64,000 bases of DNA from Candidatus Stoquefichus sp. (GTDB taxonomy: Bacteria > Bacillota_I > Bacilli_A > Erysipelotrichales > Coprobacillaceae). A model generated the notes under the pieces. That model was given only the letters and a program-made list of their open reading frames with translations, searched no databases and was not told the DNA's origin. Each line of letters begins with the position of its first letter. Position 1 is the stretch's first letter. The stretch covers positions 1-64,000 of the forward strand of contig JAETUM010000015.1 in NCBI GenBank assembly GCA_021768625.1, given 5' to 3'. This document shows, piece by piece, positions 1 to 64,000 of the stretch. The translations under genes and the position numbers were made by a program.

Positions 1-116
1 CTTTCTTCCTTCTTTGATTTTCATAACAATCAAAGAAATTATAGCAATCAAAAATATAAATCCATAAATAATAGGTCGTAGATACTGATTAAATAATCAT
101 TAATACAAAAGCCACA
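1..116. repeat. Long inverted repeat, left copy (>=116 bp)
   Basis: Positions 1-116 are the exact reverse complement of 51155-51270, 51 kb away. Within it lies a 10-bp hairpin with arms TTCTTTGATT and AATCAAAGAA on the minus strand. The left copy starts at base 1, so its true end lies outside the window. In the right copy this sequence leads into a small gene at 51302, so a paralogue may lie to the left on the minus strand (inference). Confidence 0.9.
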
Positions 117-139
117 GCAAAATGACGAGGTAAGCAACA

Positions 140-235
140 ATGGCAACATTAAATACTATTTCTGATGTACTAATAATAGCAATGTTAGTAGTGTACATTG
201 GTATATTGTTTTACAGTGCAATAAGTTCTTGACAA
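140..235 (+). CDS. Small hydrophobic membrane peptide (31 aa)
   Basis: A 31-residue reading frame starts with ATG at 140, about 8 nt after a GAGGTAAG ribosome binding site. It is almost entirely one membrane-spanning helix (residues about 8-27, rich in V, I and L) with a short N-terminus and no charged tail. Its last codons overlap the promoter at 229-257. A second single-helix protein at 50784 sits beside the other copy of the inverted repeat, so a small membrane protein accompanies both ends. Function is unknown; holin-like or regulatory roles are only guesses. Short length limits certainty. Confidence 0.5.
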
Positions 236-257
236 ACAATAGTTTTGTAAGTATAAT
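229..257 (+). promoter_or_regulatory. Consensus sigma-A promoter for the adhesin operon
   Basis: TTGACA at 229-234 and TATAAT at 252-257 with a 17-bp spacer, a perfect consensus. It drives the transcript that meets the terminator at 274-302 before the gene at 436. The -35 region resembles the promoter at 51000 (both TTGACAAACAA). Confidence 0.85.
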
Positions 258-273
258 AAAATAAGAAAAGATG

Positions 274-302
274 AAAGAAACCGAGCAATTGGTTTCTTTT
301 TT
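274..302 (+). terminator. Leader terminator/attenuator
   Basis: AAAGAAACC (274-282) pairs with GGTTTCTTT (291-299), and a T-run follows. It lies only about 15 nt beyond the predicted transcription start and upstream of the adhesin gene, so it should stop transcription unless overridden. The same arrangement recurs at 7441, 24331, 42392 and 44949. Confidence 0.8.
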
Positions 303-354
303 GTGCTTTTTAAAATTAAATTGTATGTTTATTAATGAAAGAAAGGGTGAGTTT

Positions 355-378
355 ATGAAATGGCAAAATAGCTCATAG
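355..378 (+). CDS. Possible 7-aa leader peptide
   Basis: ATG at 355 follows a strong AAGGGTGAG site and encodes only MKWQNSS before TAG. It lies between the attenuator and the adhesin gene. The strong ribosome binding site is the only support; it may be a translated leader or chance. Confidence 0.3.
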   Translation: MKWQNSS

Positions 379-435
379 ATTAATTAAAAGTAAAATAAGT
401 AAGTGCTTTAAACACGGAAAGGAACGAATTAAATT

Positions 436-3400
436 ATGAAAACAAAAAAGAAAAATATCTTAAAGAGAATGATGTCAGTTATATTGACCGTTCTTATGGT
501 ATTATGCAGTGTACCTATGACATCATTTGCAAGTGGTATGAATTTAGGTCAGCAGAATAACAATGCTGAAATTGACATATCAGTTTCAACGCATTATGGA
601 CACGAACTTCATACCACAACAGTAAATGGACAGACATATCCATTGTTTTGTATAGAATATGGCAAAAAAAGCCCATCTGTTTCAACTCTTGGAAGTCAAG
701 GTCGTCCAGCAGATGCAACTTCTCTTGAAGCAGCAGAATGGATTTTTGCAGGATATTATATGGTACACGGCAATGATATTGATTGGCTTGATATGGCTTA
801 TGCACAGAAAAAAACTTGGGAAATTACAGGAAGCAATACCTCTTGGACATTTTCTGATGCAGGCTACAGAGCTTGGTGCGAACAAGCTGAAAGAAATATG
901 AGAAATATTGAAGCCAAGCCTTCATTTGATGGTCAAAATCTTGGAAAGTTTTTAGCAGGTAAATCATATTCAATTCCAGATACTAATGGAGTATTAAAAG
1001 ATTATCCTGCATTTGAACAAAATAAAAATGATGGAATAATTATCATTCACGAAGCAAATTCTAATGTCCTTACTATTACTATTGATAAGAATTGCACTAA
1101 AGAATATTTTGCTTTAGAAGATATAATTTATAAGCAAATGACAGGTGACGATGCAAATTGTTTAATATATAATGCAAAAACAGGTGGTACTCAAAAACTT
1201 TTATATTCTGCATATTATGACCCTGTGGATATAGTATTTTCTGGAAATGTTACTCCACTTGGCAAAACAGAAATCACAAAACAAGACCATTGGGGAGCAT
1301 CAGTTAATGGTGCAAGATTTGGTTTGTTTACAGATGCAGGTTGTACAAATAAGGTAGCAGAAGCCACATCAAATGGCGGTAAAGTAGTATTTGAATATTT
1401 AGAGCCAAAAAACTACTTTGTAAAAGAATTGTCAGCTCCACAAGGTTATTTGTTAGATGAAAAGGTAATAAGCGTAAATGTTGAAAGCAATAAAACAGCT
1501 ACTTCAACAGTTATCAATGATGAGCCTACAGGTAATATTACATTAACAAAAGAACTTGATACCAGAAAAACAAATGGTAAATTTGGTGATGTAAAGATAT
1601 GGGAAGCCACATATACTCTTATGGCAAAAACTGACATCAAGAGTAAAGCAGGTACTCACACCTTCTATAAAGCAGGTGAAGTAATCAGCACGAAATATAT
1701 TACCAATAAAGACGGTTTCACAGGTACAGTTACTTGGGAAGGACTACCACTTGGTGAATATACAGTTTTTGAAGAAACAGCACCGTATGGAACTTTTAAA
1801 GATACTAACAGATATGATGTAACATTATCATACAAAGACCAGACAACACCAATTATTATTAATAATACAACCAAAAGTATAGATGTACTGAAATCTATGA
1901 AAGTAAACATCTATAAAACAGGAACAAACGGTGATGCTGTTGTATTAGACGGTGTTGAAGGTGCAGAATTTACAATTAAGCTCAAAGCAGATTATGAAAA
2001 TGCTCTGGCACAGGGTTACACATATAACGAAATCTGGGCTACAAAAAATGATAGTGGAAAATGGGAAGTTAATGGCAAGGCTGTTAATGTTTCAGATGCA
2101 AGAGTGGAACAGGCTCTTAAAATTGCTCCTAACTATGATGTGATTACTACAGATGCCGAAGGTAATGCTGTAAGTACATATCTTCCATTTAGTTGGTATA
2201 TCTGCAAAGAAACAAAGACCCCAAAGGATTTTGAAAGCTGTAAAGATTTTTCATTTGAAATTAAAAATGATGAAAGCGAAATGTCTGTTGAAAAGCAGGT
2301 GAAATTTATTGTTCCTAACAATAAGCCTTTTGAAGCTCCTGTAAAAATGATTAAAGTTGATGCTGATAGTGGAAAATTAGTTACACTTACATCAACAAAC
2401 TTCAAAATCAGAGCAACAGAGAATATTTATGATACTTCTACAGGAAGTGTAAAATATGCTAAAGGTGAATTTGTTAAAGCGAAAGTCGGAAATTCTTGGT
2501 ATGATGAATTTATGACTAACAGTGATGGCTATGTTGTTCCGACAACAGGCAACACATACGCATCAACAAATGATGAAAAGGGAACAGTAACTACACCATT
2601 TAAGTTACCTGCTGGCAACTACGAAATTTGTGAAATAAAAACAGCAAAGGGCTTTTTAGTTCCAGACGGAAATAAACCATTTGTTATTACGAATGTATTA
2701 GGAAATGATACAGATGCAGATGGTGATGTCATTGTTCCTGTAACAATTAAAAATAAACAGCCTAAAGCAAATCTGATAATTAACAAAGATTTTGAGTTAA
2801 GAGAAGGTATGGATTTATCTCTTATTAATGTTGATTATACTAAAGTAGCTTTTGAATTAACAGCAGCCGAGAATATTATTGATATGGCTGATGGAAGCAT
2901 TGTCTATGAAAAAGGCTCAACAATTGACACATATCATCTTGATAAAAACGGAAAGTTGGAAATCAATGATTTGTGGATTGGCGAGTATAATTTCAAAGAG
3001 GTTTCAACGATAGATGGTGCTGTTCTTGATGACACTGTATATTCTGTAAAGTTTGAAGCAAAGGACAGTACAACAAAAGAATATACAGAAACCTTCAGTA
3101 TAGTAAACTATACAACCGAACTTGATATTAGTAAAACTGATATTACAGGAGAAAAGGAAATTGAAGGTGCAGAACTAACAATTGTTGATAAGGACAACAA
3201 TATTATCGACAATTGGATTTCAACTACTGAAAGTCATAAAATTGAGGGCTTAAATGTTGATGAAACATATACACTTATTGAGGAAATAGCAAGTAATGGT
3301 ATCGTAACTGCTAACTCTATTGATTTCACAGTAACAAATACAGCCGAAGTTCAGAAGGTAATTATGAAGGATAAGGCTGTTGGAATTACAAAAACAGATA

Positions 3401-4539
3401 TTGACGGAAATATTGTCAAGGGTGCTGAATTACAAATCACTAATGATAAAACAAAGCAGATTGTTGACAAATGGACTACAGGACAGCATTTGTTTGATGT
3501 AACAGATGAAATGAAAGCTGATTTGTCAGAAGGTAAAACAGTATCAGACTTGTTTATTAATGAGAATGACAGTACAGTTAAATATGTTATTACACCAATT
3601 ATGGATAGTAATAATTATTCATTGACGCTTCAAAGTGATGGGGTTACAGATTATTATGTGATTGATATTAATGGTGATGAAACAATCCATTTAGCAAGCG
3701 GTCTTATTGAAGAAAATTCATATACTGCGACTGAAATCTCAACACCGTCTGAATTTGTTACAGCAACACCAATTCAATTTGATGTAACATCAGAAAAGGA
3801 AAATCAGCTTATCAGTATGATTGATAAAAAAGTAGAAATTTCAAAGGTAGATGTTACAACAGGCGAAGAATTGGAAGGTGCGGAGCTTTCAATTTCTGAT
3901 AAAGAAGGCAATATTATTGAAGAATGGACTTCTACAAAAACTGTACACGTTGTTACAGGCTTGGAAGAAGGAAAAACTTACATATTGACTGAAAAGACAG
4001 CACCGTATGGCTTCGAGATTGCCGAAAGTATTGAATTTACAGTAAGTACCGATAAGCAGACACAGAGAGTTGTAATGAAAGATGATTATATTTATTCATC
4101 TGTAAGAGTTATAAAATGTGATATTACAACAAAGAAGCCAATTGTTTCAAATGAGTTTGAATTTTCAATTTATGCAGATAAGGAATGTACACAGCTTATT
4201 TCAACAAGCGGAGCTAACAAAGACGAAGGTACAGCTTTGTTTGAAAGGCTGAAATATGGTACATTCTATATTTGTGAAACCAAAGCTCCGTTAGGTTACT
4301 CATTAAGCGACCAAGTTGTTGAAATTGTAATCAATGAAAATGGTGTTACTGCTGATGGAGTAAGTCTTGAAGAAAGTGATGGAGTTTATTCATTTGAATA
4401 TTATGATGAATTATTGCCTATTATTAATACAGGTGATGTTAATAATACAGTAAAATTAGCTGTAATGGGTGGATTACTTGTTGTATTTATTATTATTTTC
4501 GTTCTTGTAAGCAAGAAAATGAAAAAGAACAAAAAATAA
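436..4539 (+). CDS. Sortase-anchored adhesin with thioester domain and Cna-B repeats (1367 aa)
   Basis: A very large surface protein. A signal peptide (about 1-32) is followed by a thioester-type domain: Cys72 in YPLFCIEYG and Gln124 in AYAQKKTW are the expected cross-linking pair, which in this family can bond covalently to host surfaces. A series of Cna-B-type beta domains follows (repeated forms of GAEFTI, KTAPYGF and LPLGEYTV), expected to carry stabilising isopeptide bonds. The C-terminus has PIINTGD, a membrane helix (about 1340-1360) and a KKMKKNKK tail, the layout of a sortase substrate. The motif is not canonical LPXTG, but the next gene carries a related IIDTGD, so the class B sortase at 10123 is the likely enzyme. 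It follows a promoter and attenuator. An adhesin for mating contact or gut attachment is the likely role. Confidence 0.88.
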   Translation: MKTKKKNILKRMMSVILTVLMVLCSVPMTSFASGMNLGQQNNNAEIDISVSTHYGHELHTTTVNGQTYPLFCIEYGKKSPSVSTLGSQGRPADATSLEAAEWIFAGYYMVHGNDIDWLDMAYAQKKTWEITGSNTSWTFSDAGYRAWCEQAERNMRNIEAKPSFDGQNLGKFLAGKSYSIPDTNGVLKDYPAFEQNKNDGIIIIHEANSNVLTITIDKNCTKEYFALEDIIYKQMTGDDANCLIYNAKTGGTQKLLYSAYYDPVDIVFSGNVTPLGKTEITKQDHWGASVNGARFGLFTDAGCTNKVAEATSNGGKVVFEYLEPKNYFVKELSAPQGYLLDEKVISVNVESNKTATSTVINDEPTGNITLTKELDTRKTNGKFGDVKIWEATYTLMAKTDIKSKAGTHTFYKAGEVISTKYITNKDGFTGTVTWEGLPLGEYTVFEETAPYGTFKDTNRYDVTLSYKDQTTPIIINNTTKSIDVLKSMKVNIYKTGTNGDAVVLDGVEGAEFTIKLKADYENALAQGYTYNEIWATKNDSGKWEVNGKAVNVSDARVEQALKIAPNYDVITTDAEGNAVSTYLPFSWYICKETKTPKDFESCKDFSFEIKNDESEMSVEKQVKFIVPNNKPFEAPVKMIKVDADSGKLVTLTSTNFKIRATENIYDTSTGSVKYAKGEFVKAKVGNSWYDEFMTNSDGYVVPTTGNTYASTNDEKGTVTTPFKLPAGNYEICEIKTAKGFLVPDGNKPFVITNVLGNDTDADGDVIVPVTIKNKQPKANLIINKDFELREGMDLSLINVDYTKVAFELTAAENIIDMADGSIVYEKGSTIDTYHLDKNGKLEINDLWIGEYNFKEVSTIDGAVLDDTVYSVKFEAKDSTTKEYTETFSIVNYTTELDISKTDITGEKEIEGAELTIVDKDNNIIDNWISTTESHKIEGLNVDETYTLIEEIASNGIVTANSIDFTVTNTAEVQKVIMKDKAVGITKTDIDGNIVKGAELQITNDKTKQIVDKWTTGQHLFDVTDEMKADLSEGKTVSDLFINENDSTVKYVITPIMDSNNYSLTLQSDGVTDYYVIDINGDETIHLASGLIEENSYTATEISTPSEFVTATPIQFDVTSEKENQLISMIDKKVEISKVDVTTGEELEGAELSISDKEGNIIEEWTSTKTVHVVTGLEEGKTYILTEKTAPYGFEIAESIEFTVSTDKQTQRVVMKDDYIYSSVRVIKCDITTKKPIVSNEFEFSIYADKECTQLISTSGANKDEGTALFERLKYGTFYICETKAPLGYSLSDQVVEIVINENGVTADGVSLEESDGVYSFEYYDELLPIINTGDVNNTVKLAVMGGLLVVFIIIFVLVSKKMKKNKK

Positions 4540-4594
4540 TATTCAAGGGTGTATCTCAACTTTTAAATGAGAATGTTAGAGTAACAAACACAAA

Positions 4595-4622
4595 GCAAGG
4601 AAGAAAGAATATTCTTCCTTGC
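4595..4622 (+). other. Intercistronic hairpin
   Basis: A perfect 11-bp stem, GCAAGGAAGAA (4595-4605) with TTCTTCCTTGC (4612-4622), has no T-run after it and ends just before the ribosome binding site of the next gene. It is more likely an RNA stability or processing element than a terminator. Confidence 0.6.
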
Positions 4623-4642
4623 AATATTAAGAGGTGAGCGTT

Positions 4643-6220
4643 ATGAATACAAAAGAAAAAAAATCAATCAGAAAAATATTAGCAATATTATTTGTAGTTG
4701 TAGTCTTTGCTACAATTCCTGTATCAACAGTATTTGCAAGCGGTGATACAAGAACATCTACAACAACCACGAAACAAACAACTGTGAGTGGCTGTGAAGA
4801 TGATAAACATAGTATGCCAATAGGCGATATTGGAAAATGGTTTAACAACAAAGCCGAATTACAAACATATGTTAATGGAGTAATTGCTGAATGGCGAACA
4901 AAACTTGTTAATGGAACAATAACACAAGAAGAATATAATAAAAACGCACCTACAGGATATGAAGCGTGGTCTTGTGCAAAATGTGGTATGTGGACAGGGA
5001 ATTTTAAATATCGTGATGTAACAGAGCCATCAACAAGTCATACACACACTTGGGATAATGGTGTAGTTACGAAACCTGCAACCTGTACCGAAAAAGGTGT
5101 AAAAACATATACTTGCAGTGGTTGTGGGGAAACCAGAACAGAAGCAATTGCAGAAACAGACCATAATTATATAGCAACTGTAATCAGACCTACTTGTACA
5201 ACAAGTGGTAAAACAATTCATAAGTGTTCAAATTGCAATTCATCTTATGAAGATGGTTTTATTGAAGCAACAGGACACGATTACAGATATGTAGCCAATA
5301 ATGATGGAACACATAAGAAAATATGTAAAGCCTGTTCTTATACTGTTACTGAAAATTGTAACAAGGTAAAGCAAGGCGATTATTATGTTTGCAGTGAGTG
5401 TTCGGCAAAGTATGAAGATACTAAACCAACAGAGCCAAGTACAGAGCCACCGACAAGCCACACGCATACTTGGGATAATGGTGTAGTTACAAAACCTGCA
5501 ACCTGTACTGAAAAAGGTGTAAAAACATATACTTGTAGTGGCTGTGGCGAAGCCAGAACAGAAGCAATTGCGGAAACAGGTCATAAATATGTGGCGACTG
5601 TAATCAAACCGACTTGTACAACAAGTGGAAAAACGGTTTATAAGTGTGAAAACTGTAATTCTTCCTATGATGCAGACTATATTGAAGCCACAGGACACGA
5701 TTATAAATATGTAGCCAATAATGACGGTACACATAAGAAGGTATGTAATATTTGTTCTGATACGGTTATTGAAAGCTGTAGCAAGGTAAAACAGGATAAT
5801 TCTTTTATATGTAGTTATTGTAAGGCTGTGTATGATGATGCAACAGTAACAGAGCCATCAACTGACCCTGTTACAAAGCCAAATCCGACAGAGCCAAGCA
5901 CCAATAAGCCTACAAAACCGTCAGAGCCTACTACAAGCCCAAATGAAAATACAACGGACAAAGACAATACTGATGTTACATCTGTTGTAAAAGACGAAAA
6001 TAAGGCTACCACAGAGGACGAGAACAGCACCGCAGACAACATTAATAAGAACACAGACAAGAAAAGTCCAAAAACAGGAGCAGAGATAATTGATACAGGT
6101 GATAATGCACCAATGAATATCATAATTCTTTGTGCAAGTGCTGGATTGATTGTTCTGGCTGTAGTATTAATGCTGAAAGCAAGACAAAATAAAAATTTGA
6201 CAAATATCAAAATAGAATAA
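4643..6220 (+). CDS. Cell-wall-anchored Cys/His-repeat surface protein (525 aa)
   Basis: Signal peptide (about 1-32), a short unique region, then repeats of about 45 residues built on a Thr-Trp-Asn-Gly core and paired Cys-x-x-Cys motifs (for example TCSGCGE, KCSNCNSSY, KICKACSY). The whole block of about 140 residues is duplicated. A Pro/Thr/Glu-rich linker, the sorting motif SPKTG, IIDTGD, a membrane helix and a basic tail complete it. SPKTG is the kind of motif used by clostridial class B sortases. ATG 4643 is preferred to the upstream GTG because it sits 5 nt after AGAGGTGAG. It is probably co-transcribed with the adhesin. The repeats may bind zinc or form disulphide-stabilised stalks; the ligand is unknown. 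Confidence 0.82.
   Translation: MNTKEKKSIRKILAILFVVVVFATIPVSTVFASGDTRTSTTTTKQTTVSGCEDDKHSMPIGDIGKWFNNKAELQTYVNGVIAEWRTKLVNGTITQEEYNKNAPTGYEAWSCAKCGMWTGNFKYRDVTEPSTSHTHTWDNGVVTKPATCTEKGVKTYTCSGCGETRTEAIAETDHNYIATVIRPTCTTSGKTIHKCSNCNSSYEDGFIEATGHDYRYVANNDGTHKKICKACSYTVTENCNKVKQGDYYVCSECSAKYEDTKPTEPSTEPPTSHTHTWDNGVVTKPATCTEKGVKTYTCSGCGEARTEAIAETGHKYVATVIKPTCTTSGKTVYKCENCNSSYDADYIEATGHDYKYVANNDGTHKKVCNICSDTVIESCSKVKQDNSFICSYCKAVYDDATVTEPSTDPVTKPNPTEPSTNKPTKPSEPTTSPNENTTDKDNTDVTSVVKDENKATTEDENSTADNINKNTDKKSPKTGAEIIDTGDNAPMNIIILCASAGLIVLAVVLMLKARQNKNLTNIKIE
6196..6211. repeat. Degenerate junction palindrome
   Basis: TTTGACAAATATCAAA overlaps the last codons of the preceding gene. It matches the recurrent GACANNTGTC palindrome except for one base in the right arm. 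Confidence 0.45.
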
Positions 6221-6236
6221 CAAACATTAAAATAAT

Positions 6237-6344
6237 AAAAGTGGCAAGTTCGAGCCATAAATCGAAACTTAAAAAAGCGGTAAGTCTGTACCGTAAATTA
6301 GACCTCAAAAAAGCAGATATTCCTTGCTGTAAGTAGGAACATAA
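6237..6344 (+). ncRNA. Array 1: three tandem type III antitoxin-like pseudoknot repeats
   Basis: Three tandem units of 34, 36 and 36 nt each begin with an A-run. Each can form an H-type pseudoknot. Stem 1: TGGC 6242/GCCA 6254; CGGTA 6278/TACCG 6289; GCAG 6313/CTGT 6327. Stem 2: AAGTTCGA 6246/TCGAAACTT 6262 (one bulge); GTCT 6284/AGAC 6300; TTCCT 6320/AGGAA 6335. The paired bases differ between units but pairing is kept, and the outer stem-1 pair is G-U in every unit, as in array 2. The array ends in its own terminator. The promoter is unclear; it may be read from the upstream gene. It looks like a second, divergent ToxI-type array. Confidence 0.65.
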
Positions 6345-6352
6345 AAAAAGAG

Positions 6353-6388
6353 AAACGAGATGGGCTTTATAAGTTCATCTCGTTTTGT
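6353..6388 (+). terminator. Intrinsic terminator after array 1
   Basis: AAACGAGATG (6353-6362) pairs with CATCTCGTTT (6376-6385), followed by T-rich sequence. It separates array 1 from the promoter of array 2. Confidence 0.75.
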
Positions 6389-6423
6389 TAATAGCGATTT
6401 TTAAACAAATTTGATAAAACTAC

Positions 6424-6452
6424 TTGAATTATGAAATAAATTATGGTAAAAT
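6424..6452 (+). promoter_or_regulatory. Promoter of the antitoxin RNA
   Basis: TTGAAT at 6424-6429 and TAAAAT at 6447-6452 with a 17-bp spacer place a transcription start near 6459, just before the first repeat of array 2. Confidence 0.65.
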
Positions 6453-6463
6453 GAATATAATAA

Positions 6464-6588
6464 TAAAGCATCTATGTGTTGATGTAAAAGCAGTTCTCAC
6501 ATCTGTCAAAGTGATAATAAAGCGGTTATCGTATCCGTTAAAAACGACAATAAAGCAGTTCTCACATCTGTCAAAGTGATAGTAAAAG
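6464..6588 (+). ncRNA. toxI: Type III antitoxin RNA (ToxI-like): one short and three full pseudoknot repeats
   Basis: Units begin at AGC 6467 (short, 22 nt), 6489, 6521 and 6554 (spacing 32 and 33). Stem 1: GCATC/GATGT, GCAG/CTGT, GCGG/CCGT, GCAG/CTGT. Stem 2: TCAC 6497/GTGA 6511, TCGT 6529/ACGA 6544, TCAC 6562/GTGA 6576. The change of TCAC/GTGA to TCGT/ACGA is compensatory, and the outer stem-1 pair is always G-U. In known type III systems such repeats are cut by the toxin and the pseudoknots then hold the toxin inactive. The array lies between a promoter and a terminator, directly ahead of the toxin gene, as expected for ToxIN/AbiQ loci. Confidence 0.85.
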
Positions 6589-6591
6589 AAG

Positions 6592-6627
6592 ATATGAGAG
6601 AGTGTGATAAGCACCCTCTCATATTTC
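6592..6627 (+). terminator. Terminator between antitoxin RNA and toxin gene
   Basis: ATATGAGAG (6592-6600) pairs with CTCTCATAT (6616-6624), followed by a weak T stretch. A leaky terminator here would set a high antitoxin-to-toxin RNA ratio, the usual arrangement in type III systems. Confidence 0.75.
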
Positions 6628-6645
6628 ATTATAGGAAGTGAAAAA

Positions 6646-7386
6646 ATGAAATGGTATGCCCTTAATAAAGAATATGTAAATTATTTAAAAAGATATGATT
6701 GTATCGTGCCAGATATTGAATATACAGGGCGACTTAAATGCTTTTTAGGAGTTGTCTTTAAAGGCGATAATGGAATAGATTACTTTGCTCCCTTAACATC
6801 ATATAAGCCTAAATTTACAACTATGAAAAACGATATTGACTTTTTCAAAATAGTTGGCACACAGGGTAAAATTTATGGTGCTATTGATATTAATAATATG
6901 TTGCCTGTATCACAAAGTGAATATACAGAAATCACTTTATATAATTTACCAACATTTAGAGAGTTCAACAATAAAAGAGAAATAAAATATTATTGGAAAT
7001 TATTAGAAACAGAATTATCTTGTATTAATGAAAAAGTTTTATTAGATAATGCAGAAAAATTATATAGATTTGTAATGCAATACCCTAATAGTCCTCTGGC
7101 TCAAAGATGTTGCAACTTTTCTTTATTAGAAGAAAAATGTATTGAATATAATAGAGTACAATCTTTATTACCAGAATTAAAAAGGATTACTCAAAAAGAA
7201 GATTTGTATTATATTTATGACAATCTTGATAATAAAGATAAATTTGAAAATGTTGTTATACAGATAGAGAGTACAGAAGGAATTACAAATGTTCAAGAAT
7301 TAAGTCGAGAGAAAATAAATAACTTTAATCGGAATGATACAAAAGAAATAAATATTTTTGATGATTATGACGATTATGATTATTAG
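6646..7386 (+). CDS. toxN: ToxN/AbiQ-family endoribonuclease toxin (246 aa)
   Basis: Residues 1-170 show the ToxN/AbiQ layout: an N-terminal YVNYLKRYDCIVP segment, the YFAPLTSYK stretch (about 46-54), a middle MLPV strand and the C-terminal CCNFSLLEEKC helix (about 155-165). ToxN enzymes cut A-rich RNA and can abort phage infection; the upstream repeat RNA is the antitoxin. The start at 6646 follows GGAAGTG. The protein is longer than usual for the family: residues 171-246 are an extra charged extension ending in DDYDDYDY, similar to the acidic tails of other proteins here. Family assignment is strong because of the paired repeat RNA; activity is inferred. Confidence 0.87.
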   Translation: MKWYALNKEYVNYLKRYDCIVPDIEYTGRLKCFLGVVFKGDNGIDYFAPLTSYKPKFTTMKNDIDFFKIVGTQGKIYGAIDINNMLPVSQSEYTEITLYNLPTFREFNNKREIKYYWKLLETELSCINEKVLLDNAEKLYRFVMQYPNSPLAQRCCNFSLLEEKCIEYNRVQSLLPELKRITQKEDLYYIYDNLDNKDKFENVVIQIESTEGITNVQELSREKINNFNRNDTKEINIFDDYDDYDY

Positions 7387-7398
7387 TAAAAACAACTA

Positions 7399-7427
7399 TT
7401 GACATAAAAACATAAGTTTGGTATAAT
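7399..7427 (+). promoter_or_regulatory. Consensus promoter
   Basis: TTGACA 7399-7404 and TATAAT 7422-7427, spacer 17 bp. It starts the ardA-srtB-transfer operon. Confidence 0.85.
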
Positions 7428-7440
7428 AATATTGATGTAG

Positions 7441-7473
7441 AGAGAAACCTATAGAAATTGGGTTTCTCTTTTT
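7441..7473 (+). terminator. Leader terminator/attenuator
   Basis: AGAGAAACC (7441-7449) pairs with GGTTTCTCT (7461-7469) and a T-run follows. It lies about 8-15 nt after the predicted transcription start and ahead of the gene at 7509. Confidence 0.8.
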
Positions 7474-7508
7474 GCGTTTATAAATGTTAAAAAGAAAGAA
7501 GTGATAAT

Positions 7509-8369
7509 ATGAAAAGACATATTATACAGGTAAATGAACTTTATCAAGTAAAACAGGAAGTAACGAATGGTAATTATTTCTATGTAAATTTTGTAAACAA
7601 TGATATTTACCAAGCATTAATTGTAAAATCAAATGATATAAGGGCATTAGAAGCATATTTTGCTTTTGGAAAACCTAATACAAAAATAATAGGTATTGCA
7701 TTGCCAAGACCAGATGATATAAAACCAAGTCTGACTATTACAGAAATACCAGAATATGAAAATCTAAAAAATGTTAATATTAAAGACATCTACAGACAAC
7801 ATTATCCGCAGGATAAAGAGGGATTGTTTATTAATGATAAAGCAAACTTGCTTGACTTGGCAGATGCAATAGTAAAGGACGAAGATGTGTATAGTGTTAT
7901 TGTAGTTAGAGATAGTATAGTAAGAGAAAGATTATTTGTTGAACTTTCTAATATGCTTGATGTTAATTATGATGTTATTTATGATGCTTGGATTAGAATT
8001 GGTGCAGATAGTAAACCGAAAGTATTGGATAATAAAACTATCACTGAAATAAATGAAGCGTATAAATGTGGTGATATTTTTGCATTAGACGGAATTTCAT
8101 CTGCATTAAAAGAAAACCATTTTGAAGAAGATAGTACAGAAATGAAACTGTTAGATTTTTGCTATCGTATGAATTACTTATTAATCGAAACCGAAACAGA
8201 AGATTATGCAAGTGGTTATAATAATGAAATTCTTGAAGTATATAACAAGGTTAAAGGTGACTTATTTGAAAAAATAATGCCAAAGGAAATAGCAAATTCA
8301 ATCTTTGATGGTAGTTACGGAACAGTTAATAACAATAAAGAACAAGATAAGGAAGATTACGATATATGA
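7509..8369 (+). CDS. Hypothetical acidic protein (286 aa)
   Basis: First gene after the attenuated promoter at 7399. ATG 7509 follows an AAGAAAGAAGTG site. No signal peptide or membrane helix; the composition is acidic and the protein should be cytosolic. Residues 1-90 look like a small alpha/beta domain, and the C-terminal part is helical and ends in KEDYDI, one of the acidic tails recurring in this window. I recognise no family. It overlaps the next gene by 4 nt (ATGA), so translation is coupled. Position before ardA suggests an accessory or anti-defence role, but that is context only. Confidence 0.6.
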   Translation: MKRHIIQVNELYQVKQEVTNGNYFYVNFVNNDIYQALIVKSNDIRALEAYFAFGKPNTKIIGIALPRPDDIKPSLTITEIPEYENLKNVNIKDIYRQHYPQDKEGLFINDKANLLDLADAIVKDEDVYSVIVVRDSIVRERLFVELSNMLDVNYDVIYDAWIRIGADSKPKVLDNKTITEINEAYKCGDIFALDGISSALKENHFEEDSTEMKLLDFCYRMNYLLIETETEDYASGYNNEILEVYNKVKGDLFEKIMPKEIANSIFDGSYGTVNNNKEQDKEDYDI

Positions 8370-8638
8370 CAAAACATTATTATAAATATTTTATATCTTA
8401 TTATTATTTATGGCGACCAAAGTCAAACTTCTTAAGTATGACGAATAAACCATATCAGCAAGATATTGCAAATGTTACTATAATTCGTGACAAACCAATT
8501 GAAACAGATGAAGATTTAATCAGTATAAGGACAGATATAGCGAAGATGTTAGATGCAGTAAAAGATATTGCAGACGAAAAAGTTATCATTATTTCTTTTC
8601 AGTTAATGAAGGAATATGACGAAGAAAGTGAGGACTGA
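8366..8638 (+). CDS. Hypothetical protein (90 aa)
   Basis: Translationally coupled to the preceding gene through an ATGA overlap. The N-terminus is aromatic (YYKYFISYYYLW), the rest a helix-strand-helix with an acidic end (EYDEESED). No family recognised. It lies 5 nt before ardA in the same transcription unit. Confidence 0.5.
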   Translation: MTKHYYKYFISYYYLWRPKSNFLSMTNKPYQQDIANVTIIRDKPIETDEDLISIRTDIAKMLDAVKDIADEKVIIISFQLMKEYDEESED

Positions 8639-8643
8639 TACAA

Positions 8644-9561
8644 ATGAAAGTATGGATTGGAAATCTTGGAAAATACAATGAAGGTGAGCTTGTAGGCGGT
8701 TGGTTGGAACTTCCTGTGCATCAAGACGAACTCGATAAGTTCCTTCGTGAAGTAGTCGGTTTACAGCTTACAAATAAGGAAGTAGATGAAGCTCTTGCAA
8801 AAGATGGTGTATGTTACGAAGAATATATGATTAACGATTGGGAATGTGAACTTGATTGTGTTGAGTATCACGAATATGCTAATCTTGAAGAACTTAACAA
8901 ATTGGCAGCATTTATTGAAATGTCAAATGATATTGACAAAGTAAATGCGTATTGCCAACATCAAAATATTTCAGACATAAATGAAGTCTGTAATGTTATA
9001 GCACAAGAGGACGATATACACATTTCATCACCAGATTATCAAGCTACTTTAAGTGATGAAGAATTAGTTGGTTATTGGTACATTGATGAAGTATATGGTG
9101 GAATTGAAGAATATATTAGAAACTCTGCATTTGATAGGGGCAGTATTGAAGATTACTTTGATGTAGAGAGTTTTGGTCGTGATTTAAGATTAAATTATTC
9201 TTATGACGACAGTATGCCAGAAACCGCAGGAGAATATTGGTGTTCAGATGAATATGCTACAGATGAAGAAATCGGACAGGCATATATTGATGAATGTGGT
9301 TTCGATAGCATAACAACAGAAGAACTTGAAAGCCATTTTGACTATGAGCAATATGGCAGAAATATATTATTTGATGAATTCGACGTTATTATTAATGAAT
9401 GGGGGCATCAAGAAATTATTGATTACAGCGAAGAAATAGATGTTGATTATTATAATTCTGACGAGCTGTATCAAATGGTTGAAGATGATATTGGAAGTAA
9501 TGATGTCAAAGAGTTGGTTAATGTAGATATTAACGAGCCAGATATAACAGAAGATATGTAA
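8644..9561 (+). CDS. ardA: Antirestriction protein ArdA with extra C-terminal domain (305 aa)
   Basis: The N-terminus (WIGNLGKYNEGELVGGWLELP) is the classic ArdA opening. ArdA proteins mimic bent B-form DNA and inhibit type I restriction enzymes, protecting incoming element DNA. The composition is highly acidic, as expected for a DNA mimic. Usual length is about 165-180 aa; here it is 305. A segment typical of the ArdA C-domain occurs twice: EDYFDVESFGRDLRLN (about 167-182) and SHFDYEQYGRNILF (about 233-246), so the last domain seems duplicated. It ends in NEPDITEDM, the tag shared with the proteins ending at 25226 and 38850. The gene is in the operon leading to sortase and the transfer genes. 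Confidence 0.88.
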   Translation: MKVWIGNLGKYNEGELVGGWLELPVHQDELDKFLREVVGLQLTNKEVDEALAKDGVCYEEYMINDWECELDCVEYHEYANLEELNKLAAFIEMSNDIDKVNAYCQHQNISDINEVCNVIAQEDDIHISSPDYQATLSDEELVGYWYIDEVYGGIEEYIRNSAFDRGSIEDYFDVESFGRDLRLNYSYDDSMPETAGEYWCSDEYATDEEIGQAYIDECGFDSITTEELESHFDYEQYGRNILFDEFDVIINEWGHQEIIDYSEEIDVDYYNSDELYQMVEDDIGSNDVKELVNVDINEPDITEDM

Positions 9562-9572
9562 AGGGGTAAAAA

Positions 9573-9854
9573 ATGAACAGTGAAAGATTTTATGAATTAA
9601 AACAGGATATTATGTCACAAGATGAAGAATTAGATAATATTGCTATTGAATTATTAGCATTATCTGTTCTTAATGATTTAAGTGATGATTATTTCTTCTG
9701 TGATTATGACGATATAATTGAAGTAGCAAATGATTGGCTTGTAAACAACGGTAAAGAGATTAATAATATAAAATTCGTTCTGGAATTAAAATATGAGGAA
9801 CTTGCAGATAAATATTATGATGAAATTAATGAGGATTATGAACAGGATATATAA
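9573..9854 (+). CDS. Hypothetical acidic protein (93 aa)
   Basis: Starts 11 nt after ardA with an AAGGGG site. A small, mainly helical, strongly acidic protein with no membrane segment, ending in NEDYEQDI, another acidic tail of the kind seen at 8369 and 38015. No family recognised; it could be another DNA mimic, which is inference from composition and the ardA neighbour. Confidence 0.5.
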   Translation: MNSERFYELKQDIMSQDEELDNIAIELLALSVLNDLSDDYFFCDYDDIIEVANDWLVNNGKEINNIKFVLELKYEELADKYYDEINEDYEQDI

Positions 9855-9872
9855 TAAAGGAGTGTGAGATTT

Positions 9873-10103
9873 ATGGAACTTGATGAAAAAGAAAAATCTC
9901 AAATATATTCATTACAAGAGCTTATAATAGTTGCGGAAAAGGTATTAACTAATGCTCCAGAGGAAGAATATTGTACAGATTATGAAAACGAACTATATTC
10001 AGATATTGCCAACATTATGGAATATAAGGAATATATTGAAGATTTAGTTAATGAATTGAAAACAAATGAAATAGAAAAGGACATAACTGATGATATGTTA
10101 TAG
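9873..10103 (+). CDS. Hypothetical acidic protein (76 aa)
   Basis: ATG 9873 is preferred to GTG 9864 because it sits 10 nt after AAAGGAG. It appears to be two helices with strong acidic content, ending in EKDITDDML, related to the EPDITEDM tag. No family recognised. It sits in the ardA operon immediately ahead of sortase B. Confidence 0.5.
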   Translation: MELDEKEKSQIYSLQELIIVAEKVLTNAPEEEYCTDYENELYSDIANIMEYKEYIEDLVNELKTNEIEKDITDDML

Positions 10104-10122
10104 AAAGGCAGTGATATAGAAC

Positions 10123-10869
10123 TTGAAAAGTGATAAAAAACAAAATAAAGGCAAGATGTTAAAAACACTTGCTTTTTTCTTGCTTTTAGGAATAGCAATT
10201 TTGTTTTTTCTTATTGGTAGCACTGTTGTTAATGATTATGGCGAATATAAAGAAGTTGAAGATACACAACAGGAAATAATTGATGATGTTGTTACAGAGA
10301 ACGAAGAAACACCTTTTACTGTAAACTGGAACAAACTAAAATCAATTAATAACGATATTGTGGCGTGGATAAGAATTCCAGATACAAATATTAGTTATCC
10401 TGTCGTGCAGGGGAGCAGTAATAACCAGTATCTTCGTAAAAATATTTATGGCAACTATTCAAGAGGTGGAGTGCCTTTTGTAGATGCAAATATATCGCAA
10501 CCGTTTGAATGTTCAAACACAATTATATATGGACACAATCTTGCAAATGGTGCAATTTTTTCACAGTTAAAGAATTATTCAAAAAATGAATTTGCAGAAG
10601 AACATAATATTGTATATATGTATTTGCCAACAGGTGAGATAAGAGAATATAAAGTGTTTTCATTTCATATAGTACAGGCTACAGATAAAAACATTTATGA
10701 CCCTTATGTTGAAAACCTTGAAGAATATAAGGGTTATATGATGCAGAACAACAAGATAACAAACAACGATATGGAAATACAGATGTCAGATGAAGTTATC
10801 ACATTATCAACCTGTACTAATAAGGGTGAAAGCAGATATGTACTTCATTGTATATATAACAAAGAATAG
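10123..10869 (+). CDS. srtB: Class B sortase (248 aa)
   Basis: A membrane-anchored transpeptidase that attaches sorted proteins to the cell wall. An N-terminal membrane helix (about 15-35) precedes a sortase B domain with the catalytic His in IIYGHNLANG (about 137), Cys in TLSTCTN (about 230) and Arg in ESRYVL (about 238). Class B sortases in clostridial conjugative elements usually accompany surface adhesins; the two sortase substrates at 436 and 4643 fit. The start is a TTG at 10123 with a rather distant AAAGG site, so the exact N-terminus is uncertain. It lies in the same operon as ardA. Confidence 0.9.
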   Translation: MKSDKKQNKGKMLKTLAFFLLLGIAILFFLIGSTVVNDYGEYKEVEDTQQEIIDDVVTENEETPFTVNWNKLKSINNDIVAWIRIPDTNISYPVVQGSSNNQYLRKNIYGNYSRGGVPFVDANISQPFECSNTIIYGHNLANGAIFSQLKNYSKNEFAEEHNIVYMYLPTGEIREYKVFSFHIVQATDKNIYDPYVENLEEYKGYMMQNNKITNNDMEIQMSDEVITLSTCTNKGESRYVLHCIYNKE

Positions 10870-10888
10870 TTAATGAAAAGGAGTAAAA

Positions 10889-11395
10889 ATGGGAAAAATT
10901 CAAAATTATTATAAAAGCTCAATAGAAGAAGCATCAATTGATAGTTATGGATATAACTTTTTATGTATTTATGGCTCACACATTAATGGTAATTATATTG
11001 CAATTATTAATTGGGGAGTATCGGCAGAATTATCGTCATTTCCTAATGACATAACTTATAATGCTATGTCAATTGCAGAAGTATTGGAAAAAATCCCACA
11101 GACAAAAGCCAATGCTTCTAATATAGCTTATGATATAGCAAATGCAATAGCTCCAAGACTTAAAGCTATGAGCGATAAAGAAAATATAAAAAATGATTAT
11201 GTTCAAGAAAAATTAGAATTATTTGATGCAATAATTGATAATAAATGTGAAATTGATGGTGTTCGTGAAACAATTGAAGAATTGATTGATTATGGAGCTG
11301 ATGAAAATATATTAATTGCTATGAATTTTGACAATGATGATATTGACAATGTTTTTGAAGAACGCAAAAACGAAGATATTGATAAGTGTGAGTAA
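10889..11395 (+). CDS. Hypothetical protein (168 aa)
   Basis: ATG 10889 follows AAAGGAG. The N-terminal half is a beta-rich domain (FLCIYGSHINGNYIAIINWG) resembling small element-encoded proteins of unknown function; the C-terminal half is helical and acidic and ends in NEDIDKCE, similar to KEIDVCE at 25655. No signal peptide. It lies between sortase and the Maff2 gene. A GACANNTGTC palindrome starts at its stop codon. Confidence 0.5.
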   Translation: MGKIQNYYKSSIEEASIDSYGYNFLCIYGSHINGNYIAIINWGVSAELSSFPNDITYNAMSIAEVLEKIPQTKANASNIAYDIANAIAPRLKAMSDKENIKNDYVQEKLELFDAIIDNKCEIDGVRETIEELIDYGADENILIAMNFDNDDIDNVFEERKNEDIDKCE

Positions 11396-11411
11396 TTTGA
11401 CAATTGTCAAT
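11396..11411. repeat. Junction palindrome
   Basis: TTTGACAATTGTCAAT directly follows the TAA at 11395. Core GACAATTGTC is a perfect palindrome. Confidence 0.7.
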
Positions 11412-11490
11412 AGACAAAGGAAGTGGTGTTAATGATTGTTATAAATACATAACAACATAAAAATACAATACAGAAAGAGAGGACTACAAA

Positions 11491-11658
11491 ATGAAATCAT
11501 TACTTATGACACTATGTATGTTGTCACCGCAATTAATGGAAGTAACAGCACAAGCGAATGATGGAACAAACACTAAAAAACTCATTTTGATGGGTGGCTT
11601 GTTGGTCGCATTTATTGTGGTGTTTGTTCTTGTAAGTAAGAAAATGAAAAAGAAATAA
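11491..11658 (+). CDS. Small membrane protein sharing the adhesin's C-terminal anchor (55 aa)
   Basis: ATG 11491 follows AAGAGAGGAC. A hydrophobic N-terminus (about 1-22, signal-like) is followed by a short linker and a membrane helix with a basic tail. The end, FVLVSKKMKKK, is nearly identical to FVLVSKKMKKNKK of the large adhesin at 436, and MGGLL occurs in both. It looks like the adhesin anchor without its surface part. It precedes the Maff2 gene, so it may be a small component of the transfer channel or a remnant of an adhesin duplication. Confidence 0.6.
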   Translation: MKSLLMTLCMLSPQLMEVTAQANDGTNTKKLILMGGLLVAFIVVFVLVSKKMKKK

Positions 11659-11680
11659 ATAAGAAATGAGGTAAAAGATT

Positions 11681-12001
11681 ATGAGTAAATTAAAAAACAA
11701 TATTATGAGAAATAAAACAAAGGTTGCTAAAGTAGCATCAGCAATTTGGTGCTTTTTATTAATGACAGCTATGTTTTCAATGACCGTTTATGCCGATACA
11801 GGTACAATTGATAAATTTATTGAGTTTGTATGTGAATGGTTAATTAAAATCGGTGCAGTCGTAATGATGGTAGGCGGTGTAATGTTTGCTTTGGGTTGGC
11901 AGAGAGAGGACGCTGACGGAAAAACAAGAGGTCTGCAAACACTGATGGCAGGTGCAATGGTGGCAGCAATCGGAGCATCACCATCAATCTTTGGTTTATA
12001 A
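11681..12001 (+). CDS. Maff2-family / VirB2-like membrane protein (106 aa)
   Basis: A small protein with an N-terminal hydrophobic segment ending in VYADTG (signal-like, about 20-39) and two further membrane helices (about 55-72 and 88-104). The GGVMFALGWQREDADGK region and the Gly-rich second helix are characteristic of the Maff2 family of Firmicute conjugative elements, which occupies the VirB2/TrbC position before TrbL. It likely forms part of the channel or a pilin-like structure. ATG 11681 follows ATGAGGTAAAAG. A hairpin follows the gene. Confidence 0.8.
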   Translation: MSKLKNNIMRNKTKVAKVASAIWCFLLMTAMFSMTVYADTGTIDKFIEFVCEWLIKIGAVVMMVGGVMFALGWQREDADGKTRGLQTLMAGAMVAAIGASPSIFGL

Positions 12002-12005
12002 AAAT

Positions 12006-12040
12006 AAAGGATAGTGACATTATATATGTTGCTATCCTTT
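12006..12040 (+). other. Intercistronic hairpin
   Basis: AAAGGATAG (12006-12014) pairs with CTATCCTTT (12032-12040), no T-run beyond the stem. Between the Maff2 and TrbL genes it could lower downstream expression relative to the pilin-like gene. Confidence 0.6.
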
Positions 12041-12064
12041 AAATGAAAGGAAGTGAAAGAATAT

Positions 12065-12919
12065 ATGGAAGCCCTTATTAAAGCAATATATTCATTTTCT
12101 TTTAAGTTGTTTGGTATTACCATAAGTTCAACTGATATAACAGGTACGATATGGAGTTTATTGGATATTGGAACTCTGTTTGATAGCTCTAAATTTGAGT
12201 TGTATAGATATGTTGAAGCAATAAATAGTGCTATTGCATCACTTGGATTATCCTTATTAACATTATTCTTTATGATAAATCTCATAAAATTACTGACACA
12301 AGAAGGTGTTGAGCGAATTTCTTGGGAAAGAATTGTATTAAGGGCAGCGGTATTCTTTATGCTTGTTGTATTTATTAATCACTCTATGGAATGGTTTAAA
12401 ACATTAGCACAAGTAGTTCAAGATAGTGTTTTAACACCTGTAAAAAACAGTATGTCACTTGGTGCAACGCAAGATGTAAAAATTGCAGATGAATTAATAA
12501 ATATGGCAAAAAATGAAGGGAAAATAGAACGATATTTATGGTATGCCGTATATATAATACTTGCAATACCATATATGGCTACTCTTATTATGATACTGTC
12601 ACAAGTATTTTTAAGAGCTATAAAGCTATTGATATATATGATGTTTTCACCAATTCCGATTGCAATGGCAGCAGAGGGCGAAACATACAGAGGTAAAGCA
12701 TTATCTTATTTTATGAGTTTTTGTGGAGTATGCTTTGAAGCAGTTGTTATTTATATTGGCACATTTATTTATGTAAGAGGATTTAATTCTATTGCTTCTT
12801 CACCAAATGGAACAGATGGCATAGGACTTGTAATTGCGATATTGTTTATGAATGGTCTGTTTTCCGCAATGATAAGTTTATCATCACAATTGAGTGAGAA
12901 ATTCTTTGGAAGGGGGTAA
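12065..12919 (+). CDS. TrbL/VirB6-like conjugal transfer membrane protein (284 aa)
   Basis: A polytopic membrane protein with about six hydrophobic helices and the TrbL-like central segment MMFSPIPIAMAAEGE (about 197-211), found in the clostridial VirB6/TrbL homologues. VirB6 proteins form the inner-membrane channel of type IV secretion systems. ATG 12065 is preferred to GTG 12053 on spacing from AGGAAG. Its place between Maff2 and PrgI matches the standard gene order of Tn1549-like elements. Confidence 0.85.
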   Translation: MEALIKAIYSFSFKLFGITISSTDITGTIWSLLDIGTLFDSSKFELYRYVEAINSAIASLGLSLLTLFFMINLIKLLTQEGVERISWERIVLRAAVFFMLVVFINHSMEWFKTLAQVVQDSVLTPVKNSMSLGATQDVKIADELINMAKNEGKIERYLWYAVYIILAIPYMATLIMILSQVFLRAIKLLIYMMFSPIPIAMAAEGETYRGKALSYFMSFCGVCFEAVVIYIGTFIYVRGFNSIASSPNGTDGIGLVIAILFMNGLFSAMISLSSQLSEKFFGRG

Positions 12920-12926
12920 TTAAATA

Positions 12927-13736
12927 ATGGAACATTTGGAAGTTGTTATTTTTGATGAAATTGACGATTATAGTGAAAAAATCAAAGGATTAACTTTTAG
13001 GCAATGGATATTTGTTGCTCTTGCCATTATTGTGGTTGTTCCTACTTATTTGTTAATCCCTAAATATACACCACTTACGAAAGATATTGTAAGCTACATT
13101 GTTATTCTTGAAGCAGCGATAATTGGATTATTTGGTTTTATCAAAATCCAAAATCTTAATGCAGAACAGATAGTGCCATTTTGGTACAGGCATTTTATGA
13201 TATATAAAAAGCCTATTGAATATATAACAGACAACGAATGGGAAAAAGCTCACGAGAAAAAGAATAAAAAATCAAAAGCGAATAAAAGTCAAAATGCTGT
13301 TGGCTCTCCTGGTATAAGTGAAAGTAATCATACAAATATACCAGCAGATGCCAAACAAGAAAATGAGGTTAAAAATTCTCAAAAACAGTTGGAACAATCT
13401 GTTGTAAATGAAGGTAAGCCACAGCTTACAAAAAGGGAACTTAAAAAGAAACAAAAACAAGAAAAGATGCTAAAGAAAGCACAGGCTAAATATGGATATA
13501 TGTTCAGTGATGAGAATGGTGACAAATCTAATAATGAAACCGAACTTATAAAAGAGCCTGTGGCGGAAGATGAATTAATAACGCACGAAGTACCTGTTGA
13601 GCCAAAGGAAGAACAGGTTACAGAAGATGCAGAAAATTTGACAAATGTCGAGGACAATAAAATTGATGATGTTTTCAATTCTTTGTCACCAGAGGAAAGA
13701 AAAACATTATTAAAGAAGTTGGTTAATAATGAGTGA
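12927..13736 (+). CDS. PrgI-family (TcpE/VirB3-like) protein with long charged tail (269 aa)
   Basis: Residues 1-110 are a PrgI domain: a short cytosolic N-terminus, GLTFRQWIFVALA, two membrane helices (about 25-45 and 50-72) and the PFWYRHFMIYKKPIEYI segment. PrgI/VirB3 proteins sit next to VirB4 in the channel. PrgI proteins are usually about 110-130 aa; here residues 110-269 are a long Lys- then Glu-rich coiled or disordered tail ending in a helical SPEERKTLLKKLV motif. A junction-type palindrome lies inside the tail coding region. It overlaps the next gene by 8 nt. Confidence 0.85.
   Translation: MEHLEVVIFDEIDDYSEKIKGLTFRQWIFVALAIIVVVPTYLLIPKYTPLTKDIVSYIVILEAAIIGLFGFIKIQNLNAEQIVPFWYRHFMIYKKPIEYITDNEWEKAHEKKNKKSKANKSQNAVGSPGISESNHTNIPADAKQENEVKNSQKQLEQSVVNEGKPQLTKRELKKKQKQEKMLKKAQAKYGYMFSDENGDKSNNETELIKEPVAEDELITHEVPVEPKEEQVTEDAENLTNVEDNKIDDVFNSLSPEERKTLLKKLVNNE
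13637..13652. repeat. Junction palindrome (within the prgI 3' end)
   Basis: TTTGACAAATGTCGAG contains GACAAATGTC. It encodes NLTNVE in frame. It lies about 90 nt before the next start codon. Confidence 0.6.
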
Positions 13737-13974
13737 GCTTAAAGAGTATGAAATCAATTTCTTAAAATATTACAGTAGCAAATATAATATTGCTTTTATT
13801 AAGGTAAAACACAATAAAGGCAAAGTAAGCACAGATGTCACATTATATAGCCAAAATAAAAAAGCAATAAGACATAAGCCAACTTATTGTGGTGTTACTG
13901 TAAAAACAATGTTTCAATGGCTTGAAGAAAATAAAATTTACAAAGTCATTGATTTAATTAACGAAAGGAAGTGA
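13729..13974 (+). CDS. Hypothetical protein in transfer operon (81 aa)
   Basis: It starts within the end of the PrgI gene and overlaps the upstream side of the VirB4 gene, so the three are tightly coupled. Basic, soluble alpha/beta protein (YCGVTVKTMFQWLEENKIYKVIDLI at its end). No family recognised. Conservation of position between PrgI and VirB4 would suggest a role in channel assembly. Confidence 0.55.
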   Translation: MSELKEYEINFLKYYSSKYNIAFIKVKHNKGKVSTDVTLYSQNKKAIRHKPTYCGVTVKTMFQWLEENKIYKVIDLINERK

Positions 13975-13982
13975 TTAAACAA

Positions 13983-16511
13983 ATGGATAGTTCACTTTTA
14001 GTTATTTTAGGTGCATTTGCTATTGGTATGCTGATATTCTTTATTGTAGGTAGCAAAAATAAGCAAAATTCACCCCAAAGAGCAACAATAAAAAAAGCAA
14101 AAGAAAAGAAACAAAAGCATAAAATGTTTATTCCTCGAACTACACCGCAAGTTATGAGTATGTATTTCAAGGAATATGATAAAAAAACAGGAATAATGAG
14201 AATTGACGAAAATCTTTATAGTGTTTGCTATGAGTACACAGATGTATCATTTGCAAAAGCAAATGAAGAACAGCAAACAGCTATTATGATAAAATATATT
14301 GATTATCTTAATTCTCTTACAACTAATATGAATATTCAAGTTATTCATTGTGGTGTACCTGTTGCCACTGATGCTTATAAAGAGGATTATGTTTTTTCAA
14401 TTACTGACAATATGACCGAAAATGAAAAGAAACTTGCATCAGAGTTTAATGATGCAATTGAAAGTAATTTAGGTAATAAAAAAACTACATTTTGTGAAAC
14501 AAGACTTATTGTTGTTACAATGTATGCAGATAGTATTGAAAGTGCAAAAGATTTATTTTATGACTATCAGATGCAGATTGAAGAATTATTTTCAACTTTT
14601 CCATCAACAATAAGAAGATGGAGCATTGATGAAAGATTACAGCTTCTTTATGACACCTTTAACATAACCCCATTTGTTTTGGAACACCCAGACAAAAATA
14701 TTCTTCAAGTATTTGAAGAAACAAACAAAGAGATTGAAGAAACAAACAAAGGATTGCCAGAGGAAGAACAGCGTTCTTTACTTTCTCTTTATGATTTTCT
14801 TGCCCCTAAAAGTATTGACCCTCGTGAAGATGATTTTATTAACATTGAGGATAAGAAATTTATTAAGGTAATGTATGTTAAGAAGTTTCCAACAACTCTC
14901 TCTCCTGCATTTTATAATCGCTTAACTACAATGGAAGCTAATCTTATTGTAACAGAAAATATTTCTCCTACAGAGCCACAGAAAACAATTAAAAAATTGG
15001 ATAAGAAAATTTCTGGTTTGCAAACAGAGGAATATGAAAAAGTTAAGCGTTCAGCTAAGAATGGTATTCCTTATGAATATGCTCGTGATGAAAAATTAGC
15101 TGAAAAATTGGAAAACCAAAGAGGATTAAGAAAAGCATTAGTAAAAAAGAAGCAAAAACTATTCAAAAAGAATATACTTGTTTGTATTATTGCTAATGAT
15201 ATTGACGAGATGCAAAGAGTTGAAAAGCAGGTAAGAACGCTTGCTGGTGAATTTGTTGTTGAAATGGGAGATATAAAATGGCAACAATTTGAAGCTCTAC
15301 AGAGTTTACTTCCTTTTGGAAATAACACGTTACAATTTAGAAGGTCATTACACAGCGAAGCAACGGCAGAAAGTGTACCATTTAACAATAAGAGTATAAC
15401 TCATAAAAAATCTTTGTATTATGGTATAGATTTAGTTTCCAAAAAGATGCTTTGTTGTGACAGGAAACTGTTAATGAATGGTAATGGCTGTATTTTGGCA
15501 ACTTCTGGTAGCGGTAAGTCTTTCTTAATTAAAACCATTGCAGAACAGACATATCTTCGTTATCCAGAAGATGAAATCTTTATCCTTGACCCACAAGGTG
15601 AGTATGCTCCTGTTATTAAGGCTCTTAATGGACAGATTGTTGAAATATCCACAACTGCCAATACATACATCAATCCCTTCGATATGGAATTGCAATATGT
15701 TGATGAAGATAATGACCCTGTGAAAACCAAAATTGAATATATACTTGCTTTTATGGAAAGTATTGTTGGTAATCTTACAGGTGAACAGGAAAGTATTATT
15801 GACAGAGCTACAAGGCGAATATATGAAGCCTATGACATAAAACCTTGTGAAGATAATAAACCGTCTTTCCCTGTGTTTTATAAAGAATTGCAGACTTACA
15901 ATGAAGTAGAAGCCAAAAACCTTGTACTTATCCTTGAACGATATGTACAAGGTGGTATGGATATTTTCTCAAAAGACACAAATATAGAAATTCATAATAG
16001 AGTTGTATGTTTTGATTTGCACAATCTTACAGCAAGTATGCAAACCACAGGTTATCTTGTCGTACTTGAACATATTATGAATAGGGTAGCAAAGAATAAA
16101 GCTCTTGGAAGAAACACTTGGCTTAACATAGATGAATTTCATATTTTGTTGTCAAATGTATATTCTGCGGATTACATTGCCAAAATCTACAAAATCGGCA
16201 GAAAATTGGGCGTTCTTCCAACCATTGTTACACAGAATATTGCAGATGTTCTTAAATCAGAGCAAGGCTGTAAAATTCTTTCTAATAGTGAATTTGCTGT
16301 TATACTTAAACAGAAACCTCTTGATTTGGTAGCAATATGTAAAATCTTTAATATATCCGAAGAACAGGCAAAATATTGCTCCATTGCATCACAGAGTGGA
16401 CAAGGGTTAATTGTTTATGGTGAAGATATTGTACCATTTCGTAACCGTGTTTCAAAAGACAGTTATATTTATGAACTTAATAATACTGATGGTATGCAGG
16501 TTGCAAGGTAG
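13983..16511 (+). CDS. virB4: VirB4/TraE-type conjugation ATPase (842 aa)
   Basis: The energising ATPase of the type IV secretion channel. One N-terminal membrane helix (about 4-23) is unusual for VirB4 but common in this clostridial subgroup. The ATPase domain has Walker A ATSGSGKSFLIKT (about 506-518), Walker B TWLNIDEFHILL (about 710-721) and a C-terminal arginine-containing region. ATG 13983 is preferred to GTG 13971 because it follows GGAAGTG at the right distance. It is in the operon Maff2-TrbL-PrgI-81aa-VirB4-M23. Confidence 0.93.
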   Translation: MDSSLLVILGAFAIGMLIFFIVGSKNKQNSPQRATIKKAKEKKQKHKMFIPRTTPQVMSMYFKEYDKKTGIMRIDENLYSVCYEYTDVSFAKANEEQQTAIMIKYIDYLNSLTTNMNIQVIHCGVPVATDAYKEDYVFSITDNMTENEKKLASEFNDAIESNLGNKKTTFCETRLIVVTMYADSIESAKDLFYDYQMQIEELFSTFPSTIRRWSIDERLQLLYDTFNITPFVLEHPDKNILQVFEETNKEIEETNKGLPEEEQRSLLSLYDFLAPKSIDPREDDFINIEDKKFIKVMYVKKFPTTLSPAFYNRLTTMEANLIVTENISPTEPQKTIKKLDKKISGLQTEEYEKVKRSAKNGIPYEYARDEKLAEKLENQRGLRKALVKKKQKLFKKNILVCIIANDIDEMQRVEKQVRTLAGEFVVEMGDIKWQQFEALQSLLPFGNNTLQFRRSLHSEATAESVPFNNKSITHKKSLYYGIDLVSKKMLCCDRKLLMNGNGCILATSGSGKSFLIKTIAEQTYLRYPEDEIFILDPQGEYAPVIKALNGQIVEISTTANTYINPFDMELQYVDEDNDPVKTKIEYILAFMESIVGNLTGEQESIIDRATRRIYEAYDIKPCEDNKPSFPVFYKELQTYNEVEAKNLVLILERYVQGGMDIFSKDTNIEIHNRVVCFDLHNLTASMQTTGYLVVLEHIMNRVAKNKALGRNTWLNIDEFHILLSNVYSADYIAKIYKIGRKLGVLPTIVTQNIADVLKSEQGCKILSNSEFAVILKQKPLDLVAICKIFNISEEQAKYCSIASQSGQGLIVYGEDIVPFRNRVSKDSYIYELNNTDGMQVAR

Positions 16512-16526
16512 TAAGGGGGTATTTAT

Positions 16527-18470
16527 GTGAGTGAAAACAATGAGTTTTCTGCATTAGGCAAAGACATAAATAATTCTTTATATCAAGCTGACCGAGCCAC
16601 GAGAGTAGCAAAAGAATTGGGCTACTCTGCCGTTGGCGGTATGAATAAAATGGTGCAAGACATCAGACAGGAAATGCTTGAAGGCAATGAGCTTGTTCTT
16701 ATTAATACAGGAACAGGTATAAATGACATAGAAATTGTTGATGCTGATACAGCATTATCGACAGGAGTAATTGACGAAAGTGCAGTCATTACAAATGAAG
16801 CAGATTTGAATGACTTTCTAACCTTGCAATCTGCATTAGAAGCTGATGATGTTGAGCCAGATACACTTGCAACTGTAGCAAGTTTTCGTGTAAGTGGTAA
16901 AGAACAGCTTAAAACAATGTTAGATGATAAAGGTTATGACCTTAATGAAAATCAATTAGGAACTCTTAATAAAACATTAAGGACTGCAACTCCGAAAATA
17001 TCTGACAAGGCTTTTAAATTTACTACTGGTACAATTAAAGTCGGTGCAAAAACAGGAAAACTTACTACAAAAGCAGGTGGAAAATTAGTTCGTTTTAGCA
17101 GAAACTTTAATGTGTTTGATGCCGAAGGTAATGTTGATGCTGTTCAAAGCGGTGCTAATCAATTAAAAACTACAGCTAAATGGGGTGGGCGAAACTTTAT
17201 TGCAAAGCCAATGGGGCATTTTGGAAAAAAAGCAAGTCAAAAGATAATGAAAAAGCCTGTCCAAGCTATTACCAAAGGCATTGGTAAAGCCGAAGCAAAA
17301 ATTACAGCTAAACTTGCCAAGATGTCTGCAAAGGGAATAAGTAAGGTTTTACAGATACTTGTAAAAGCATTAGCTCATATTATCAAATGGCTTGTGACTG
17401 CTATTGTATCGTGCTTACCTTTTGCTATTGTATTTTTTGTTCTTATTATTATAGTAGTTGTTGTAATGAGTATTTTCGGCGGAAATATGGACGATAATCA
17501 ATTACAGCAATATTCAGATTATATGAGCAAAATACAAACTGAATTTCAAGATAAAACAAAAGGATATTATGATGATGGCTATAAAGTAGATGGTACATAT
17601 AATGGAGTAGCCTATATAAATTGGCAGGCAGCTCTTTCGGTTATTCAAATATTACAGCCAGAGCTTGATGCAAGCAACAGCGAATTTGATTTGCTTGATA
17701 AAATGAAAAATGACGGTGTAATGTACACCATTACTGAAACTACAACCACAGAATATGAGCAAAAACCTGCCGTCAAAGATAAAGATGGAAATATCATACA
17801 AGAAGCAGTAATGACAACAAAAAAATATGTTGTCACTATTGGTACACTTGATGATTATAAAAATTGGATAAAGGATAATACTTCTTCGGTAATGTCTTTT
17901 TATGATAAAGAAAAAATATCTTATGACAGTAATACTTCTTCTTTCTTAACGACAGATTTAAGTGAGAGCATTGACGAACTATATAATAGTGATGATTTCA
18001 CATTATTGTTTGAAGAAGCAGGTATAACTATGGGTGGTGGAACAGGTGGCGGTGAAATATTCGATACAGGTGAGCATAGTGGAGTTCTTGCTTATCCAAC
18101 AACATATCGTAGTATATCCGCAGGATTTCCTAAATATCCGAGTGGTAGAGAGCATACAGGAATAGATTTTCCTGCCCCAAACAATACACCTATATGTGCT
18201 TGTGCAGATGGAGTTGTTATTTTGACAAAAGAGCTTAACTATTCATATGGTCGCTATATTGTAATACAACACAATATTGACGGTCAAACGCTATACACTC
18301 TCTATGCTCATAATAACACTCTATATGTTAAAGCAGGTGATACAGTTCAAAAAGGACAGCATATTGCCGATAGTGGCAGTACAGGAAACTCAACAGGGCC
18401 GCACTGTCATTTATCAGTGCTGACAAGTTGGTCGCCACAAAGGTATGTGCAACCATTAGATTATTTATAA
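16527..18470 (+). CDS. Conjugal transfer cell-wall hydrolase with M23 domain (647 aa)
   Basis: A VirB1-like wall-opening enzyme. A long basic cytosolic or linker region (1-280) is followed by one strong membrane helix (about 291-317) and an extracellular region. The C-terminal M23 endopeptidase domain (about 520-647) has zinc ligands in HTGIDF (about 543 and 547) and PHCHLSV (about 625 and 627), cutting peptidoglycan cross-bridges. Unlike many homologues, no separate lysozyme-like domain is evident in the middle; residues 330-500 are uncharacterised. GTG 16527 follows AGGGGGT. It lies 15 nt after VirB4. Confidence 0.88.
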   Translation: MSENNEFSALGKDINNSLYQADRATRVAKELGYSAVGGMNKMVQDIRQEMLEGNELVLINTGTGINDIEIVDADTALSTGVIDESAVITNEADLNDFLTLQSALEADDVEPDTLATVASFRVSGKEQLKTMLDDKGYDLNENQLGTLNKTLRTATPKISDKAFKFTTGTIKVGAKTGKLTTKAGGKLVRFSRNFNVFDAEGNVDAVQSGANQLKTTAKWGGRNFIAKPMGHFGKKASQKIMKKPVQAITKGIGKAEAKITAKLAKMSAKGISKVLQILVKALAHIIKWLVTAIVSCLPFAIVFFVLIIIVVVVMSIFGGNMDDNQLQQYSDYMSKIQTEFQDKTKGYYDDGYKVDGTYNGVAYINWQAALSVIQILQPELDASNSEFDLLDKMKNDGVMYTITETTTTEYEQKPAVKDKDGNIIQEAVMTTKKYVVTIGTLDDYKNWIKDNTSSVMSFYDKEKISYDSNTSSFLTTDLSESIDELYNSDDFTLLFEEAGITMGGGTGGGEIFDTGEHSGVLAYPTTYRSISAGFPKYPSGREHTGIDFPAPNNTPICACADGVVILTKELNYSYGRYIVIQHNIDGQTLYTLYAHNNTLYVKAGDTVQKGQHIADSGSTGNSTGPHCHLSVLTSWSPQRYVQPLDYL

Positions 18471-18474
18471 AAAA

Positions 18475-18484
18475 GACAGATGTC
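18475..18484. repeat. Junction palindrome core
   Basis: GACAGATGTC lies between the stop at 18470 and the next ribosome binding site. Confidence 0.6.
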
Positions 18485-18505
18485 AAAATGAAAGGAGTAA
18501 TGTTT

Positions 18506-18697
18506 ATGGCGACATTTTCAAAAAAAACTATTGAAACGGCAATTGCAAAATTCCAAAAAGAAAAAGCAATTGCGGAAGAAAAAATAAAACCATTGCAAGA
18601 AACTGTTAAACAATGCGACAAGAAAATAGCAGAATATCAGAAATTATTGCAACAACTTGAAAAACTTGAAGCAGATTTTACAGCTTCTATAGATTAA
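18506..18697 (+). CDS. Small coiled-coil protein (63 aa)
   Basis: ATG 18506 follows AAAGGAG by 8 nt. Nearly the whole protein is a heptad-patterned, Lys/Glu-rich coiled coil (IAEYQKLLQQLEKLEADF at the end). Such small proteins are frequent after the M23 gene in related elements; function unknown. It may bridge other transfer proteins. Confidence 0.65.
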   Translation: MATFSKKTIETAIAKFQKEKAIAEEKIKPLQETVKQCDKKIAEYQKLLQQLEKLEADFTASID

Positions 18698-18747
18698 TAT
18701 TATTAATGGAAGAAAAATCAAAATGGCGAGGAAGGAGTAAACGAATT

Positions 18748-19716
18748 ATGAATAATAAATGGACTGAACATAAGATACTTGATGTTCAAAATCATTTAAT
18801 AAAAAACTTGCCAGAAAAAGAGCAAGAAAAGTATAAGTTAAAAAAACTTAACAAAAAACAGGAAGATGTTTTGATGTTTTCTAAAAAAGACTTCAAAACA
18901 TACAGAGAAAATAATAATGTTGTTGTTGTAGGTAAAATCCGAAAAAGACAAAAGAAATATAAAATATATGAAAACAACAACATTTATCCACCAACGAACT
19001 TTGATAACTTTCTTGATAAGAAAAAAGATAAAAAGGTTATTGGTAATGCAGAGCTTTATATTTCGAGAGATAAAGTCGATAAGTATTGTTACAAAAAAAA
19101 TGGTAAAAATGTAAAGCTATATGATGTAAAAGAAACAAATAATTCCCATACAGTAGGATATGCCTATGTAGGAAATAATAAGTTTCTTCAAGTAACAACA
19201 TTCAATCCATTATTGATATTATTGCCTTTATTGATTGTACTAATGATGGTGCTACTGTTACATCATTGTCCAGAAGTTCCACCGCCAATTGATATTATAG
19301 ATGGTGATGAAATCACTACAACACAACCAGTTGCTGTAGAACAATTACCTAATTGTGACTACTTGTTATTTAGTGAAACAACAACATTGACGAAGGATAA
19401 TCCTTCAATTAGATTGTGCAATTTGAAATCAAATGAAGGACTATGGCTTATATCATATCAAATATATGTTGATGGTGAACCACTTAAAGATTTAAACAAT
19501 CCACAGGAAGTATATTCTACAGGTGCTATAAAGGCAGGTTATCAAATTGACGGAACAACAGATAGTAATCTTAACTTATGGAGTAGGCTTGATGCAGGTA
19601 CATATGAACTGAAATGTGTTGGTACACAATATCAAGAGCAAACAAATGAAAAAGGTGAACATCTTGTTACACCAGTTAAAAATACATTAAAAACAACATT
19701 AGTTGTTGATAAATAA
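18748..19716 (+). CDS. Membrane-anchored exported protein of the transfer region (322 aa)
   Basis: ATG 18748 follows GGAGTAA. A basic cytosolic N-terminal part (1-148) is followed by a single membrane helix (about 152-172, rich in L, I and M) and an extracytoplasmic beta-rich domain (about 180-322). The outside domain has FSETTTLTKDNPSIRLCNL and a final TTLVV strand typical of small immunoglobulin-like modules. No catalytic motif seen. Given its position after the wall hydrolase it may be a structural part of the mating channel. Confidence 0.6.
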   Translation: MNNKWTEHKILDVQNHLIKNLPEKEQEKYKLKKLNKKQEDVLMFSKKDFKTYRENNNVVVVGKIRKRQKKYKIYENNNIYPPTNFDNFLDKKKDKKVIGNAELYISRDKVDKYCYKKNGKNVKLYDVKETNNSHTVGYAYVGNNKFLQVTTFNPLLILLPLLIVLMMVLLLHHCPEVPPPIDIIDGDEITTTQPVAVEQLPNCDYLLFSETTTLTKDNPSIRLCNLKSNEGLWLISYQIYVDGEPLKDLNNPQEVYSTGAIKAGYQIDGTTDSNLNLWSRLDAGTYELKCVGTQYQEQTNEKGEHLVTPVKNTLKTTLVVDK

Positions 19717-19725
19717 AGATATATT

Positions 19726-19742
19726 AGCCAATTGGCTTTTAT
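19726..19742 (+). terminator. Weak terminator-like hairpin
   Basis: AGCC/GGCT stem (19726-19737) followed by TTTT. Short stem, so low confidence. It precedes the leader element at 19761. Confidence 0.35.
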
Positions 19743-19760
19743 ATAAATAAAACAAACTAT

Positions 19761-19782
19761 GGTGGCGACCTACGCAGAAAGG
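19761..19782 (+). promoter_or_regulatory. Conserved 5' leader element, copy 1
   Basis: Starts GGTGGCGACC and continues ACGCAGAAAGG. The loop GCG can pair with the downstream CGC, and AGAAAGG serves as ribosome binding site 11 nt before ATG 19794. Short class (no TAAA insert), as at 60510. Four related copies are listed at 22625, 36874, 42438 and 60510. Confidence 0.7.
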
Positions 19783-19793
19783 AAGTGTTCTTT

Positions 19794-20489
19794 ATGAACA
19801 AAATTATTAAAAAAGTCGTTGCAGGTGTGCTTACTGCTCTGACTGTAGCATCAATCACAAGCACAACAGCATTTGCATCAACCTCTTATGTTAATTCGGT
19901 AGGTTCTGCAAAAGAAGATATTGGTATTTTGAGTGATAGCTCTTATACTGTTATTGGTAAAGATACCACACAGGATAAAAAGAGTACATATTCAAATATT
20001 ACTCCTGCTGATGAAAGTATTACAAGTCCTTGTGAAGTATATGCAACTGTTGAAGAAGGCTCAAAAGTATATGACCCAGAAAACCCAAATGCAGATGATG
20101 ATGGGTTTGTAGATGGTAGTGTTATTGCATCACTTCCTACAACCATTATTTTAAGTGGTACACCTAATGCAGAGGGTTACTATGAAGGCAGTGGTATTGT
20201 TAAAGTAAAGGGCAATGTTGCAGGAACAACTATTGTTAATGTTGTACCAGATAGCACTGTTACATTATCATCACAGGGAAAAGCTGATATTAGTGCAAAT
20301 ATTGTACAGGAATATACAAAATTCGTAATTCCGACTTCCGCAGTAACAGGTGATGATGTAAACAAAAATCTTGATTATGTATTTAACAATGATTGTTCAT
20401 CAACTGTAGTTGTTAAAACTAATCAGGCAACCGCAGGTAGTTGGCACGGTGCATATAATAATGTTGTATCTTTGACAACAGCTGAATAA
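19794..20489 (+). CDS. Secreted pilin-like beta protein (231 aa)
   Basis: Signal peptide (about 1-29, ending TAFAST). The mature protein has a beta-rich domain with LPTTIILSGTPNAEGYYEG and a final ATAGSWHGAYNN, closely matched by residues about 60-180 of the next protein (VPTTIILNGTPDAEGNY, LTAGSWNT). This domain is common in secreted proteins of Lachnospiraceae. No sorting motif or membrane anchor, so it is probably released or held non-covalently. ATG 19794 is chosen because it follows the AGAAAGG of the conserved leader. Possible structural subunit at the mating surface (inference). Confidence 0.68.
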   Translation: MNKIIKKVVAGVLTALTVASITSTTAFASTSYVNSVGSAKEDIGILSDSSYTVIGKDTTQDKKSTYSNITPADESITSPCEVYATVEEGSKVYDPENPNADDDGFVDGSVIASLPTTIILSGTPNAEGYYEGSGIVKVKGNVAGTTIVNVVPDSTVTLSSQGKADISANIVQEYTKFVIPTSAVTGDDVNKNLDYVFNNDCSSTVVVKTNQATAGSWHGAYNNVVSLTTAE

Positions 20490-20499
20490 TTAAATAAAT

Positions 20500-20527
20500 A
20501 ATAGGGGGTTTAAATGCCCTCTATTGT
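20500..20527 (+). other. Intercistronic hairpin
   Basis: AATAGGGGG (20500-20508) pairs with CCCTCTATT (20517-20525) through 9 bp with one G-U. No T-run of note; lies between the two secreted-protein genes. Confidence 0.55.
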
Positions 20528-20546
20528 TTAGAAAGGAAAACGAATT

Positions 20547-22601
20547 ATGAAAAGTAAAAAAATTATATCAATTATTCTTTCTGTTCTTACATTAGTTTCT
20601 GTTGCTCCTATTAGTGTGTTTGCTCAATCATCAATAGGAAGTACAAGCGGTAATGTATCAATTGGTGAAGATATAGAACAGAAAGCCAAAACAAAATATG
20701 CAAACATAGAAGAAGGAACGGCACAGACAGAAGTATATTTAACAATAGAAGATAGTGACCTTATTGTAAGTGTACCAACAACAATTATTCTTAATGGTAC
20801 ACCAGATGCCGAAGGTAATTATATTGGTAAATATTCAGTAGGAGTAAGTGGCAATATGTCTGGAAACAAACTTGTTCAAGTTAAGCCTACTGATACATCT
20901 GTAGAGTTGCATCAGAATGGTAAGTTATCAAAAAATGCAATTATTACACAGGAAAGAACACGTTTTGACAATAATGACCTTACAAATAATATTAAAACAA
21001 CAGGTCAAGTTACTGCTAATGCTCTGACGGCAGGTTCTTGGAACACTATTACATCTTTTGAATTAAAGATTATTTCTAAAAGTGACTATGACCCACTTCC
21101 AAGTGCAAAACTATTAGCAGAAAATAAAGATACCAATATTTATGAAGATTATGATTTATTTGAAAACGGCAGAGCAGCAAATATTGAAAAAAATGAATGG
21201 TCTGTTACTGGCAATCCTGCAAATGATATTATTAGCACAAAAATGTTGTACTTGCCGTATGGAAGTGCAGTAAGATTTAATACCAATAAATTAAAAAATC
21301 TGGGATATACCTCTGGAAATCCAGATATTAGACTATATCAATACAGTGCTGATGGAACATATATCGGTGAAGTAACAAGAACCGTGTTAGCACCTAATGA
21401 AAACAATACCGATACTGATTTTGATTGTACTAATTTCGTAGTTGCCAATAAAGAAGGAATGTATGTCAGAGTTCGTTGGGTTAAATGGGGTAATACTTTT
21501 ACCGAAAATTCAACAAAAGACTTACAGTCGGTCTTTACTGTTCATAGTTTAACGGCTATTAATGCTGAAATATTTGATAATAAAACTTTAATAAAATGTT
21601 GGGATAATGAAGGTGAATATGAAGGCTGGGCAACTAAAACTATATTTTTTAATCCAAAAGACAATTTATATTATGCTTTTTATCCATCTCAACCAAGCCA
21701 TACTGAAATGACAGCTAATATAATGTATAGAACTTCATCAGACTTAATCAATTGGAGTAATTCTACTATTATTTATAATAACGACCCTGACAATACAGTA
21801 TCAATGGACGGTGCATCTTTATGTTTTAACGGCGATATGTTTATAAGTCTAATGAACACTCCATCTGGTGGCGAAAATGAGTTTACATATACAAGTTTTC
21901 TTAGAAGTACAGATAATGGACTTACTTGGGAAAAACAAGACTTTATTCTTGACAATAACAATGTAACAGGAAAATATCGAATTCAAAGACCAAGAGTTCT
22001 TGAAGATGGTAGAATATTTGCAAATTACTTTGATAGTAAAAAAGTAGAAAAATACGGAATATGCTACAGTGAAGATAACGGACTTACTTGGACAAGTTCA
22101 GACTTTATTTCAAAGTATAGAAAACCAGAAAACAGTGAATATGATTTTGTAAAATTAAACAATGGTAATATTCTTTGTGCAGAAAGAATTAATGATACAC
22201 CATCTATTGCATTATCAATTAGTACAGATAACGGTAAATCTTTTATTAAGGAAACAGGATTATATACAGTTGATGGCGACCATCAGATGTCTAATTGTCC
22301 GTATATTCGATATGATAAAGAAAATGATAGAATTACTATTTATGAAGTGGATAGATTTAAAACAGGTGCTTTAGTTGGTATATATAGTTCTGGAAACAAC
22401 ATTACTGACTTTTTACTTAATGGAACTGAATTTAAAGGATTTAAAATTAATGTATGTTCACTTGGAATAAATGGTAATGCTGATATGGGCTATCCTCATA
22501 TTATTGATGCACCAGATGGAACAGTAAAATGTTTTTATTATAATAGAATTGATAATAAAGCAGGTACAGCATCTTGGTATTCTGTAAGCACTATCAATTA
22601 A
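20547..22601 (+). CDS. Secreted protein with pilin-like domain and sialidase/BNR-type propeller (684 aa)
   Basis: Signal peptide (about 1-26), then the same beta domain as the previous protein (about 60-180). A C-terminal region of about 330 residues has three Asp-box motifs, STDNGLTW, SEDNGLTW and STDNGKSF, and strand spacing typical of a six-bladed beta-propeller of the sialidase/BNR superfamily. Asp boxes are structural, so they show fold, not activity; an Arg triad and catalytic Tyr/Glu could not be assigned by eye. No cell-wall sorting motif. Possible roles are glycan binding or cleavage of mucin sugars, which would be a fitness trait for a gut host. The pair 19794-20547 probably arose by duplication and fusion. 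Confidence 0.75.
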   Translation: MKSKKIISIILSVLTLVSVAPISVFAQSSIGSTSGNVSIGEDIEQKAKTKYANIEEGTAQTEVYLTIEDSDLIVSVPTTIILNGTPDAEGNYIGKYSVGVSGNMSGNKLVQVKPTDTSVELHQNGKLSKNAIITQERTRFDNNDLTNNIKTTGQVTANALTAGSWNTITSFELKIISKSDYDPLPSAKLLAENKDTNIYEDYDLFENGRAANIEKNEWSVTGNPANDIISTKMLYLPYGSAVRFNTNKLKNLGYTSGNPDIRLYQYSADGTYIGEVTRTVLAPNENNTDTDFDCTNFVVANKEGMYVRVRWVKWGNTFTENSTKDLQSVFTVHSLTAINAEIFDNKTLIKCWDNEGEYEGWATKTIFFNPKDNLYYAFYPSQPSHTEMTANIMYRTSSDLINWSNSTIIYNNDPDNTVSMDGASLCFNGDMFISLMNTPSGGENEFTYTSFLRSTDNGLTWEKQDFILDNNNVTGKYRIQRPRVLEDGRIFANYFDSKKVEKYGICYSEDNGLTWTSSDFISKYRKPENSEYDFVKLNNGNILCAERINDTPSIALSISTDNGKSFIKETGLYTVDGDHQMSNCPYIRYDKENDRITIYEVDRFKTGALVGIYSSGNNITDFLLNGTEFKGFKINVCSLGINGNADMGYPHIIDAPDGTVKCFYYNRIDNKAGTASWYSVSTIN

Positions 22602-22624
22602 AAATATTTTTATTAAATTATAAT

Positions 22625-22651
22625 AAGGTTGCGACCTTAAACGCAGAAAGG
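22625..22651 (+). promoter_or_regulatory. Conserved 5' leader element, copy 2
   Basis: AAGGT (22625-22629) pairs with ACCTT; the loop TGCG keeps GCG able to pair with CGC in AAACGCAG. AGAAAGG is the ribosome binding site, 9 nt before ATG 22661. Long class. The first loop base is T rather than G, which leaves the proposed GCG-CGC pairing intact. Confidence 0.75.
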
Positions 22652-22660
22652 AACAAACCA

Positions 22661-23098
22661 ATGGCAAAAACAAATGAAACTCAAAACAAAAAAGAGTTAG
22701 TATTTGTTGATTTTAGTAATCAGCAAATATTTAATGAGCGAACTATTAAAGACAAGGAAGGTAAAGATGTAACGCTTGTATCTGTATCTTTACCATCTTC
22801 GGCTGAACACAAGGGATATTATATTGATGTACAAAAGCAATATGTATATCCTTCGAGGTACAATAATAAGATGTCGTGTGTTTCCTTTATTAAAGGACAG
22901 AATATTCCTATTAGGCATTATGATAAGGAAACAGAAAAACAAGACAAGATTGTTCTTAAAGCAGAAGATGTTAAGAAGGAATTTTCTTCTTGGAAAAACA
23001 GTAAAAAAGAAAAGTCCAATACTGAACAGCCTACACCTGATAATGAGGAGCTTCCAGATAAAGAAGCAGAACAGGATTATGAGCCGATTGAAATTTAA
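22661..23098 (+). CDS. Hypothetical protein, possibly nucleic-acid binding (145 aa)
   Basis: ATG 22661 follows the leader element. Residues 1-95 form a compact beta-rich domain (LVFVDFSNQQIFNE, VTLVSVSLP, YYIDVQKQYVYPSRYNNKMSC), followed by an acidic/basic disordered tail ending in DYEPIEI. The short basic beta domain with acidic tail is reminiscent of single-strand-binding proteins, but I cannot confirm an OB fold. Conserved in the transfer operon between exported proteins. Confidence 0.55.
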   Translation: MAKTNETQNKKELVFVDFSNQQIFNERTIKDKEGKDVTLVSVSLPSSAEHKGYYIDVQKQYVYPSRYNNKMSCVSFIKGQNIPIRHYDKETEKQDKIVLKAEDVKKEFSSWKNSKKEKSNTEQPTPDNEELPDKEAEQDYEPIEI

Positions 23099-23126
23099 AA
23101 TCAGTTAATGATAGAGGAGTGATGAT

Positions 23127-24272
23127 ATGACAGATAAAGAACAATTATTACTACAGATGTATTCGTCACATAGAAAAAAGAAAATAATAATTATTTGTGT
23201 TATTATGGCATTGATTGTGATTATAGGCATTGGTATAGTAAGTTTTTTACTCATTTCATCACAATCTTTCAATTTAAGTAATAATACAATAACAATTGAA
23301 TATGGTACTGCCTATAATCCTTCTCTTACAGACTTTGTAAACATAGATGAAAATGTAACAGAGAAAAATACTTCTATGCAATACGATATTGAAAATGAAG
23401 AAGGGAAAGAATATGCAAGTATCGGTGAATATGATGTAAGCATTACACATATCCTAACATACCAATTTCGAGGGAAAACGCTGTTTGACAGAACGGTAAC
23501 AAAAACAGCGAAAGTGATTATAGCAGATACGACACCACCTAAATTTACTGAACAATGTCCTACAGAATTATCAATAATGACAATTCTTAATGATATAGAT
23601 AAACCAGACTTATCACAACGCTTTACAGCAGACGATTTGAGTGGTATTTGCTCTATATCAATAAAAGATGATGATGTTGACTATAAAACAGCAAATAAGT
23701 ACATTGTAGAGGTTGTAGCAACAGATAATTCAAATAATGTTGCTACAATGAAATGTACAATTAATGTCATTGCACCAGAACTGATATTAAAACAGAAGGA
23801 AATAATTCTTGAATTAGGAGAAAGTTCCAAAATCGAATTAGAATATAAAGGAACTGATAAACCAACATTTAAGAGCAGTGATACTTCTGTTGTAACTGTA
23901 GATGATGAAGGTAATATTACAAGTGTATATGCAGGTAAATGTTATGTAACAATATTTTGCAATGGATTAAAAGAAATATGCAATATTGTTGTTAATCCTA
24001 AGCCTGTAGAACAATCTACAACAGAACAGACAACTAAACCTAAAAGCCCTGCATCTTCAACTGGTGGCAGTAAACAAGAGGGTACGACAAAACAACCGCA
24101 ACCAACAAAAAATTATCCTAATAAGGATTTCTTGTTTACTGATGGTTATACAATGGACAATGTAACAGAAGCAGCATACGCTTATTTAAAAGAAAGTGGT
24201 AAATCTGGAAGCTGTATTCCTTTGAAAAACAGTGAAGGAATTTATATTGGTATGAGAGTAGTATTCAATTAA
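23127..24272 (+). CDS. Membrane-anchored protein with bacterial Ig-like domains (381 aa)
   Basis: One N-terminal membrane helix (about 20-43) places the rest outside. A HYR-like/cadherin-like segment (ADTTPPKFTEQCPTE, about 135-215) is followed by a Big_2-type domain (LELGESSKIELEYKGTDKPTF... SVVTVDDEGNITSVYAGKC, about 220-295). A Thr/Pro/Lys-rich linker and a final domain with two Cys complete it. No sorting motif. Last gene of the transfer operon; likely a wall-spanning structural or adhesive component. Confidence 0.72.
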   Translation: MTDKEQLLLQMYSSHRKKKIIIICVIMALIVIIGIGIVSFLLISSQSFNLSNNTITIEYGTAYNPSLTDFVNIDENVTEKNTSMQYDIENEEGKEYASIGEYDVSITHILTYQFRGKTLFDRTVTKTAKVIIADTTPPKFTEQCPTELSIMTILNDIDKPDLSQRFTADDLSGICSISIKDDDVDYKTANKYIVEVVATDNSNNVATMKCTINVIAPELILKQKEIILELGESSKIELEYKGTDKPTFKSSDTSVVTVDDEGNITSVYAGKCYVTIFCNGLKEICNIVVNPKPVEQSTTEQTTKPKSPASSTGGSKQEGTTKQPQPTKNYPNKDFLFTDGYTMDNVTEAAYAYLKESGKSGSCIPLKNSEGIYIGMRVVFN

Positions 24273-24289
24273 AAAATAAAAAATAATTG

Positions 24290-24318
24290 TTGACATAGAA
24301 ACAATTGTTTAGTATAAT
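24290..24318 (+). promoter_or_regulatory. Consensus promoter of the accessory operon
   Basis: TTGACA 24290-24295 and TATAAT 24313-24318, spacer 17 bp. Confidence 0.85.
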
Positions 24319-24330
24319 AATTATAGAGCA

Positions 24331-24361
24331 AAGAGAGAGGTAGGGAACTTCTCTCTTTTTT
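24331..24361 (+). terminator. Leader terminator/attenuator
   Basis: A purine stem AGAGAGA near 24332 pairs with TCTCTCT near 24350, then a T-run to 24361. It lies just after the promoter and about 100 nt ahead of the gene at 24459. Confidence 0.75.
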
Positions 24362-24458
24362 CATTATTATAACTAAAGAGGGAGTAAGTGAAATTAAAAG
24401 AGATTACGGTATTTTGTAATCTTTTTTTGATTTTAAAACGAAAAAGGAAGGTAGAAAA

Positions 24459-25226
24459 ATGAAATTATTAACAGAAGAATTAGTAAAAAAGTTTGAAGAA
24501 TACCCATTATACAGCCAAGACGGCAAGAGTGGTGATGCAAAGGTTATAGCAAAATTCTTTAATCCAATGGGGCAGGGAACTTGGCTTATAACAGAAGGTG
24601 ATATTATTCGAGATGAACAAGGGAACATTGAAGATGTTGAAATGTTTGGTTTTGTTAATCTTGTAGGTATAGAATATGCTGAACTTGGTTATGTATCACT
24701 TAATGAATTGCAATCAGTCAAATTACCTTTTGGTTTAACTATTGAAAGAGATTTATATTATCCAGAAGATATAACGCTTCGAGATGCCTGTCAAAGAGAG
24801 TTTGGCGAAGTGCCAGATATATTAAGAAAAGAATATAATCTTAAATATACCGTTTATCAGCTTAATGACAACGAAAGCAATCACTTTTTAAGGTTTGAGC
24901 CAATAGGAAGATTAAAAAATGGTATTGAAGATATTAAATTCAGCAATTATGACAAAGTATATGAAAATTCAAGAGAATATAGCATTGATAATATATTTTC
25001 AAATGAAATTTTAGAAGAACTATATGAGGAATTCAATATTGATATTCCAAAAGATTATAAAGGACATTCATTATCTATAAGTGATGTTATTGTTCTTGAA
25101 TGTGATGGAGTAAGCAAGGCTTATTATTGTGATACTTTTGGTTTTAAGGAAATCCCATCATTTATAGAGCAAATTAAAGAAAATGACAAGGATAAAACCG
25201 AGCCAGATATAACAGAGGATATGTAA
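24459..25226 (+). CDS. DUF2958 plus YodL-like accessory protein with EPDITEDM tail (255 aa)
   Basis: Residues 1-105 match the DUF2958 pattern (LYSQDGKSGDAKVIAKFFNP, GTWLITEG, ELGYVSLNELQ), a family found mostly beside ArdC and other mobile-element anti-defence genes. Residues 140-240 contain a YodL-like domain (ELYEEFNIDIPKDYKGHSLS, SDVIVLECDGVSKAYYCDTFGF), common in very large ICE methylase/helicases. The end TEPDITEDM is the same tag as in ArdA and the ATPase ending at 38850. First gene of an operon of acidic proteins. Function unproven; an anti-defence role is inferred from family context. Confidence 0.78.
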   Translation: MKLLTEELVKKFEEYPLYSQDGKSGDAKVIAKFFNPMGQGTWLITEGDIIRDEQGNIEDVEMFGFVNLVGIEYAELGYVSLNELQSVKLPFGLTIERDLYYPEDITLRDACQREFGEVPDILRKEYNLKYTVYQLNDNESNHFLRFEPIGRLKNGIEDIKFSNYDKVYENSREYSIDNIFSNEILEELYEEFNIDIPKDYKGHSLSISDVIVLECDGVSKAYYCDTFGFKEIPSFIEQIKENDKDKTEPDITEDM

Positions 25227-25238
25227 AGGAGCTTATTT

Positions 25239-25655
25239 ATGAAATTATATGATTTATTGAAAATAAAAGATTGTGTTGATACAGGTGATACAGTATATGA
25301 TGCAATGGTTACGGTTGACTTAATAGAAGATGCAGATGTAGAAGATAACTATGATAAATTTTGCAATTACCTTCTTCATAATGTTGAAGTAGTTGATACT
25401 AAAAATGATATATGTGACTGGACAGGCTTTATTAAAAGCAATATGGAAGCCTTTAAGGCTTTTACAAAAGAATATTGGGAACATACTTATGAAAATAACG
25501 AAGATGAATTTATCTATCAATGGATTAATGAACTACATTTATATTGTGCAGGTTATACAAGTGAAAATGTATATAAGGTATTTCTTGACACAATAGAAGG
25601 CTCATTAACTATTGATAATCAACAAAAAGACAAAGAAATTGATGTTTGCGAATAA
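25239..25655 (+). CDS. Hypothetical acidic protein (138 aa)
   Basis: Starts 12 nt after the previous gene with an AAAGGAG site. Acidic, soluble, alternating helices; YDLLKIKDCVDTGDTVYDAMV opens a domain often seen in element proteins. It ends in KEIDVCE, close to EDIDKCE at 11395. A palindrome begins at the stop codon. Confidence 0.55.
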   Translation: MKLYDLLKIKDCVDTGDTVYDAMVTVDLIEDADVEDNYDKFCNYLLHNVEVVDTKNDICDWTGFIKSNMEAFKAFTKEYWEHTYENNEDEFIYQWINELHLYCAGYTSENVYKVFLDTIEGSLTIDNQQKDKEIDVCE

Positions 25656-25671
25656 TTTGACAAATGTCAAC
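25656..25671. repeat. Junction palindrome
   Basis: TTTGACAAATGTCAAC begins right after the TAA at 25655 and ends before the AAGAAAGG site of the next gene. Confidence 0.75.
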
Positions 25672-25689
25672 AAAAGAAAGGAAATAATT

Positions 25690-26937
25690 ATGGCAAGTAT
25701 AAATTTAAGTAATTCTAAAAAAGACGAAATATTGAAAAAAATGGCTATATGGATTGATGAACATTATAGCGATAATGAATTACTTTCTGTTTTAAAAGAA
25801 CAGCTTGAATTAAGTGAAGATGAAATATCTGCTCTTGGTTGGGATTTAAAAGATATAACTGAAAATATTGATATTCAAAACGAAGAATGTATGGAATATC
25901 TCAAAAAGGCAGTCAAGGAATATTGTGACAAAAATGGTTGTATTCAAGCATATTGGAATTATAATGATACAGCATCAAAAAACACTATACAAGAGCATAT
26001 CTACAATCTTATTAACAAAGAAACAGATATGCTTCTTGTTGATAAATTATTTGATGAAATATCTGAAATAAATTATGATTGGCAATCTGCATTAGAAGCT
26101 GATTTTGTTGCTTATCTCATAGAAACTGCACCTAATGATAAAATAAAAAATTACATTGATGAATTAGACAATTGTTGTAAATTATATGACGAGTTATATA
26201 ATTGTGGTTATAACGGTATTGATTGGAATATAGAAGAATTATTACTAAATACCACATTAAATGTTAATATTTTATTTGGCACAGATAATGAAAGAAATTA
26301 TGATATGGGAAGTATTGTAACAGCATTTGGAAATGATTATCAGACACCGTTTAAAACTTGGAATTTAGATAATAATGATGTGGATAGGCTTGATAATGCT
26401 TTGACTTATCTTATTCATCAGCAAGGTCATACTGTAAAAGAAGTTTATGATAGTTTAGTTTTAGGAAAAAATACTAAAAGTCAATTTATAGAAGGTATTT
26501 GCACAGATATAACTAACAATAGCAGCGAAGCAATGAGCGAGCTTGGTATTTATGTTGAATTAAGCGGTCGTGATATTATTGACTTTTGTGATAATCTTCA
26601 AAAGGGTAATGGATATATAGTTGTTGATAAAGATACCAATATAGGTATCTTTAATGAGTGGAGTGGAACTTGCGGTTATCCAGATAACTACCTTGAAAAA
26701 GATTTTGTTGTTCCTGTAGATATGATAAGAAATGTGCAAATAGAAGGAGCATCAAAGAGTAAATATGAATACACAATTAACCAAGTATGTGGTATGTGTG
26801 GTGATTTTTGGAAAGATAATGCGTTAGACTATACTAAAACTGCACCAGAGGTTGTACAGGAAAATCTTAATACTGTTCTTGAAGAAATAAATGCAGAAGT
26901 TGAAAAAATATCTGAACTTGAAGAAATAGAGAGGTAA
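25690..26937 (+). CDS. Hypothetical accessory protein (415 aa)
   Basis: ATG 25690 follows GAAAGG. The N-terminal part is helical and acidic. The C-terminal part is a mixed domain with GNGYIVVDKDTNIGIFNEWSG and FVVPVDMIRN, which looks like a small beta domain. Four Cys near the end (QVCGMCGDF) could bind metal. It ends in EKISELEEIER, shared almost exactly with EKISELEEVGM of the protein ending at 29270. No family recognised. Confidence 0.55.
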   Translation: MASINLSNSKKDEILKKMAIWIDEHYSDNELLSVLKEQLELSEDEISALGWDLKDITENIDIQNEECMEYLKKAVKEYCDKNGCIQAYWNYNDTASKNTIQEHIYNLINKETDMLLVDKLFDEISEINYDWQSALEADFVAYLIETAPNDKIKNYIDELDNCCKLYDELYNCGYNGIDWNIEELLLNTTLNVNILFGTDNERNYDMGSIVTAFGNDYQTPFKTWNLDNNDVDRLDNALTYLIHQQGHTVKEVYDSLVLGKNTKSQFIEGICTDITNNSSEAMSELGIYVELSGRDIIDFCDNLQKGNGYIVVDKDTNIGIFNEWSGTCGYPDNYLEKDFVVPVDMIRNVQIEGASKSKYEYTINQVCGMCGDFWKDNALDYTKTAPEVVQENLNTVLEEINAEVEKISELEEIER

Positions 26938-26944
26938 AAAACAA

Positions 26945-27322
26945 GTGGCAAAATACGAGGAGTTCAATGCTTTAGAAAGAATTGTACAGAGATATGTAAA
27001 GCATTATCAAGATGACTATTATAAGTATGACCTCGACGAATTAAGTAGTAAGGAGCGAAGTGATGCTTATTTATGGATTGTTCGTACAAACGGTACAAAT
27101 CTCATAAAAAAAGATGAGGTTGCTACAAGTGATGTAGCTCGTTATTATCTTGAAAACCGATATTCAATAGGGCAAGATATAAAATTTTATGAAATTGACA
27201 CAGAAACAATGTCACCGCATTGGATAAGAGATATTAACAGTTATTATGAAAGATGTGTTGCAGAACACGAATATAACGAAATGTACAATTCTGATTATAA
27301 CGATTTTGATTATGAATATTAA
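26945..27322 (+). CDS. Hypothetical protein (125 aa)
   Basis: GTG 26945 follows AGAGGT. Small, Tyr/Asp/Glu-rich helical protein with the aromatic acidic tail NDFDYEY, comparable to DDYDDYDY of ToxN. No family recognised; co-transcribed with its neighbours. Confidence 0.5.
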   Translation: MAKYEEFNALERIVQRYVKHYQDDYYKYDLDELSSKERSDAYLWIVRTNGTNLIKKDEVATSDVARYYLENRYSIGQDIKFYEIDTETMSPHWIRDINSYYERCVAEHEYNEMYNSDYNDFDYEY

Positions 27323-27334
27323 GAGGTGAAAATT

Positions 27335-28786
27335 GTGAAAGTTAAACTTACAATGAAAAATGAAACATACTATCGTTTACGAATATTAGAGCCAACATCA
27401 TCAATATTAATTGCTCTTAAAGAGTATTGGGAAAAGAACAATGTTAATACTAATATTTATGGTGAATGGGATAAGGTAAGTGTTGAAATTGAAGGAAATA
27501 CACCTTTAGGGCATAAGCCTAAATTAATATATTTCTTTGACGATTATCAAACAATACCTTATGATTTTGCTACAGAAGAAATAAATGAAATTAATAATTA
27601 TTTGGATAAATACTATGATAAATACCCAGATAATTATGCGTTAGGTTTTGGTGATGCTAAATACGAAGAACTGGTTGACAACATTGATGAAAAACATAAG
27701 GTAGACCTTGCTATTGCTCTTAAAATAGCAATTAATATACTTGATTATGAAGAATTTGGTATTGAAACACACACTGTTACTAAAGATGATGTTGATAATG
27801 AAAATATTTGTGAAGATGATATTGGCAAAATTATATTTAGATTAGAGGATTGGCAAGAAGCAAATCTTGGTGGGATTGAAAACCAGATATTTTATAATCT
27901 TGCAGGTGTTATTGACCGAATGGACACTTATCATAATGACTATTTTTATAGAGCTTTTGAAGAAAGGCGAGATGCAGATATAATATCTGGTAAAGAGCCA
28001 CCTAATCTTTCCAATGGCAAAGAAATTGAAAAAGGCGATTGGGATAGTGCTTTGTTGTATCTCTTAAATAATGATAAATTTACTAATTTACTTGAAGAAA
28101 TAACAGCAGAGAACTTTATGGAGCTTCGAGAGCTTTATTATAAGGTTGAAAATGAGTTGCCAATGGGTTATACAGAGCCTGTGCATTATATGGCGGATAA
28201 ACTTATTGCTGAAAGCATAATTGAAACACAAAGTGCCTATGTAATGGCAGAAAAGGATAATAAAGTTTATCTTTCTTATTATGGTTATGGTGATATAAAT
28301 TATGTTAAAGATATTGATGGTGAGTATGAAGTTCCTGTAAGTGTAAAAGATGCCTTTTTCTGCGATATAAATGACGATTGGCAAATGTATGACGAAAATG
28401 GTAACAATGAATTCTTTACTATCTATGATAATTATGACGAAATTATAGAGTATCAAAAAGTACAAATTCGTAACGATATTGAAGATATAGGAATTAATGA
28501 ACATTATCTCAATGAATATGCTTTTTGTTATTTGGGTATGGCAGATGAATATGATAATGCAATTGAAGAAATAAACAATCAACTTGCTTTTATTGATGAT
28601 AAAGAAAAAATGTATGATTTCACCAGATTGTCAAAATATGAGTTTCTTAAATCATACTCATATTTAGATGAAAGGGAATATGATGCAACTCGATATATTT
28701 ATGACAATATGAGTAAAGAAGAAAAAGAAGCGATTGACAATATTTCTTTGGAAGATGTTGACAAAGACGAATATGAAAAGGAGTAG
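27335..28786 (+). CDS. Hypothetical large acidic protein (483 aa)
   Basis: GTG 27335 is preferred to GTG 27326 because it is 6 nt after AGAGGTG. A short N-terminal beta-rich domain (VKLTMKNETYYRLRI, about 1-75) is followed by a helical middle and a repeating acidic helical C-terminal half. The region around 310-345 (AYVMAEKDNKVYLSYYGYGD) looks like a small beta domain. No membrane segment, no enzyme motif. It ends in DKDEYEKE, as does the protein at 30125 (EYEYEKE). Confidence 0.5.
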   Translation: MKVKLTMKNETYYRLRILEPTSSILIALKEYWEKNNVNTNIYGEWDKVSVEIEGNTPLGHKPKLIYFFDDYQTIPYDFATEEINEINNYLDKYYDKYPDNYALGFGDAKYEELVDNIDEKHKVDLAIALKIAINILDYEEFGIETHTVTKDDVDNENICEDDIGKIIFRLEDWQEANLGGIENQIFYNLAGVIDRMDTYHNDYFYRAFEERRDADIISGKEPPNLSNGKEIEKGDWDSALLYLLNNDKFTNLLEEITAENFMELRELYYKVENELPMGYTEPVHYMADKLIAESIIETQSAYVMAEKDNKVYLSYYGYGDINYVKDIDGEYEVPVSVKDAFFCDINDDWQMYDENGNNEFFTIYDNYDEIIEYQKVQIRNDIEDIGINEHYLNEYAFCYLGMADEYDNAIEEINNQLAFIDDKEKMYDFTRLSKYEFLKSYSYLDEREYDATRYIYDNMSKEEKEAIDNISLEDVDKDEYEKE

Positions 28787-28790
28787 CAAT

Positions 28791-29270
28791 ATGAGTATTG
28801 ATACAGAATTTAAAGAAAAAGAATATGAATGTATGGCATTAGTAAAAAGCCATAGTGAGTTATTTACATATGATAAGCACAATGACATTTATTACAGTAA
28901 AATGTTTAATGTTGCTATCGGCAATAAAAGACAGCTCCAAAAGGAAGTTGAAAAGTATTGTAAAAGTGAAAACAGCACAAATACATATAGCAAACTTGTC
29001 GAAGATTATTCTGTAGATGATGTGCTTGTTGCTGATTTTAGTAAAAAGGGAAGATGCAATATTCTTCCCATTGCAATGTCCTTTGATGGACGAAACATTG
29101 CTAAACAAATTGAAGAAATGCAACATATTCGTGATAATGATAAGTTTAGAAGTGATAGTGTGGCAGCACAGTATGATAATCACTTGTCAACAGAGGAAGA
29201 ATTGGAACTGCACGAAGCCAAGAACATAAGTGCAGAAAAAATATCTGAACTTGAAGAAGTAGGAATGTAA
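28791..29270 (+). CDS. Hypothetical protein (159 aa)
   Basis: ATG 28791 follows AAAAGGAG. An alpha/beta N-terminal region (YYSKMFNVAIGNKRQLQKEV) is followed by a helical tail ending SAEKISELEEVGM. The shared end with the protein at 26937 suggests either duplication of a 3' gene segment or a functional tail. No family recognised. Confidence 0.5.
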   Translation: MSIDTEFKEKEYECMALVKSHSELFTYDKHNDIYYSKMFNVAIGNKRQLQKEVEKYCKSENSTNTYSKLVEDYSVDDVLVADFSKKGRCNILPIAMSFDGRNIAKQIEEMQHIRDNDKFRSDSVAAQYDNHLSTEEELELHEAKNISAEKISELEEVGM

Positions 29271-29282
29271 GGAGTGAACAAT

Positions 29283-30125
29283 ATGATAGGAGCAACAAAA
29301 ACAGGTGAATATTGGAGAACTATCGAAATGTTATCTAAAATTACTGGAACAAATCAGCAAAGTATAATGGAAATGTTATATTTTCTTTATGATAGCCAAT
29401 ACGATAATAAGGATTTAAAAAGTATGGCTGACTTAATATTAAGAAATCAGAAAGAATGTAAAAAAACTTCATTAAACTTAAATGGTGTGGATTTTGAAGG
29501 ATTAGAAACAGCTTTGAAAGAATTTGATGAAAATGGTATCAGAGCAGAGTGTGGTAAATGGTCTGTTGTTCGCAGTGCATACGATAAGCAGTTTGAAATT
29601 CATTATGAGGGTTATACTGTACTTGATTGTGTTGCTGATATGCTTTCTGGTGGATATAGACCTAATAATCAATGGAACGAACAAGCAGAACAAAAATTAA
29701 AAGAAATTGTTGCTAATGCTTATGGATTAGAACTGCATAAAACAATATCTTCTATTGATGAATTAAAAGAAGCAATAGAGAATTTTGGTTGGAATGTTTA
29801 TGAAAGTGGATTTGGCAGAAAAGTATATGTAGAATGGGAATTATCAAAATATAGTCCAGCAGGTGAAGATTTCAGTTTCCCAGTTGAACATCAAAATAAT
29901 CCTGCAATGGCTGTTAAGGCAATCAGAGATTATGCTTATAATTTTGATACAGAAGAACATATAAAACTGTGGGTTGAAGCACAAGACAATATATCTGGTG
30001 TTCCGTCTATAAGGGAACTTGTTGATGATGCAGATGCAATACAAGAAATGTTAGACGAGCTTTCGGATTTCTGTTCTGAACTTGAAATAGAACACGAAAA
30101 CGAATATGAATATGAAAAGGAGTAA
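29283..30125 (+). CDS. Hypothetical accessory protein (280 aa)
   Basis: ATG 29283 is chosen over GTG 29274, which overlaps the AAGGAGTG site. N-terminal helical domain, then a domain with KYSPAGEDFSFPVEH and NNPAMAVKAIRDYAYNFD (about 205-240) that recurs in clostridial ICE proteins of unknown function and is probably alpha/beta. The tail EYEYEKE is acidic. No catalytic motif seen. Confidence 0.55.
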   Translation: MIGATKTGEYWRTIEMLSKITGTNQQSIMEMLYFLYDSQYDNKDLKSMADLILRNQKECKKTSLNLNGVDFEGLETALKEFDENGIRAECGKWSVVRSAYDKQFEIHYEGYTVLDCVADMLSGGYRPNNQWNEQAEQKLKEIVANAYGLELHKTISSIDELKEAIENFGWNVYESGFGRKVYVEWELSKYSPAGEDFSFPVEHQNNPAMAVKAIRDYAYNFDTEEHIKLWVEAQDNISGVPSIRELVDDADAIQEMLDELSDFCSELEIEHENEYEYEKE

Positions 30126-30132
30126 TTTTATT

Positions 30133-30666
30133 ATGAATACATACGATTTTAAAAATAAAGAAGATTGTCAAGAGTTTATTGCACTTATTTTAGACAATTA
30201 TTGTCCAAAACAGCTTGAAGGTATTGATGCTTATGTAATAAATGATGCAGTAAAGTCTTGTAAAGAAAATGGTTATGAGCTTACAGGAAATTCAATATAT
30301 AATGAATGTTGTGTTATTGCTACAAATAATCTTGTTATCAGACTTGAAGATATTAAAAATTATGAATTAGATTGGTTTGATGAACTTTCTTCATATGAAT
30401 TTGCTTGTGTAGAAAACTTTTTAAACAATAAAGAAAAACTCGAAGGGCTGTTTGATTGGTATTGTAATGGTTCTTTGGATAGTAGTATTTTCCTTGTTGA
30501 AAGCAATATAACAGAGGAAGATAAATTTGCAATGCAAAAACTTAATGAAATTACAGAGTGCTTTTCGGATTTCCAAGATGAAATTGGTGGATATGTTATA
30601 AACCTTGATGAATTGTTACAATGTGAAATAAAACTTGAAGTTAATGAGCCAGATATATGCGATTAA
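30133..30666 (+). CDS. Hypothetical acidic protein with EPDICD tail (177 aa)
   Basis: ATG 30133 follows AAAAGGAG. A helical, acidic protein with several Cys, ending LEVNEPDICD, the short form of the tag found also at 40388. The overlap with the previous gene's end and the lack of a promoter place it last in the accessory operon, which is closed by a 12-bp hairpin. No family recognised. Confidence 0.55.
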   Translation: MNTYDFKNKEDCQEFIALILDNYCPKQLEGIDAYVINDAVKSCKENGYELTGNSIYNECCVIATNNLVIRLEDIKNYELDWFDELSSYEFACVENFLNNKEKLEGLFDWYCNGSLDSSIFLVESNITEEDKFAMQKLNEITECFSDFQDEIGGYVINLDELLQCEIKLEVNEPDICD

Positions 30667-30668
30667 AA

Positions 30669-30684
30669 AATGACAAATGTCAAA
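30669..30684. repeat. Junction palindrome
   Basis: AATGACAAATGTCAAA directly follows the stop codon at 30666 and abuts the terminator-like hairpin. Confidence 0.7.
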
Positions 30685-30712
30685 CAGCATAGTAATAATA
30701 CTATGCTGTTTT
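30683..30712 (+). terminator. Strong hairpin, probable terminator
   Basis: AACAGCATAGTA (30683-30694) pairs perfectly with TACTATGCTGTT (30699-30710), then TT. 12 bp with a 4-nt loop. It separates the accessory operon from the primase gene, though the T-run is short. Confidence 0.65.
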
Positions 30713-30729
30713 GAAGAAAGGAAACAATT

Positions 30730-32925
30730 ATGAGTGGAAATAGTACATATCAGCAAATCATAGACCAAGCATCAATTAAGGATATGCTTGATTACTATGG
30801 GATAGAATTTGACAGAAAAGAAAATAAATATTTTTGCCCTTTTCATAATGATGCACACGCATCTCTATCTGTTACAAGAGATGATAAATGGTTTGAATGT
30901 ATGGCAGGTAGTTGTGGTGAAAAGGGAAATATCCACAATTTAGTGGATAAAATGGAACGCTTGCGTGGTAATGAAATGGATTACCTTCACATTTATGATT
31001 TTATTATAAAAACGCAACATCTTAATATTGATTTTACATTAAATGAAGGCAAACCGAAGCATTTGTCACCAGAACAAAAGAAAAAAAATCGCCAAATGAA
31101 TATGCTGAAAGATGCCAAAGACATTGCGATAAATGGTCTGTTAGGAGATAAAGAAAAGCACGGTCTTGCATCAAGATATTTAGCAGGTAGGGGAATAAGT
31201 GACGAAACAATAAAACATTTTGAAATAGGTTATAATGAAAAATCATTGATACAAGATAACTTATCAGACAAGTATGACAATGAAGAAATGTATCAAGTTG
31301 GTATTCTTGCTATATCAGAAAGAACAGGGGAATATTATGATTTTCAATTTGATAGAATACTTATTCCAATAAAAGACCGAACAGGTGTAGTTGTTGGATT
31401 TGGTGGGCGTTCTTTGGAAAAAAATCCAAATGTTTCATTTGTAAAATATAAAAATACTCGTGAAACAGAATTATTTAAAAAGAGTAATATTTTGTTTAAT
31501 TATAATGAAGCACGATTTGAAGCAGCAACACAAAATGAACTTATTGTTGTAGAAGGATATTTTGATGTTGTAAGTGCTTATGAGATGGGGATAAAAAATT
31601 GTGTTGCATTAATGGGAGTAGCATTTACAGATGAACACAAAGAGTTACTGAAAAATATAAGAAGTGAAAATCTTACAGTTACATTATGCCTTGATAATGA
31701 TGAAGCAGGGCGAAAGGCTACGGTAAAAATTATCCAAGACCTTATTGAAGATGGATATGATGTAAATGTTATTGATACATCAATATTAAATAAAGGTAAG
31801 GATATGAATGATTTTCTTTGCAGTGGTGTTACTGTAGAAGAATTGAAAAGCGTTAAAATGTCTGCAATAGAGTATTTGTTTAAATATTCTTTTGAGAACT
31901 ATAAAGAGCAGACAGGAAAAATTGATATTTCTGCTATTAATAAAGTATATAGTGGCATATTTAAAAATGAAACATTCAATAACTCTCTTAATGAAGAAAT
32001 TTTTATTGAATATGTATCAAATCATCTGGGATATGGCAGAGAAAGTATTATCAATGCAATACACCCAGAAAAACAAAGTCCTTTAATGTCACTTGCTATG
32101 CAACAGGTATTTTGTTATACAATACGAAACAAATTAATGTCAATTGCAAATGAGCGAGATGATAGAGTAATGCAGAAATTCTTGGTACAGGGTAGATTAA
32201 CTGCTAATCATATTATGGACGGTCTTAATTCACCAGAATATATTAAGAAAAATGGTACATCAATAGCTGTGCCAAAATTCCTTGACGAATATTTGATTAA
32301 CACAAAAGAGTATAAAGAGTTCGAGGAAAAGTTCGATAAAGATTTTGACCGCCTGCTTGATAATGTATATGGTATGGACAAAAGTGGCAATATGATGAGA
32401 ATACATCTTAATGCTCGCCAGAAGGACATTGTTCAAAATCAATATCTTACAACATTTGATGATGATTTTAAACAATATTTTAAAACAGATAATGAAAGAT
32501 TTTTAAAATTGTTCATTGCTGATAATATAGAAGAATATAACAGAATGTTAGGCGAAGTCAACTTTATGAGAAATGATTTTCTTAAAGAATATAAAGACGG
32601 TAAAATGTGTCTGATTAATTATGGAACTATGTTTGATTTGGGTAAACTTGAATATTTACATAGAACAGAGCCTAACAAATATACAACAGCAAATGGTGAT
32701 AAATTTCAAGCAGTGTTGGTGTTCAATAACAACTCTAAAGAGTTAGAGTTGAAACCAGAACAGTTTGTTAATATTGACAGCGAACAGGACATTATTCAGT
32801 ATGACGAAGAAATACCAAAGAATATGCCTTATGGTTTCAATAGAACAGCACAAGACCGAAGAACAACACGAAATCCAAGAATGAGTGAAGTAACAAAAAT
32901 ACACCAAATACCACCTGCGGATTAA
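30730..32925 (+). CDS. DnaG-like primase (731 aa)
   Basis: Makes primers for complementary-strand synthesis of the transferred or replicating element DNA. An N-terminal CHC2 zinc finger has Cys36, His39, Cys57 and Cys62 (YFCPFHND ... FECMAGSCG). A TOPRIM domain follows with IVVEGYFDVVSAYEMG (about 270-285) and LCLDNDEAGRKAT (about 318-330), the metal-binding acidic clusters. The C-terminal 350 residues replace the usual DnaB-binding region and are uncharacterised. ATG 30730 follows GAAAGGA. Confidence 0.9.
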   Translation: MSGNSTYQQIIDQASIKDMLDYYGIEFDRKENKYFCPFHNDAHASLSVTRDDKWFECMAGSCGEKGNIHNLVDKMERLRGNEMDYLHIYDFIIKTQHLNIDFTLNEGKPKHLSPEQKKKNRQMNMLKDAKDIAINGLLGDKEKHGLASRYLAGRGISDETIKHFEIGYNEKSLIQDNLSDKYDNEEMYQVGILAISERTGEYYDFQFDRILIPIKDRTGVVVGFGGRSLEKNPNVSFVKYKNTRETELFKKSNILFNYNEARFEAATQNELIVVEGYFDVVSAYEMGIKNCVALMGVAFTDEHKELLKNIRSENLTVTLCLDNDEAGRKATVKIIQDLIEDGYDVNVIDTSILNKGKDMNDFLCSGVTVEELKSVKMSAIEYLFKYSFENYKEQTGKIDISAINKVYSGIFKNETFNNSLNEEIFIEYVSNHLGYGRESIINAIHPEKQSPLMSLAMQQVFCYTIRNKLMSIANERDDRVMQKFLVQGRLTANHIMDGLNSPEYIKKNGTSIAVPKFLDEYLINTKEYKEFEEKFDKDFDRLLDNVYGMDKSGNMMRIHLNARQKDIVQNQYLTTFDDDFKQYFKTDNERFLKLFIADNIEEYNRMLGEVNFMRNDFLKEYKDGKMCLINYGTMFDLGKLEYLHRTEPNKYTTANGDKFQAVLVFNNNSKELELKPEQFVNIDSEQDIIQYDEEIPKNMPYGFNRTAQDRRTTRNPRMSEVTKIHQIPPAD

Positions 32926-32934
32926 TAAGAAAAT

Positions 32935-32973
32935 ATGCTCTGTGAGGTCGAAATAAGCGACTTTACAGAGCAT
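32935..32973 (+). other. Two-part hairpin in the primase-PcfB gap
   Basis: ATGCTCTGT (32935-32943) pairs with ACAGAGCAT (32965-32973), and inside it GTCG (32947-32950) pairs with CGAC (32958-32961). No T-run follows, so it is more likely an mRNA structure than a terminator. Confidence 0.55.
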
Positions 32974-33035
32974 TAATGAAAATACATTAATAAATATAAG
33001 AATGTCGATATAAGACAAAGGAAGGAGCAATAACA

Positions 33036-34817
33036 ATGGCTATGGAAACAGAAGTTGCAAGAAGTGATACTCAAACAGTCTTAAAGCAAATTGAGGAATT
33101 TATAAGAAAATTATTAAAACTGTTTGCGTTAAAGGTGGTTATGCCTTTATCTAAAAGGGCTACATCATATATATACAGGCACAATATTTCTGGAAAAAAC
33201 AGAGTATTAAAAGATGGGCCGACCAAAGAAACCGATAGAATTAAAGACCTGTCTTATGAAGAAAGTGTAAGTGTATTAATTGATTACCAACAACAAGGAA
33301 TTAAGACATACATTGTTGCAGAAAATACAAAAGATGATATTACAGGTAAAAGGAAAACAGAAGCATCAACAGAAAAATTTGCTAAAATAGCAAGAGATTT
33401 ACGAAAAGCAAAAAGTGATTTAGCAGATAAACCACAAAGCCAAAAATTACAAAACAAAGTTAATAAATTACAAAAAGAATATACTCAAAAAATTAAACAG
33501 ATGGAAGATGGCTTTGATGAAAATAAATACAATACACTTGTCAAGGAAACCATTACAAAGAAATTTCCAAAAGACCACCGTAAATCTGAATTAGATTTAT
33601 CACAGGAAGAACGAGATGAAATATATGAGAAAAGCTGTTCTGGAAAACCTATTAAATTTACTGTTGTAACAAATGCAAAATGGAAAGCACAAAATGAAAG
33701 AACAAGAGAAAGAATACTTGAAGAAAGAACAGCTAAAAAACAGCAAAAAATTGATGATATTCTTTCTGTTACTAAAACAGAAGAATATGAAAAAATGCCT
33801 TATGATGAAGAAAAATTCAATGAAATGGTATCGTCTATGAAAGAAAAACTTGGACGAGAGCTTGACGAGAATGAATTAAATGACATTAAAGGGCAGTGTA
33901 AATACACACAAATTACTGTTGAACAATTTAAAGAAGATGCTGAAAAAGACAATGTTGGATATTGTATTTATCAGTATGACAAAGATAGAGCAGATACTAT
34001 TTGCCGTGAATTAAACAGCAATGATGATATAGAAAAATTTGCTTGTGAATATGTCAATGATAATAATGGAAACAAAGTTGTCAATGTTTATATTTATGAT
34101 AAAGACGATATTCTCTATGAACATAAAGAAGGTGTATCGTTTCAGCATTGTAGAAATTTAGAACCGAAAACACCAATAGATGAAATGACAAATCAATCCG
34201 CAAATAGTAATGCTCTTTTTGCAGGTACTCAAATAACAATTGATTATGAACAATTGAACAATGCTCGAAGAATATTTAAAGATTTTGATTATAGCTTAAA
34301 TATCATAACAAATGATAATGGCAAAAAACAGGCACAGCTTCTTGTTCAAGGATTAACGGAAAGAGATGTGAATAAGATGCTGATTGAAGAAAAAAGAGCA
34401 GATGTTGTTCAAGAAAGCCTTTTAAAACACAAAGAAAACGATAAGCAAAGAACGAGAAACGAAGCAAAACTGTTAAATAACAGTTCTGTTATAACAACGA
34501 TTTCTGAATTAAGAAAGAAAGCAGTTGAAAATGAAACTACAAAAGCATTTGTTGATAAGTATGACGAATTTAAACAGATAAATAATAATAATGACTTATC
34601 TACAGATAAATACAATGAATTTTATAATGCTTTCTTCAATGACAAGGAACAGCTTAACAAAGTTGCAACAACCTTACCAGAAAAAGATAATAAATCTGTT
34701 GCTCCAAATAATAATGTTCAAAAAGTTACTGAAACAAAAGATGATTTGGCAGAGAATGAATTTATTGTTGACAATTTTGATAACTTTGCTGACCTTGAAT
34801 TAGATGGAAAGGAATGA
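33036..34817 (+). CDS. PcfB/DUF3801-like accessory protein of the coupling complex (593 aa)
   Basis: It directly precedes the VirD4 gene, the position of PcfB (DUF3801) proteins, which help bring the relaxase to the coupling protein. Residues 1-130 fit loosely: an N-terminal helix (VLKQIEEFIRKLLKLF) and SYEESVSVLIDYQQQGIKTY. The rest is a long, highly charged, helical region (coiled-coil-like) with two further small domains, making it far longer than typical PcfB (about 150-200 aa). ATG 33036 follows AAGGAAGGAG. The acidic end is ADLELDGKE. Family call rests largely on position. Confidence 0.6.
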   Translation: MAMETEVARSDTQTVLKQIEEFIRKLLKLFALKVVMPLSKRATSYIYRHNISGKNRVLKDGPTKETDRIKDLSYEESVSVLIDYQQQGIKTYIVAENTKDDITGKRKTEASTEKFAKIARDLRKAKSDLADKPQSQKLQNKVNKLQKEYTQKIKQMEDGFDENKYNTLVKETITKKFPKDHRKSELDLSQEERDEIYEKSCSGKPIKFTVVTNAKWKAQNERTRERILEERTAKKQQKIDDILSVTKTEEYEKMPYDEEKFNEMVSSMKEKLGRELDENELNDIKGQCKYTQITVEQFKEDAEKDNVGYCIYQYDKDRADTICRELNSNDDIEKFACEYVNDNNGNKVVNVYIYDKDDILYEHKEGVSFQHCRNLEPKTPIDEMTNQSANSNALFAGTQITIDYEQLNNARRIFKDFDYSLNIITNDNGKKQAQLLVQGLTERDVNKMLIEEKRADVVQESLLKHKENDKQRTRNEAKLLNNSSVITTISELRKKAVENETTKAFVDKYDEFKQINNNNDLSTDKYNEFYNAFFNDKEQLNKVATTLPEKDNKSVAPNNNVQKVTETKDDLAENEFIVDNFDNFADLELDGKE

Positions 34818-34823
34818 TGCTGT

Positions 34824-36839
34824 ATGATAGTAAAAAAAGAAAAAAAGCAAAAACCAATTATTCCAATCTTAATTATTCTTATTGTTGCCTACATAATGCT
34901 TAAAGTAATGACAGGTGTTGACAATAATGGGGGAGTATTTTCCTTTGAAGTGTTACAAAAAGCAAGTGATGATGTATTCAAATTTTGGCAACCATTATCA
35001 TTTACAGCCAAGAATATAGGTATATCACTTATTGTTGGTCTTTTCGGTTGGGCTTGCTATGAATGTTTACGATTGCAGAACAAAAAAAATTTGCAAGAAA
35101 ATACCTATGGTAGTGCCGAATGGCAAGATAGTTCTGCAATTGCTAATCGTAAAGATAAAGAAATCCAAGATAATATTATTTTAACTGCTACAGAGCAGGT
35201 ATCAAAGAATATGAGAAAAAGCGGAATGAACAGACATATTCTGATAGTTGGTCGTCCTGGTACAGGTAAGTCGAGATACTTTTTCAAGCCGAATTTGCTT
35301 AATGCTACAGGCTCATTTGTGTGTACTGACCCAAAAGGCGAATTGCTCCGTGACTGTGGTGGAAATCTGGTAAGGCAGGGATATGATATTAAAGTTCTTA
35401 ATCTGGACGATATGAGTGCATCTAACCATTATAATCCATTTATGTATATTCGTACAATAATGGTTGATGAGGTTGATAAAGAAACAGGTGAGCTTGTTAA
35501 AGTCGAAAAGATTAAAGAAGATGATGTAATGACTTTAATTGATTGTATTATGAAGAATACCAAAAGCGACCAGATTGAAACCCAGACAGGCGACCCCTTC
35601 TGGGAAAAAGCCGAGATGCTTTTTATGCAAAGCCTTGTGTATTATATGCTTGAAGAATATAAGGACAGACCATTAAAGAAGAACTTTACAACTATTCTTG
35701 CTTTAATTCGACTATCTGCACCAGACAACAACGGCAGAAGTGAGCTTGATGGATTGTTTAAGGAATTTGAAGAAAAATACGGTGATGAGCATATTGCTGT
35801 TAAGCAGTACAAGCATTTCAAAGTATCAGCATCATCACCAAAGATGATGTCTACCATCATAATGACTGCAACTGCACGTTTAGGCTGTTTCAATATCAAA
35901 GCTCTTGCTGATATGACAAATGACGATACTATGGAGCTTGACCGTATTGGTATGCCAATATCAGAAGATGAATTAAAAAAGATTAACGATAAATCTACCA
36001 GAAAAAGCGGACACGGCAAAGTTGCATATTTCATTATTACCAAACCTTCTAACAGCACATTTAATTTTATTGGAACATTAATGTATACTCAAATGTTTCA
36101 ACAGATTGATGAAAATGCTTTGAGATGTGGTGGAAGCCTTGCAACTCCACTTGATATGTATATGGACGAATTTAGGCAACAAGGTCAAATTCCAATGTTC
36201 CAAGAAATGTTGGCATATGTCCGTGGCTTAAATGTAGGTATTGTTATCTGTTTACAATCATTAGCACAGCTTAAAGAATTTTACAAAGATACTTGGGAAA
36301 ATATACTTGACTGTTGCGATACAATGATACTCATTGGCTCGAATACTAAAGAAACAAATGAATATTTCAGCACTATATTAGGTAAAAAGACTTGGTATAA
36401 GAAATCAAGTGGTCGTACATTCTCACGACAGGGCAGTTCTTCACAGAATTGGGACGTTGTTGGCAGAGAGTTAGCGACTATTGATGAGCTTGCAAAAATT
36501 GAAAAAGGGCATTGTGTAATGTTTATTGCTAATGTGGGAGCTTTTTATTCACCATTGTATGACTTAACAAAACACCCTAATTATCAGTATATTTATGAGC
36601 CTTGGCGTAGTGATGAAACAAAGCAATGGTTATATATTCATAAACCGAATGAAGAAACAGAGGAAAAACAAGAAAGTAAGATGCTTTCTGCTCTTAAACA
36701 AATCTTTGGAAAAGGCTGTGAAATCAAATCTGATAATGAGCCGTTAAATGTTGATACTCTTACCGCAGATGGTTATGAAACAGATGATGATGGAGCAATA
36801 TTACTTCCAGATGATTTCTTGGTAGGTATTAATCAATAA
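34824..36839 (+). CDS. VirD4/TraG-type coupling protein (671 aa)
   Basis: The T4SS ATPase that links the relaxase-DNA complex to the channel. Two N-terminal membrane helices (about 10-27 and 57-77), then the TraG NTPase domain with Walker A VGRPGTGKSRYF (about 141-152), the CTDPKGELLRDCG box and Walker B YMDEFRQQGQIP (about 445-456). The C-terminus is acidic (YETDDDGAILLPDD), a usual site for substrate contacts. ATG 34824 follows GGAATGATG. Operon partner of the preceding PcfB-like gene. Confidence 0.93.
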   Translation: MIVKKEKKQKPIIPILIILIVAYIMLKVMTGVDNNGGVFSFEVLQKASDDVFKFWQPLSFTAKNIGISLIVGLFGWACYECLRLQNKKNLQENTYGSAEWQDSSAIANRKDKEIQDNIILTATEQVSKNMRKSGMNRHILIVGRPGTGKSRYFFKPNLLNATGSFVCTDPKGELLRDCGGNLVRQGYDIKVLNLDDMSASNHYNPFMYIRTIMVDEVDKETGELVKVEKIKEDDVMTLIDCIMKNTKSDQIETQTGDPFWEKAEMLFMQSLVYYMLEEYKDRPLKKNFTTILALIRLSAPDNNGRSELDGLFKEFEEKYGDEHIAVKQYKHFKVSASSPKMMSTIIMTATARLGCFNIKALADMTNDDTMELDRIGMPISEDELKKINDKSTRKSGHGKVAYFIITKPSNSTFNFIGTLMYTQMFQQIDENALRCGGSLATPLDMYMDEFRQQGQIPMFQEMLAYVRGLNVGIVICLQSLAQLKEFYKDTWENILDCCDTMILIGSNTKETNEYFSTILGKKTWYKKSSGRTFSRQGSSSQNWDVVGRELATIDELAKIEKGHCVMFIANVGAFYSPLYDLTKHPNYQYIYEPWRSDETKQWLYIHKPNEETEEKQESKMLSALKQIFGKGCEIKSDNEPLNVDTLTADGYETDDDGAILLPDDFLVGINQ

Positions 36840-36852
36840 TAATTATATCGAA

Positions 36853-36868
36853 TTTGACAGATGTCAAC
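36853..36868. repeat. Junction palindrome
   Basis: TTTGACAGATGTCAAC lies 13 nt after the VirD4 stop and 5 nt before the leader element copy 3, the same order as at 60489-60533. Confidence 0.75.
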
Positions 36869-36873
36869 AAAAT

Positions 36874-36900
36874 AAGGTGGCGACCTCAAACGCAGAAAGG
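36874..36900 (+). promoter_or_regulatory. Conserved 5' leader element, copy 3
   Basis: AAGGT with loop GGCG, ACCTC, then AAACGCAGAAAGG. GCG can pair with CGC; AGAAAGG is the ribosome binding site 7 nt before ATG 36908. Confidence 0.75.
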
Positions 36901-36907
36901 TAAAAAT

Positions 36908-37030
36908 ATGAGTAAAATTGAGTTTATTATTAATACATTAGGTGTAATTCCGTGTGATAAAAACGAAATAAATATGTTGTCTGTTCTTGAAAAAGAGGAA
37001 AAATGTGAAGGAGTACAAGAGTATGAGTAA
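36908..37030 (+). CDS. Small acidic protein overlapping ardC (40 aa)
   Basis: ATG 36908 is placed by the leader element's AGAAAGG. The 40-residue product is helical and acidic, ends in QEYE, and its last 8 nt overlap the ArdC start (ATGAGTAA), so the two are translationally coupled. It may be a leader gene tuning ArdC translation or a small functional protein; no family recognised. Confidence 0.55.
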   Translation: MSKIEFIINTLGVIPCDKNEINMLSVLEKEEKCEGVQEYE

Positions 37031-38015
37031 TGCAAATTTGAATAAAGCACGAGAGCTTCTAATACAAAAATATGTTGATGCACTTAAACAGGAACAAATA
37101 CCTTGGCAAATGGGGTGGTATAGAGATTTGCCCAAAAATGCAATTACAAAAACAGAATATAGGGGAGTAAACAGTTTGTTACTCTCCTTTATTGCGGAAG
37201 AAAAAGGATATTCTGGAAATAGATGGTGTACCTTTAATCAAATTGCAGATAAGAATAATAAATACCACCCACAGCAAAAGTGGCACTTAAAAAAGGGAAG
37301 CGAAAGTGTACCAGTAGAATATTGGTATGTTTATAATACCGTAGAGCGAAAAAAATATACTTTTACAGATTATCATAAAGTCATTATTAATGAGCCAGAA
37401 CGAGAAAATGAATTTAGATTATGTTCTCGTATATATTTAGTTTTCAACGAGGATTGTATTGAAGGAATTTCAAAGGAAATACCACAAGAAAGACCAGAAC
37501 TTGACCGTCTGGAAGTAATAGATAAAATTATTACTAATATGGGTGTTATGTATGTGGAAGAAGGAAACAGTGCATATTATAATAGCTTGACTGACAAAGT
37601 TGTTATTCCACCTATTGAGCAATTCAAAAATGAATATGCGTATTGTGCAACACAGTTACACGAATTATGTCACGCAACAGGTCATTCAAGCAGACTTGAC
37701 CGAAAACTTGGTAATGGTTTCGGAACTGTTGATTATGCAAAAGAAGAACTTAAAGCAGAAATAGGTTCATCATTTTTAATGCAAGAGCTTAATCTTAAAT
37801 ATGACAATAAGCATATAGAAAATCATTTAGCATATATACAATCTTGGATAAGTGTATTGGAAAATGACCCTAATGAGTTGTTCCGAGCTATTCAAGATGC
37901 TAACAAAATTGTCGAATATGTTGAAAAAATGGGTGAAATTAATCTGCTAAAAGAAAATAATCCTGTGTTAGAAAATGTAACCGTTTCTAATGATGATTAT
38001 GAAATAGAAATTTAG
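37023..38015 (+). CDS. ardC: ArdC-type antirestriction protein (330 aa)
   Basis: The N-terminal DUF1738-like single-strand DNA-binding domain (about 1-130; QEQIPWQMGWY, YRGVNSLLLS, WCTFNQI) and the C-terminal zincin-like domain with TQLHELCHATGH (His about 212 and 216, Glu about 213) are both present. ArdC proteins protect incoming DNA against restriction and in some systems are carried to the recipient. ATG 37023 follows GAAGGAG. The tail DDYEIEI is acidic, like several neighbours. It is coupled to the preceding 40-aa frame and followed by the ATPase gene at 38032. Confidence 0.88.
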   Translation: MSNANLNKARELLIQKYVDALKQEQIPWQMGWYRDLPKNAITKTEYRGVNSLLLSFIAEEKGYSGNRWCTFNQIADKNNKYHPQQKWHLKKGSESVPVEYWYVYNTVERKKYTFTDYHKVIINEPERENEFRLCSRIYLVFNEDCIEGISKEIPQERPELDRLEVIDKIITNMGVMYVEEGNSAYYNSLTDKVVIPPIEQFKNEYAYCATQLHELCHATGHSSRLDRKLGNGFGTVDYAKEELKAEIGSSFLMQELNLKYDNKHIENHLAYIQSWISVLENDPNELFRAIQDANKIVEYVEKMGEINLLKENNPVLENVTVSNDDYEIEI

Positions 38016-38031
38016 GGAGAGAACTTACTGT

Positions 38032-38850
38032 ATGAGCAAAAAAACGATAATAGTTAATTTATTTGCAGGGGCAGGGGCAGGTAAAACAACTTGTGCTTGG
38101 GAAATTGCAAGTGAATTAAAAAAAAGAGGTATAGAAACAGAGTATGTATCTGAATATGCCAAAGAGCTTGTTTGGGATAATAATATGGAAATGCTTGATG
38201 GCTCATTAGAGCATCAGCAGATTTTGTATCACGAGCAAAAAAGAAGAATTGACAGGTTGATAGGAAAAGTTGATGTTGTTGTAACGGACAGTCCAACATT
38301 ATTATCAATAATGTACCTTAAAGAGCCTAACAAGGACTTTGAAGCAAAGGCTATTGAAGAATATAAACGAAATCAAAATTTCAATCTATTTATTAATAGA
38401 GGAAAAGAATATCAACAGGCAGGTAGAATTCATAGCTTACAGGAAAGCAAAGCTGTTGATAATAAGATAAAACAATTCCTAAAATCAAACAATATTTATT
38501 TCGGTACATATTATCATTCTACTGTAAATGTATTAGTCGATAATATTGTTAAAAATCTTAATAATGTTCAATTAGAAAAAAGTCATTCTCATAAATCAAA
38601 AACAAATAAAACAGATACTGTTGATTTGGATAATATTAAAAGAAAGTTTCTAACAAGTGCTGAAAAATATATGAAAAGTGACGGAAAGGATTTTGATGCA
38701 CAGGAAGATATGGAAGCAAACGCATATATTCTTTCACAGCAAATGCCAGAATACATTGGAAAGTCAATTGGAATTTTATACAAAGATATAAAAAAGGAAA
38801 TGGAAAGTAAAGGCTTAAATAATGAGCCAGACATAACAGAAGATATGTAA
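38032..38850 (+). CDS. NadR/Ttd14-like AAA ATPase with EPDITEDM tail (272 aa)
   Basis: P-loop ATPase domain of the AAA_28/NadR-C type: Walker A LFAGAGAGKTTCAWEIA (about 9-25), EYVSEYAKELVWD, the VVVTDSPTLLS strand (Walker B-like, about 80-90) and a C-terminal helical lid. Related enzymes phosphorylate nucleosides or nicotinamide riboside. Residues 190-272 are a helical extension that ends NNEPDITEDM, the same tag as ArdA. Between ArdC and a nucleotidase-like gene it may act on nucleotides used by host defence, which is inference. Confidence 0.75.
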   Translation: MSKKTIIVNLFAGAGAGKTTCAWEIASELKKRGIETEYVSEYAKELVWDNNMEMLDGSLEHQQILYHEQKRRIDRLIGKVDVVVTDSPTLLSIMYLKEPNKDFEAKAIEEYKRNQNFNLFINRGKEYQQAGRIHSLQESKAVDNKIKQFLKSNNIYFGTYYHSTVNVLVDNIVKNLNNVQLEKSHSHKSKTNKTDTVDLDNIKRKFLTSAEKYMKSDGKDFDAQEDMEANAYILSQQMPEYIGKSIGILYKDIKKEMESKGLNNEPDITEDM

Positions 38851-38867
38851 TAATGAGGTGAAAAATT

Positions 38868-40388
38868 ATGAGATTATTTGTAGATATGGACGGTACACTT
38901 GCAAAGTGGAATAATGTTGCATTTGAGCAATTGTACGAAGAAGGATATTATCGAAATTTAGAGCCAAATAAAAGACTGCTAAATGATATAAAATATATTC
39001 TTCAAAAAGGTGATTATGATATTTATGTATTAAGTGCATACTTAACTGATAGCAAATATGCACTCCAAGAAAAGAAAGAATGGCTTAAAGAACACTTGCC
39101 AGAATTACCAGAAGAAAAGCAATTATTTGTCCCTTTTGGAGAAAGCAAGGCAGCATTTTTTGATAAAAATAATTTAACACCGATAACAGCTACAGATATA
39201 TTACTTGATGATTATACAAAAAACTTGTTAGAGTGGAAAGAGTGGGGTGGAACAGGTGTTAAATGCCTTAATGGTATAAACCACACAAATAAGACTTGGC
39301 AAGGTGATGCCTATTCGTTAGAAGAACAATTTTATACAACTTCTACAGGGGAACATAGAATTGCAAAAGAATTGATAGCAATAGTTAATGATTTAAAAAA
39401 TTATCCAGATGAATATGCTTTTATTTCAAGTCACCCTGTTTTAAGAACAAAAAAAATTGAATATTTTAGTGATTTTCAAAGTATAATGAGTGCATATAAT
39501 ACCGTTGAAAAAATCAAAGAAGGGATAGAAAACAACCCTAATATTAATAATGTAATTGACTTCCAAAATTCTTTTGAGAAAATAAGTAATGATTACCCAG
39601 AACTGAATATTTATGGAAGTGAAATTATTGAACAAAATGATAATTATTGTATGGTAGATGTAACAACTAAAGATGGAGTAGTAACATTTACATATAATTC
39701 TGTTGACTACGATATAGGTAACTTTGAAATTATGGATAATGAAGGTACGGTATGTACACTTGATTATCACGACTTATGTGATGTTGCCTGTATGTATCGT
39801 GCATCACTTGGTGAAAAAAAGATACTATGTGAAGATATTAATGCGTATCATTATTCATTCAAAGATAACTTTGAAGAAGCTGTAGCCAGAGCATCAGAAG
39901 ATTGTAATTATGAATTTGCTGTTGATAATAAAAAAGCTACAGTATATGGTAATTATTCTATTTATAACATTGAATTATTAAAAAACAATGTTATAAGTCA
40001 TAGTATTGCAGGTACTTATGATAATTGTCCTTCAAAGTGCCGAATTTATTTACAACATTTGACAGATGCTGATATTGATATTATTAATAAACTTGATAAT
40101 ATGTATGGCAGTGAAATAAAAAATGATAACTTGTATGGACAATTGCTTCGTAATACTGATGAAATAAATAAGTATATAAAGGAAAATGCTTATACATATT
40201 TAGAGGATATATTAAGTAACATTAAGCAATTACCAGATGACTGCTGTCCTAATAACACTAACGAATTATTCAGTGCTGGATTATATAATTGCGATAATTT
40301 ATATTGTGATGCTATTGAAAATGTAATGGAAATTAATCTGGACGACCTTAACAATGTAAGAAATGAGCCAGATATATGTGATGATTAA
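38868..40388 (+). CDS. 5'-nucleotidase-like HAD protein with long extension and EPDICDD tail (506 aa)
   Basis: Residues 1-160 form a HAD-fold domain of the deoxynucleotidase type: DMDGTLAKWN (catalytic Asp about 6 and 8), YVLSAYLTD (motif II) and ILLDDYTKNLLEW (motif IV). Residues 165-500 are an added helical/beta region resembling the accessory modules of other proteins here, with many Cys and acidic residues. The end is RNEPDICDD. ATG 38868 follows ATGAGGTG. A nucleotidase next to a nucleotide-kinase-like ATPase may counter nucleotide-based defence or adjust dNTPs during transfer (inference). Confidence 0.72.
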   Translation: MRLFVDMDGTLAKWNNVAFEQLYEEGYYRNLEPNKRLLNDIKYILQKGDYDIYVLSAYLTDSKYALQEKKEWLKEHLPELPEEKQLFVPFGESKAAFFDKNNLTPITATDILLDDYTKNLLEWKEWGGTGVKCLNGINHTNKTWQGDAYSLEEQFYTTSTGEHRIAKELIAIVNDLKNYPDEYAFISSHPVLRTKKIEYFSDFQSIMSAYNTVEKIKEGIENNPNINNVIDFQNSFEKISNDYPELNIYGSEIIEQNDNYCMVDVTTKDGVVTFTYNSVDYDIGNFEIMDNEGTVCTLDYHDLCDVACMYRASLGEKKILCEDINAYHYSFKDNFEEAVARASEDCNYEFAVDNKKATVYGNYSIYNIELLKNNVISHSIAGTYDNCPSKCRIYLQHLTDADIDIINKLDNMYGSEIKNDNLYGQLLRNTDEINKYIKENAYTYLEDILSNIKQLPDDCCPNNTNELFSAGLYNCDNLYCDAIENVMEINLDDLNNVRNEPDICDD

Positions 40389-40406
40389 TGAAAGGAAACA
40401 TTTATT

Positions 40407-40742
40407 ATGAGCGAAAGAGTAAAACTACATTCAACAAACAGTTCTAAAATGATGGGATTTGTAGGTGAATATGGAACATTAGAAAAAAATTCAAAGGGCG
40501 GTTGGAATTTTGTAATGGAAAGAGGTGGTATTATTTCAACAAGCGAAATTGTACCAAATTCAACATTAGGTGACCTTAATCACCCACGCTGTAAAGAGTT
40601 CTCATTTACAACCAAAAGTGGTAGCATATACATATTCGATATTTGTAATCGTGAAAGGCTGATTGACGGTTGTCAAAGAAATGATAATCAGTTTCAGTCA
40701 TATAACGATAACACACAAGAATGGGAGTTCACAAAAGAATAA
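40407..40742 (+). CDS. Hypothetical protein (111 aa)
   Basis: ATG 40407 follows GAAAGGA. A beta-rich basic protein (GFVGEYGTLEKNSKGGWNFV) with no membrane segment; it might be a small barrel. Last gene before the terminator at 40749. No family recognised. Confidence 0.5.
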   Translation: MSERVKLHSTNSSKMMGFVGEYGTLEKNSKGGWNFVMERGGIISTSEIVPNSTLGDLNHPRCKEFSFTTKSGSIYIFDICNRERLIDGCQRNDNQFQSYNDNTQEWEFTKE

Positions 40743-40748
40743 AAACTA

Positions 40749-40783
40749 AAAAAAGAAGATTACATAAGTAACCTTCTTTTTTT
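40749..40783 (+). terminator. Intrinsic terminator
   Basis: AAAGAAG-TTAC (40751-40761) pairs with GTAA-CTTCTTT (40767-40779), one mismatch, followed by a long T-run. Closes the ArdC operon. Confidence 0.8.
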
Positions 40784-40803
40784 GGGCAACAAGGAGTGAC
40801 TAT

Positions 40804-42012
40804 ATGATTAAGATACTTTTAGGCGGAAGTCCTTGTACAAAATGGTCTGTAGCACAAAGTAATAATCGTGAAACGAAGCCAAAGGGAGTGGGTTGGGAGT
40901 TATTTAAAAATTATGTTATTGCCAAAGAAAGATTTAAACCAGATTATTTCTTGTATGAAAATAATATGAGTGCTGATGATAAAATAAAAAAACGAATTGA
41001 AAAAGAACTGCATCATAAAATACAACCAATTAATTCTAATCTATTATCAGCACAAAATAGATACCGATTTTATGTACATAATATCCCTAATGTAAAAGCT
41101 CCAAAAGATAAAGGAATTATTCTTACGGATATTCTTGAACAAAGTGATAAAGATATTACTTGCGGACAAAAGGCTTATACTCTTATTTCAAGCTATAACA
41201 AAACTAAATATAACCGAACTCTTGAAGAAAATCAAAGTGAAATAATGCCTATAAGAGTTGGATATATCGGTAACAATGGACAAGGAAACAGAGTATATTC
41301 AACCAATGGAAAAAGTATTTGTTTAAGTGCGAATGGTGGCGGTGGTGGAAGTAAAACGGGATTATATGCAATTAATGTCGGCGAATATAAAGCAGTACAA
41401 AAAGCAATACCAATACTCGAAAAGAAATATGGATATATACCTCAAATGTTTAATCCATATAATGAATTAGAAATCATAAACAAAGCACCAACTTTAACCA
41501 CAAGTGGTTTTACAGGAACAAGTGGAGTAGCAATATTTGAAAAAACGGATATACCAATCTATGTGGTTAAGAATGGCAGCATTACTATTAATGATAAACA
41601 ATATCCTTCAAGGCTTGATGATGGATATTATATTATAAGAAGATTGTCAGTAATTGAAGCCAAAAGATTACAAACAGTTCCAGATGATTATATAATGCCG
41701 TGCAGTTCGTCACAGAATTATAAGATGCTTGGTAATGGGTGGACTGTTGATATAATCGCACATATCCTTTCTCATATACCTAACATAAGTAATGAAGAAA
41801 TAATTGTATTATCAATGTATGATGGAATGAGTTGTGGACATATAGCACTTGATAAGTTAGGAGCAAATGTGAAAAGATATTTTGCAACTGAAATTGATAA
41901 ATATTGTATCGAAACAACTAAAGCAAATTATCCGAATACAATTCAATTAGGTGATGCAATGTATGTGAGGACAGAACTATTCTGGAACAGATTAAACAGT
42001 TTGATGTCATAG
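40804..42012 (+). CDS. Circularly permuted C5 cytosine DNA methyltransferase (402 aa)
   Basis: The order of catalytic motifs is rotated. The protein begins at motif IV (GGSPCTKWS, Pro10-Cys11), then ENN (motif VI-like), QNRYRFY (motif VIII), a target-recognition region, and RRLSVIEAKRLQTVPDDY (motif IX/X), and only then motif I (LSMYDGMSCGHIALDKLGA) and ATEIDKY at about 335-370. In ordinary enzymes motif I comes first. The C-terminus stops just where motif IV would follow, so the fold could be complete. Such enzymes mark element DNA against restriction. A reading frame at 41967-42035 after the stop continues the methylase pattern. Confidence 0.8.
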   Translation: MIKILLGGSPCTKWSVAQSNNRETKPKGVGWELFKNYVIAKERFKPDYFLYENNMSADDKIKKRIEKELHHKIQPINSNLLSAQNRYRFYVHNIPNVKAPKDKGIILTDILEQSDKDITCGQKAYTLISSYNKTKYNRTLEENQSEIMPIRVGYIGNNGQGNRVYSTNGKSICLSANGGGGGSKTGLYAINVGEYKAVQKAIPILEKKYGYIPQMFNPYNELEIINKAPTLTTSGFTGTSGVAIFEKTDIPIYVVKNGSITINDKQYPSRLDDGYYIIRRLSVIEAKRLQTVPDDYIMPCSSSQNYKMLGNGWTVDIIAHILSHIPNISNEEIIVLSMYDGMSCGHIALDKLGANVKRYFATEIDKYCIETTKANYPNTIQLGDAMYVRTELFWNRLNSLMS

Positions 42013-42035
42013 GAACGCACAGAAACCTGTTTTGA
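41967..42035 (+). pseudogene. Out-of-frame methylase-like tail
   Basis: In the +2 frame relative to the methylase, GAG at 41967 opens EDRTILEQIKQFDVIG, which resembles the segment that leads into motif IV of linear C5 methylases (ILxxIxxFDLLIGG). It ends with TGA 42033. It may be a frameshifted C-terminus or the trace of a second, deleted gene copy. Confidence 0.45.
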
Positions 42036-42101
42036 CATTTAGTAGACAAGAGGTATGTATAAGTTATAAAGAAAGCAATATGAGCCACACAAACGGAAAT
42101 A

Positions 42102-42130
42102 TTGACAAACAAAAAATTTTATAATAAAAT
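42102..42130 (+). promoter_or_regulatory. Promoter upstream of small gene
   Basis: TTGACA 42102-42107 and TAAAAT 42125-42130, spacer 17 bp, followed by AAAGAGGTGAAG. Confidence 0.65.
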
Positions 42131-42148
42131 GCCAAAGAGGTGAAGAAG

Positions 42149-42274
42149 ATGAATGAACAACAAGTAACAACACTCTGTTCAAAGTATGATAAAGGTATAA
42201 ACATAGAATTAAATTGCATTACCGACAGAGAAACAAAACAAACACAATTTGAAATCAAAGGTACAGTACGGTAA
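42149..42274 (+). CDS. Small hypothetical protein (41 aa)
   Basis: ATG 42149 lies a few nt after AGAGGTGAAG with a promoter just upstream. The product (CSKYDKGINIELNCITD in the middle) is small and soluble. It lies alone between the methylase and the TopB operon; possibly a short regulatory protein. Confidence 0.45.
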   Translation: MNEQQVTTLCSKYDKGINIELNCITDRETKQTQFEIKGTVR

Positions 42275-42352
42275 TCAAAGCATAAATGAAATATTTAATA
42301 ATTATTCAAGCGGAATAATAAATTATCATAACATTGTAAACAAGCAAATAAA

Positions 42353-42380
42353 TTGACAAAACCAAGATAATGAATATAAT
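42353..42380 (+). promoter_or_regulatory. Promoter of the XRE-topB operon
   Basis: TTGACA 42353-42358 and TATAAT 42375-42380, spacer 16 bp. Confidence 0.8.
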
Positions 42381-42391
42381 AAAATATAGAA

Positions 42392-42428
42392 AAAGAGAAG
42401 ATTGTTTTAAGGCAACCTTCTCTTTTTT
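42392..42428 (+). terminator. Leader terminator/attenuator
   Basis: AAAGAGAAG (42392-42400) pairs with CTTCTCTTT (42417-42425) plus an inner TTG/CAA, then a T-run. Upstream of leader element copy 4. Confidence 0.8.
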
Positions 42429-42437
42429 GTAGTTAAT

Positions 42438-42464
42438 AAGGTGGCGACCTTAAACGCAGAAAGG
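42438..42464 (+). promoter_or_regulatory. Conserved 5' leader element, copy 4
   Basis: AAGGT (42438-42442), loop GGCG, ACCTT, then AAACGCAGAAAGG. Here it follows an attenuator and supplies the ribosome binding site 6 nt before ATG 42471. Confidence 0.78.
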
Positions 42465-42470
42465 CTTGTT

Positions 42471-42755
42471 ATGACAGTTGGAGAAAAAATTAAATATTTC
42501 AGAAATCAGTATAATGTTACACAAAGGCAATTGGCTGAAAGTACAGGCATATGTATTTCGTTAATTAAAAAATACGAAACCAATCGTACAATACCAAACC
42601 TGCATCACTTAAAACAAATTGCCAAATTTTTTGGAATTGTTCCAGAAATGTTAGATGATGAAAAGTGTGATATTACATCAAAGAAAGCTATTCAAAAATG
42701 GTGTAATAGACAAATTAATAAATATGAGTATTTGAAAAATGCCTTTAGCATTTAA
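42471..42755 (+). CDS. XRE/Cro-CI family regulator (94 aa)
   Basis: N-terminal helix-turn-helix of the HTH_3 type: EKIKYFRNQYNVTQRQLAES and TGICISLIKKYETNRTIPNL (about 5-50). A short C-terminal tail with basic residues. ATG 42471 is set by the leader element. It sits ahead of topB behind an attenuator and is one of five XRE-type modules within 6 kb, so it is a candidate regulator of the mobilisation genes. Confidence 0.85.
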   Translation: MTVGEKIKYFRNQYNVTQRQLAESTGICISLIKKYETNRTIPNLHHLKQIAKFFGIVPEMLDDEKCDITSKKAIQKWCNRQINKYEYLKNAFSI

Positions 42756-42779
42756 TTAAAAAAGTAAAAAGGAGCAAAT

Positions 42780-44897
42780 ATGAAACAATTAATTATTGCA
42801 GAAAAACCAAGCCTTGCACAGAAGATTACATCTGCTATAGGTAATATGAAAAGGGTGGGTGACTTTTACGAAAATGATAAATATATTGTTGTTTCTGTAT
42901 TCGGTCACTTGCTGACATTATGGGATTTAGACGATTATCTGAATAAAGAAGAAAACAATAAAAAATGGGAATTAAGTGACCTTAATTATTTCCCAGATAA
43001 GTTTAAATATAAAATAAAATCTGATACAGGCATCAAAAAAAGGTATGAACTTATCAAGCAATTAATTGCACGAAATGATGTTGATACAATAGTAAATGCA
43101 GGTGATAGTGACAGAGAGGGTGAAGTCTTAATCAACATTGTTATATATAATATATTCAATGAATTAAGAAGAAAAAAGATTGTTACTCGTATATGGTTAG
43201 AAGAACAAACAGAGCAAACAATCAGAAAAGAATTAAGGCATCAGCGACCTATAAAAGATACTGAAAATTTGTATAACGAAGGTCGAGCAAGAATGTATTT
43301 GGATTGGCTTTATGGAATATACCTAACAAGATATATTTCTATAAATGCTAAAACAACATTGCCAACAGGCAGAGTAATTATCCCTGCGGTCAAATTTATT
43401 TATGACAGATATATGGAAATAGAAAACTTTGTGCCTACAAAATATTATAAAATATCTTGTGAAATATCTGCCAAGAATGGTGAAGTTATTACATTAGATT
43501 TCAAAGATATGAAATATGATATTGATAAAAGAGCTGATGCGGAACGATTGGAATATGAATTAAAGAATAATCCTATTATCGTTCAAAAAGTTGAGCAAAA
43601 AGATGTTACAAAACAACCACATAGATTGTTTTCATTACCATCATTACAGAACTATATGAACAAATATTATAAGTGGTCTTTGAAAAAAACATTGAATGTT
43701 GCACAGGTTCTTTACGATAATCAATATACAACTTATCCACGAACAAACACAGAATATCTTGCAGAACAAGAAAAGGAAAAGTTTGAAGAACTTATCAATA
43801 TACTTTCAAAAAGTGAATTAATTAATTCATATAATTGTAATAATATAACGCTTTCTCCTCATAAAAGATTATTTGACAGCAGTAAAGTTGAGAGCCACAG
43901 TGCTATAACAATTACAAGCAAGTTGCCTACATCACTTAATGAATTTACTGATGATGAAAAGATTTTATACAGAGTAATTCTTAATAGGTGTCTTGCAAAT
44001 TTCTGTGATGAAAAATGTATTGTTGCGGAAACAAAAGTAACCTTTTGCTTTAAGGGGTACGACAATAATTATACAACATCAATCAAAGGGCAAGTAATCA
44101 GACAAATGGGTTATCTTACTTTTGAAAACGATTTACAAAACAAAAGTCTTGCTCCATTTAAAGAAGGTGAACAATATTATTGCAGACCGAAACTTGAACA
44201 GAATACAACTAAACCACCACAAAGTGTAACCGAAAATGAGTTGAATAAATTTTTTGAAAAACCATTTAAAAAGAATATAAATGATGATGAAACTACAGAC
44301 GAAGATTATCAGAATATTTTAAATGGTGTTGAGATTGGAACTACTGCAACACGAGCAGATATTCTTGAAAAAATAAAAAATGTAGGCTATATACAAATGA
44401 AAAAGAACTCACTTATTATTACTGATAAGGGAATAGCATTTATTAATATTTTGAATAAACTGAACATCAATCTATGGGCTGAACGAACAGCAATGATGTC
44501 GCAGGACTTGAAAAAAGTTTATAAAAATCAGCTTACTATTAATGATGTTGTGGCATCTGCAAAATCAGAAATTACACAAATCTTGTCACAGCATATTGAT
44601 GTTTCAAATGAAATCAATGATGCAAAAGAAATAATAGGGGAGTGTCCATTCTGTCATAAACCTGTTTATGAAAATAAAAAAGGTTATGGTTGCAGTGGAT
44701 ATAAAGAAGGGTGCAAATTTGTTATTTGGAAATCAATTTGTGGTAAGAATATTACAAAGGCTGATGCACAAGATTTACTTAATCCTAAAAAATATATGAC
44801 AAAAAAGAAAAAAGGATTTAAAAGTAAAAACGGAAAAACATTTGATGCTAAATTATATTTAGCAGATGATGGCAGTATAGGTTTTGAATTTAATTAA
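42780..44897 (+). CDS. topB: Type IA DNA topoisomerase, TopB-like (705 aa)
   Basis: Relaxes or decatenates DNA by passing a single strand, using a Tyr intermediate. TOPRIM motif IAEKPSLAQKI (about 5-15) and NAGDSDREGE (about 106-115), active-site YDNQYTTYPRTNTEYL (Tyr about 317), and a C-terminal zinc finger (CPFCHKPVYENKKGYGCSG, about 622-640). Length and domain order fit ICE-borne topoisomerase III. It follows the XRE gene by 25 nt and should be in the same transcript. Confidence 0.92.
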   Translation: MKQLIIAEKPSLAQKITSAIGNMKRVGDFYENDKYIVVSVFGHLLTLWDLDDYLNKEENNKKWELSDLNYFPDKFKYKIKSDTGIKKRYELIKQLIARNDVDTIVNAGDSDREGEVLINIVIYNIFNELRRKKIVTRIWLEEQTEQTIRKELRHQRPIKDTENLYNEGRARMYLDWLYGIYLTRYISINAKTTLPTGRVIIPAVKFIYDRYMEIENFVPTKYYKISCEISAKNGEVITLDFKDMKYDIDKRADAERLEYELKNNPIIVQKVEQKDVTKQPHRLFSLPSLQNYMNKYYKWSLKKTLNVAQVLYDNQYTTYPRTNTEYLAEQEKEKFEELINILSKSELINSYNCNNITLSPHKRLFDSSKVESHSAITITSKLPTSLNEFTDDEKILYRVILNRCLANFCDEKCIVAETKVTFCFKGYDNNYTTSIKGQVIRQMGYLTFENDLQNKSLAPFKEGEQYYCRPKLEQNTTKPPQSVTENELNKFFEKPFKKNINDDETTDEDYQNILNGVEIGTTATRADILEKIKNVGYIQMKKNSLIITDKGIAFINILNKLNINLWAERTAMMSQDLKKVYKNQLTINDVVASAKSEITQILSQHIDVSNEINDAKEIIGECPFCHKPVYENKKGYGCSGYKEGCKFVIWKSICGKNITKADAQDLLNPKKYMTKKKKGFKSKNGKTFDAKLYLADDGSIGFEFN

Positions 44898-44904
44898 AAC
44901 ATTG

Positions 44905-44932
44905 TTGACAAATGAATAAAAATCTCTATAAT
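44905..44932 (+). promoter_or_regulatory. Promoter ahead of the mobilisation region
   Basis: TTGACA 44905-44910 and TATAAT 44927-44932, spacer 16 bp. Confidence 0.8.
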
Positions 44933-44948
44933 ATAAATTAGAGAAGGC

Positions 44949-44986
44949 AAGAGAAAAAGGAATATGTAATACCCTTTTTCTCTTTT
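44949..44986 (+). terminator. Leader terminator/attenuator
   Basis: AAGAGAAAAAGG (44949-44960) pairs perfectly with CCTTTTTCTCTT (44973-44984), T-rich end. It lies between the promoter and the oriT region. Confidence 0.8.
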
Positions 44987-45009
44987 CATTTATCAACAAA
45001 ATAATTACA

Positions 45010-45181
45010 TTTCGCCTCGCAGAGCTTTGGGGTTTTAGGGGGCTATCCCCCTAACAAGTAAATTTTCTGCGAGAGCGAAAATTGGTGTTGTGGGTCACAA
45101 CACCCTACTTGCGATAGAATAGAGAATTATCGTCCATTCTATCGAGAACGAGGTATCGTTCTATATATGGCAAAGCCATAT
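45010..45181. other. Probable origin of transfer (oriT): cluster of six inverted repeats
   Basis: Six inverted repeats occur in 172 bp. An outer one (TTTCGC 45010 and TCGCAGA 45017 with TCTGCGA 45066 and GCGAAA 45075) encloses TTAGGGGG/CCCCCTAA (45035-45054). Then come GGTGTTGT/ACAACACC (45084-45104), CGATAGAAT/ATTCTATCG (45112-45144), AGAACGA/TCGTTCT (45145-45162) and ATATGGC/GCCATAT (45165-45181). GC-rich stems stand out in an AT-rich window, and relaxase-type genes (MobC-like and MobP) follow. Such clusters mark oriT in related Gram-positive elements. I cannot place the nick site. Confidence 0.75.
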
Positions 45182-45224
45182 GATTATAAATAAAGAAAGA
45201 GTGGTGCTTTTGAAGGAGTACAAG

Positions 45225-45794
45225 TTGAACACAGTTGTGCGTTCTTTACAGGAACGAGAATATGTTACTCCAAGAGGGTATCATATTTTATACAGTGATG
45301 TAAAAGATGCCATTCGCATTATGAATAAAAAACATTATGCGTGTGAATGGGTAAACTATGATACAAGAAATCCAAAAATAAATTTAGAAGGATATTTTTG
45401 GTTAGAAGATGTTTATTTCAATTCAAGATATAAACAAATAGATGCAGATGTTATGTATTTTGAATTTTTAGTAGAAAAGTATATACAAACCTGCAACGAT
45501 AAAAAAATTGATTATGATATTTTACCGTTCTTGGAAGATGATATGTCATTTGATGATGTCTCAAAGTTTGTAGATAGAAAAATTAATACAGTAAAAAAAT
45601 ATTATTACAAATTGCCGAGATTAAAAAAACAAAATTATTATTATCTTGAAGGAAAAAGATATATGCCTGTAGAGGTGGCAGAAGAATTGTGTATGAAATA
45701 TTTTAAACATAGGTATTTAAAATATCTTGAAGAACTGTATATTGAATTGAAAAAATTTCTCTCTGAACAAGGAGTTGAAGTTGCGTATGAGTAA
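45225..45794 (+). CDS. Hypothetical protein next to oriT (189 aa)
   Basis: Start taken as TTG 45225, about 5 nt after AAGGAG; an ATG at 45180 lacks a ribosome binding site and lies in the hairpin cluster. Tyr-rich helical protein with an internal helix-turn-helix-like part (DDVSKFVDRKINTVKKYYYKLPRL, about 120-143). It overlaps the MobC-like gene by 8 nt. By position it may bind oriT or regulate the mobilisation operon. Confidence 0.55.
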   Translation: MNTVVRSLQEREYVTPRGYHILYSDVKDAIRIMNKKHYACEWVNYDTRNPKINLEGYFWLEDVYFNSRYKQIDADVMYFEFLVEKYIQTCNDKKIDYDILPFLEDDMSFDDVSKFVDRKINTVKKYYYKLPRLKKQNYYYLEGKRYMPVEVAEELCMKYFKHRYLKYLEELYIELKKFLSEQGVEVAYE

Positions 45795-46263
45795 AAGAGA
45801 ATTATATACCAAAGATAAAAACACTAAAGTACATTCATATAAGATAAGATTTTCGCCAGAAGAAAAACAATTATTAGATTTAAAAAGACAGCAATATGGA
45901 TATAAATATTTAAGCGATTATATTCGTGATGCTTCTATTTACGAAAATGTTATACAGATAGATGTATCATATACTGATGCTGTAGTAGACTTATTTCAAA
46001 CTTATATAACTGAAATTAGAAAGTTCACAAAAGAAGTTCGCCGAATACTTAAATATGCTACATCTTTAAGTGACGAAGAAAGAGAATTGTTACAGCAATC
46101 ACTTTACAGAGTATATTCACAAACAAAGAGCTTAAAAAAATCTGTTAATGATAATTTGGATATTGAAGCGATTGTAAAACAATCGAAAGAAAGAATATAC
46201 AAACAACAGCTTGCAAAACTTGAAAAAGATTTTGAGAGGATTAATAACAATGGGGAATGTTAG
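45787..46263 (+). CDS. mobC: MobC-like relaxosome accessory protein (158 aa)
   Basis: A basic N-terminal ribbon-helix-helix-like segment (VHSYKIRFSPEEKQLLDLK ... YLSDYIRDASI, about 13-50) is followed by a long helix, as in MobC proteins that help the relaxase bind and open oriT. ATG 45787 overlaps the preceding gene. It is 2.5 kb upstream of the relaxase gene and adjacent to the oriT-like cluster, the usual arrangement. Confidence 0.78.
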   Translation: MSKRELYTKDKNTKVHSYKIRFSPEEKQLLDLKRQQYGYKYLSDYIRDASIYENVIQIDVSYTDAVVDLFQTYITEIRKFTKEVRRILKYATSLSDEERELLQQSLYRVYSQTKSLKKSVNDNLDIEAIVKQSKERIYKQQLAKLEKDFERINNNGEC

Positions 46264-46939
46264 ACCTGTATGTATATACCAACAATATTATTGCTGTCCT
46301 TCACATAAAGATTGCCGACTTTATCATTTATGTTCGCAACTTCCTAAAAAACCTTTTGTTCCTAATAGTACAGTTTATAAGGTGTTTAATGCTGTTCCTC
46401 TTGATAGAGCAGAAATTAGGAAACATCAAGAATTATATAGATATTACAATTTGTTATGGGGTGATTTAAAAAGCAAGGTTAGTGATTATTGTAAAAGAAA
46501 TCACGAGCATAAGATGGAATATCAAAGGCAATACAGAGCAAAGAAAAATCCTAATAAATACAATTTTGATAGTGTATTGTTTGAAGGACTTTGTAATAAA
46601 GATTGTGAAAATTGCAAATATGATGATTGCATATTACCGACTTGGAATAATAAGCAAGAGTATGATGCTTTATATTATCAAAAGAATAGTGAGGTTAGGA
46701 AACAGAGAAGTAAGCAATATTATCAAACTCATAAAAATGAACGAGAGGAATATAACAAAAAATATAGAGATGAACACAGAGAAGAAATCTTACGCAAACG
46801 ACGAGAGTATTGGAATAAGAATAAAGATATTCTTAATGCTCGCAGACAAGCTAAAAGAAAACAAAAACAGAATGAGGTAAAAAGTGAAAATAAAAATTTG
46901 ACAAATGTCAATACAGTAGAAGGAGCAGAACAATTATGA
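46250..46939 (+). CDS. Cys-rich, Lys/Arg-rich protein (229 aa)
   Basis: ATG 46250 follows GAGAGGA. Two Cys clusters (YYCCPSHKDCRLYHLC at about 10-25 and CNKDCENCKYDDC at about 113-125) suggest zinc or Fe-S binding, followed by a strongly basic helix-rich region (about 150-220). Likely nucleic-acid binding. Its 3' end carries the palindrome at 46897 in frame (NLTNVN). It overlaps the next start by 4 nt (ATGA). Confidence 0.6.
   Translation: MGNVRPVCIYQQYYCCPSHKDCRLYHLCSQLPKKPFVPNSTVYKVFNAVPLDRAEIRKHQELYRYYNLLWGDLKSKVSDYCKRNHEHKMEYQRQYRAKKNPNKYNFDSVLFEGLCNKDCENCKYDDCILPTWNNKQEYDALYYQKNSEVRKQRSKQYYQTHKNEREEYNKKYRDEHREEILRKRREYWNKNKDILNARRQAKRKQKQNEVKSENKNLTNVNTVEGAEQL
46897..46912. repeat. Junction palindrome (within a gene end)
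   Basis: TTTGACAAATGTCAAT lies 24 nt before the next start codon, inside the 3' end of the gene at 46250. Confidence 0.65.
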
Positions 46940-47796
46940 GTAAACGAAAAAACTTAACAAAGCAACAACGGCAGCAAGTCTATAACAAGTATAATGGACA
47001 TTGTGCATATTGTGGCTGTGAACTTGAATATAAGGATATGCAAGTAGACCACCTTATTCCTTTAAATGATTGGAACAACTCACATACTGATGAAGAATTG
47101 TGGAGTATGGATAATCTTATGCCCTCTTGCAGATTGTGTAATCATTATAAACGGAGTTATACACTTGAACATTTTAGAGAAGCAATAGAGAAAATACCTT
47201 TTAAGCTCAATCGTGATAGTTATATTTATCGTGTAGGTGTAAAGTATGGTATTGTTAATCCAAATGAGAATAGAATAACCTTTTTCTTTGAAAAAGATAC
47301 TACAGGGCAGAAAATAAAACATTACCGACATCAAGCAGGATTTACACAAGAACAACTTGGCGAATTATCTGGAATAAATGCAATATGTATTGCGAGATAT
47401 GAAACAAATAAAACAGAGCCAACACTTCCACAATTAAACAAGCTCGCCAAAGCACTTAATATTGATACAGCACAGCTTGTAGAAATATATTCCGTAAATA
47501 AAGATAAGAATAATAGTAATAAGTCAATTTTTCTTAAAGAAAACATAGAAAATATTGTCAATGAAAAAGTAACAGTAGCAGAGTTAATGATAAAACAAAG
47601 AAAAAATATAGGACTTACAGGAAAACAATTATCTGAAATTACAGGAATAAATCACGGACTAATACGACAATATGAAACAGGAAGAAGTATTCCTAAAGAA
47701 TATAATTGTTTTAAAATAGCATCTGCACTCAATATTGATACACAATATTTTCTTCTTATTTGTGCCTATGATAGTTATGTAATACAAAAGGAATAA
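46936..47796 (+). CDS. HNH endonuclease fused to two XRE domains (286 aa)
   Basis: Residues 20-80 are an HNH nuclease: CAYCGCELEYKDMQVDHLIP with LMPSCRLCNHYK, carrying Cys-x-x-Cys pairs and the DH pair. Two helix-turn-helix modules follow: GQKIKHYRHQAGFTQEQLGE to YETNKTEP (about 118-160) and MIKQRKNIGLTGKQLSEITG to YETGRSIP (about 216-255). The combination of nuclease with two DNA-binding domains is unusual. It may bind and cut specific DNA, or be a regulator that captured an HNH module. The start overlaps the upstream stop. Confidence 0.8.
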   Translation: MSKRKNLTKQQRQQVYNKYNGHCAYCGCELEYKDMQVDHLIPLNDWNNSHTDEELWSMDNLMPSCRLCNHYKRSYTLEHFREAIEKIPFKLNRDSYIYRVGVKYGIVNPNENRITFFFEKDTTGQKIKHYRHQAGFTQEQLGELSGINAICIARYETNKTEPTLPQLNKLAKALNIDTAQLVEIYSVNKDKNNSNKSIFLKENIENIVNEKVTVAELMIKQRKNIGLTGKQLSEITGINHGLIRQYETGRSIPKEYNCFKIASALNIDTQYFLLICAYDSYVIQKE

Positions 47797-47800
47797 TTTT

Positions 47801-48348
47801 ATGACAATTGGTGAAAAAATAGAGTTTTTAAGAACTTCAAAAAAATAACAGTAGTAAAGTTAGCTGAATTAGCGGGAATAAATTCAGTTTTATTAAGAAA
47901 ATATGAAACGAATTTAACTACGCCAAAATCAAATCAAATAAAAAAAATCGCAACTGCTTTAAATGTTAGCCCATATGTGTTAACATCTGAAAATAATTAC
48001 TTTGAAGTAAATACAGTTGGAGATTTTTATAGCATAGTTATTTTTTTATACAATTCAAATCTTATAAAGTTTTCTATAGAAGAAAAGAATAATATTGTTA
48101 TTGAAATCAATCCTCTTTTATCGCAATATTTTGATATTACGATAGAAAACGAAATTATAAAAGAGCTACCAAAGTATGAATTATTTATACAATGGATAAT
48201 TAAATGCAATGAACTTAAAGCCTTTATAAAAGCTTTATCAGATAAAAATAATCCAATTGCTATTAATGTTATAAACGAGTATAAAGAAGAAATTGAACTA
48301 ATTGAACTTGAATTGCAATCACAAACGCAAATTCTTAATCAAATATAA
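47801..48348 (+). pseudogene. XRE regulator interrupted at an A7 slippery site (182 aa if read through)
   Basis: The frame from ATG 47801 runs MTIGEKIEFLRTSKK and stops at TAA 47846, directly after the heptamer A AAA AAA (47839-47845) in the correct phase for -1 slippage. A -1 shift continues ITVVKLAELAGINS ... KYETNLTTPKS and gives a full XRE domain with the same spacing as the neighbouring regulator at 48366 (MTTGEKIRHYRKQLGISQAEL), without gaining or losing a residue. The C-terminal part (about 75-182) is helical. It could be a programmed or phase-variable frameshift, a true mutation, or an error in the sequence. Confidence 0.7.
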
Positions 48349-48365
48349 TTAAAGGAGTAACAACA

Positions 48366-48698
48366 ATGACAACAGGTGAAAAGATAAGACATTATCGGAA
48401 ACAATTAGGTATATCGCAAGCAGAACTTGCGAAGCGTACAGATATACACCCTGTTTCTATTAGAAAATATGAAACTAATAAAATGCAACCACAGTTGCCG
48501 ACTTTATTAAAACTTGCAGAAGCACTAACAATTACTGTACCACAATTGTTAGAAAATAAATATTATTCATCATTAAAAATTAACAATTATATTTATAATG
48601 GTGAATGTCTGTGTGCTGATGATGTGCTATTAAGATTATCAGATGAAGGAAGAATTGCTCTTGATTGGAGCGATAATAATTGTTATTTCATATATTAA
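48366..48698 (+). CDS. XRE/Cro-CI family regulator (110 aa)
   Basis: Helix-turn-helix (residues about 5-55: EKIRHYRKQLGISQAELAKR, SIRKYETNKMQPQLPT) and a C-terminal region ending NNCYFIY. ATG 48366 follows AAAGGAG. Third regulator gene in a row, ahead of the relaxase; ends at a terminator. Confidence 0.85.
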   Translation: MTTGEKIRHYRKQLGISQAELAKRTDIHPVSIRKYETNKMQPQLPTLLKLAEALTITVPQLLENKYYSSLKINNYIYNGECLCADDVLLRLSDEGRIALDWSDNNCYFIY

Positions 48699-48706
48699 TA
48701 AAAATT

Positions 48707-48735
48707 AAAAAGAAGATGTAACAATCTTCTTTTTT
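48707..48735 (+). terminator. Intrinsic terminator
   Basis: AAAAAGAAGAT (48707-48717) pairs with ATCTTCTTTTT (48724-48734). Between the XRE gene and the relaxase gene, so relaxase transcription must read through or start later. Confidence 0.8.
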
Positions 48736-48762
48736 AGTATGCACAAAAAGTAGGTGATAAAA

Positions 48763-50430
48763 ATGCCATATACGAAAAGAAAAGCACATCACAAAACACT
48801 TGATGATTTGCTTGATTACATTATGGACGAAGAAAAGACTGATGGTGGCTTATTAATAACAGGATTAAATTGCCACCCAGATACTTCCAAAATTGAATTT
48901 AAGAATACTCTTGATAAATTTGGGAATAAGGGTAATAGGGTAGGGTATCATCTTGTACAATCATTTTGTCCAGATGATGACATTACTCCAGAACAGGCTC
49001 ACGAGATAGGAGTTAAGCTCTGCAAAGAATTATATCCTAATTTTCAAGCAGTTGTAACAACTCATATTGATAGAGGGCATATACACAATCATATAGCACT
49101 TAATTCGGTAAACCTTAATGGAAAAAAACTTAACGATAAGCGAACAGATGAAAAAGAAGGTTTATATGCTTTTATGAGAAAAAGCAATGAAATATCAGCA
49201 GAATATGGTTGTTATGTGATGCCAGATATAAAATTCAAATACAACAAGAAAAAACCAAAAGATATGTATTATGCTTACAGGCATCAGACTTGGCGACAGA
49301 AAATAGTTGAAGATATGAAACAACTTAAACTTGAATGTAATTCAATGAATGAATTTATAACTAAATTATTTGATTTAGGATATGATGTAAAATATGGTAA
49401 ATACATATCAGTTAAGCCACAAGGAAAAGAACGCTTTGTAAGACTTAAAACATTAGGTGAAGAATTTAGTGAAGATAACTTACGATTATTCTTTCAAGGC
49501 TCTCACCCAGATTATTATTATCACTTTAAAAAATATAGTGAAACCGACTATAATCAAAAGTATGTTGAATATTACCGTGAATTGCAAATTGCATTAGAAT
49601 TAACTTCAAGTGTAGCAATACAAGGCGGTGAATTGCCTAAATTTCAAAAGACCAGAAGAAAAGCAGAAATTCAAGCTGAAAAGGTACAAGCTGTACTTGA
49701 TTTGATTGAACGCAAAAACATACAGAGCTTTTCTGATTTGGATATGCTTATAAAAGATTGCAGAAACAAAATTCATAGGGCTAATCTTGAAGTACGAAAA
49801 TATGAAAAAGAACATAAAGATGCAGTTGAATTAATCGAAAAAACACAAACTTTTCTTCAAATGAAAAAAGAATATGATTATGCAACATTCTATAAAAGCA
49901 TTGATGAAGAATATGAGATGCCAGAAGAAATACAGCTTTTTGAAAACTTGAAAAAAGAGCTTGCTATATCTACAGAGCAGGAAGCAAAAGAAATTATAAA
50001 AAATCAAGGTCAATACCGCATCAAACTTAATCAAATGAAAAGTGAAATATATGAGATGCAACAAGACCTGTTCTGGTATGATACAATTAAAGAAGAACAT
50101 TTAATTAAAAGCGGATTGTTCCTTCATAATGTTAAAGTCGGCAATAATAGGATTGATTATTCTCACAGCACCAATGAAGAATGGTGTATTAATCTTCCAT
50201 ATTGCGATTATTATATTATGATTGATAAGAAGTATGTCACATATAACCACAAATACGGTTATAACACGCTTTTCTTAATAGACGATAAAACATATCAGAT
50301 TTACACAAAAGACGAAAATAACGAATTACAGAGGGCAAATACGATAAATGGTGAAATGCTTGAAGATTTTGTTGAAGAAATGAAGCAAATTACAATCGAG
50401 CAACACAGAGAGAAAAAAGAGGAGTATTAA
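48763..50430 (+). CDS. mobA: MobP-type relaxase (555 aa)
   Basis: Nicks oriT and leads the strand into the recipient. N-terminal relaxase domain with motif I Tyr19 in LLDYIMDEEKT and motif III HIDRGHIHNHIALNSV (about 100-115), the metal-binding histidines of MOB-P/Rlx family proteins. The C-terminal half has coiled-coil segments (about 290-430) and a beta-rich tail. ATG 48763 follows GTAGGTGA. Strand, position and the oriT-like cluster 3.6 kb upstream fit a complete mobilisation system. Confidence 0.92.
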   Translation: MPYTKRKAHHKTLDDLLDYIMDEEKTDGGLLITGLNCHPDTSKIEFKNTLDKFGNKGNRVGYHLVQSFCPDDDITPEQAHEIGVKLCKELYPNFQAVVTTHIDRGHIHNHIALNSVNLNGKKLNDKRTDEKEGLYAFMRKSNEISAEYGCYVMPDIKFKYNKKKPKDMYYAYRHQTWRQKIVEDMKQLKLECNSMNEFITKLFDLGYDVKYGKYISVKPQGKERFVRLKTLGEEFSEDNLRLFFQGSHPDYYYHFKKYSETDYNQKYVEYYRELQIALELTSSVAIQGGELPKFQKTRRKAEIQAEKVQAVLDLIERKNIQSFSDLDMLIKDCRNKIHRANLEVRKYEKEHKDAVELIEKTQTFLQMKKEYDYATFYKSIDEEYEMPEEIQLFENLKKELAISTEQEAKEIIKNQGQYRIKLNQMKSEIYEMQQDLFWYDTIKEEHLIKSGLFLHNVKVGNNRIDYSHSTNEEWCINLPYCDYYIMIDKKYVTYNHKYGYNTLFLIDDKTYQIYTKDENNELQRANTINGEMLEDFVEEMKQITIEQHREKKEEY

Positions 50431-50431
50431 C

Positions 50432-50608
50432 TTACTTCTCTTTTTCAATAGTTCCATTATCAAGTGCATATCGTACACATTTATTTATAATTTCATTCAA
50501 AGATAAGCCTGTAGCTTTACTGATTGCCCTAATTCTTTCCATCAAATCTTCTTCATAACGAGTTGTAAATTGTACATAATGTTTTTTATTTCTAAACGAT
50601 AATCCCAT
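50432..50608 (-). CDS. Ribbon-helix-helix regulator (58 aa)
   Basis: Only minus-strand gene I support. The start codon at 50608 follows AAGGGGG. Basic strand (KHYVQFTTRYEEDLMERI) and two helices (SKATGLSLNEIINKCVRYAL) fit an Arc/CopG-type DNA-binding protein. Its end almost meets the relaxase stop (convergent genes). The palindrome GTATGT-N6-ACATAC at 50685 lies upstream and may be its own operator. Confidence 0.75.
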   Translation of the reverse strand: MGLSFRNKKHYVQFTTRYEEDLMERIRAISKATGLSLNEIINKCVRYALDNGTIEKEK

Positions 50609-50684
50609 AATTTCCCCCTTTTCTGTATGTTCACTTATTTGTATATTAAATATCATATTTTTTAATATAAAGATATATCCAATA

Positions 50685-50702
50685 GTATGTACAAAAACAT
50701 AC
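50685..50702. promoter_or_regulatory. Operator-like inverted repeat
   Basis: GTATGT (50685-50690) and ACATAC (50697-50702), between the divergent RHH gene and the promoter at 50709; a candidate RHH binding site. Confidence 0.55.
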
Positions 50703-50708
50703 ACAATA

Positions 50709-50737
50709 TTGACTTAAAATTGAAAAAATGATAAAAT
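50709..50737 (+). promoter_or_regulatory. Promoter
   Basis: TTGACT 50709-50714 and TAAAAT 50732-50737, spacer 17 bp, upstream of the small membrane protein. Confidence 0.6.
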
Positions 50738-50783
50738 TAATACAAGGCAACATAATGCCAAAGAAATGAGGTGAGCATATAAA

Positions 50784-50939
50784 ATGATTTGGACAGATTT
50801 TGCATTTTGGTTTAGCACACAAGATAATAAAACAAAACTTATCATTTTAGCTGTGATGATTTCAACGATAGCAATATGTGGTTTGCTTGGTTGGTTACAA
50901 GAGGAACACAAGAAAAACAAGAAAAAGAATATGATATAA
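50784..50939 (+). CDS. Small single-helix membrane protein (51 aa)
   Basis: ATG 50784 follows ATGAGGTGAG. A short N-terminus, one membrane helix (about 18-38) and a Lys-rich tail (EEHKKNKKKNMI), so a bitopic protein with the basic end inside. A terminator follows. It mirrors the small membrane protein at 140 near the other inverted repeat. Function unknown. Confidence 0.6.
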   Translation: MIWTDFAFWFSTQDNKTKLIILAVMISTIAICGLLGWLQEEHKKNKKKNMI

Positions 50940-50943
50940 TTAT

Positions 50944-50976
50944 AAGTGGTGAACAACATTAGTTCATCACTTTTTT
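50944..50976 (+). terminator. Intrinsic terminator
   Basis: AAGTGGTGAAC (50944-50954) pairs with GTTCATCACTT (50962-50972), one G-U, then six T. Confidence 0.85.
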
Positions 50977-50999
50977 ATTAATAGTAATACAAATAATAC

Positions 51000-51028
51000 T
51001 TGACAAACAAAATTTTGTTTACTATAAT
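51000..51028 (+). promoter_or_regulatory. Consensus promoter of a small RNA or leader
   Basis: TTGACA 51000-51005 and TATAAT 51023-51028, spacer 17 bp; the transcript should start near 51035. Confidence 0.8.
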
Positions 51029-51034
51029 TAAATA

Positions 51035-51165
51035 GTAATAGTTAGCATAGCAAAAAAAGAAAGCCACACTAAAACTTACAATTTAATATGATAAATCTCT
51101 TTGCATCTTTTCTTGGTTTTCTTTTTGAACGAGCCACACAGATATAAATATTTGTGTGGCTTTTG
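51035..51165 (+). ncRNA. Candidate small RNA or switch-like leader
   Basis: About 130 nt between a consensus promoter and a strong terminator, without a coding frame I can support. AGCCACACA (51132-51140) pairs with TGTGTGGCT (51153-51161) to terminate. A second copy, AGCCACAC at 51062-51069, could pair with the same strand, which would break the terminator. Downstream are the inverted repeat and the gene at 51302. Confidence 0.5.
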
Positions 51166-51270
51166 TATTAATGATTATTTAATCAGTATCTACGACCTAT
51201 TATTTATGGATTTATATTTTTGATTGCTATAATTTCTTTGATTGTTATGAAAATCAAAGAAGGAAGAAAG
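51155..51270. repeat. Long inverted repeat, right copy (116 bp)
   Basis: Exact reverse complement of 1-116. It starts in the 3' arm of the terminator of the candidate small RNA and ends 31 nt before the gene at 51302. Beyond 51155 leftwards the similarity stops within a few bases. Confidence 0.9.
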
Positions 51271-51301
51271 AATATATAAAAGATGAAAGGAATAACCCAA
51301 T

Positions 51302-51550
51302 ATGTCAAAAAATAACTTAAAAAAAATGTATGTATTTTCAAGTGAAGAAACAAAGAACATAATTGAAAAGTATGTCCAAATTGAAGCAGATAGAAGGGAA
51401 TGTAGTCTTTCAAAAGTTGTAGAGGAATTATTATTAGATGCTATCTATGAACGAGTGCCAGAAAGCCGAGCAGAAATCACACATATTTTTGAAAAAAGAT
51501 ATTCGTTTGGTTATAACAGAGCCATAACGAAAGATGCAGATTTGTTGTAA
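51302..51550 (+). CDS. Small hypothetical, RHH-like protein (82 aa)
   Basis: ATG 51302 with AAAGGA about 15 nt upstream. The N-terminal strand (KKMYVFSSEETKNIIEKYV) and helices (ECSLSKVVEELLLDAI) resemble a ribbon-helix-helix fold. It lies just after the right inverted repeat and before the AT-rich region, so it may control replication. Confidence 0.5.
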   Translation: MSKNNLKKMYVFSSEETKNIIEKYVQIEADRRECSLSKVVEELLLDAIYERVPESRAEITHIFEKRYSFGYNRAITKDADLL

Positions 51551-51947
51551 TGGACAGCTCTTTTATTAATAAAGTATAAATATATTTTTTTACCATATTC
51601 ATTATCTTTTTATTGGCAATTATAAATTAATGATTATTATTTTTACAATCCATCAATCTATCTTTCTTGATATGATTGATAATATAATAAATAATAATAT
51701 ATAGATATAGTTAATAGATATAGTAATTATAAATAACAAGATACTGATTTTCAGTACCTTAAATTTCATAGTTGATTTTTCAGTGCCTTAAAATCGGTAT
51801 ATGAAAAATAGCCAAACAAACAAATAAAATGTTAAAAATAATTAGTCATATCGCCGAAATAATGACAATAAGATTAAAATTTATTGACAATAAGTAAAAA
51901 GCGTGGTTATATAAATAATATTAGAATATATAAAGTAGGTTTTTATA
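51551..51947. other. AT-rich intergenic region, candidate replication origin
   Basis: This stretch of 397 bp has no gene I can support. It holds near-direct repeats: GATTTTCAGTACCTTAAAT around 51747 and GATTTTTCAGTGCCTTAAAAT-like around 51774, plus GATATAGTTAATA/GATATAGTAATTA around 51704-51731. Long A/T tracts and a promoter (51884) precede the replication-type gene at 51948. Direct repeats beside an initiator suit an iteron-like origin, but no spacing regularity proves it. Confidence 0.4.
51884..51912 (+). promoter_or_regulatory. Promoter of the replication-type gene
   Basis: TTGACA 51884-51889 and TTATAT 51907-51912, spacer 17 bp. Confidence 0.55.
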
Positions 51948-52772
51948 ATGAATGAAAATGGAAGATGTCGTAGGAAGTTTAGTTCCTTTACAAGTATTCC
52001 AACACATATTGCAAAAGCAAAAATGTCTGCAAGAGCTAAAGGCATATATTTGGATATATGCTATTTATTAGATATAGAAGATGCTTTTCCAGATAATCCT
52101 AATAATAAAGTCACAAAGACAAAAATTGCACAATTATCTACAGAAGGTAAAACAGCATTTGAAACAGGTTGGAATGAACTAAAAGAACAAGGATTTATAA
52201 AAGTAAACAAAATAAATACTTCAAAACATTTTACTTATTCATATGATGTATTTGATGTGCCACAAAAAAATAAAAATGATGAAGATAATAAAGAAGAAAC
52301 AGAAACCAAAAAAGTTGATGAACAAAATACAGACATTCCGACAATGTATAGAGAAACTACATATGATGATATAGTAAAATATATAAATTCAAGAATTTGT
52401 TATTCATCTTGGGAAAACAAAACTTTAGCTGATGTAATTCAAGATAAAGATGCACTATATTACAATCCAGAAATCTGTAATATATATGTACGATATATTG
52501 TTGATGATATAAAAAATATCATTATAAGTGTTCTTATGAAAAAATCTAAATATATTCAAATAGGTAAAGATAAGCATAGTTCTAATGAAGTGAAATCTGT
52601 TCTTAACAAAGTAACAAATTACCATATTTCATTTATTATTAATTCACTCTATACCTATGGTTTCTTTGATGGAGAATTGGATATAACTAATATGCAATCA
52701 TATTTATTGACAACAATATATAATTCAATATTAACATATAATGCTTCACATATGATGTCCACAGCATTATAA
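51948..52772 (+). CDS. Replication initiator-like protein, DUF6017 type (274 aa)
   Basis: N-terminal winged-helix-like region (FTSIPTHIAKAKMSARAKGIY, LKEQGFIKVNKI, about 15-95), as in RepA_N/replisome organiser proteins. A charged linker follows. The C-terminal domain (TYDDIVKYINSRICYSSWEN ... NSILTYNA) has the form of the DUF6017 region found in ICE and plasmid replication proteins. ATG 51948 has only a weak AAGTAGG site. Its neighbour upstream is an AT-rich region with repeats, so it is probably the initiator. Confidence 0.65.
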   Translation: MNENGRCRRKFSSFTSIPTHIAKAKMSARAKGIYLDICYLLDIEDAFPDNPNNKVTKTKIAQLSTEGKTAFETGWNELKEQGFIKVNKINTSKHFTYSYDVFDVPQKNKNDEDNKEETETKKVDEQNTDIPTMYRETTYDDIVKYINSRICYSSWENKTLADVIQDKDALYYNPEICNIYVRYIVDDIKNIIISVLMKKSKYIQIGKDKHSSNEVKSVLNKVTNYHISFIINSLYTYGFFDGELDITNMQSYLLTTIYNSILTYNASHMMSTAL

Positions 52773-52891
52773 ATAATGATTACTAAATATGATATATATA
52801 TTATTCTAATACTTTGTAATAGTTTATATGTTATTTAACTAATAGATAGACTATTATTTATTCCTACTTTTATATATCATATTTGTAATTT

Positions 52892-52922
52892 AAGGCAAGC
52901 GTTTTAGCTTGCCTTTATTTTT
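52892..52922 (+). terminator. Intrinsic terminator
   Basis: AAGGCAAGC (52892-52900) pairs with GCTTGCCTT (52907-52915), then T-rich. Closes the replication-type gene; the gap 52773-53106 otherwise holds only the promoter below. Confidence 0.85.
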
Positions 52923-52943
52923 ACTAAAAACAATTTAATTATA

Positions 52944-52971
52944 TTGAAATTTAATAAAAAAGCTGTATAAT
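52944..52971 (+). promoter_or_regulatory. Promoter of the GLUG-repeat protein
   Basis: TTGAAA 52944-52949 and TATAAT 52966-52971, spacer 16 bp; a leader of about 130 nt follows with GAGGTGAG and no clear gene. Confidence 0.65.
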
Positions 52972-53106
52972 ATAGTTAAGAGGTGAGCGAGAAAATTTAA
53001 TATTTTCAAACTTGTTCTTTTTAGTTTGTTCGCAAAGGGGGGTATTGCCTAACTAACTTACTGTAAGAATATAAACCAAATCTACAGAATAAAGGAGAAA
53101 TTTATT

Positions 53107-55269
53107 ATGAACAATACATTAAGACGGAGATTATTATCAATATTTCTGATTATGGCAGTTTTCACTACAATCTTTTCACCAATAACAGCGAAAGCTGATA
53201 CCGAGGAAGAGATTGATGAAGAACAAAGCATTGTTTATGTTAGTTCGCAATCAGACCTTTCTTCAATGACTGCTTCTAAAACTTATATCTTAACAGAAGA
53301 TATTGATATAACTGGTAATTGGAATTCTATTGATAACTTTATTGGAATATTTGATGGTGGCGGTCATACCATAACATACACTACTGATACAAGCACAGGA
53401 GCATTTGTAACTACACAATACTTAGGCTTATTTGGTACTTGTTCTGGTGCAACCATAAAGAATGTATATGTTAATGGTAATATAACATTAACAACAAATG
53501 GTTCTATAGCAAATCCAAATATGTATATAGGTGGTATTGTTGCAAAAGCAACAAACACTACATTAGAAAATGTACACTTTTCTGGAAATATAAGTGTAAC
53601 TACTAACAATGATAATAGTTCTTGGGTTGGTGGTTTAGTAGGGCAAGCAACTTCTACACAGATTTCACTTTCTTCTAATACTGCATCAGTAACAACCACC
53701 ATAAACAGTTATATTGGTATTACTAAAACTGGTGGCTTGGTTGGTGAGCTTAATGGCTCTGTAGAAAATTGTTACAATATTGGTAATGTATCTGCAACAT
53801 CTGCATCAGATAGTCCATATGCAGGTGGTCTTGCAGGTGTGAACAGTGGTTCTATTGGCAAAAGTTATAATGCAGGAACTGTTAATGCCCAAAGTGGAAG
53901 TATGGGAATGGGAGATGTTTACGCAGGCGGAATAGCAGCATTATCAGAAACAGGAAGCACAATTACAGACTGTGCTGTTTTATCATCTTCAATAAGTGTT
54001 TCTTATGGTTGGGTAAACTCTGGTTATAAATATATTATTGCTAAAGGTGGTACAAAGAGTAATAATATTGCCACAAACACTATTTCTGGCTCACCTTCAA
54101 ATGATGCTAATTCCAGATATACAAATGCTCAATTAAAAACTACAGCACCATATAGCTTTGATTTTTATAATACTTGGGCAATAAATGAAAATATCAACAA
54201 TGGTTATCCGTATCACTATAGAAATACTTATGCTGTTAGTTCACAAAACTTAACTGTGCCAAGTACATTGCAGTCACTGATAGATGATGGACTTATTAGT
54301 GTTAATGACATTAAGCAAACAGATGATGGATTTACATTATGTACAAAACCATTGAGCGAAATTTTCACTGATATGGGAGTTCCTTCTCAAATAAACGGAA
54401 GTGACGGTTCAAGTTTATCTCTTTTCTATTTAACTTCTTGGTATATCTATAGTGTAGGAAATAATTATAGTATATTGAAAATGAGAGGATATGAAGAAGC
54501 CAAAAGAATAGCAGAAATAGAAGCAGAAGAAGCAGGAGCAGCAGTAGGAGAAATAAAAGGTGTAGGAACATCAATTCCTTTTATGGATTTTGATATGAGT
54601 TTAATAAACTTATTTTATGAAGATTTTATTCAACAAGTAAATCCATCACAAAATGAGTTCGACTTATATACAGCATTAAGAAAACTTATTTATGGTAATG
54701 TTGATGCAAATTATACTTATTGTGTTCCTATTGCAAATTATTTTGCATCTGCATCTTCAAAGGGAAATCATTTAATTGCGGAAGAATACATAAAAAAAGT
54801 TTTGACAACTGAAAGAGATGCAAATGGTTATATTAATGTACCAAGTAATGTTACTCCAGAGCAAATAGAAGTGTTAGAAAAGTTACCAGATGGCTATGAT
54901 AGTATATACAATAGAATTAAAGTAGGCAATTATAATTTGACTAATAAAGAAAAGAACGCTATACTTGCGTGCAGAACAGGCAATTTATCCTTAAATGCTT
55001 ACGCAGCCGAAAATATTGCACACGCTGTTGCAACAATAAAATTAGGAGATTTCTTACAAACTAATGACACCATTCTTGTTATAACATTAGCCGCTCTTGG
55101 AGAAGCAGGAGCTTTGGTAACTTATGAGTTTACAAGAGCAGGAGCAGCGTATTTATTTCCAAAAGCTATAAAGTCAGATGCAGGTGTGGGCGAAGAGTCA
55201 ATTCCTAAAGAACAATTTGTTTCTTATCTTTTAGATGATACATTAGTAGCTAATTTTGGTGATGTATAA
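53107..55269 (+). CDS. Secreted GLUG-repeat protein with unique C-terminal domain (720 aa)
   Basis: Signal peptide (about 1-31, ITAKADTE). Residues 40-330 are a right-handed beta-helix-like region with GLUG motifs (GGIVAKATNTTLENV, GGLVGELNGSVENCYNIG, GGLAGVNSGSIGKSYNAG). A linker rich in Ala/Glu (about 460-480) leads to a unique helical C-terminal domain of about 240 residues, with no membrane anchor or sorting motif. It has its own promoter. The layout (secretion signal, stalk, variable end) and the small membrane protein after it are like polymorphic toxin plus immunity pairs, but I recognise no toxin fold. Confidence 0.62.
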   Translation: MNNTLRRRLLSIFLIMAVFTTIFSPITAKADTEEEIDEEQSIVYVSSQSDLSSMTASKTYILTEDIDITGNWNSIDNFIGIFDGGGHTITYTTDTSTGAFVTTQYLGLFGTCSGATIKNVYVNGNITLTTNGSIANPNMYIGGIVAKATNTTLENVHFSGNISVTTNNDNSSWVGGLVGQATSTQISLSSNTASVTTTINSYIGITKTGGLVGELNGSVENCYNIGNVSATSASDSPYAGGLAGVNSGSIGKSYNAGTVNAQSGSMGMGDVYAGGIAALSETGSTITDCAVLSSSISVSYGWVNSGYKYIIAKGGTKSNNIATNTISGSPSNDANSRYTNAQLKTTAPYSFDFYNTWAINENINNGYPYHYRNTYAVSSQNLTVPSTLQSLIDDGLISVNDIKQTDDGFTLCTKPLSEIFTDMGVPSQINGSDGSSLSLFYLTSWYIYSVGNNYSILKMRGYEEAKRIAEIEAEEAGAAVGEIKGVGTSIPFMDFDMSLINLFYEDFIQQVNPSQNEFDLYTALRKLIYGNVDANYTYCVPIANYFASASSKGNHLIAEEYIKKVLTTERDANGYINVPSNVTPEQIEVLEKLPDGYDSIYNRIKVGNYNLTNKEKNAILACRTGNLSLNAYAAENIAHAVATIKLGDFLQTNDTILVITLAALGEAGALVTYEFTRAGAAYLFPKAIKSDAGVGEESIPKEQFVSYLLDDTLVANFGDV

Positions 55270-55352
55270 TTCTTACAACTTTTTTGATAGAACTGTACTT
55301 TTTTCCTTATTTGTGATAAAATAAAACAGTAAAATGTAGATAAGGAGATATT

Positions 55353-55706
55353 ATGAAAAAATTTATTAAGATAATAGGGATAAGTATAATAGTTCTTTTT
55401 ATATTATTTTGTGGGTTGCTATTTGTACAAGACAACATTCTATATCCTAATGATTTGTATATAAAAAGAAATGAAATCAATGATAATAAAATTCTTATAG
55501 GATTATCAGAAGAAGAAGTTATTGAGTTATTAGGAGAGCCAAAGTTTAAATCAGAGGGCGGAAGAAAAACTTATACATATAGTGCAGGAACAACAGTAAA
55601 AAAATCAATTTTAGTTGGTGAGTATCAACCAAGGTATTATGACTTGCAAATAAACTTTGATGAAAATAACAAAGTAAATTATACAGGCATAATGCAAATA
55701 CCATAA
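55353..55706 (+). CDS. Membrane-anchored SmpA/BamE-like small protein (117 aa)
   Basis: An N-terminal membrane helix (about 5-25) precedes an external domain with LIGLSEEEVIELLGEPKFK and YTYSAGTTVKK, the pattern of SmpA/OmlA-type domains (a helix then beta strands). No lipobox Cys. It follows the GLUG protein and a promoter-like stretch, so it could be an immunity or chaperone partner (inference). ATG 55353 follows AAGGAGA. Confidence 0.55.
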   Translation: MKKFIKIIGISIIVLFILFCGLLFVQDNILYPNDLYIKRNEINDNKILIGLSEEEVIELLGEPKFKSEGGRKTYTYSAGTTVKKSILVGEYQPRYYDLQINFDENNKVNYTGIMQIP

Positions 55707-55752
55707 AATAACTATATTTAATATAGTCAAAGTGTGAAATAAATTATTTGAT

Positions 55753-55785
55753 AAAGGCAAGCTGTAACAGGCTTGTCTTTATTTA
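55753..55785 (+). terminator. Intrinsic terminator
   Basis: AAAGGCAAGC (55753-55762) pairs with GCTTGTCTTT (55771-55780), one G-U, then T-rich. Confidence 0.7.
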
Positions 55786-55896
55786 TGCCTAAAACCGTTG
55801 TAAAATAATAAAGGGCAGAAGGCAAGATACAAAAGAAATATTTGAGTTATTGCATATATAGTTCACCGTAAATAATTAAATAATAAAATACATAGG

Positions 55897-55937
55897 ACAA
55901 TCCTTAAACACACCCCAGAAAGTGGGGTGAGGATTGT
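55897..55937 (+). promoter_or_regulatory. Hairpin that hides the start of the sigma-like gene
   Basis: ACAATCCT (55897-55904) pairs with AGGATTGT (55930-55937), enclosing CACCCC (55911-55916) with GGGGTG (55924-55929). The 3' arms contain the GGGGTGAGG ribosome binding site and part of GTG 55936, so translation should be blocked while the hairpin is formed. Confidence 0.65.
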
Positions 55938-56310
55938 GAGAGAAACGTTAGAAAAGCAATTTGATACATATATAAAAAAAACAATTAAAAATACAATAAT
56001 TAACTATAAGAAATATGAAACAAGGAAGATGCACAGAGAAGTATCATTTGAAGCATTATCAAATGATGCCGATATATCTGTGCCTTTTTCTTTTTCATTA
56101 AAAGAAAATCTTGAAGATTATTTTGAAAACGAAAAATTATATACTGTTGTATCAAAACTAACAGCCGAACAAAAAGAAATATTAGAGCTTAAAATTCTAT
56201 ACAACTATAATTCAAAAGAAATAGCTCAACAGTTAAATAAAAGCGATAGTCGAGTAAGACATATTTATGCTGATACTATTAAGAAAATCAATAATCAAAT
56301 GAAGGAGTGA
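55936..56310 (+). CDS. Sigma-70 region 4-like regulator (124 aa)
   Basis: C-terminal helix-turn-helix LTAEQKEILELKILYNYNSKEIAQQLNKSDSRVR (about 77-110) is the sigma-70 region 4 pattern. The N-terminus is helical; no region 2 is evident, so this is the short type of Tn916-like elements. GTG 55936 follows GGGGTGA and lies in the hairpin. It probably controls excision or transfer genes. The following HTH gene is 6 nt away. Confidence 0.75.
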   Translation: MRETLEKQFDTYIKKTIKNTIINYKKYETRKMHREVSFEALSNDADISVPFSFSLKENLEDYFENEKLYTVVSKLTAEQKEILELKILYNYNSKEIAQQLNKSDSRVRHIYADTIKKINNQMKE

Positions 56311-56316
56311 TTATAT

Positions 56317-56499
56317 ATGCTTATTGATAATTTAATAAAAGCTAAAAACGGTGACTGTGTGGCAGCAAACAACATTCTTAAACATTACAGGCATCTTATT
56401 CATTATATGATGGAAAAATACGAGATAACCAACAAAGAAGATTGCTATGATGTAGTAATCGAAAGAATTTTAAAAAGTTTTTATAAATTTGATATTTAA
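56317..56499 (+). CDS. HTH_16-like conserved element protein (60 aa)
   Basis: Short helical protein (DNLIKAKNGDCVAANNILKHY, YMMEKYEI) of the kind found beside the sigma-like gene in Tn916/Tn1549-type elements, likely a helix-turn-helix partner in regulation. ATG 56317 follows AAGGAGTG. Confidence 0.7.
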   Translation: MLIDNLIKAKNGDCVAANNILKHYRHLIHYMMEKYEITNKEDCYDVVIERILKSFYKFDI

Positions 56500-56880
56500 A
56501 CGCACACTTGCTGAAATCTTGTTGTGTTTATTAATAGAGTGGATTGATGTTTATAGAAATTCACTGTTAATATCGAACATTGAAAAACACACCTACTGTA
56601 TTAATGAAAAGGTGTCATATAAAGAATTATAATACTAAATTGCTCTGATAAGCTCCAAGAAGTTGAAGGTTGAATATGTATTTATTCAAATAGCAAATAT
56701 AACGAGGGAAAAAGCGGATTTCGTGCAATCCGTGTTGGCGAAGATTTAGAGCAAGGATAATGATACTTCAACACGAGAATGGTGTTGCTACATAAACGAG
56801 TGTAGAGGGGGCAAATCCCTATGTGAGTTCACAGCTCAATTATAGTTCTTATTTATAAAAAAATGACAGATGTCAAAAAA
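56500..56880. other. Intergenic region with several hairpins, no gene supported
   Basis: Stems: CGGATT/AATCCG near 56716, CGTGTTG (56731)/CAACACG (56769), GTTGAAG (56662)/CTTCAAC (56766), CAACAC/GTGTTG (56769-56787), AGGG/CCCT near 56816 and TGAG/CTCA near 56824. Some pairings exclude each other. In frame with GGATTTCGTGCAATCCG the residues GFRAIRVGED appear, which may be a fossil gene end. It may be a structured leader, recombination region or decayed gene. Confidence 0.4.
56862..56877. repeat. Junction palindrome
   Basis: AATGACAGATGTCAAA, 24 nt before ATG 56901. Confidence 0.65.
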
Positions 56881-56900
56881 ATATGAGAGGTGAATTTTAA

Positions 56901-57158
56901 ATGAGAAGAAAAAATAAACCAATTAATCAAGAAAATCAAGATAAACGAACATTAGAACAAAACCAGAATATCACAAAACAATATGCTGTATCATACGCAA
57001 TACTTGTATATAACCACTTGCACCCTAAATCAGATGCTACAAAATTTGCTTGCAATATGATAGAAATTATGAGAGCAATGAAACCACGTTTTGCCGTTAA
57101 AGAAGCTGATAAAGTTCTTCTGGGGAAAGAATACAAAGGGAAACATAGCAATGAATAA
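56901..57158 (+). CDS. Hypothetical small basic protein (85 aa)
   Basis: ATG 56901 follows GAGAGGTG. N-terminus disordered and basic, then helices (AVSYAILVYNHLHP, IEIMRAMKPRFAVKEADKVL). No family I can name. It overlaps the next gene by 8 nt and stands before the recombinase, the usual place of an excision or integration accessory. Confidence 0.5.
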   Translation: MRRKNKPINQENQDKRTLEQNQNITKQYAVSYAILVYNHLHPKSDATKFACNMIEIMRAMKPRFAVKEADKVLLGKEYKGKHSNE

Positions 57159-57303
57159 GAAGAAATTTATCATTAAAGAGAAGTTTGATAATCAAGGAAG
57201 TCCAATTGACAGTTTAATTATAGAGATATTTAAGGAATATTGTATTGAAAAATTTGAAGAAAATAATCGAAAGGGCTGCCAAAAATTAAAAGGTGTGATA
57301 TAA
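57151..57303 (+). CDS. Hypothetical small protein (50 aa)
   Basis: ATG 57151 overlaps the end of the previous gene. Small alpha/beta protein (KKFIIKEKFDN, FKEYCIEKFEENNRKGC). It ends 54 nt before the recombinase and is probably co-transcribed. No family recognised. Confidence 0.5.
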   Translation: MNKKKFIIKEKFDNQGSPIDSLIIEIFKEYCIEKFEENNRKGCQKLKGVI

Positions 57304-57357
57304 TTAATCACATAGAAAAGAGGATTAACTATTTTAGATATTGGAAAGTAGGTCAAT

Positions 57358-58985
57358 ATGTATAAAATAGAAAATCCAGAAATGTATATGGCAGCAGTGC
57401 TTGGAAGATTATCAAACGAAAGATTAGAAGATGTAAAAAAATATGGCGAAAGTGGAAGTATAAGAAACCAAATATCATTACTTAAACAATTTTGCAAAGA
57501 AAATCATATAAGAATATACGACACTTATGTTGATGATGGTGAAAGTGGTGCTTTTTATGATAGACCACGGTTTTACCAAAATGATTGATGATATTGAAGC
57601 AGGTCACGTTAATTTAGTTGTTGTTAAAGATTTATCAAGATTTGGAAGGGTAGCATCTGGAATTGACGATTATATTTTAGAATATTTCAAGATGAAAAGA
57701 ATTAGATTTATTGCTGTAGGAGATAATCTTGATAGTGTAGCATCAGCTAATTTTGAAGATGATGTTTCATTCAGAGCATTTTTTAATGAATGGTTTTTAA
57801 GAGATTGTTCTAAAAAAACAAAATTGGGAAAGCACAACAAAGCAAAAGAAGGCAAAGTAATGTCAACATATCCTAAATATCGGATATAGCAAAGACCCAC
57901 AAGACAAAAATCACTTAATACCAAACCCAGAAACAGCGTGGGTTGTTCAAAAAATCTTTGAACAATTGAAAAGCGGAATATATCCGACAGATGTTGCACA
58001 GTGGTTAAGTGACAATAATGTTCCTGTTCCTTCAGCAAGTGTTGGAAATCAACACACAAGAAAGATAGACGAAATAAAAAGATTATGGAACAGGACAAGC
58101 GTTGTCCGAATAGCCAGAGATAAAACATATTTAGGATATGTTATCAATGGGAAATCAAAGAAGTTAAGCTATAAAAGCAGAAAGATTATTCAAGTACCGT
58201 ATGAAGAACAAATCGTTAAAGAAGGTATGCACGAAGCACTTGTAGATAAAGAAACCTTCGATATTGTACAGCAAATGATTGACAGTAGGAAGCATACGAG
58301 AAAATATAAGTATGACTTCTTATTAAGAGGATTACTTGAATGTGCAGAGTGCGGTAAAAAATTAAGTGTATTAACCCAGAAACAAAAAAGTGGTAATGAA
58401 ATTCAATATTTAAGATGTAACACTTATGCTTCAATGACAAGATTAAAACTTTGTACACCACATTCTTCTAATTGTGAAAAACTAACAAATGAAGTTTTAG
58501 ATACTATCAAAAAAAGATTACAACAATACCTTGATGAAGATAAGCTCTATGGAGTGGCTAACAAAGTTAAAAACAGGCAAGAATATAAAAAGAATATGAT
58601 AAGCAATCAAATCGAAGTCTTAAACAATAAGCTGATTATGTATGATAGAAAAATAGAGCAATTATATGAAGATAGACTGAATGGCATATTGCAGGTTGAA
58701 GATTTTGAGAGAATGTACTCGGCTACAATAGAGGATAAAAAAGACTTAAATCAAAGGATTGAAAAACTAAAAATCCAAAAATCTGATGTAGATGATGAGT
58801 TAAAGTTAAAAGACCTTGTAAAACAGTTTATGTCTATGAAAGAAATAACAAGGGAAATGCTTGTGTTATTGATTGATAAAATAACAGTAACAGAGCAAAA
58901 AGAAATCACTATATATTATAAATTTAATGTATTAAACGAGAGCGGTCAGAATGAAAATGAGATTGCTCAAATAAAATGTAGTTAA
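57358..58985 (+). pseudogene. Large serine recombinase broken by two frameshifts (541 aa if repaired)
   Basis: Three reading segments make one recombinase. Part 1 (57358-57567) has the resolvase start AAVLGRLSNE with the active Ser in RLS. Part 2 (57569-57880) has LVVVKDLSRFGR and FRAFFNEWFLRD. Part 3 (57882-58985) has the recombinase domain (YLGYVINGKSKKLS) and zinc finger-type ECAECGKK (about 330) with a coiled coil. At both joints a single extra C precedes GG: CCA-C-GGT at 57568 and TAT-C-GGA at 57881; removing each restores the frame and the family pattern (DRP-GF, PKY-GY). Such enzymes (TnpX/Tn4451 type) integrate and excise ICEs. Unless the shifts are corrected, integration by this enzyme is lost. 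Confidence 0.82.
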
Positions 58986-59247
58986 TTTATCATAACGAAC
59001 AACAATGACGATTATTGTTTCTTATGATAAGATGAAAAAATATAGTAATATCAATAGTTTCCTCTTTTCTAAAAATTGAAATATATAGTAAAAATCAAAA
59101 AAATAATATAAAAAAGATAAAATTGGTAATATTGCGAATGGAATATGGGTAATAAAAATGGTATAATGAGTACAAGAGGTGAGGAAAAAGTTAATAAGGC
59201 TTTGACTTCATCTTTTAATGTGCAATTTTGAAAGGAATTACAAAATT
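58986..59247. other. Intergenic region after the recombinase
   Basis: 262 bp of AT-rich DNA with no gene. TATAAT occurs at 59162-59167 and the -35 candidate (TGGAAT 59139) is weak, then AAGAGGTGAG at about 59174. An att site could lie here as in many ICEs, but no duplicated core is visible in the window. Confidence 0.4.
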
Positions 59248-59379
59248 ATGGAATACAGAAGTGCAATAGTTGATGAATGTGGAGAGGTTATGTATTGGTG
59301 TTCAGAGTTAGAAGATTATGAGATTGAACAAATCTTGGAACATCACACAGAATGGAGAAAAACTTGTGTTGAATGGTGA
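59248..59379 (+). CDS. Small acidic protein (43 aa)
   Basis: ATG 59248 follows AAAGGA. Short acidic protein (MYWCSELEDYEIEQ) with a helical end; no family recognised. Followed closely by a gene at 59402. Confidence 0.5.
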   Translation: MEYRSAIVDECGEVMYWCSELEDYEIEQILEHHTEWRKTCVEW

Positions 59380-59401
59380 TATATAAAGGAGCAAGAACAA
59401 A

Positions 59402-59647
59402 GTGAGTTATGTCGTTAATATTATAAAATTCGGTTTTAATCACGAATATGGATTATTTTGTGGCAGTCATAGATACATTTCTTCTGCTAAACAAATCCCT
59501 GTTACAACAACAAATTCATTTCAGAAGCCGAAAATTTATAAAACTTTAAATAATGCTAATAGAGCATTAGAAAATCTCAAATTAAAGTACAACATAAACG
59601 GTGAAAACCTTGTTGGAGTAGTAGAGGAATATATTGATAAGTCGTAA
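59402..59647 (+). CDS. Hypothetical protein (81 aa)
   Basis: GTG 59402 after AAAGGAG. Basic N-terminal half (IIKFGFNHEYGLFCGSHRY) and a helical NANRALENLKLKY; no family recognised. In a run of small genes ending in parAB. Confidence 0.5.
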   Translation: MSYVVNIIKFGFNHEYGLFCGSHRYISSAKQIPVTTTNSFQKPKIYKTLNNANRALENLKLKYNINGENLVGVVEEYIDKS

Positions 59648-59662
59648 TGAAAGGAGTTCTAT

Positions 59663-59923
59663 ATGGCAACAAAAGATAAACTTGTTAAAAATGTTATTAA
59701 AGGTTGTATGAGGTGGAATGACTATACATCTATTCATATTATTAACTTAAATGATAACGACCATCAAGTCTGTTTTGGCGGAGATATTAATAATTTTCTT
59801 TATCCTGAAAAGTATGGAATTGAAATAATTAATTATCAAAAAAAAATTATGGATAGTAAAGTTATCAATTATTATGAGAATGGTAATGGTTCATTATATT
59901 TAGTAATAGAGATGGAGGAATAA
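59663..59923 (+). CDS. Hypothetical protein (86 aa)
   Basis: ATG 59663 after AAAGGAG. Mixed alpha/beta (IHIINLNDNDHQVCFGGD), soluble, no family recognised. Confidence 0.5.
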   Translation: MATKDKLVKNVIKGCMRWNDYTSIHIINLNDNDHQVCFGGDINNFLYPEKYGIEIINYQKKIMDSKVINYYENGNGSLYLVIEMEE

Positions 59924-59930
59924 CTTATTT

Positions 59931-60158
59931 ATGAATAACATAAGGCGTAAAGAAATTCGCAGAATAGAAGCAGAATTACAAACTTTACTTGATGATATTG
60001 AAAATGTTAAAGATGAGGAACAGGAAGCCTTTGATAATATGCCAGAAGGCTTACAGGCATCAGATAGAGGTGAAGCAATGGAAGAAAACATTTCTAATCT
60101 TGAAAATGTTGTTTGTAACATAGAGGAAGCAATTGACAACTTAACACTTATTGAATAA
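59931..60158 (+). CDS. Small coiled-coil acidic protein (75 aa)
   Basis: Almost wholly helical, with RRIEAELQTLLDDIENVKDEEQ and FDNMPEGLQASDRGEAMEE. The last pattern is frequent in small phage and ICE proteins of unknown role. ATG 59931 follows GATGGAGGA. Confidence 0.6.
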   Translation: MNNIRRKEIRRIEAELQTLLDDIENVKDEEQEAFDNMPEGLQASDRGEAMEENISNLENVVCNIEEAIDNLTLIE

Positions 60159-60171
60159 TGAAGGGATTATT

Positions 60172-60285
60172 ATGATGAAAACTTTTTGGAAAGTAAAATC
60201 ACGCTATTTTGCAGAAAAAGGCAGAAAGCCAACAGCACATATTGGATTTTTAAATGCAGACAAAATAAGAAAAGAGGGATATTAA
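60172..60285 (+). CDS. Small basic protein (37 aa)
   Basis: ATG 60172 after GAAGGGA. Basic peptide (FWKVKSRYFAEKGRKPTAHI). Ends 2 nt before the next start, so it is coupled. Short size lowers confidence. Confidence 0.45.
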   Translation: MMKTFWKVKSRYFAEKGRKPTAHIGFLNADKIRKEGY

Positions 60286-60287
60286 GA

Positions 60288-60473
60288 ATGTCAGTAGAAA
60301 GAACATATATTGAAACTTATGCACCAGACAGCGATATGACCTTTATTGTTGAAGATACTTTAGTTAATGGTGAAGTAGCATTTTCGGAAGTCAAAGGTTT
60401 TTATCACGGAAAGCCAAACCCACAGTCAACGGAAAAATATTATAATAGGCTCAAAGCGGAATACAAAATCTGA
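60288..60473 (+). CDS. Hypothetical protein (61 aa)
   Basis: ATG 60288 after GAGGGATATTAAG. Beta-rich (TYIETYAPDSDMTFIVED), acidic, soluble. Ends before palindrome 60489 and leader copy 5. Confidence 0.5.
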   Translation: MSVERTYIETYAPDSDMTFIVEDTLVNGEVAFSEVKGFYHGKPNPQSTEKYYNRLKAEYKI

Positions 60474-60488
60474 TTACTATATTAATGA

Positions 60489-60504
60489 TTTGACATCTGT
60501 CAAA
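60489..60504. repeat. Junction palindrome (perfect)
   Basis: TTTGACATCTGTCAAA is a complete 16-bp palindrome except the two centre bases, which carry TC rather than GA as in other copies. It lies 5 nt before the leader element, as at 36853. Confidence 0.75.
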
Positions 60505-60509
60505 AAAAT

Positions 60510-60533
60510 AAGGTGGCGACCTACGCAGAAAGG
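60510..60533 (+). promoter_or_regulatory. Conserved 5' leader element, copy 5
   Basis: AAGGT with GGCG loop and ACCT, then ACGCAGAAAGG (short class, as copy 1). Ribosome binding site is 8 nt before ATG 60542. Confidence 0.75.
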
Positions 60534-60541
60534 AATTCTAT

Positions 60542-61093
60542 ATGTTAAGACAGAAAATCAACATTACACAACAGGACGGAAAAATTACTGTTTCAGACCA
60601 TAACGGTGTAGTAACTATTTATGATATGAATAGGGTAATAGAGGGAATTGAAAATGGTAACATTGATAATGTTTACCTTGCAAATATGGTTGCTGAAATA
60701 ATGCACGATTGTTTAAATGCAGACAGAATGTCTTGTAAACTTCACGATTGTAATGATAGACACCAGTATAGTTCTTCTGGAACTGCTATTGAGGGTATAA
60801 GTGCTAAATCTAATCATCTAAAATCTGCAATGATAAATATTTGTCAAGTATTGTTAAATAAATACACTTCTATTTATGAGATAACAGATGCAGGCTATCT
60901 TGCAGTTGTTTTTGAAGATGAAGGCTTTTTCGATATTGATAAAATGAAGAACGGAAATGAAGTTGTTATATTTAATGATAAAATTGATTGTGAACTGCCA
61001 AGCATAGTTTTTGACATTACAGAATGGGTCTTTATTGATTATAACGAATATAAAAAGACACTTGAAGAAAATAACAAAGATATAACAGACTAA
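60542..61093 (+). CDS. Hypothetical protein (183 aa)
   Basis: ATG 60542 is set by the leader element. Beta-hairpin start (INITQQDGKITVSDHNGVVT), central Cys/His-containing helices (CLNADRMSCKLHDCNDRH) and a C-terminal acidic region ending NNKDITD, partly like the EPDITEDM tag. No family recognised. It leads into parB with 5 nt between them. Confidence 0.55.
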   Translation: MLRQKINITQQDGKITVSDHNGVVTIYDMNRVIEGIENGNIDNVYLANMVAEIMHDCLNADRMSCKLHDCNDRHQYSSSGTAIEGISAKSNHLKSAMINICQVLLNKYTSIYEITDAGYLAVVFEDEGFFDIDKMKNGNEVVIFNDKIDCELPSIVFDITEWVFIDYNEYKKTLEENNKDITD

Positions 61094-61098
61094 ACGAA

Positions 61099-62118
61099 AT
61101 GGCAAAGATAAAAAGACAAATGCCGTGGGATAATTGTGTATATGCTTTATTTCCATTCGGAAAAGGTTTTCCAATATGTGCTTATGGAGTTAAGCCTAAA
61201 TCAGATATAAGTATAAAAGATTTGTACCATTGTATGCCTAATGGTAAATGTCGAAAGGAAGAAATTGAAAGTAAACAAAGGAGTAGAGCTAATATGAGTA
61301 TGGCAGGAACAATGATGAATGGCGGAAATCGAAAAACAAAAATAAAGGTTACTGACATTCGTGAAAATCCATTGAATTTTTATGAAAAAGAGGATATTTA
61401 CAAAAAGACCATTGATAAAGAAACTGGAAAAGATATTGAATTAGTATCTTTGGCAGAAGGCATTAAGGAAAACGGTCAGATGCACAATGTTGTAGTATAT
61501 GAAGATACTACTATTGATGATGGAAAAAAATATACCTTGATAAGTGGTGCAAGAAGATATAAAGCAACACTTATGAATTACGAACAAGGCGAAGGCTCTG
61601 GTGAACTTGATGCTCTTATTATTGCAAAGCCAAGCAATCCATTTGAAGAACAGTTGCTTATTATTGAAGGTAATAAACAGAGAAGGCGAGAGTTCCAAAG
61701 TAAACAGGTAGCTTATCAAGAAGTTCTTTCAATGGAACAGATTTATGATGAATATAAGAAGTCTGGTATGATACCAAAAGGACAAGTCAACAAAAGAAAA
61801 TTTGTGGCAGCATCACTTGGCATTAGTGAAGGTACAGTTGAAAATCTGCATCATCAGTTTGATAAAACAGAAATAGACGAACATCATAAAAATAAACCAA
61901 GAAAAACGAATAAAGCATCAAAGAAAAAAGAAAAATACAACGAGCTTGCAGACGAAATACAATGTGAAGTTGCTTTTGCTTGTGATAAAGTAAAGCTGAC
62001 AGAAAAGGAATTAATCTTCACTTACGATAGCTTTGAAGATTTGAAGCATTTACTTGATGCCTTTTCTATTAATGTTAATGTAAAGGAGTTGGAAGAATGG
62101 CTAAAACAAAACCTGTAG
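61099..62118 (+). CDS. parB: ParB-like partition protein (339 aa)
   Basis: Residues about 66-200 have ParB/Spo0J features: VTDIRENPLNFYEKED, the GIKENGQMHNVVVYED strand, and LISGARRYKATLMN, then ENLHHQFDKTEIDE after a helix-turn-helix (KFVAASLGISEGTVENL, about 233-249). It would bind centromere-like sites and work with ParA. The first 65 residues are an unusual Cys-containing extension (DNCVYALFPFGKGFPICAYG). A second start at ATG 61294 has a better AAAGGAG site, so the mature ParB may be shorter and the first part a separate small product. Overlaps the next gene. Confidence 0.82.
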   Translation: MAKIKRQMPWDNCVYALFPFGKGFPICAYGVKPKSDISIKDLYHCMPNGKCRKEEIESKQRSRANMSMAGTMMNGGNRKTKIKVTDIRENPLNFYEKEDIYKKTIDKETGKDIELVSLAEGIKENGQMHNVVVYEDTTIDDGKKYTLISGARRYKATLMNYEQGEGSGELDALIIAKPSNPFEEQLLIIEGNKQRRREFQSKQVAYQEVLSMEQIYDEYKKSGMIPKGQVNKRKFVAASLGISEGTVENLHHQFDKTEIDEHHKNKPRKTNKASKKKEKYNELADEIQCEVAFACDKVKLTEKELIFTYDSFEDLKHLLDAFSINVNVKELEEWLKQNL

Positions 62119-62558
62119 AAATTAAAGTAAAAATGTGCCGACCTTGTGCAGAAAAGCTAAAAGCAGAAGGCAAGGTAAAAATCGGCAGTTCGTGTAAAGA
62201 TAAAAACGAATGTGCAAATTGCCATAGACGAAAATTTGTCTATGATTGTGAATTGATTAATCAAGAGCCACCTTTGATTATTCCAATTAAAAAGAATTGG
62301 TTTTACAAAATAATTGAAGGTGTAAAAAAAGAGGATTACCGAGAAATTAAATCCTATTGGACAAAACGGTTTGAATTAGGAGATGCAACCAATAAGGTTT
62401 GTGAAGTGATTTTCAAAAATGGATATACAAAAACTGCTCCGACCTGCCATTGTAAAGTAAACATACATACAGGATATGGTAGGGAAGAATGGGGTGCAGA
62501 GCCAAACACAGAATATTATGTACTTGATATTCTCAAAGTGATTGAAGTTAAGATGTAG
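62097..62558 (+). CDS. Zinc-ribbon and ASCH-domain protein (153 aa)
   Basis: N-terminal four-Cys region (CRPCAEKLK, CKDKNECANCHRRKF, about 13-45) then an ASCH-like domain: IPIKKNWFYKIIEGVKKEDYRE and a central EVIFKNGY. ASCH domains bind RNA. ATG 62097 overlaps the end of parB; partition-linked regulation is possible but unproven. Confidence 0.65.
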   Translation: MAKTKPVEIKVKMCRPCAEKLKAEGKVKIGSSCKDKNECANCHRRKFVYDCELINQEPPLIIPIKKNWFYKIIEGVKKEDYREIKSYWTKRFELGDATNKVCEVIFKNGYTKTAPTCHCKVNIHTGYGREEWGAEPNTEYYVLDILKVIEVKM

Positions 62559-62567
62559 GTGATAACA

Positions 62568-62783
62568 ATGAAAATACCTAAATATATTGAACAGGCATTA
62601 CAGCAAAGAGGAAAAGCAGCTTGGGAATTGATGAAGGCAGATACAATAGTTAGTGACTTCATTATGAAAAATAATATTGATGTAGCTGATTACGACTATT
62701 TGACTGGTTGTGAAATGTATACTAATCCAAATGAAAGTGCTAATCGTATAAGAGAAGCAATATTGAATACAGAGAAACAATAG
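62568..62783 (+). CDS. Small helical protein between parB and parA (71 aa)
   Basis: ATG 62568 after TAGGTGA is preferred to the upstream ATG. Helices (YIEQALQQRGKAAWELMKAD); a short form common in ICE partition regions. Function unknown. Confidence 0.55.
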   Translation: MKIPKYIEQALQQRGKAAWELMKADTIVSDFIMKNNIDVADYDYLTGCEMYTNPNESANRIREAILNTEKQ

Positions 62784-62795
62784 GGAGTAAAACTA

Positions 62796-63692
62796 ATGAG
62801 AATTTTAAATATTGTCACCCAGAAGGGTGGAACAGGTAAATCAGAAACAGTAAAAAACCTTGCTTTTGGGTTAGCGAAAAAGGGTCTTAAAACTCTTGTA
62901 GTTGACCTTGACCCACAGGCAAATACTTCATCAACAATTTTAAAGTTGCACGAAAGTATTTCAAAAGAAACACTTGATGAAATGATACAGACATTTATTA
63001 ATGATAAACCAGACAATCCGACAGGACTTGAAGGAATTGATATTCTTCATAGATTTATGAAGAAAAAAATTGACGGATATGATGTAAGTGATGTGCTTCT
63101 TCAACCAACATTAATCAATGAAGCGATACAGCACACCAAATACATAAATCTTGATATTTTACCTGCTTCTTCAAATCTTATTGAAACTGATATGAAGTTA
63201 AAGACAAGCTGTATGAAAAGTGATACAAGACTTGATATAGCACTTCAAAAAGTAGAGGATAAGTATGATGTTTGTATTATTGACAACAGTCCTATTATCA
63301 ATGGGGTTACAATAAACGGTGTTACTGCTTGTAAGAATGAAGGCGACCTTATTATTATCCCAATTAAGATTGATGCAGGTAGCTTGGAAGGTGTGGATAT
63401 AACATTACAACAGATGCTTGAAATTCTTTCTTATTCTGATTTCTTGGAATTTGATTTCAAATTGCTTTTCACTATGAGAAACAGAACTGTTGTTGAAGCT
63501 GATGTTGAAAAAACATTAAGAACATTGTTCCCAGACAGATGCTTTAATACACCTATTCGTTATCAGTCAAAACCTGTTGTAACAGCATCTAATGAAAGAA
63601 AAATACTTCTCGAAGGAAGATGCAAAAGTGGTGTAGCACAGGATTATAAACAGCTTGTTGATGAAATTTTTGAAAGCATTAATCCAAATTAA
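62796..63692 (+). CDS. parA: ParA-type partition ATPase (298 aa)
   Basis: Deviant Walker A QKGGTGKSETVKNLA (Lys10, Lys15), motif VVDLDPQANTSS (about 36-47) and IIDNSPIINGV (Walker B-like). Dynamic ATPase that segregates plasmid or ICE copies with the ParB above. ATG 62796 follows AGGGAGT. The presence of parAB argues that the element is stably maintained as a plasmid or replicates when excised. Confidence 0.92.
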   Translation: MRILNIVTQKGGTGKSETVKNLAFGLAKKGLKTLVVDLDPQANTSSTILKLHESISKETLDEMIQTFINDKPDNPTGLEGIDILHRFMKKKIDGYDVSDVLLQPTLINEAIQHTKYINLDILPASSNLIETDMKLKTSCMKSDTRLDIALQKVEDKYDVCIIDNSPIINGVTINGVTACKNEGDLIIIPIKIDAGSLEGVDITLQQMLEILSYSDFLEFDFKLLFTMRNRTVVEADVEKTLRTLFPDRCFNTPIRYQSKPVVTASNERKILLEGRCKSGVAQDYKQLVDEIFESINPN

Positions 63693-63731
63693 TTTGATTT
63701 CTTCTTTAACACCTCCTTTTTCATATAACTC

Positions 63732-63811
63732 GCAACACTTTCGGTTGCTTAAAACTACACAATCAATCTGACCTACGATTGTGAAGGCAATGAGTATGAG
63801 TTACATTGCCT
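63732..63811. other. Three consecutive hairpins after parA
   Basis: GCAAC/GTTGC (63732-63748), ACAATC/GATTGT (63759-63782) and AGGCAATG/CATTGCCT (63785-63811). No T-run. They may be a terminator group, an mRNA end structure or a partition site. Confidence 0.5.
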
Positions 63812-63840
63812 ATTTGGTGTAATAAAATTAAAAATAAAAA

Positions 63841-63856
63841 TTTGACAAATGTCGAA
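63841..63856. repeat. Junction palindrome
   Basis: TTTGACAAATGTCGAA directly before GAAAGGA of the last gene, like the copy at 13637 (TCGAG). Confidence 0.65.
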
Positions 63857-63869
63857 AGGAAAATAATAA

Positions 63870-64000
63870 ATGCTATTTGAATATTTATTGCTACAAAGAA
63901 GTATAAATAAGCTAACTGTAGATGATTTTAATTTTGATATTGGTACAAATATAGGAACTCTAAACCCTAACGAAGTAAAACTTATTCATACAACGAAGAA
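63870..64000 (+). CDS. Partial hypothetical gene cut by window end
   Basis: ATG 63870 follows CGAAAGGA and runs open to the window end (43 codons). The start LFEYLLLQRSINKLTVDDF gives no family. The right part is missing. Confidence 0.5.
   Translation, partial: MLFEYLLLQRSINKLTVDDFNFDIGTNIGTLNPNEVKLIHTTK

What the first reader, a model, noticed from the sequence alone, without database searches (positions are those of the whole stretch)
8644..40388. A shared acidic C-terminal tag (EPDITEDM / EPDICD) on five unrelated proteins
ArdA (ends 9561), DUF2958-YodL (25226) and the AAA ATPase (38850) all end EPDITEDM; the protein ending 30666 and the HAD protein (40388) end EPDICD or EPDICDD. Partial forms occur at 10103 (KDITDDML) and 61093 (KDITD). 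Folds differ, and the codons differ at synonymous sites (AAC/AAT, GAT/GAC, GAA/GAG, TGT/TGC), so selection on the peptide is more likely than recent copying. Most carriers look like early-acting or anti-defence proteins. A tag for delivery through the conjugation channel to the recipient, or for a shared binding partner or protease, would explain it.
Basis: partly seen in the sequence, partly recalled or inferred. Interest (0 to 1): 0.85.

Follow-up and report, generated by a model that had tools for sequence, protein, structure and literature searches.

The report
Element-specific tail tags on plasmid proteins
Six unrelated proteins of one circular conjugative plasmid end in the same short tail, and a distantly related mobile element does the same with a different tail, which suggests a private address label, most likely for sending these proteins into the recipient cell together with the DNA.

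Summary
The tails are real and in six proteins, not five. EPDI occurs six times in the contig's proteins, each time 5-8 residues from the C-terminus, and nowhere else in the 2.92-Mb genome. The carriers are not homologous to one another. The contig is a circular 70,770-bp conjugative plasmid with a CD1110/CD1115-type T4SS.

The phenomenon is wider. In the related element of G218, 17 of 39 proteins (17 of 26 cytosolic accessory proteins, 0 of 13 T4SS/membrane proteins, P=8e-5) end in another tail, EEDLDEIEK-like. Orthologues in the two elements carry the tail of their own element. Sharing exceeds residue-order shuffles in both elements (0/500) and is absent from host proteins.

In the plasmid the tail codons are more alike than usage predicts (P=0.005), so tail DNA was probably copied. 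In G218 they are not (P=0.41), so there the peptide is the selected unit.

Best explanation: an element-specific C-terminal tag read by the element's own T4SS substrate receptor, exporting establishment proteins with the DNA. The recognition tag is well supported. Export is inferred (about 0.5).

The parts
8644..9561 (+). ArdA anti-restriction protein, 305 aa, C-terminal tag EPDITEDM at 9535-9561 (with stop)
   Evidence: PF07275 E=1.4e-28; tail; Tn916-type homologues of 165-176 aa end in EIVY/EIPY without extension or tag
24459..25226 (+). DUF2958 + YodL protein, 255 aa, tag EPDITEDM at 25200-25226
   Evidence: PF11171 and PF14191; tail
30106..30666 (+). unknown protein, 186 aa, tag EPDICD at 30646-30666
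   Evidence: tail; orthologue in G218 (83760, 32% id) ends EEDLDEIEM instead
38032..38850 (+). AAA_28 ATPase, 272 aa, tag EPDITEDM at 38824-38850
   Evidence: PF13521; homologues of 180-189 aa in other genomes end after the ATPase domain without tag
38868..40388 (+). HAD/NT5C-like protein, 506 aa, tag EPDICDD at 40365-40388
   Evidence: PF06941; G218 homologue (62080) ends EEMDEIDK
9864..10103 (+). 79-aa protein with partial tag KDITDDML (10077-10103)
60542..61093 (+). 183-aa protein with partial tag KDITD (61076-61093)
36987..38015 (+). ArdC-type protein (ArdcN + MPTase-PolyVal) with an acidic tail of another wording, NDDYEIEI; orthologues end EEDMDELEMEM (G218) and EEEVEM (G127)
6604..7386 (+). 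ToxN-family protein with acidic tail FDDYDDYDY; orthologues end TDEFDEIEK (G218) and DDDIGLTI (G040)
   Evidence: PF13958
29274..30125 (+). protein with acidic tail NEYEYEKE; the G218 homologue (LPD11 domain) ends EEEMEDIEK. The last three residues overlap a ribosome-binding-like sequence
13971..16511 (+). VirB4 of the CD1110 family; no tag, C-terminus conserved across elements
   Evidence: NF045971 E=2.6e-190
34824..36839 (+). VirD4 coupling protein of the CD1115 family, candidate receptor; no tag
   Evidence: NF045973 E=7.2e-115
12927..13736 (+). PrgI-like protein with a long Lys-rich extension, candidate receptor for acidic tails
   Evidence: extension of 111-166 aa in this T4SS clade; mostly 22-45 aa in Tn1549-class relatives
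33036..34817 (+). protein encoded directly upstream of VirD4, ends ADLELDGKE; counterparts in G218 and G040 end FDLELNKEDE and KDLELNIEE; possible adaptor
   Evidence: no Pfam or NCBIfam match
48754..50430 (+). relaxase; no tag in this clade
   Evidence: PF03432

Best explanation
The tail is an element-specific C-terminal recognition tag. Many otherwise unrelated cytosolic proteins of the plasmid carry it as a flexible end of about 8 residues, and a protein of the same element binds it. The most likely reader is the substrate-recruiting part of the element's own CD1110/CD1115-type conjugation machine (VirD4 coupling protein, or an adaptor such as the Lys-rich PrgI extension or the protein encoded just upstream of VirD4). 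Tagged proteins (ArdA, YodL and ArdC-type polyvalent proteins, nucleotide enzymes, and in G218 also a methylase, Fic, RadC and ToxN) are thereby exported into the recipient with the DNA, where they protect and establish the plasmid. Tag and receptor co-evolve, so each element has its own wording and proteins acquired by an element obtain the local tag, at least in this plasmid partly by copying of a short tail-coding DNA stretch. Shown: tails, non-homology, sharing beyond composition, restriction to cytosolic accessory proteins, element-specificity across orthologues. Inferred: a common receptor (strongly), T4SS export (moderately), identity of the receptor (weakly).
For: EPDI only at C-termini and only on this plasmid. 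Order-specific sharing in two elements, 0/500 shuffles each, and none in hosts. G218: 17/26 cytosolic accessory against 0/13 machinery/membrane proteins, Fisher P=7.8e-5; acidic tails 0/563 in hosts and 0 at an internal control position of the same proteins. Five orthologous pairs whose tails differ: for the two EPDI carriers with an orthologue (30106, 38868) the tail is far closer to unrelated proteins of the same element than to the orthologue (medians 35-36 and 28-30 against 13 and 11); the G218 members of all five pairs match their own element better. Homologues of ArdA and AAA_28 in other genomes lack extension and tag. G218 tail codons are as diverse as expected, so selection acts on the peptide. 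Carriers are of the type proposed to travel with conjugating DNA (PMC5512222). Precedents: Glu-rich C-terminal signals bound by basic patches of the coupling-complex protein DotM (PMC5802825); F-type T4SS co-transfers at least 16 plasmid proteins and uses C-terminal or internal signals (PMC11288057). In Tn1549-class relatives, 7 unrelated families including relaxases, the canonical T4SS substrate, share a basic ..DLEV/DMEL tail: 17/549 against 0/563 host proteins.
Against: No transfer data. In the acidic-tag clade the relaxase itself carries no tag. VirD4 C-terminal charge does not complement the tag in the window plasmid (-8 over the last 30 residues). Only two elements give a strong signal; G040 is weak (11/500) and the G127 fragment is not significant. 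The Tn1549-class pattern was defined after seeing the data, and most of those elements are not significant on their own. Known T4SS C-terminal signals are usually basic or hydrophobic rather than acidic (PMC11288057).
Confidence: 0.5

Rival explanations
1. The tag recruits the proteins to an element-encoded cytosolic hub (for example a replication, partition or single-stranded-DNA complex) in donor or recipient, as SSB tails do, without any export.
For: All that is shown is a shared, element-specific peptide, which any co-encoded partner would explain. Many carriers belong to DNA- or nucleotide-related families. Relaxase and T4SS proteins of this clade lack the tag.
Against: Carriers are functionally mixed (Fic, ToxN, RNAP alpha-CTD-like, HAD), which fits a delivery label better than one complex. 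In Tn1549-class relatives relaxases share the tail with polyvalent proteins.
Confidence: 0.24
2. The tail is a stability signal, a C-degron or a protection from a protease or its adaptor, setting the lifetime of proteins needed only briefly after transfer.
For: Short C-terminal tails are classical degrons (own knowledge); carriers are early-acting proteins.
Against: A host protease would select similar tails in different elements, but the wording differs (EPDITEDM against EEDLDEIEK), and host proteins do not use it. An element-encoded protease or adaptor would be needed and none was identified.
Confidence: 0.11
3. In this plasmid the tails are only a short repeated DNA sequence that spread by recombination and happens to read as a protein end; no peptide function.
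For: Codons are more alike than expected (54/66 against 37.4, P=0.005; GAG 6/6), and three copies differ by at most 2 of 24 bases.
Against: All six copies are in frame and within 8 codons of the stop. Flanks are unrelated and no out-of-frame or intergenic copy exists in the genome. G218 shows the same phenomenon with codon diversity as expected for peptide selection.
Confidence: 0.06
4. Acidic C-termini are a general compositional habit of these proteins (DNA mimicry or solubility), not a specific recognition sequence.
For: Many proteins here have acidic ends of varied wording (DDYEIEI, EDYEQDI, DYEPIEI).
Against: Sharing exceeds shuffles that preserve the composition of each tail (0/500 in two elements); the internal control stretch is not acidic.
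Confidence: 0.07

Closest known systems
Legionella Dot/Icm E-block (Glu-rich C-terminal) signals recognised by DotM
   Same: Acidic C-terminal stretch shared by otherwise unrelated proteins that are encoded with a T4SS; a basic partner in the coupling complex reads it (PMC5802825)
   Different: Here the element is a conjugative plasmid or ICE of an unidentified bacterium whose T4SS relatives are in Bacillota; tails are shorter, nearly identical within an element, of different wording between elements; no DotM was identified and no translocation is shown
C-terminal translocation signals of conjugation-system protein substrates (F/pED208 conjutome)
   Same: Conjugation machines co-transfer plasmid-encoded establishment proteins using C-terminal or internal signals (PMC11288057)
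   Different: Those signals vary from protein to protein and show no common sequence; here one near-identical tag is used by many proteins of an element
Polyvalent proteins of phages and conjugative elements (Iyer et al. 2017)
   Same: Same protein class: ArdA, YodL, ArdC-N + MPTase, LPD11, MuF-C, proposed to enter recipients with the DNA (PMC5512222)
   Different: The passages read do not describe a shared C-terminal tail or an export signal on these proteins
Tn1549/CD1110-CD1115 family conjugative elements
   Same: Window VirB4 and VirD4 hit the CD1110 and CD1115 equivalogs far above cut-off
   Different: VirB4 only about 30% identical to Tn1549-type plasmids; their shared tails are basic + DLEV/DMEL rather than acidic
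SSB C-terminal tail (protein-hub tag)
   Same: Short acidic C-terminal peptide that recruits partners (own knowledge)
   Different: One protein with many partners there; here many proteins with, presumably, one partner

Membership tests
CD1110/CD1115-type conjugative element | VirB4 and VirD4 equivalogs NF045971 and NF045973 above curated cut-off | tested here: met
   634 against 325 bits and 384 against 250 bits
CD1110/CD1115-type conjugative element | relaxase, PrgI and VirB6-like genes on the same element | tested here: met
   PF03432 relaxase at 48754-50430; PrgI family by profile; 12053-12919 matches the equivalent gene in G572, G432 and G040
Legionella-type E-block signal | acidic Glu-rich stretch in the last ~25 residues | tested here: inconclusive
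   clearly met in G218 (17/39 with at least 6 D/E in the last 12), only partly in the window plasmid (4/73; EPDITEDM has 4 acidic of 8)
Legionella-type E-block signal | bound by DotM of a Dot/Icm coupling complex | not tested
   no dedicated search for a DotM/TrbA homologue was run; the element's VirB4 and VirD4 are CD1110/CD1115 family
T4SS translocation signal | tail necessary and/or sufficient for VirD4-dependent transfer | not testable with these tools
   needs mating assays
T4SS translocation signal | present on the canonical substrate, the relaxase | tested here: not met
   relaxases of the window plasmid, G218, G040 and G127 end without the tag; in Tn1549-class relatives two relaxases carry the class tail
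Polyvalent proteins | several conflict-type domains combined in one protein of a mobile element | tested here: met
   DUF2958+YodL and ArdcN+MPTase-PolyVal; other carriers are single-domain
SSB C-terminal tail | DDDIPF-type end on an OB-fold protein | tested here: not met
   wording differs and the carriers match ArdA, YodL, AAA and HAD families rather than SSB

The most novel reading that the evidence does not exclude
CD1110/CD1115-type conjugative elements use a private address code: each element has its own C-terminal tag wording, carried by a large fraction of its cytosolic accessory proteins and read by a co-evolving receptor in its transfer machine, so that a coherent suite of 6 to about 20 anti-defence and establishment proteins is delivered with the DNA; genes entering the element become passengers by acquiring the local tail.
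Probability: 0.4. Interest if true: 0.9.

Novelty: new variant of a known kind. Interest (0 to 1): 0.77.

Why it matters
Which proteins, besides the relaxase, these conjugation machines deliver, and how they recognise them, is poorly known. A sequence-readable tag would turn that into a direct test: it predicts the whole passenger list of an element, gives a minimal export signal to fuse to reporters, and points to the receptor by co-variation. It would also explain how polyvalent and anti-defence proteins reach the recipient before the element's own genes are expressed. The conjugation family concerned includes the vancomycin-resistance element Tn1549.

Tried and rejected
Ribosome-binding-site overlap as a cause of shared ends: explains some ..KE endings elsewhere in the window but not the EPDI tails, whose Shine-Dalgarno sequences lie after the stop. 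EPDI tails elsewhere: no second genome of the family has a cluster of in-frame EPDI tails; none in viral contigs for EPDI[T/S/C..][E/D]DM. YodL and VirB4 scans of genome contigs found nothing, and VirB4 in viral contigs found nothing. Class- and phylum-wide VirB4 searches added only short fragments of the same clade. Charge complementarity between tag and VirD4 C-terminus: fails for the window plasmid. The Tn1549-class basic tails looked striking by eye, but most such elements do not pass the shuffle test alone; kept as a lead. AlphaFold of ArdA with nine homologues: low confidence (mean pLDDT 55; residues 222-305 below 50), no evidence either way on the tail beyond being modelled as coil. Literature searches for shared C-terminal tails in conjugative elements found no prior description, but the library lacks most subscription papers.
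Full report
OBSERVATION. Three proteins end EPDITEDM (ArdA, DUF2958-YodL, AAA_28 ATPase), one EPDICD, one EPDICDD (HAD/NT5C-like), and a sixth, on the same contig just beyond the window (C120:66429-67052, DUF6874), ends EPDICND. The codon-degenerate pattern matches six times in the 2.92-Mb genome, all at these six ORF ends; five matches in the window compare with 0.22 expected. EPDI occurs 5-8 residues from the end in all six and nowhere in 186,907 host residues. BLASTP shows no homology among carriers. With the composition of each tail kept and residue order shuffled, 23 non-homologous tail pairs at score >=28 compare with 1.98 expected; no shuffle of 500 reaches this. Besides the EPDI group, the plasmid has other acidic, hydrophobic-alternating ends (DDYEIEI on ArdC, EDYEQDI, DYEPIEI, FDDYDDYDY on ToxN).

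WHAT THE ELEMENT IS. The contig ends overlap by 85 identical bases, so the molecule is a circular replicon of 70,770 bp. It has ParA- and ParB-like genes (from the translations, by eye), a relaxase, and VirB4 and VirD4 of the CD1110 and CD1115 families, the machinery type of Tn1549 and relatives. I read it as a conjugative plasmid; a circularised integrative element is not excluded.

THE SAME THING, WITH ANOTHER WORDING, IN A RELATED ELEMENT. The closest VirB4 relatives with enough flanking DNA are in G218 (46%) and G040 (47%). In the G218 element, protein after protein ends EEDLDEIEK, EEDLDEIEM, EEEMDEIEK, EEDFEELDEVEK, EEDFEDRDI and so on. Of 39 ORFs, 17 have at least six acidic and at most two basic residues in the last twelve; host ORFs 0 of 563; an internal stretch of the same proteins 0. 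The 17 are all among the 26 cytosolic non-T4SS proteins and none among 13 T4SS, relaxosome, surface or membrane proteins (Fisher P=7.8e-5). Their families are diverse: N6/N4 methylase, Fic, NT5C, LPD11, MuF-C, RadC, AAA_14, RNAP alpha-CTD-like and several without match. Tail sharing: 63 non-homologous pairs at >=28 against 6.9 expected, 0/500. G040 shows a weaker version (..DIELDIEM..SEIDMEM..AEIEINI; 11/500) and the G127 fragment is not significant.

TAILS FOLLOW THE ELEMENT, NOT THE PROTEIN FAMILY. Five protein families are present in both the window plasmid and G218. Their bodies align; their ends do not: 30106 EPDICD against EEDLDEIEM; HAD EPDICDD against EEMDEIDK; ArdC DDYEIEI against EEDMDELEMEM (G127: EEEVEM); 29274 EYEYEKE against EEEMEDIEK; ToxN DDYDDYDY against DEFDEIEK. 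Similarity of a tail to unrelated proteins of its own element exceeds that to its orthologue for both EPDI members and for the G218 members of all five pairs. VirB4, in contrast, keeps its C-terminus across elements. ArdA homologues on Tn916-like elements end after the ArdA domain without extension or tag, and AAA_28 homologues elsewhere likewise. This pattern is expected if each element encodes its own reader of the tag.

COPYING OR CONVERGENCE. In the window plasmid the opposite holds: 54 of 66 codon comparisons are identical against 37.4 expected from the element's codon usage (P=0.005), with GAG in all six although it is 15% of Glu codons. A short tail-coding stretch was probably copied between genes and then kept in frame at the ends. 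In G218 the codons match as often as usage predicts (120/164 against 116.9, P=0.41), so there the peptide is what selection sees.

THE WIDER T4SS CLASS. In Tn1549-class relatives of the same order and in named plasmids, unrelated proteins tend to end in a basic stretch plus DLEV, ELEV or DMEL: YodL polyvalent proteins, a 314-aa protein also present in the vanB plasmid NZ_LR135359, relaxases in two elements, and others; 17 of 549 proteins in seven non-homologous families against 0 of 563 host proteins. The expression was chosen after looking, and of the single elements L091 is the clearest, so this is a lead. It matters because the relaxase is the one certain substrate of such machines.

MECHANISM. 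Shown: an element-specific, order-dependent C-terminal peptide on cytosolic accessory proteins. Strong inference: a co-encoded receptor. Moderate inference: the receptor belongs to the T4SS and the tag exports the proteins to the recipient. The carriers are the kinds of proteins proposed to enter with the DNA (PMC5512222), F-type machines are known to carry at least 16 plasmid proteins (PMC11288057), and Legionella reads acidic C-terminal tails with a basic coupling-complex protein, DotM, whose binding residues co-vary with the presence of Glu-rich tails (PMC5802825). Candidate receptors: VirD4; the PrgI-like protein, which in the acidic-tag clade has a Lys-rich extension of 111-166 residues against mostly 22-45 in relatives; the protein encoded upstream of VirD4. 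A simple charge complementarity with the VirD4 C-terminus was tested and fails for the window plasmid. The relaxase of this clade is untagged, so it would need another signal, as is known for relaxases with internal signals TSA/TSB (PMC12624023).

LIMITS. Two elements carry the statistical weight; genomes are anonymous; ORFs were called by a simple longest-ORF rule; the literature library is partial; no transfer, binding or stability experiment exists.

Noticed in passing
contig C120 (window 1-64000 = C120:1-64000), ends 1-85 and 70771-70855: The 70,855-bp contig has 85-bp identical ends, so the molecule is circular (70,770 bp); together with ParA- and ParB-like genes it looks like a conjugative plasmid rather than an integrated element.
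   Followed up: yes
6487-7386: Type III toxin-antitoxin: ToxN-family protein (PF13958, 6604-7386) preceded by 3.1 copies of a 32-bp repeat (6487-6586), probably the ToxI RNA. ToxN itself and its relatives in G218 and G040 carry C-terminal extensions with tails in the style of their element.
   Followed up: partly
57358-58985: A serine-recombinase-like reading frame is broken into three overlapping pieces (57358-57588, 57527-57889, 57966-58985), so the recombinase gene looks disrupted.
   Followed up: no
4634-6220 and C120:68921-70288: A surface-protein-like gene has a 420-bp tandem duplication (81% identical), and its 76-aa cysteine-containing module recurs at the C-terminus of the protein at 68921-70288.
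   Followed up: no
12927-13736: PrgI-like proteins of this T4SS clade have a long Lys-rich extension (111-166 aa) that is mostly 22-45 aa in Tn1549-class relatives.
   Followed up: partly
L145:30629-31573, L145:26648-30628, L145:32867-34195: In the vanB-carrying E. faecium plasmid NZ_LR135359, the 314-aa protein ends TKKNELEV, the YodL protein KSKGLEVE and the relaxase GKEWTQEL, resembling the tails of unrelated proteins in gut relatives.
   Followed up: partly
7509-8369, 9573-9854, 22574-23098, 26945-27322, 36987-38015: A second group of window proteins ends in Tyr-containing acidic tails (KEDYDI, NEDYEQDI, EQDYEPIEI, DFDYEY, NDDYEIEI), perhaps a second tag dialect on the same plasmid.
   Followed up: partly
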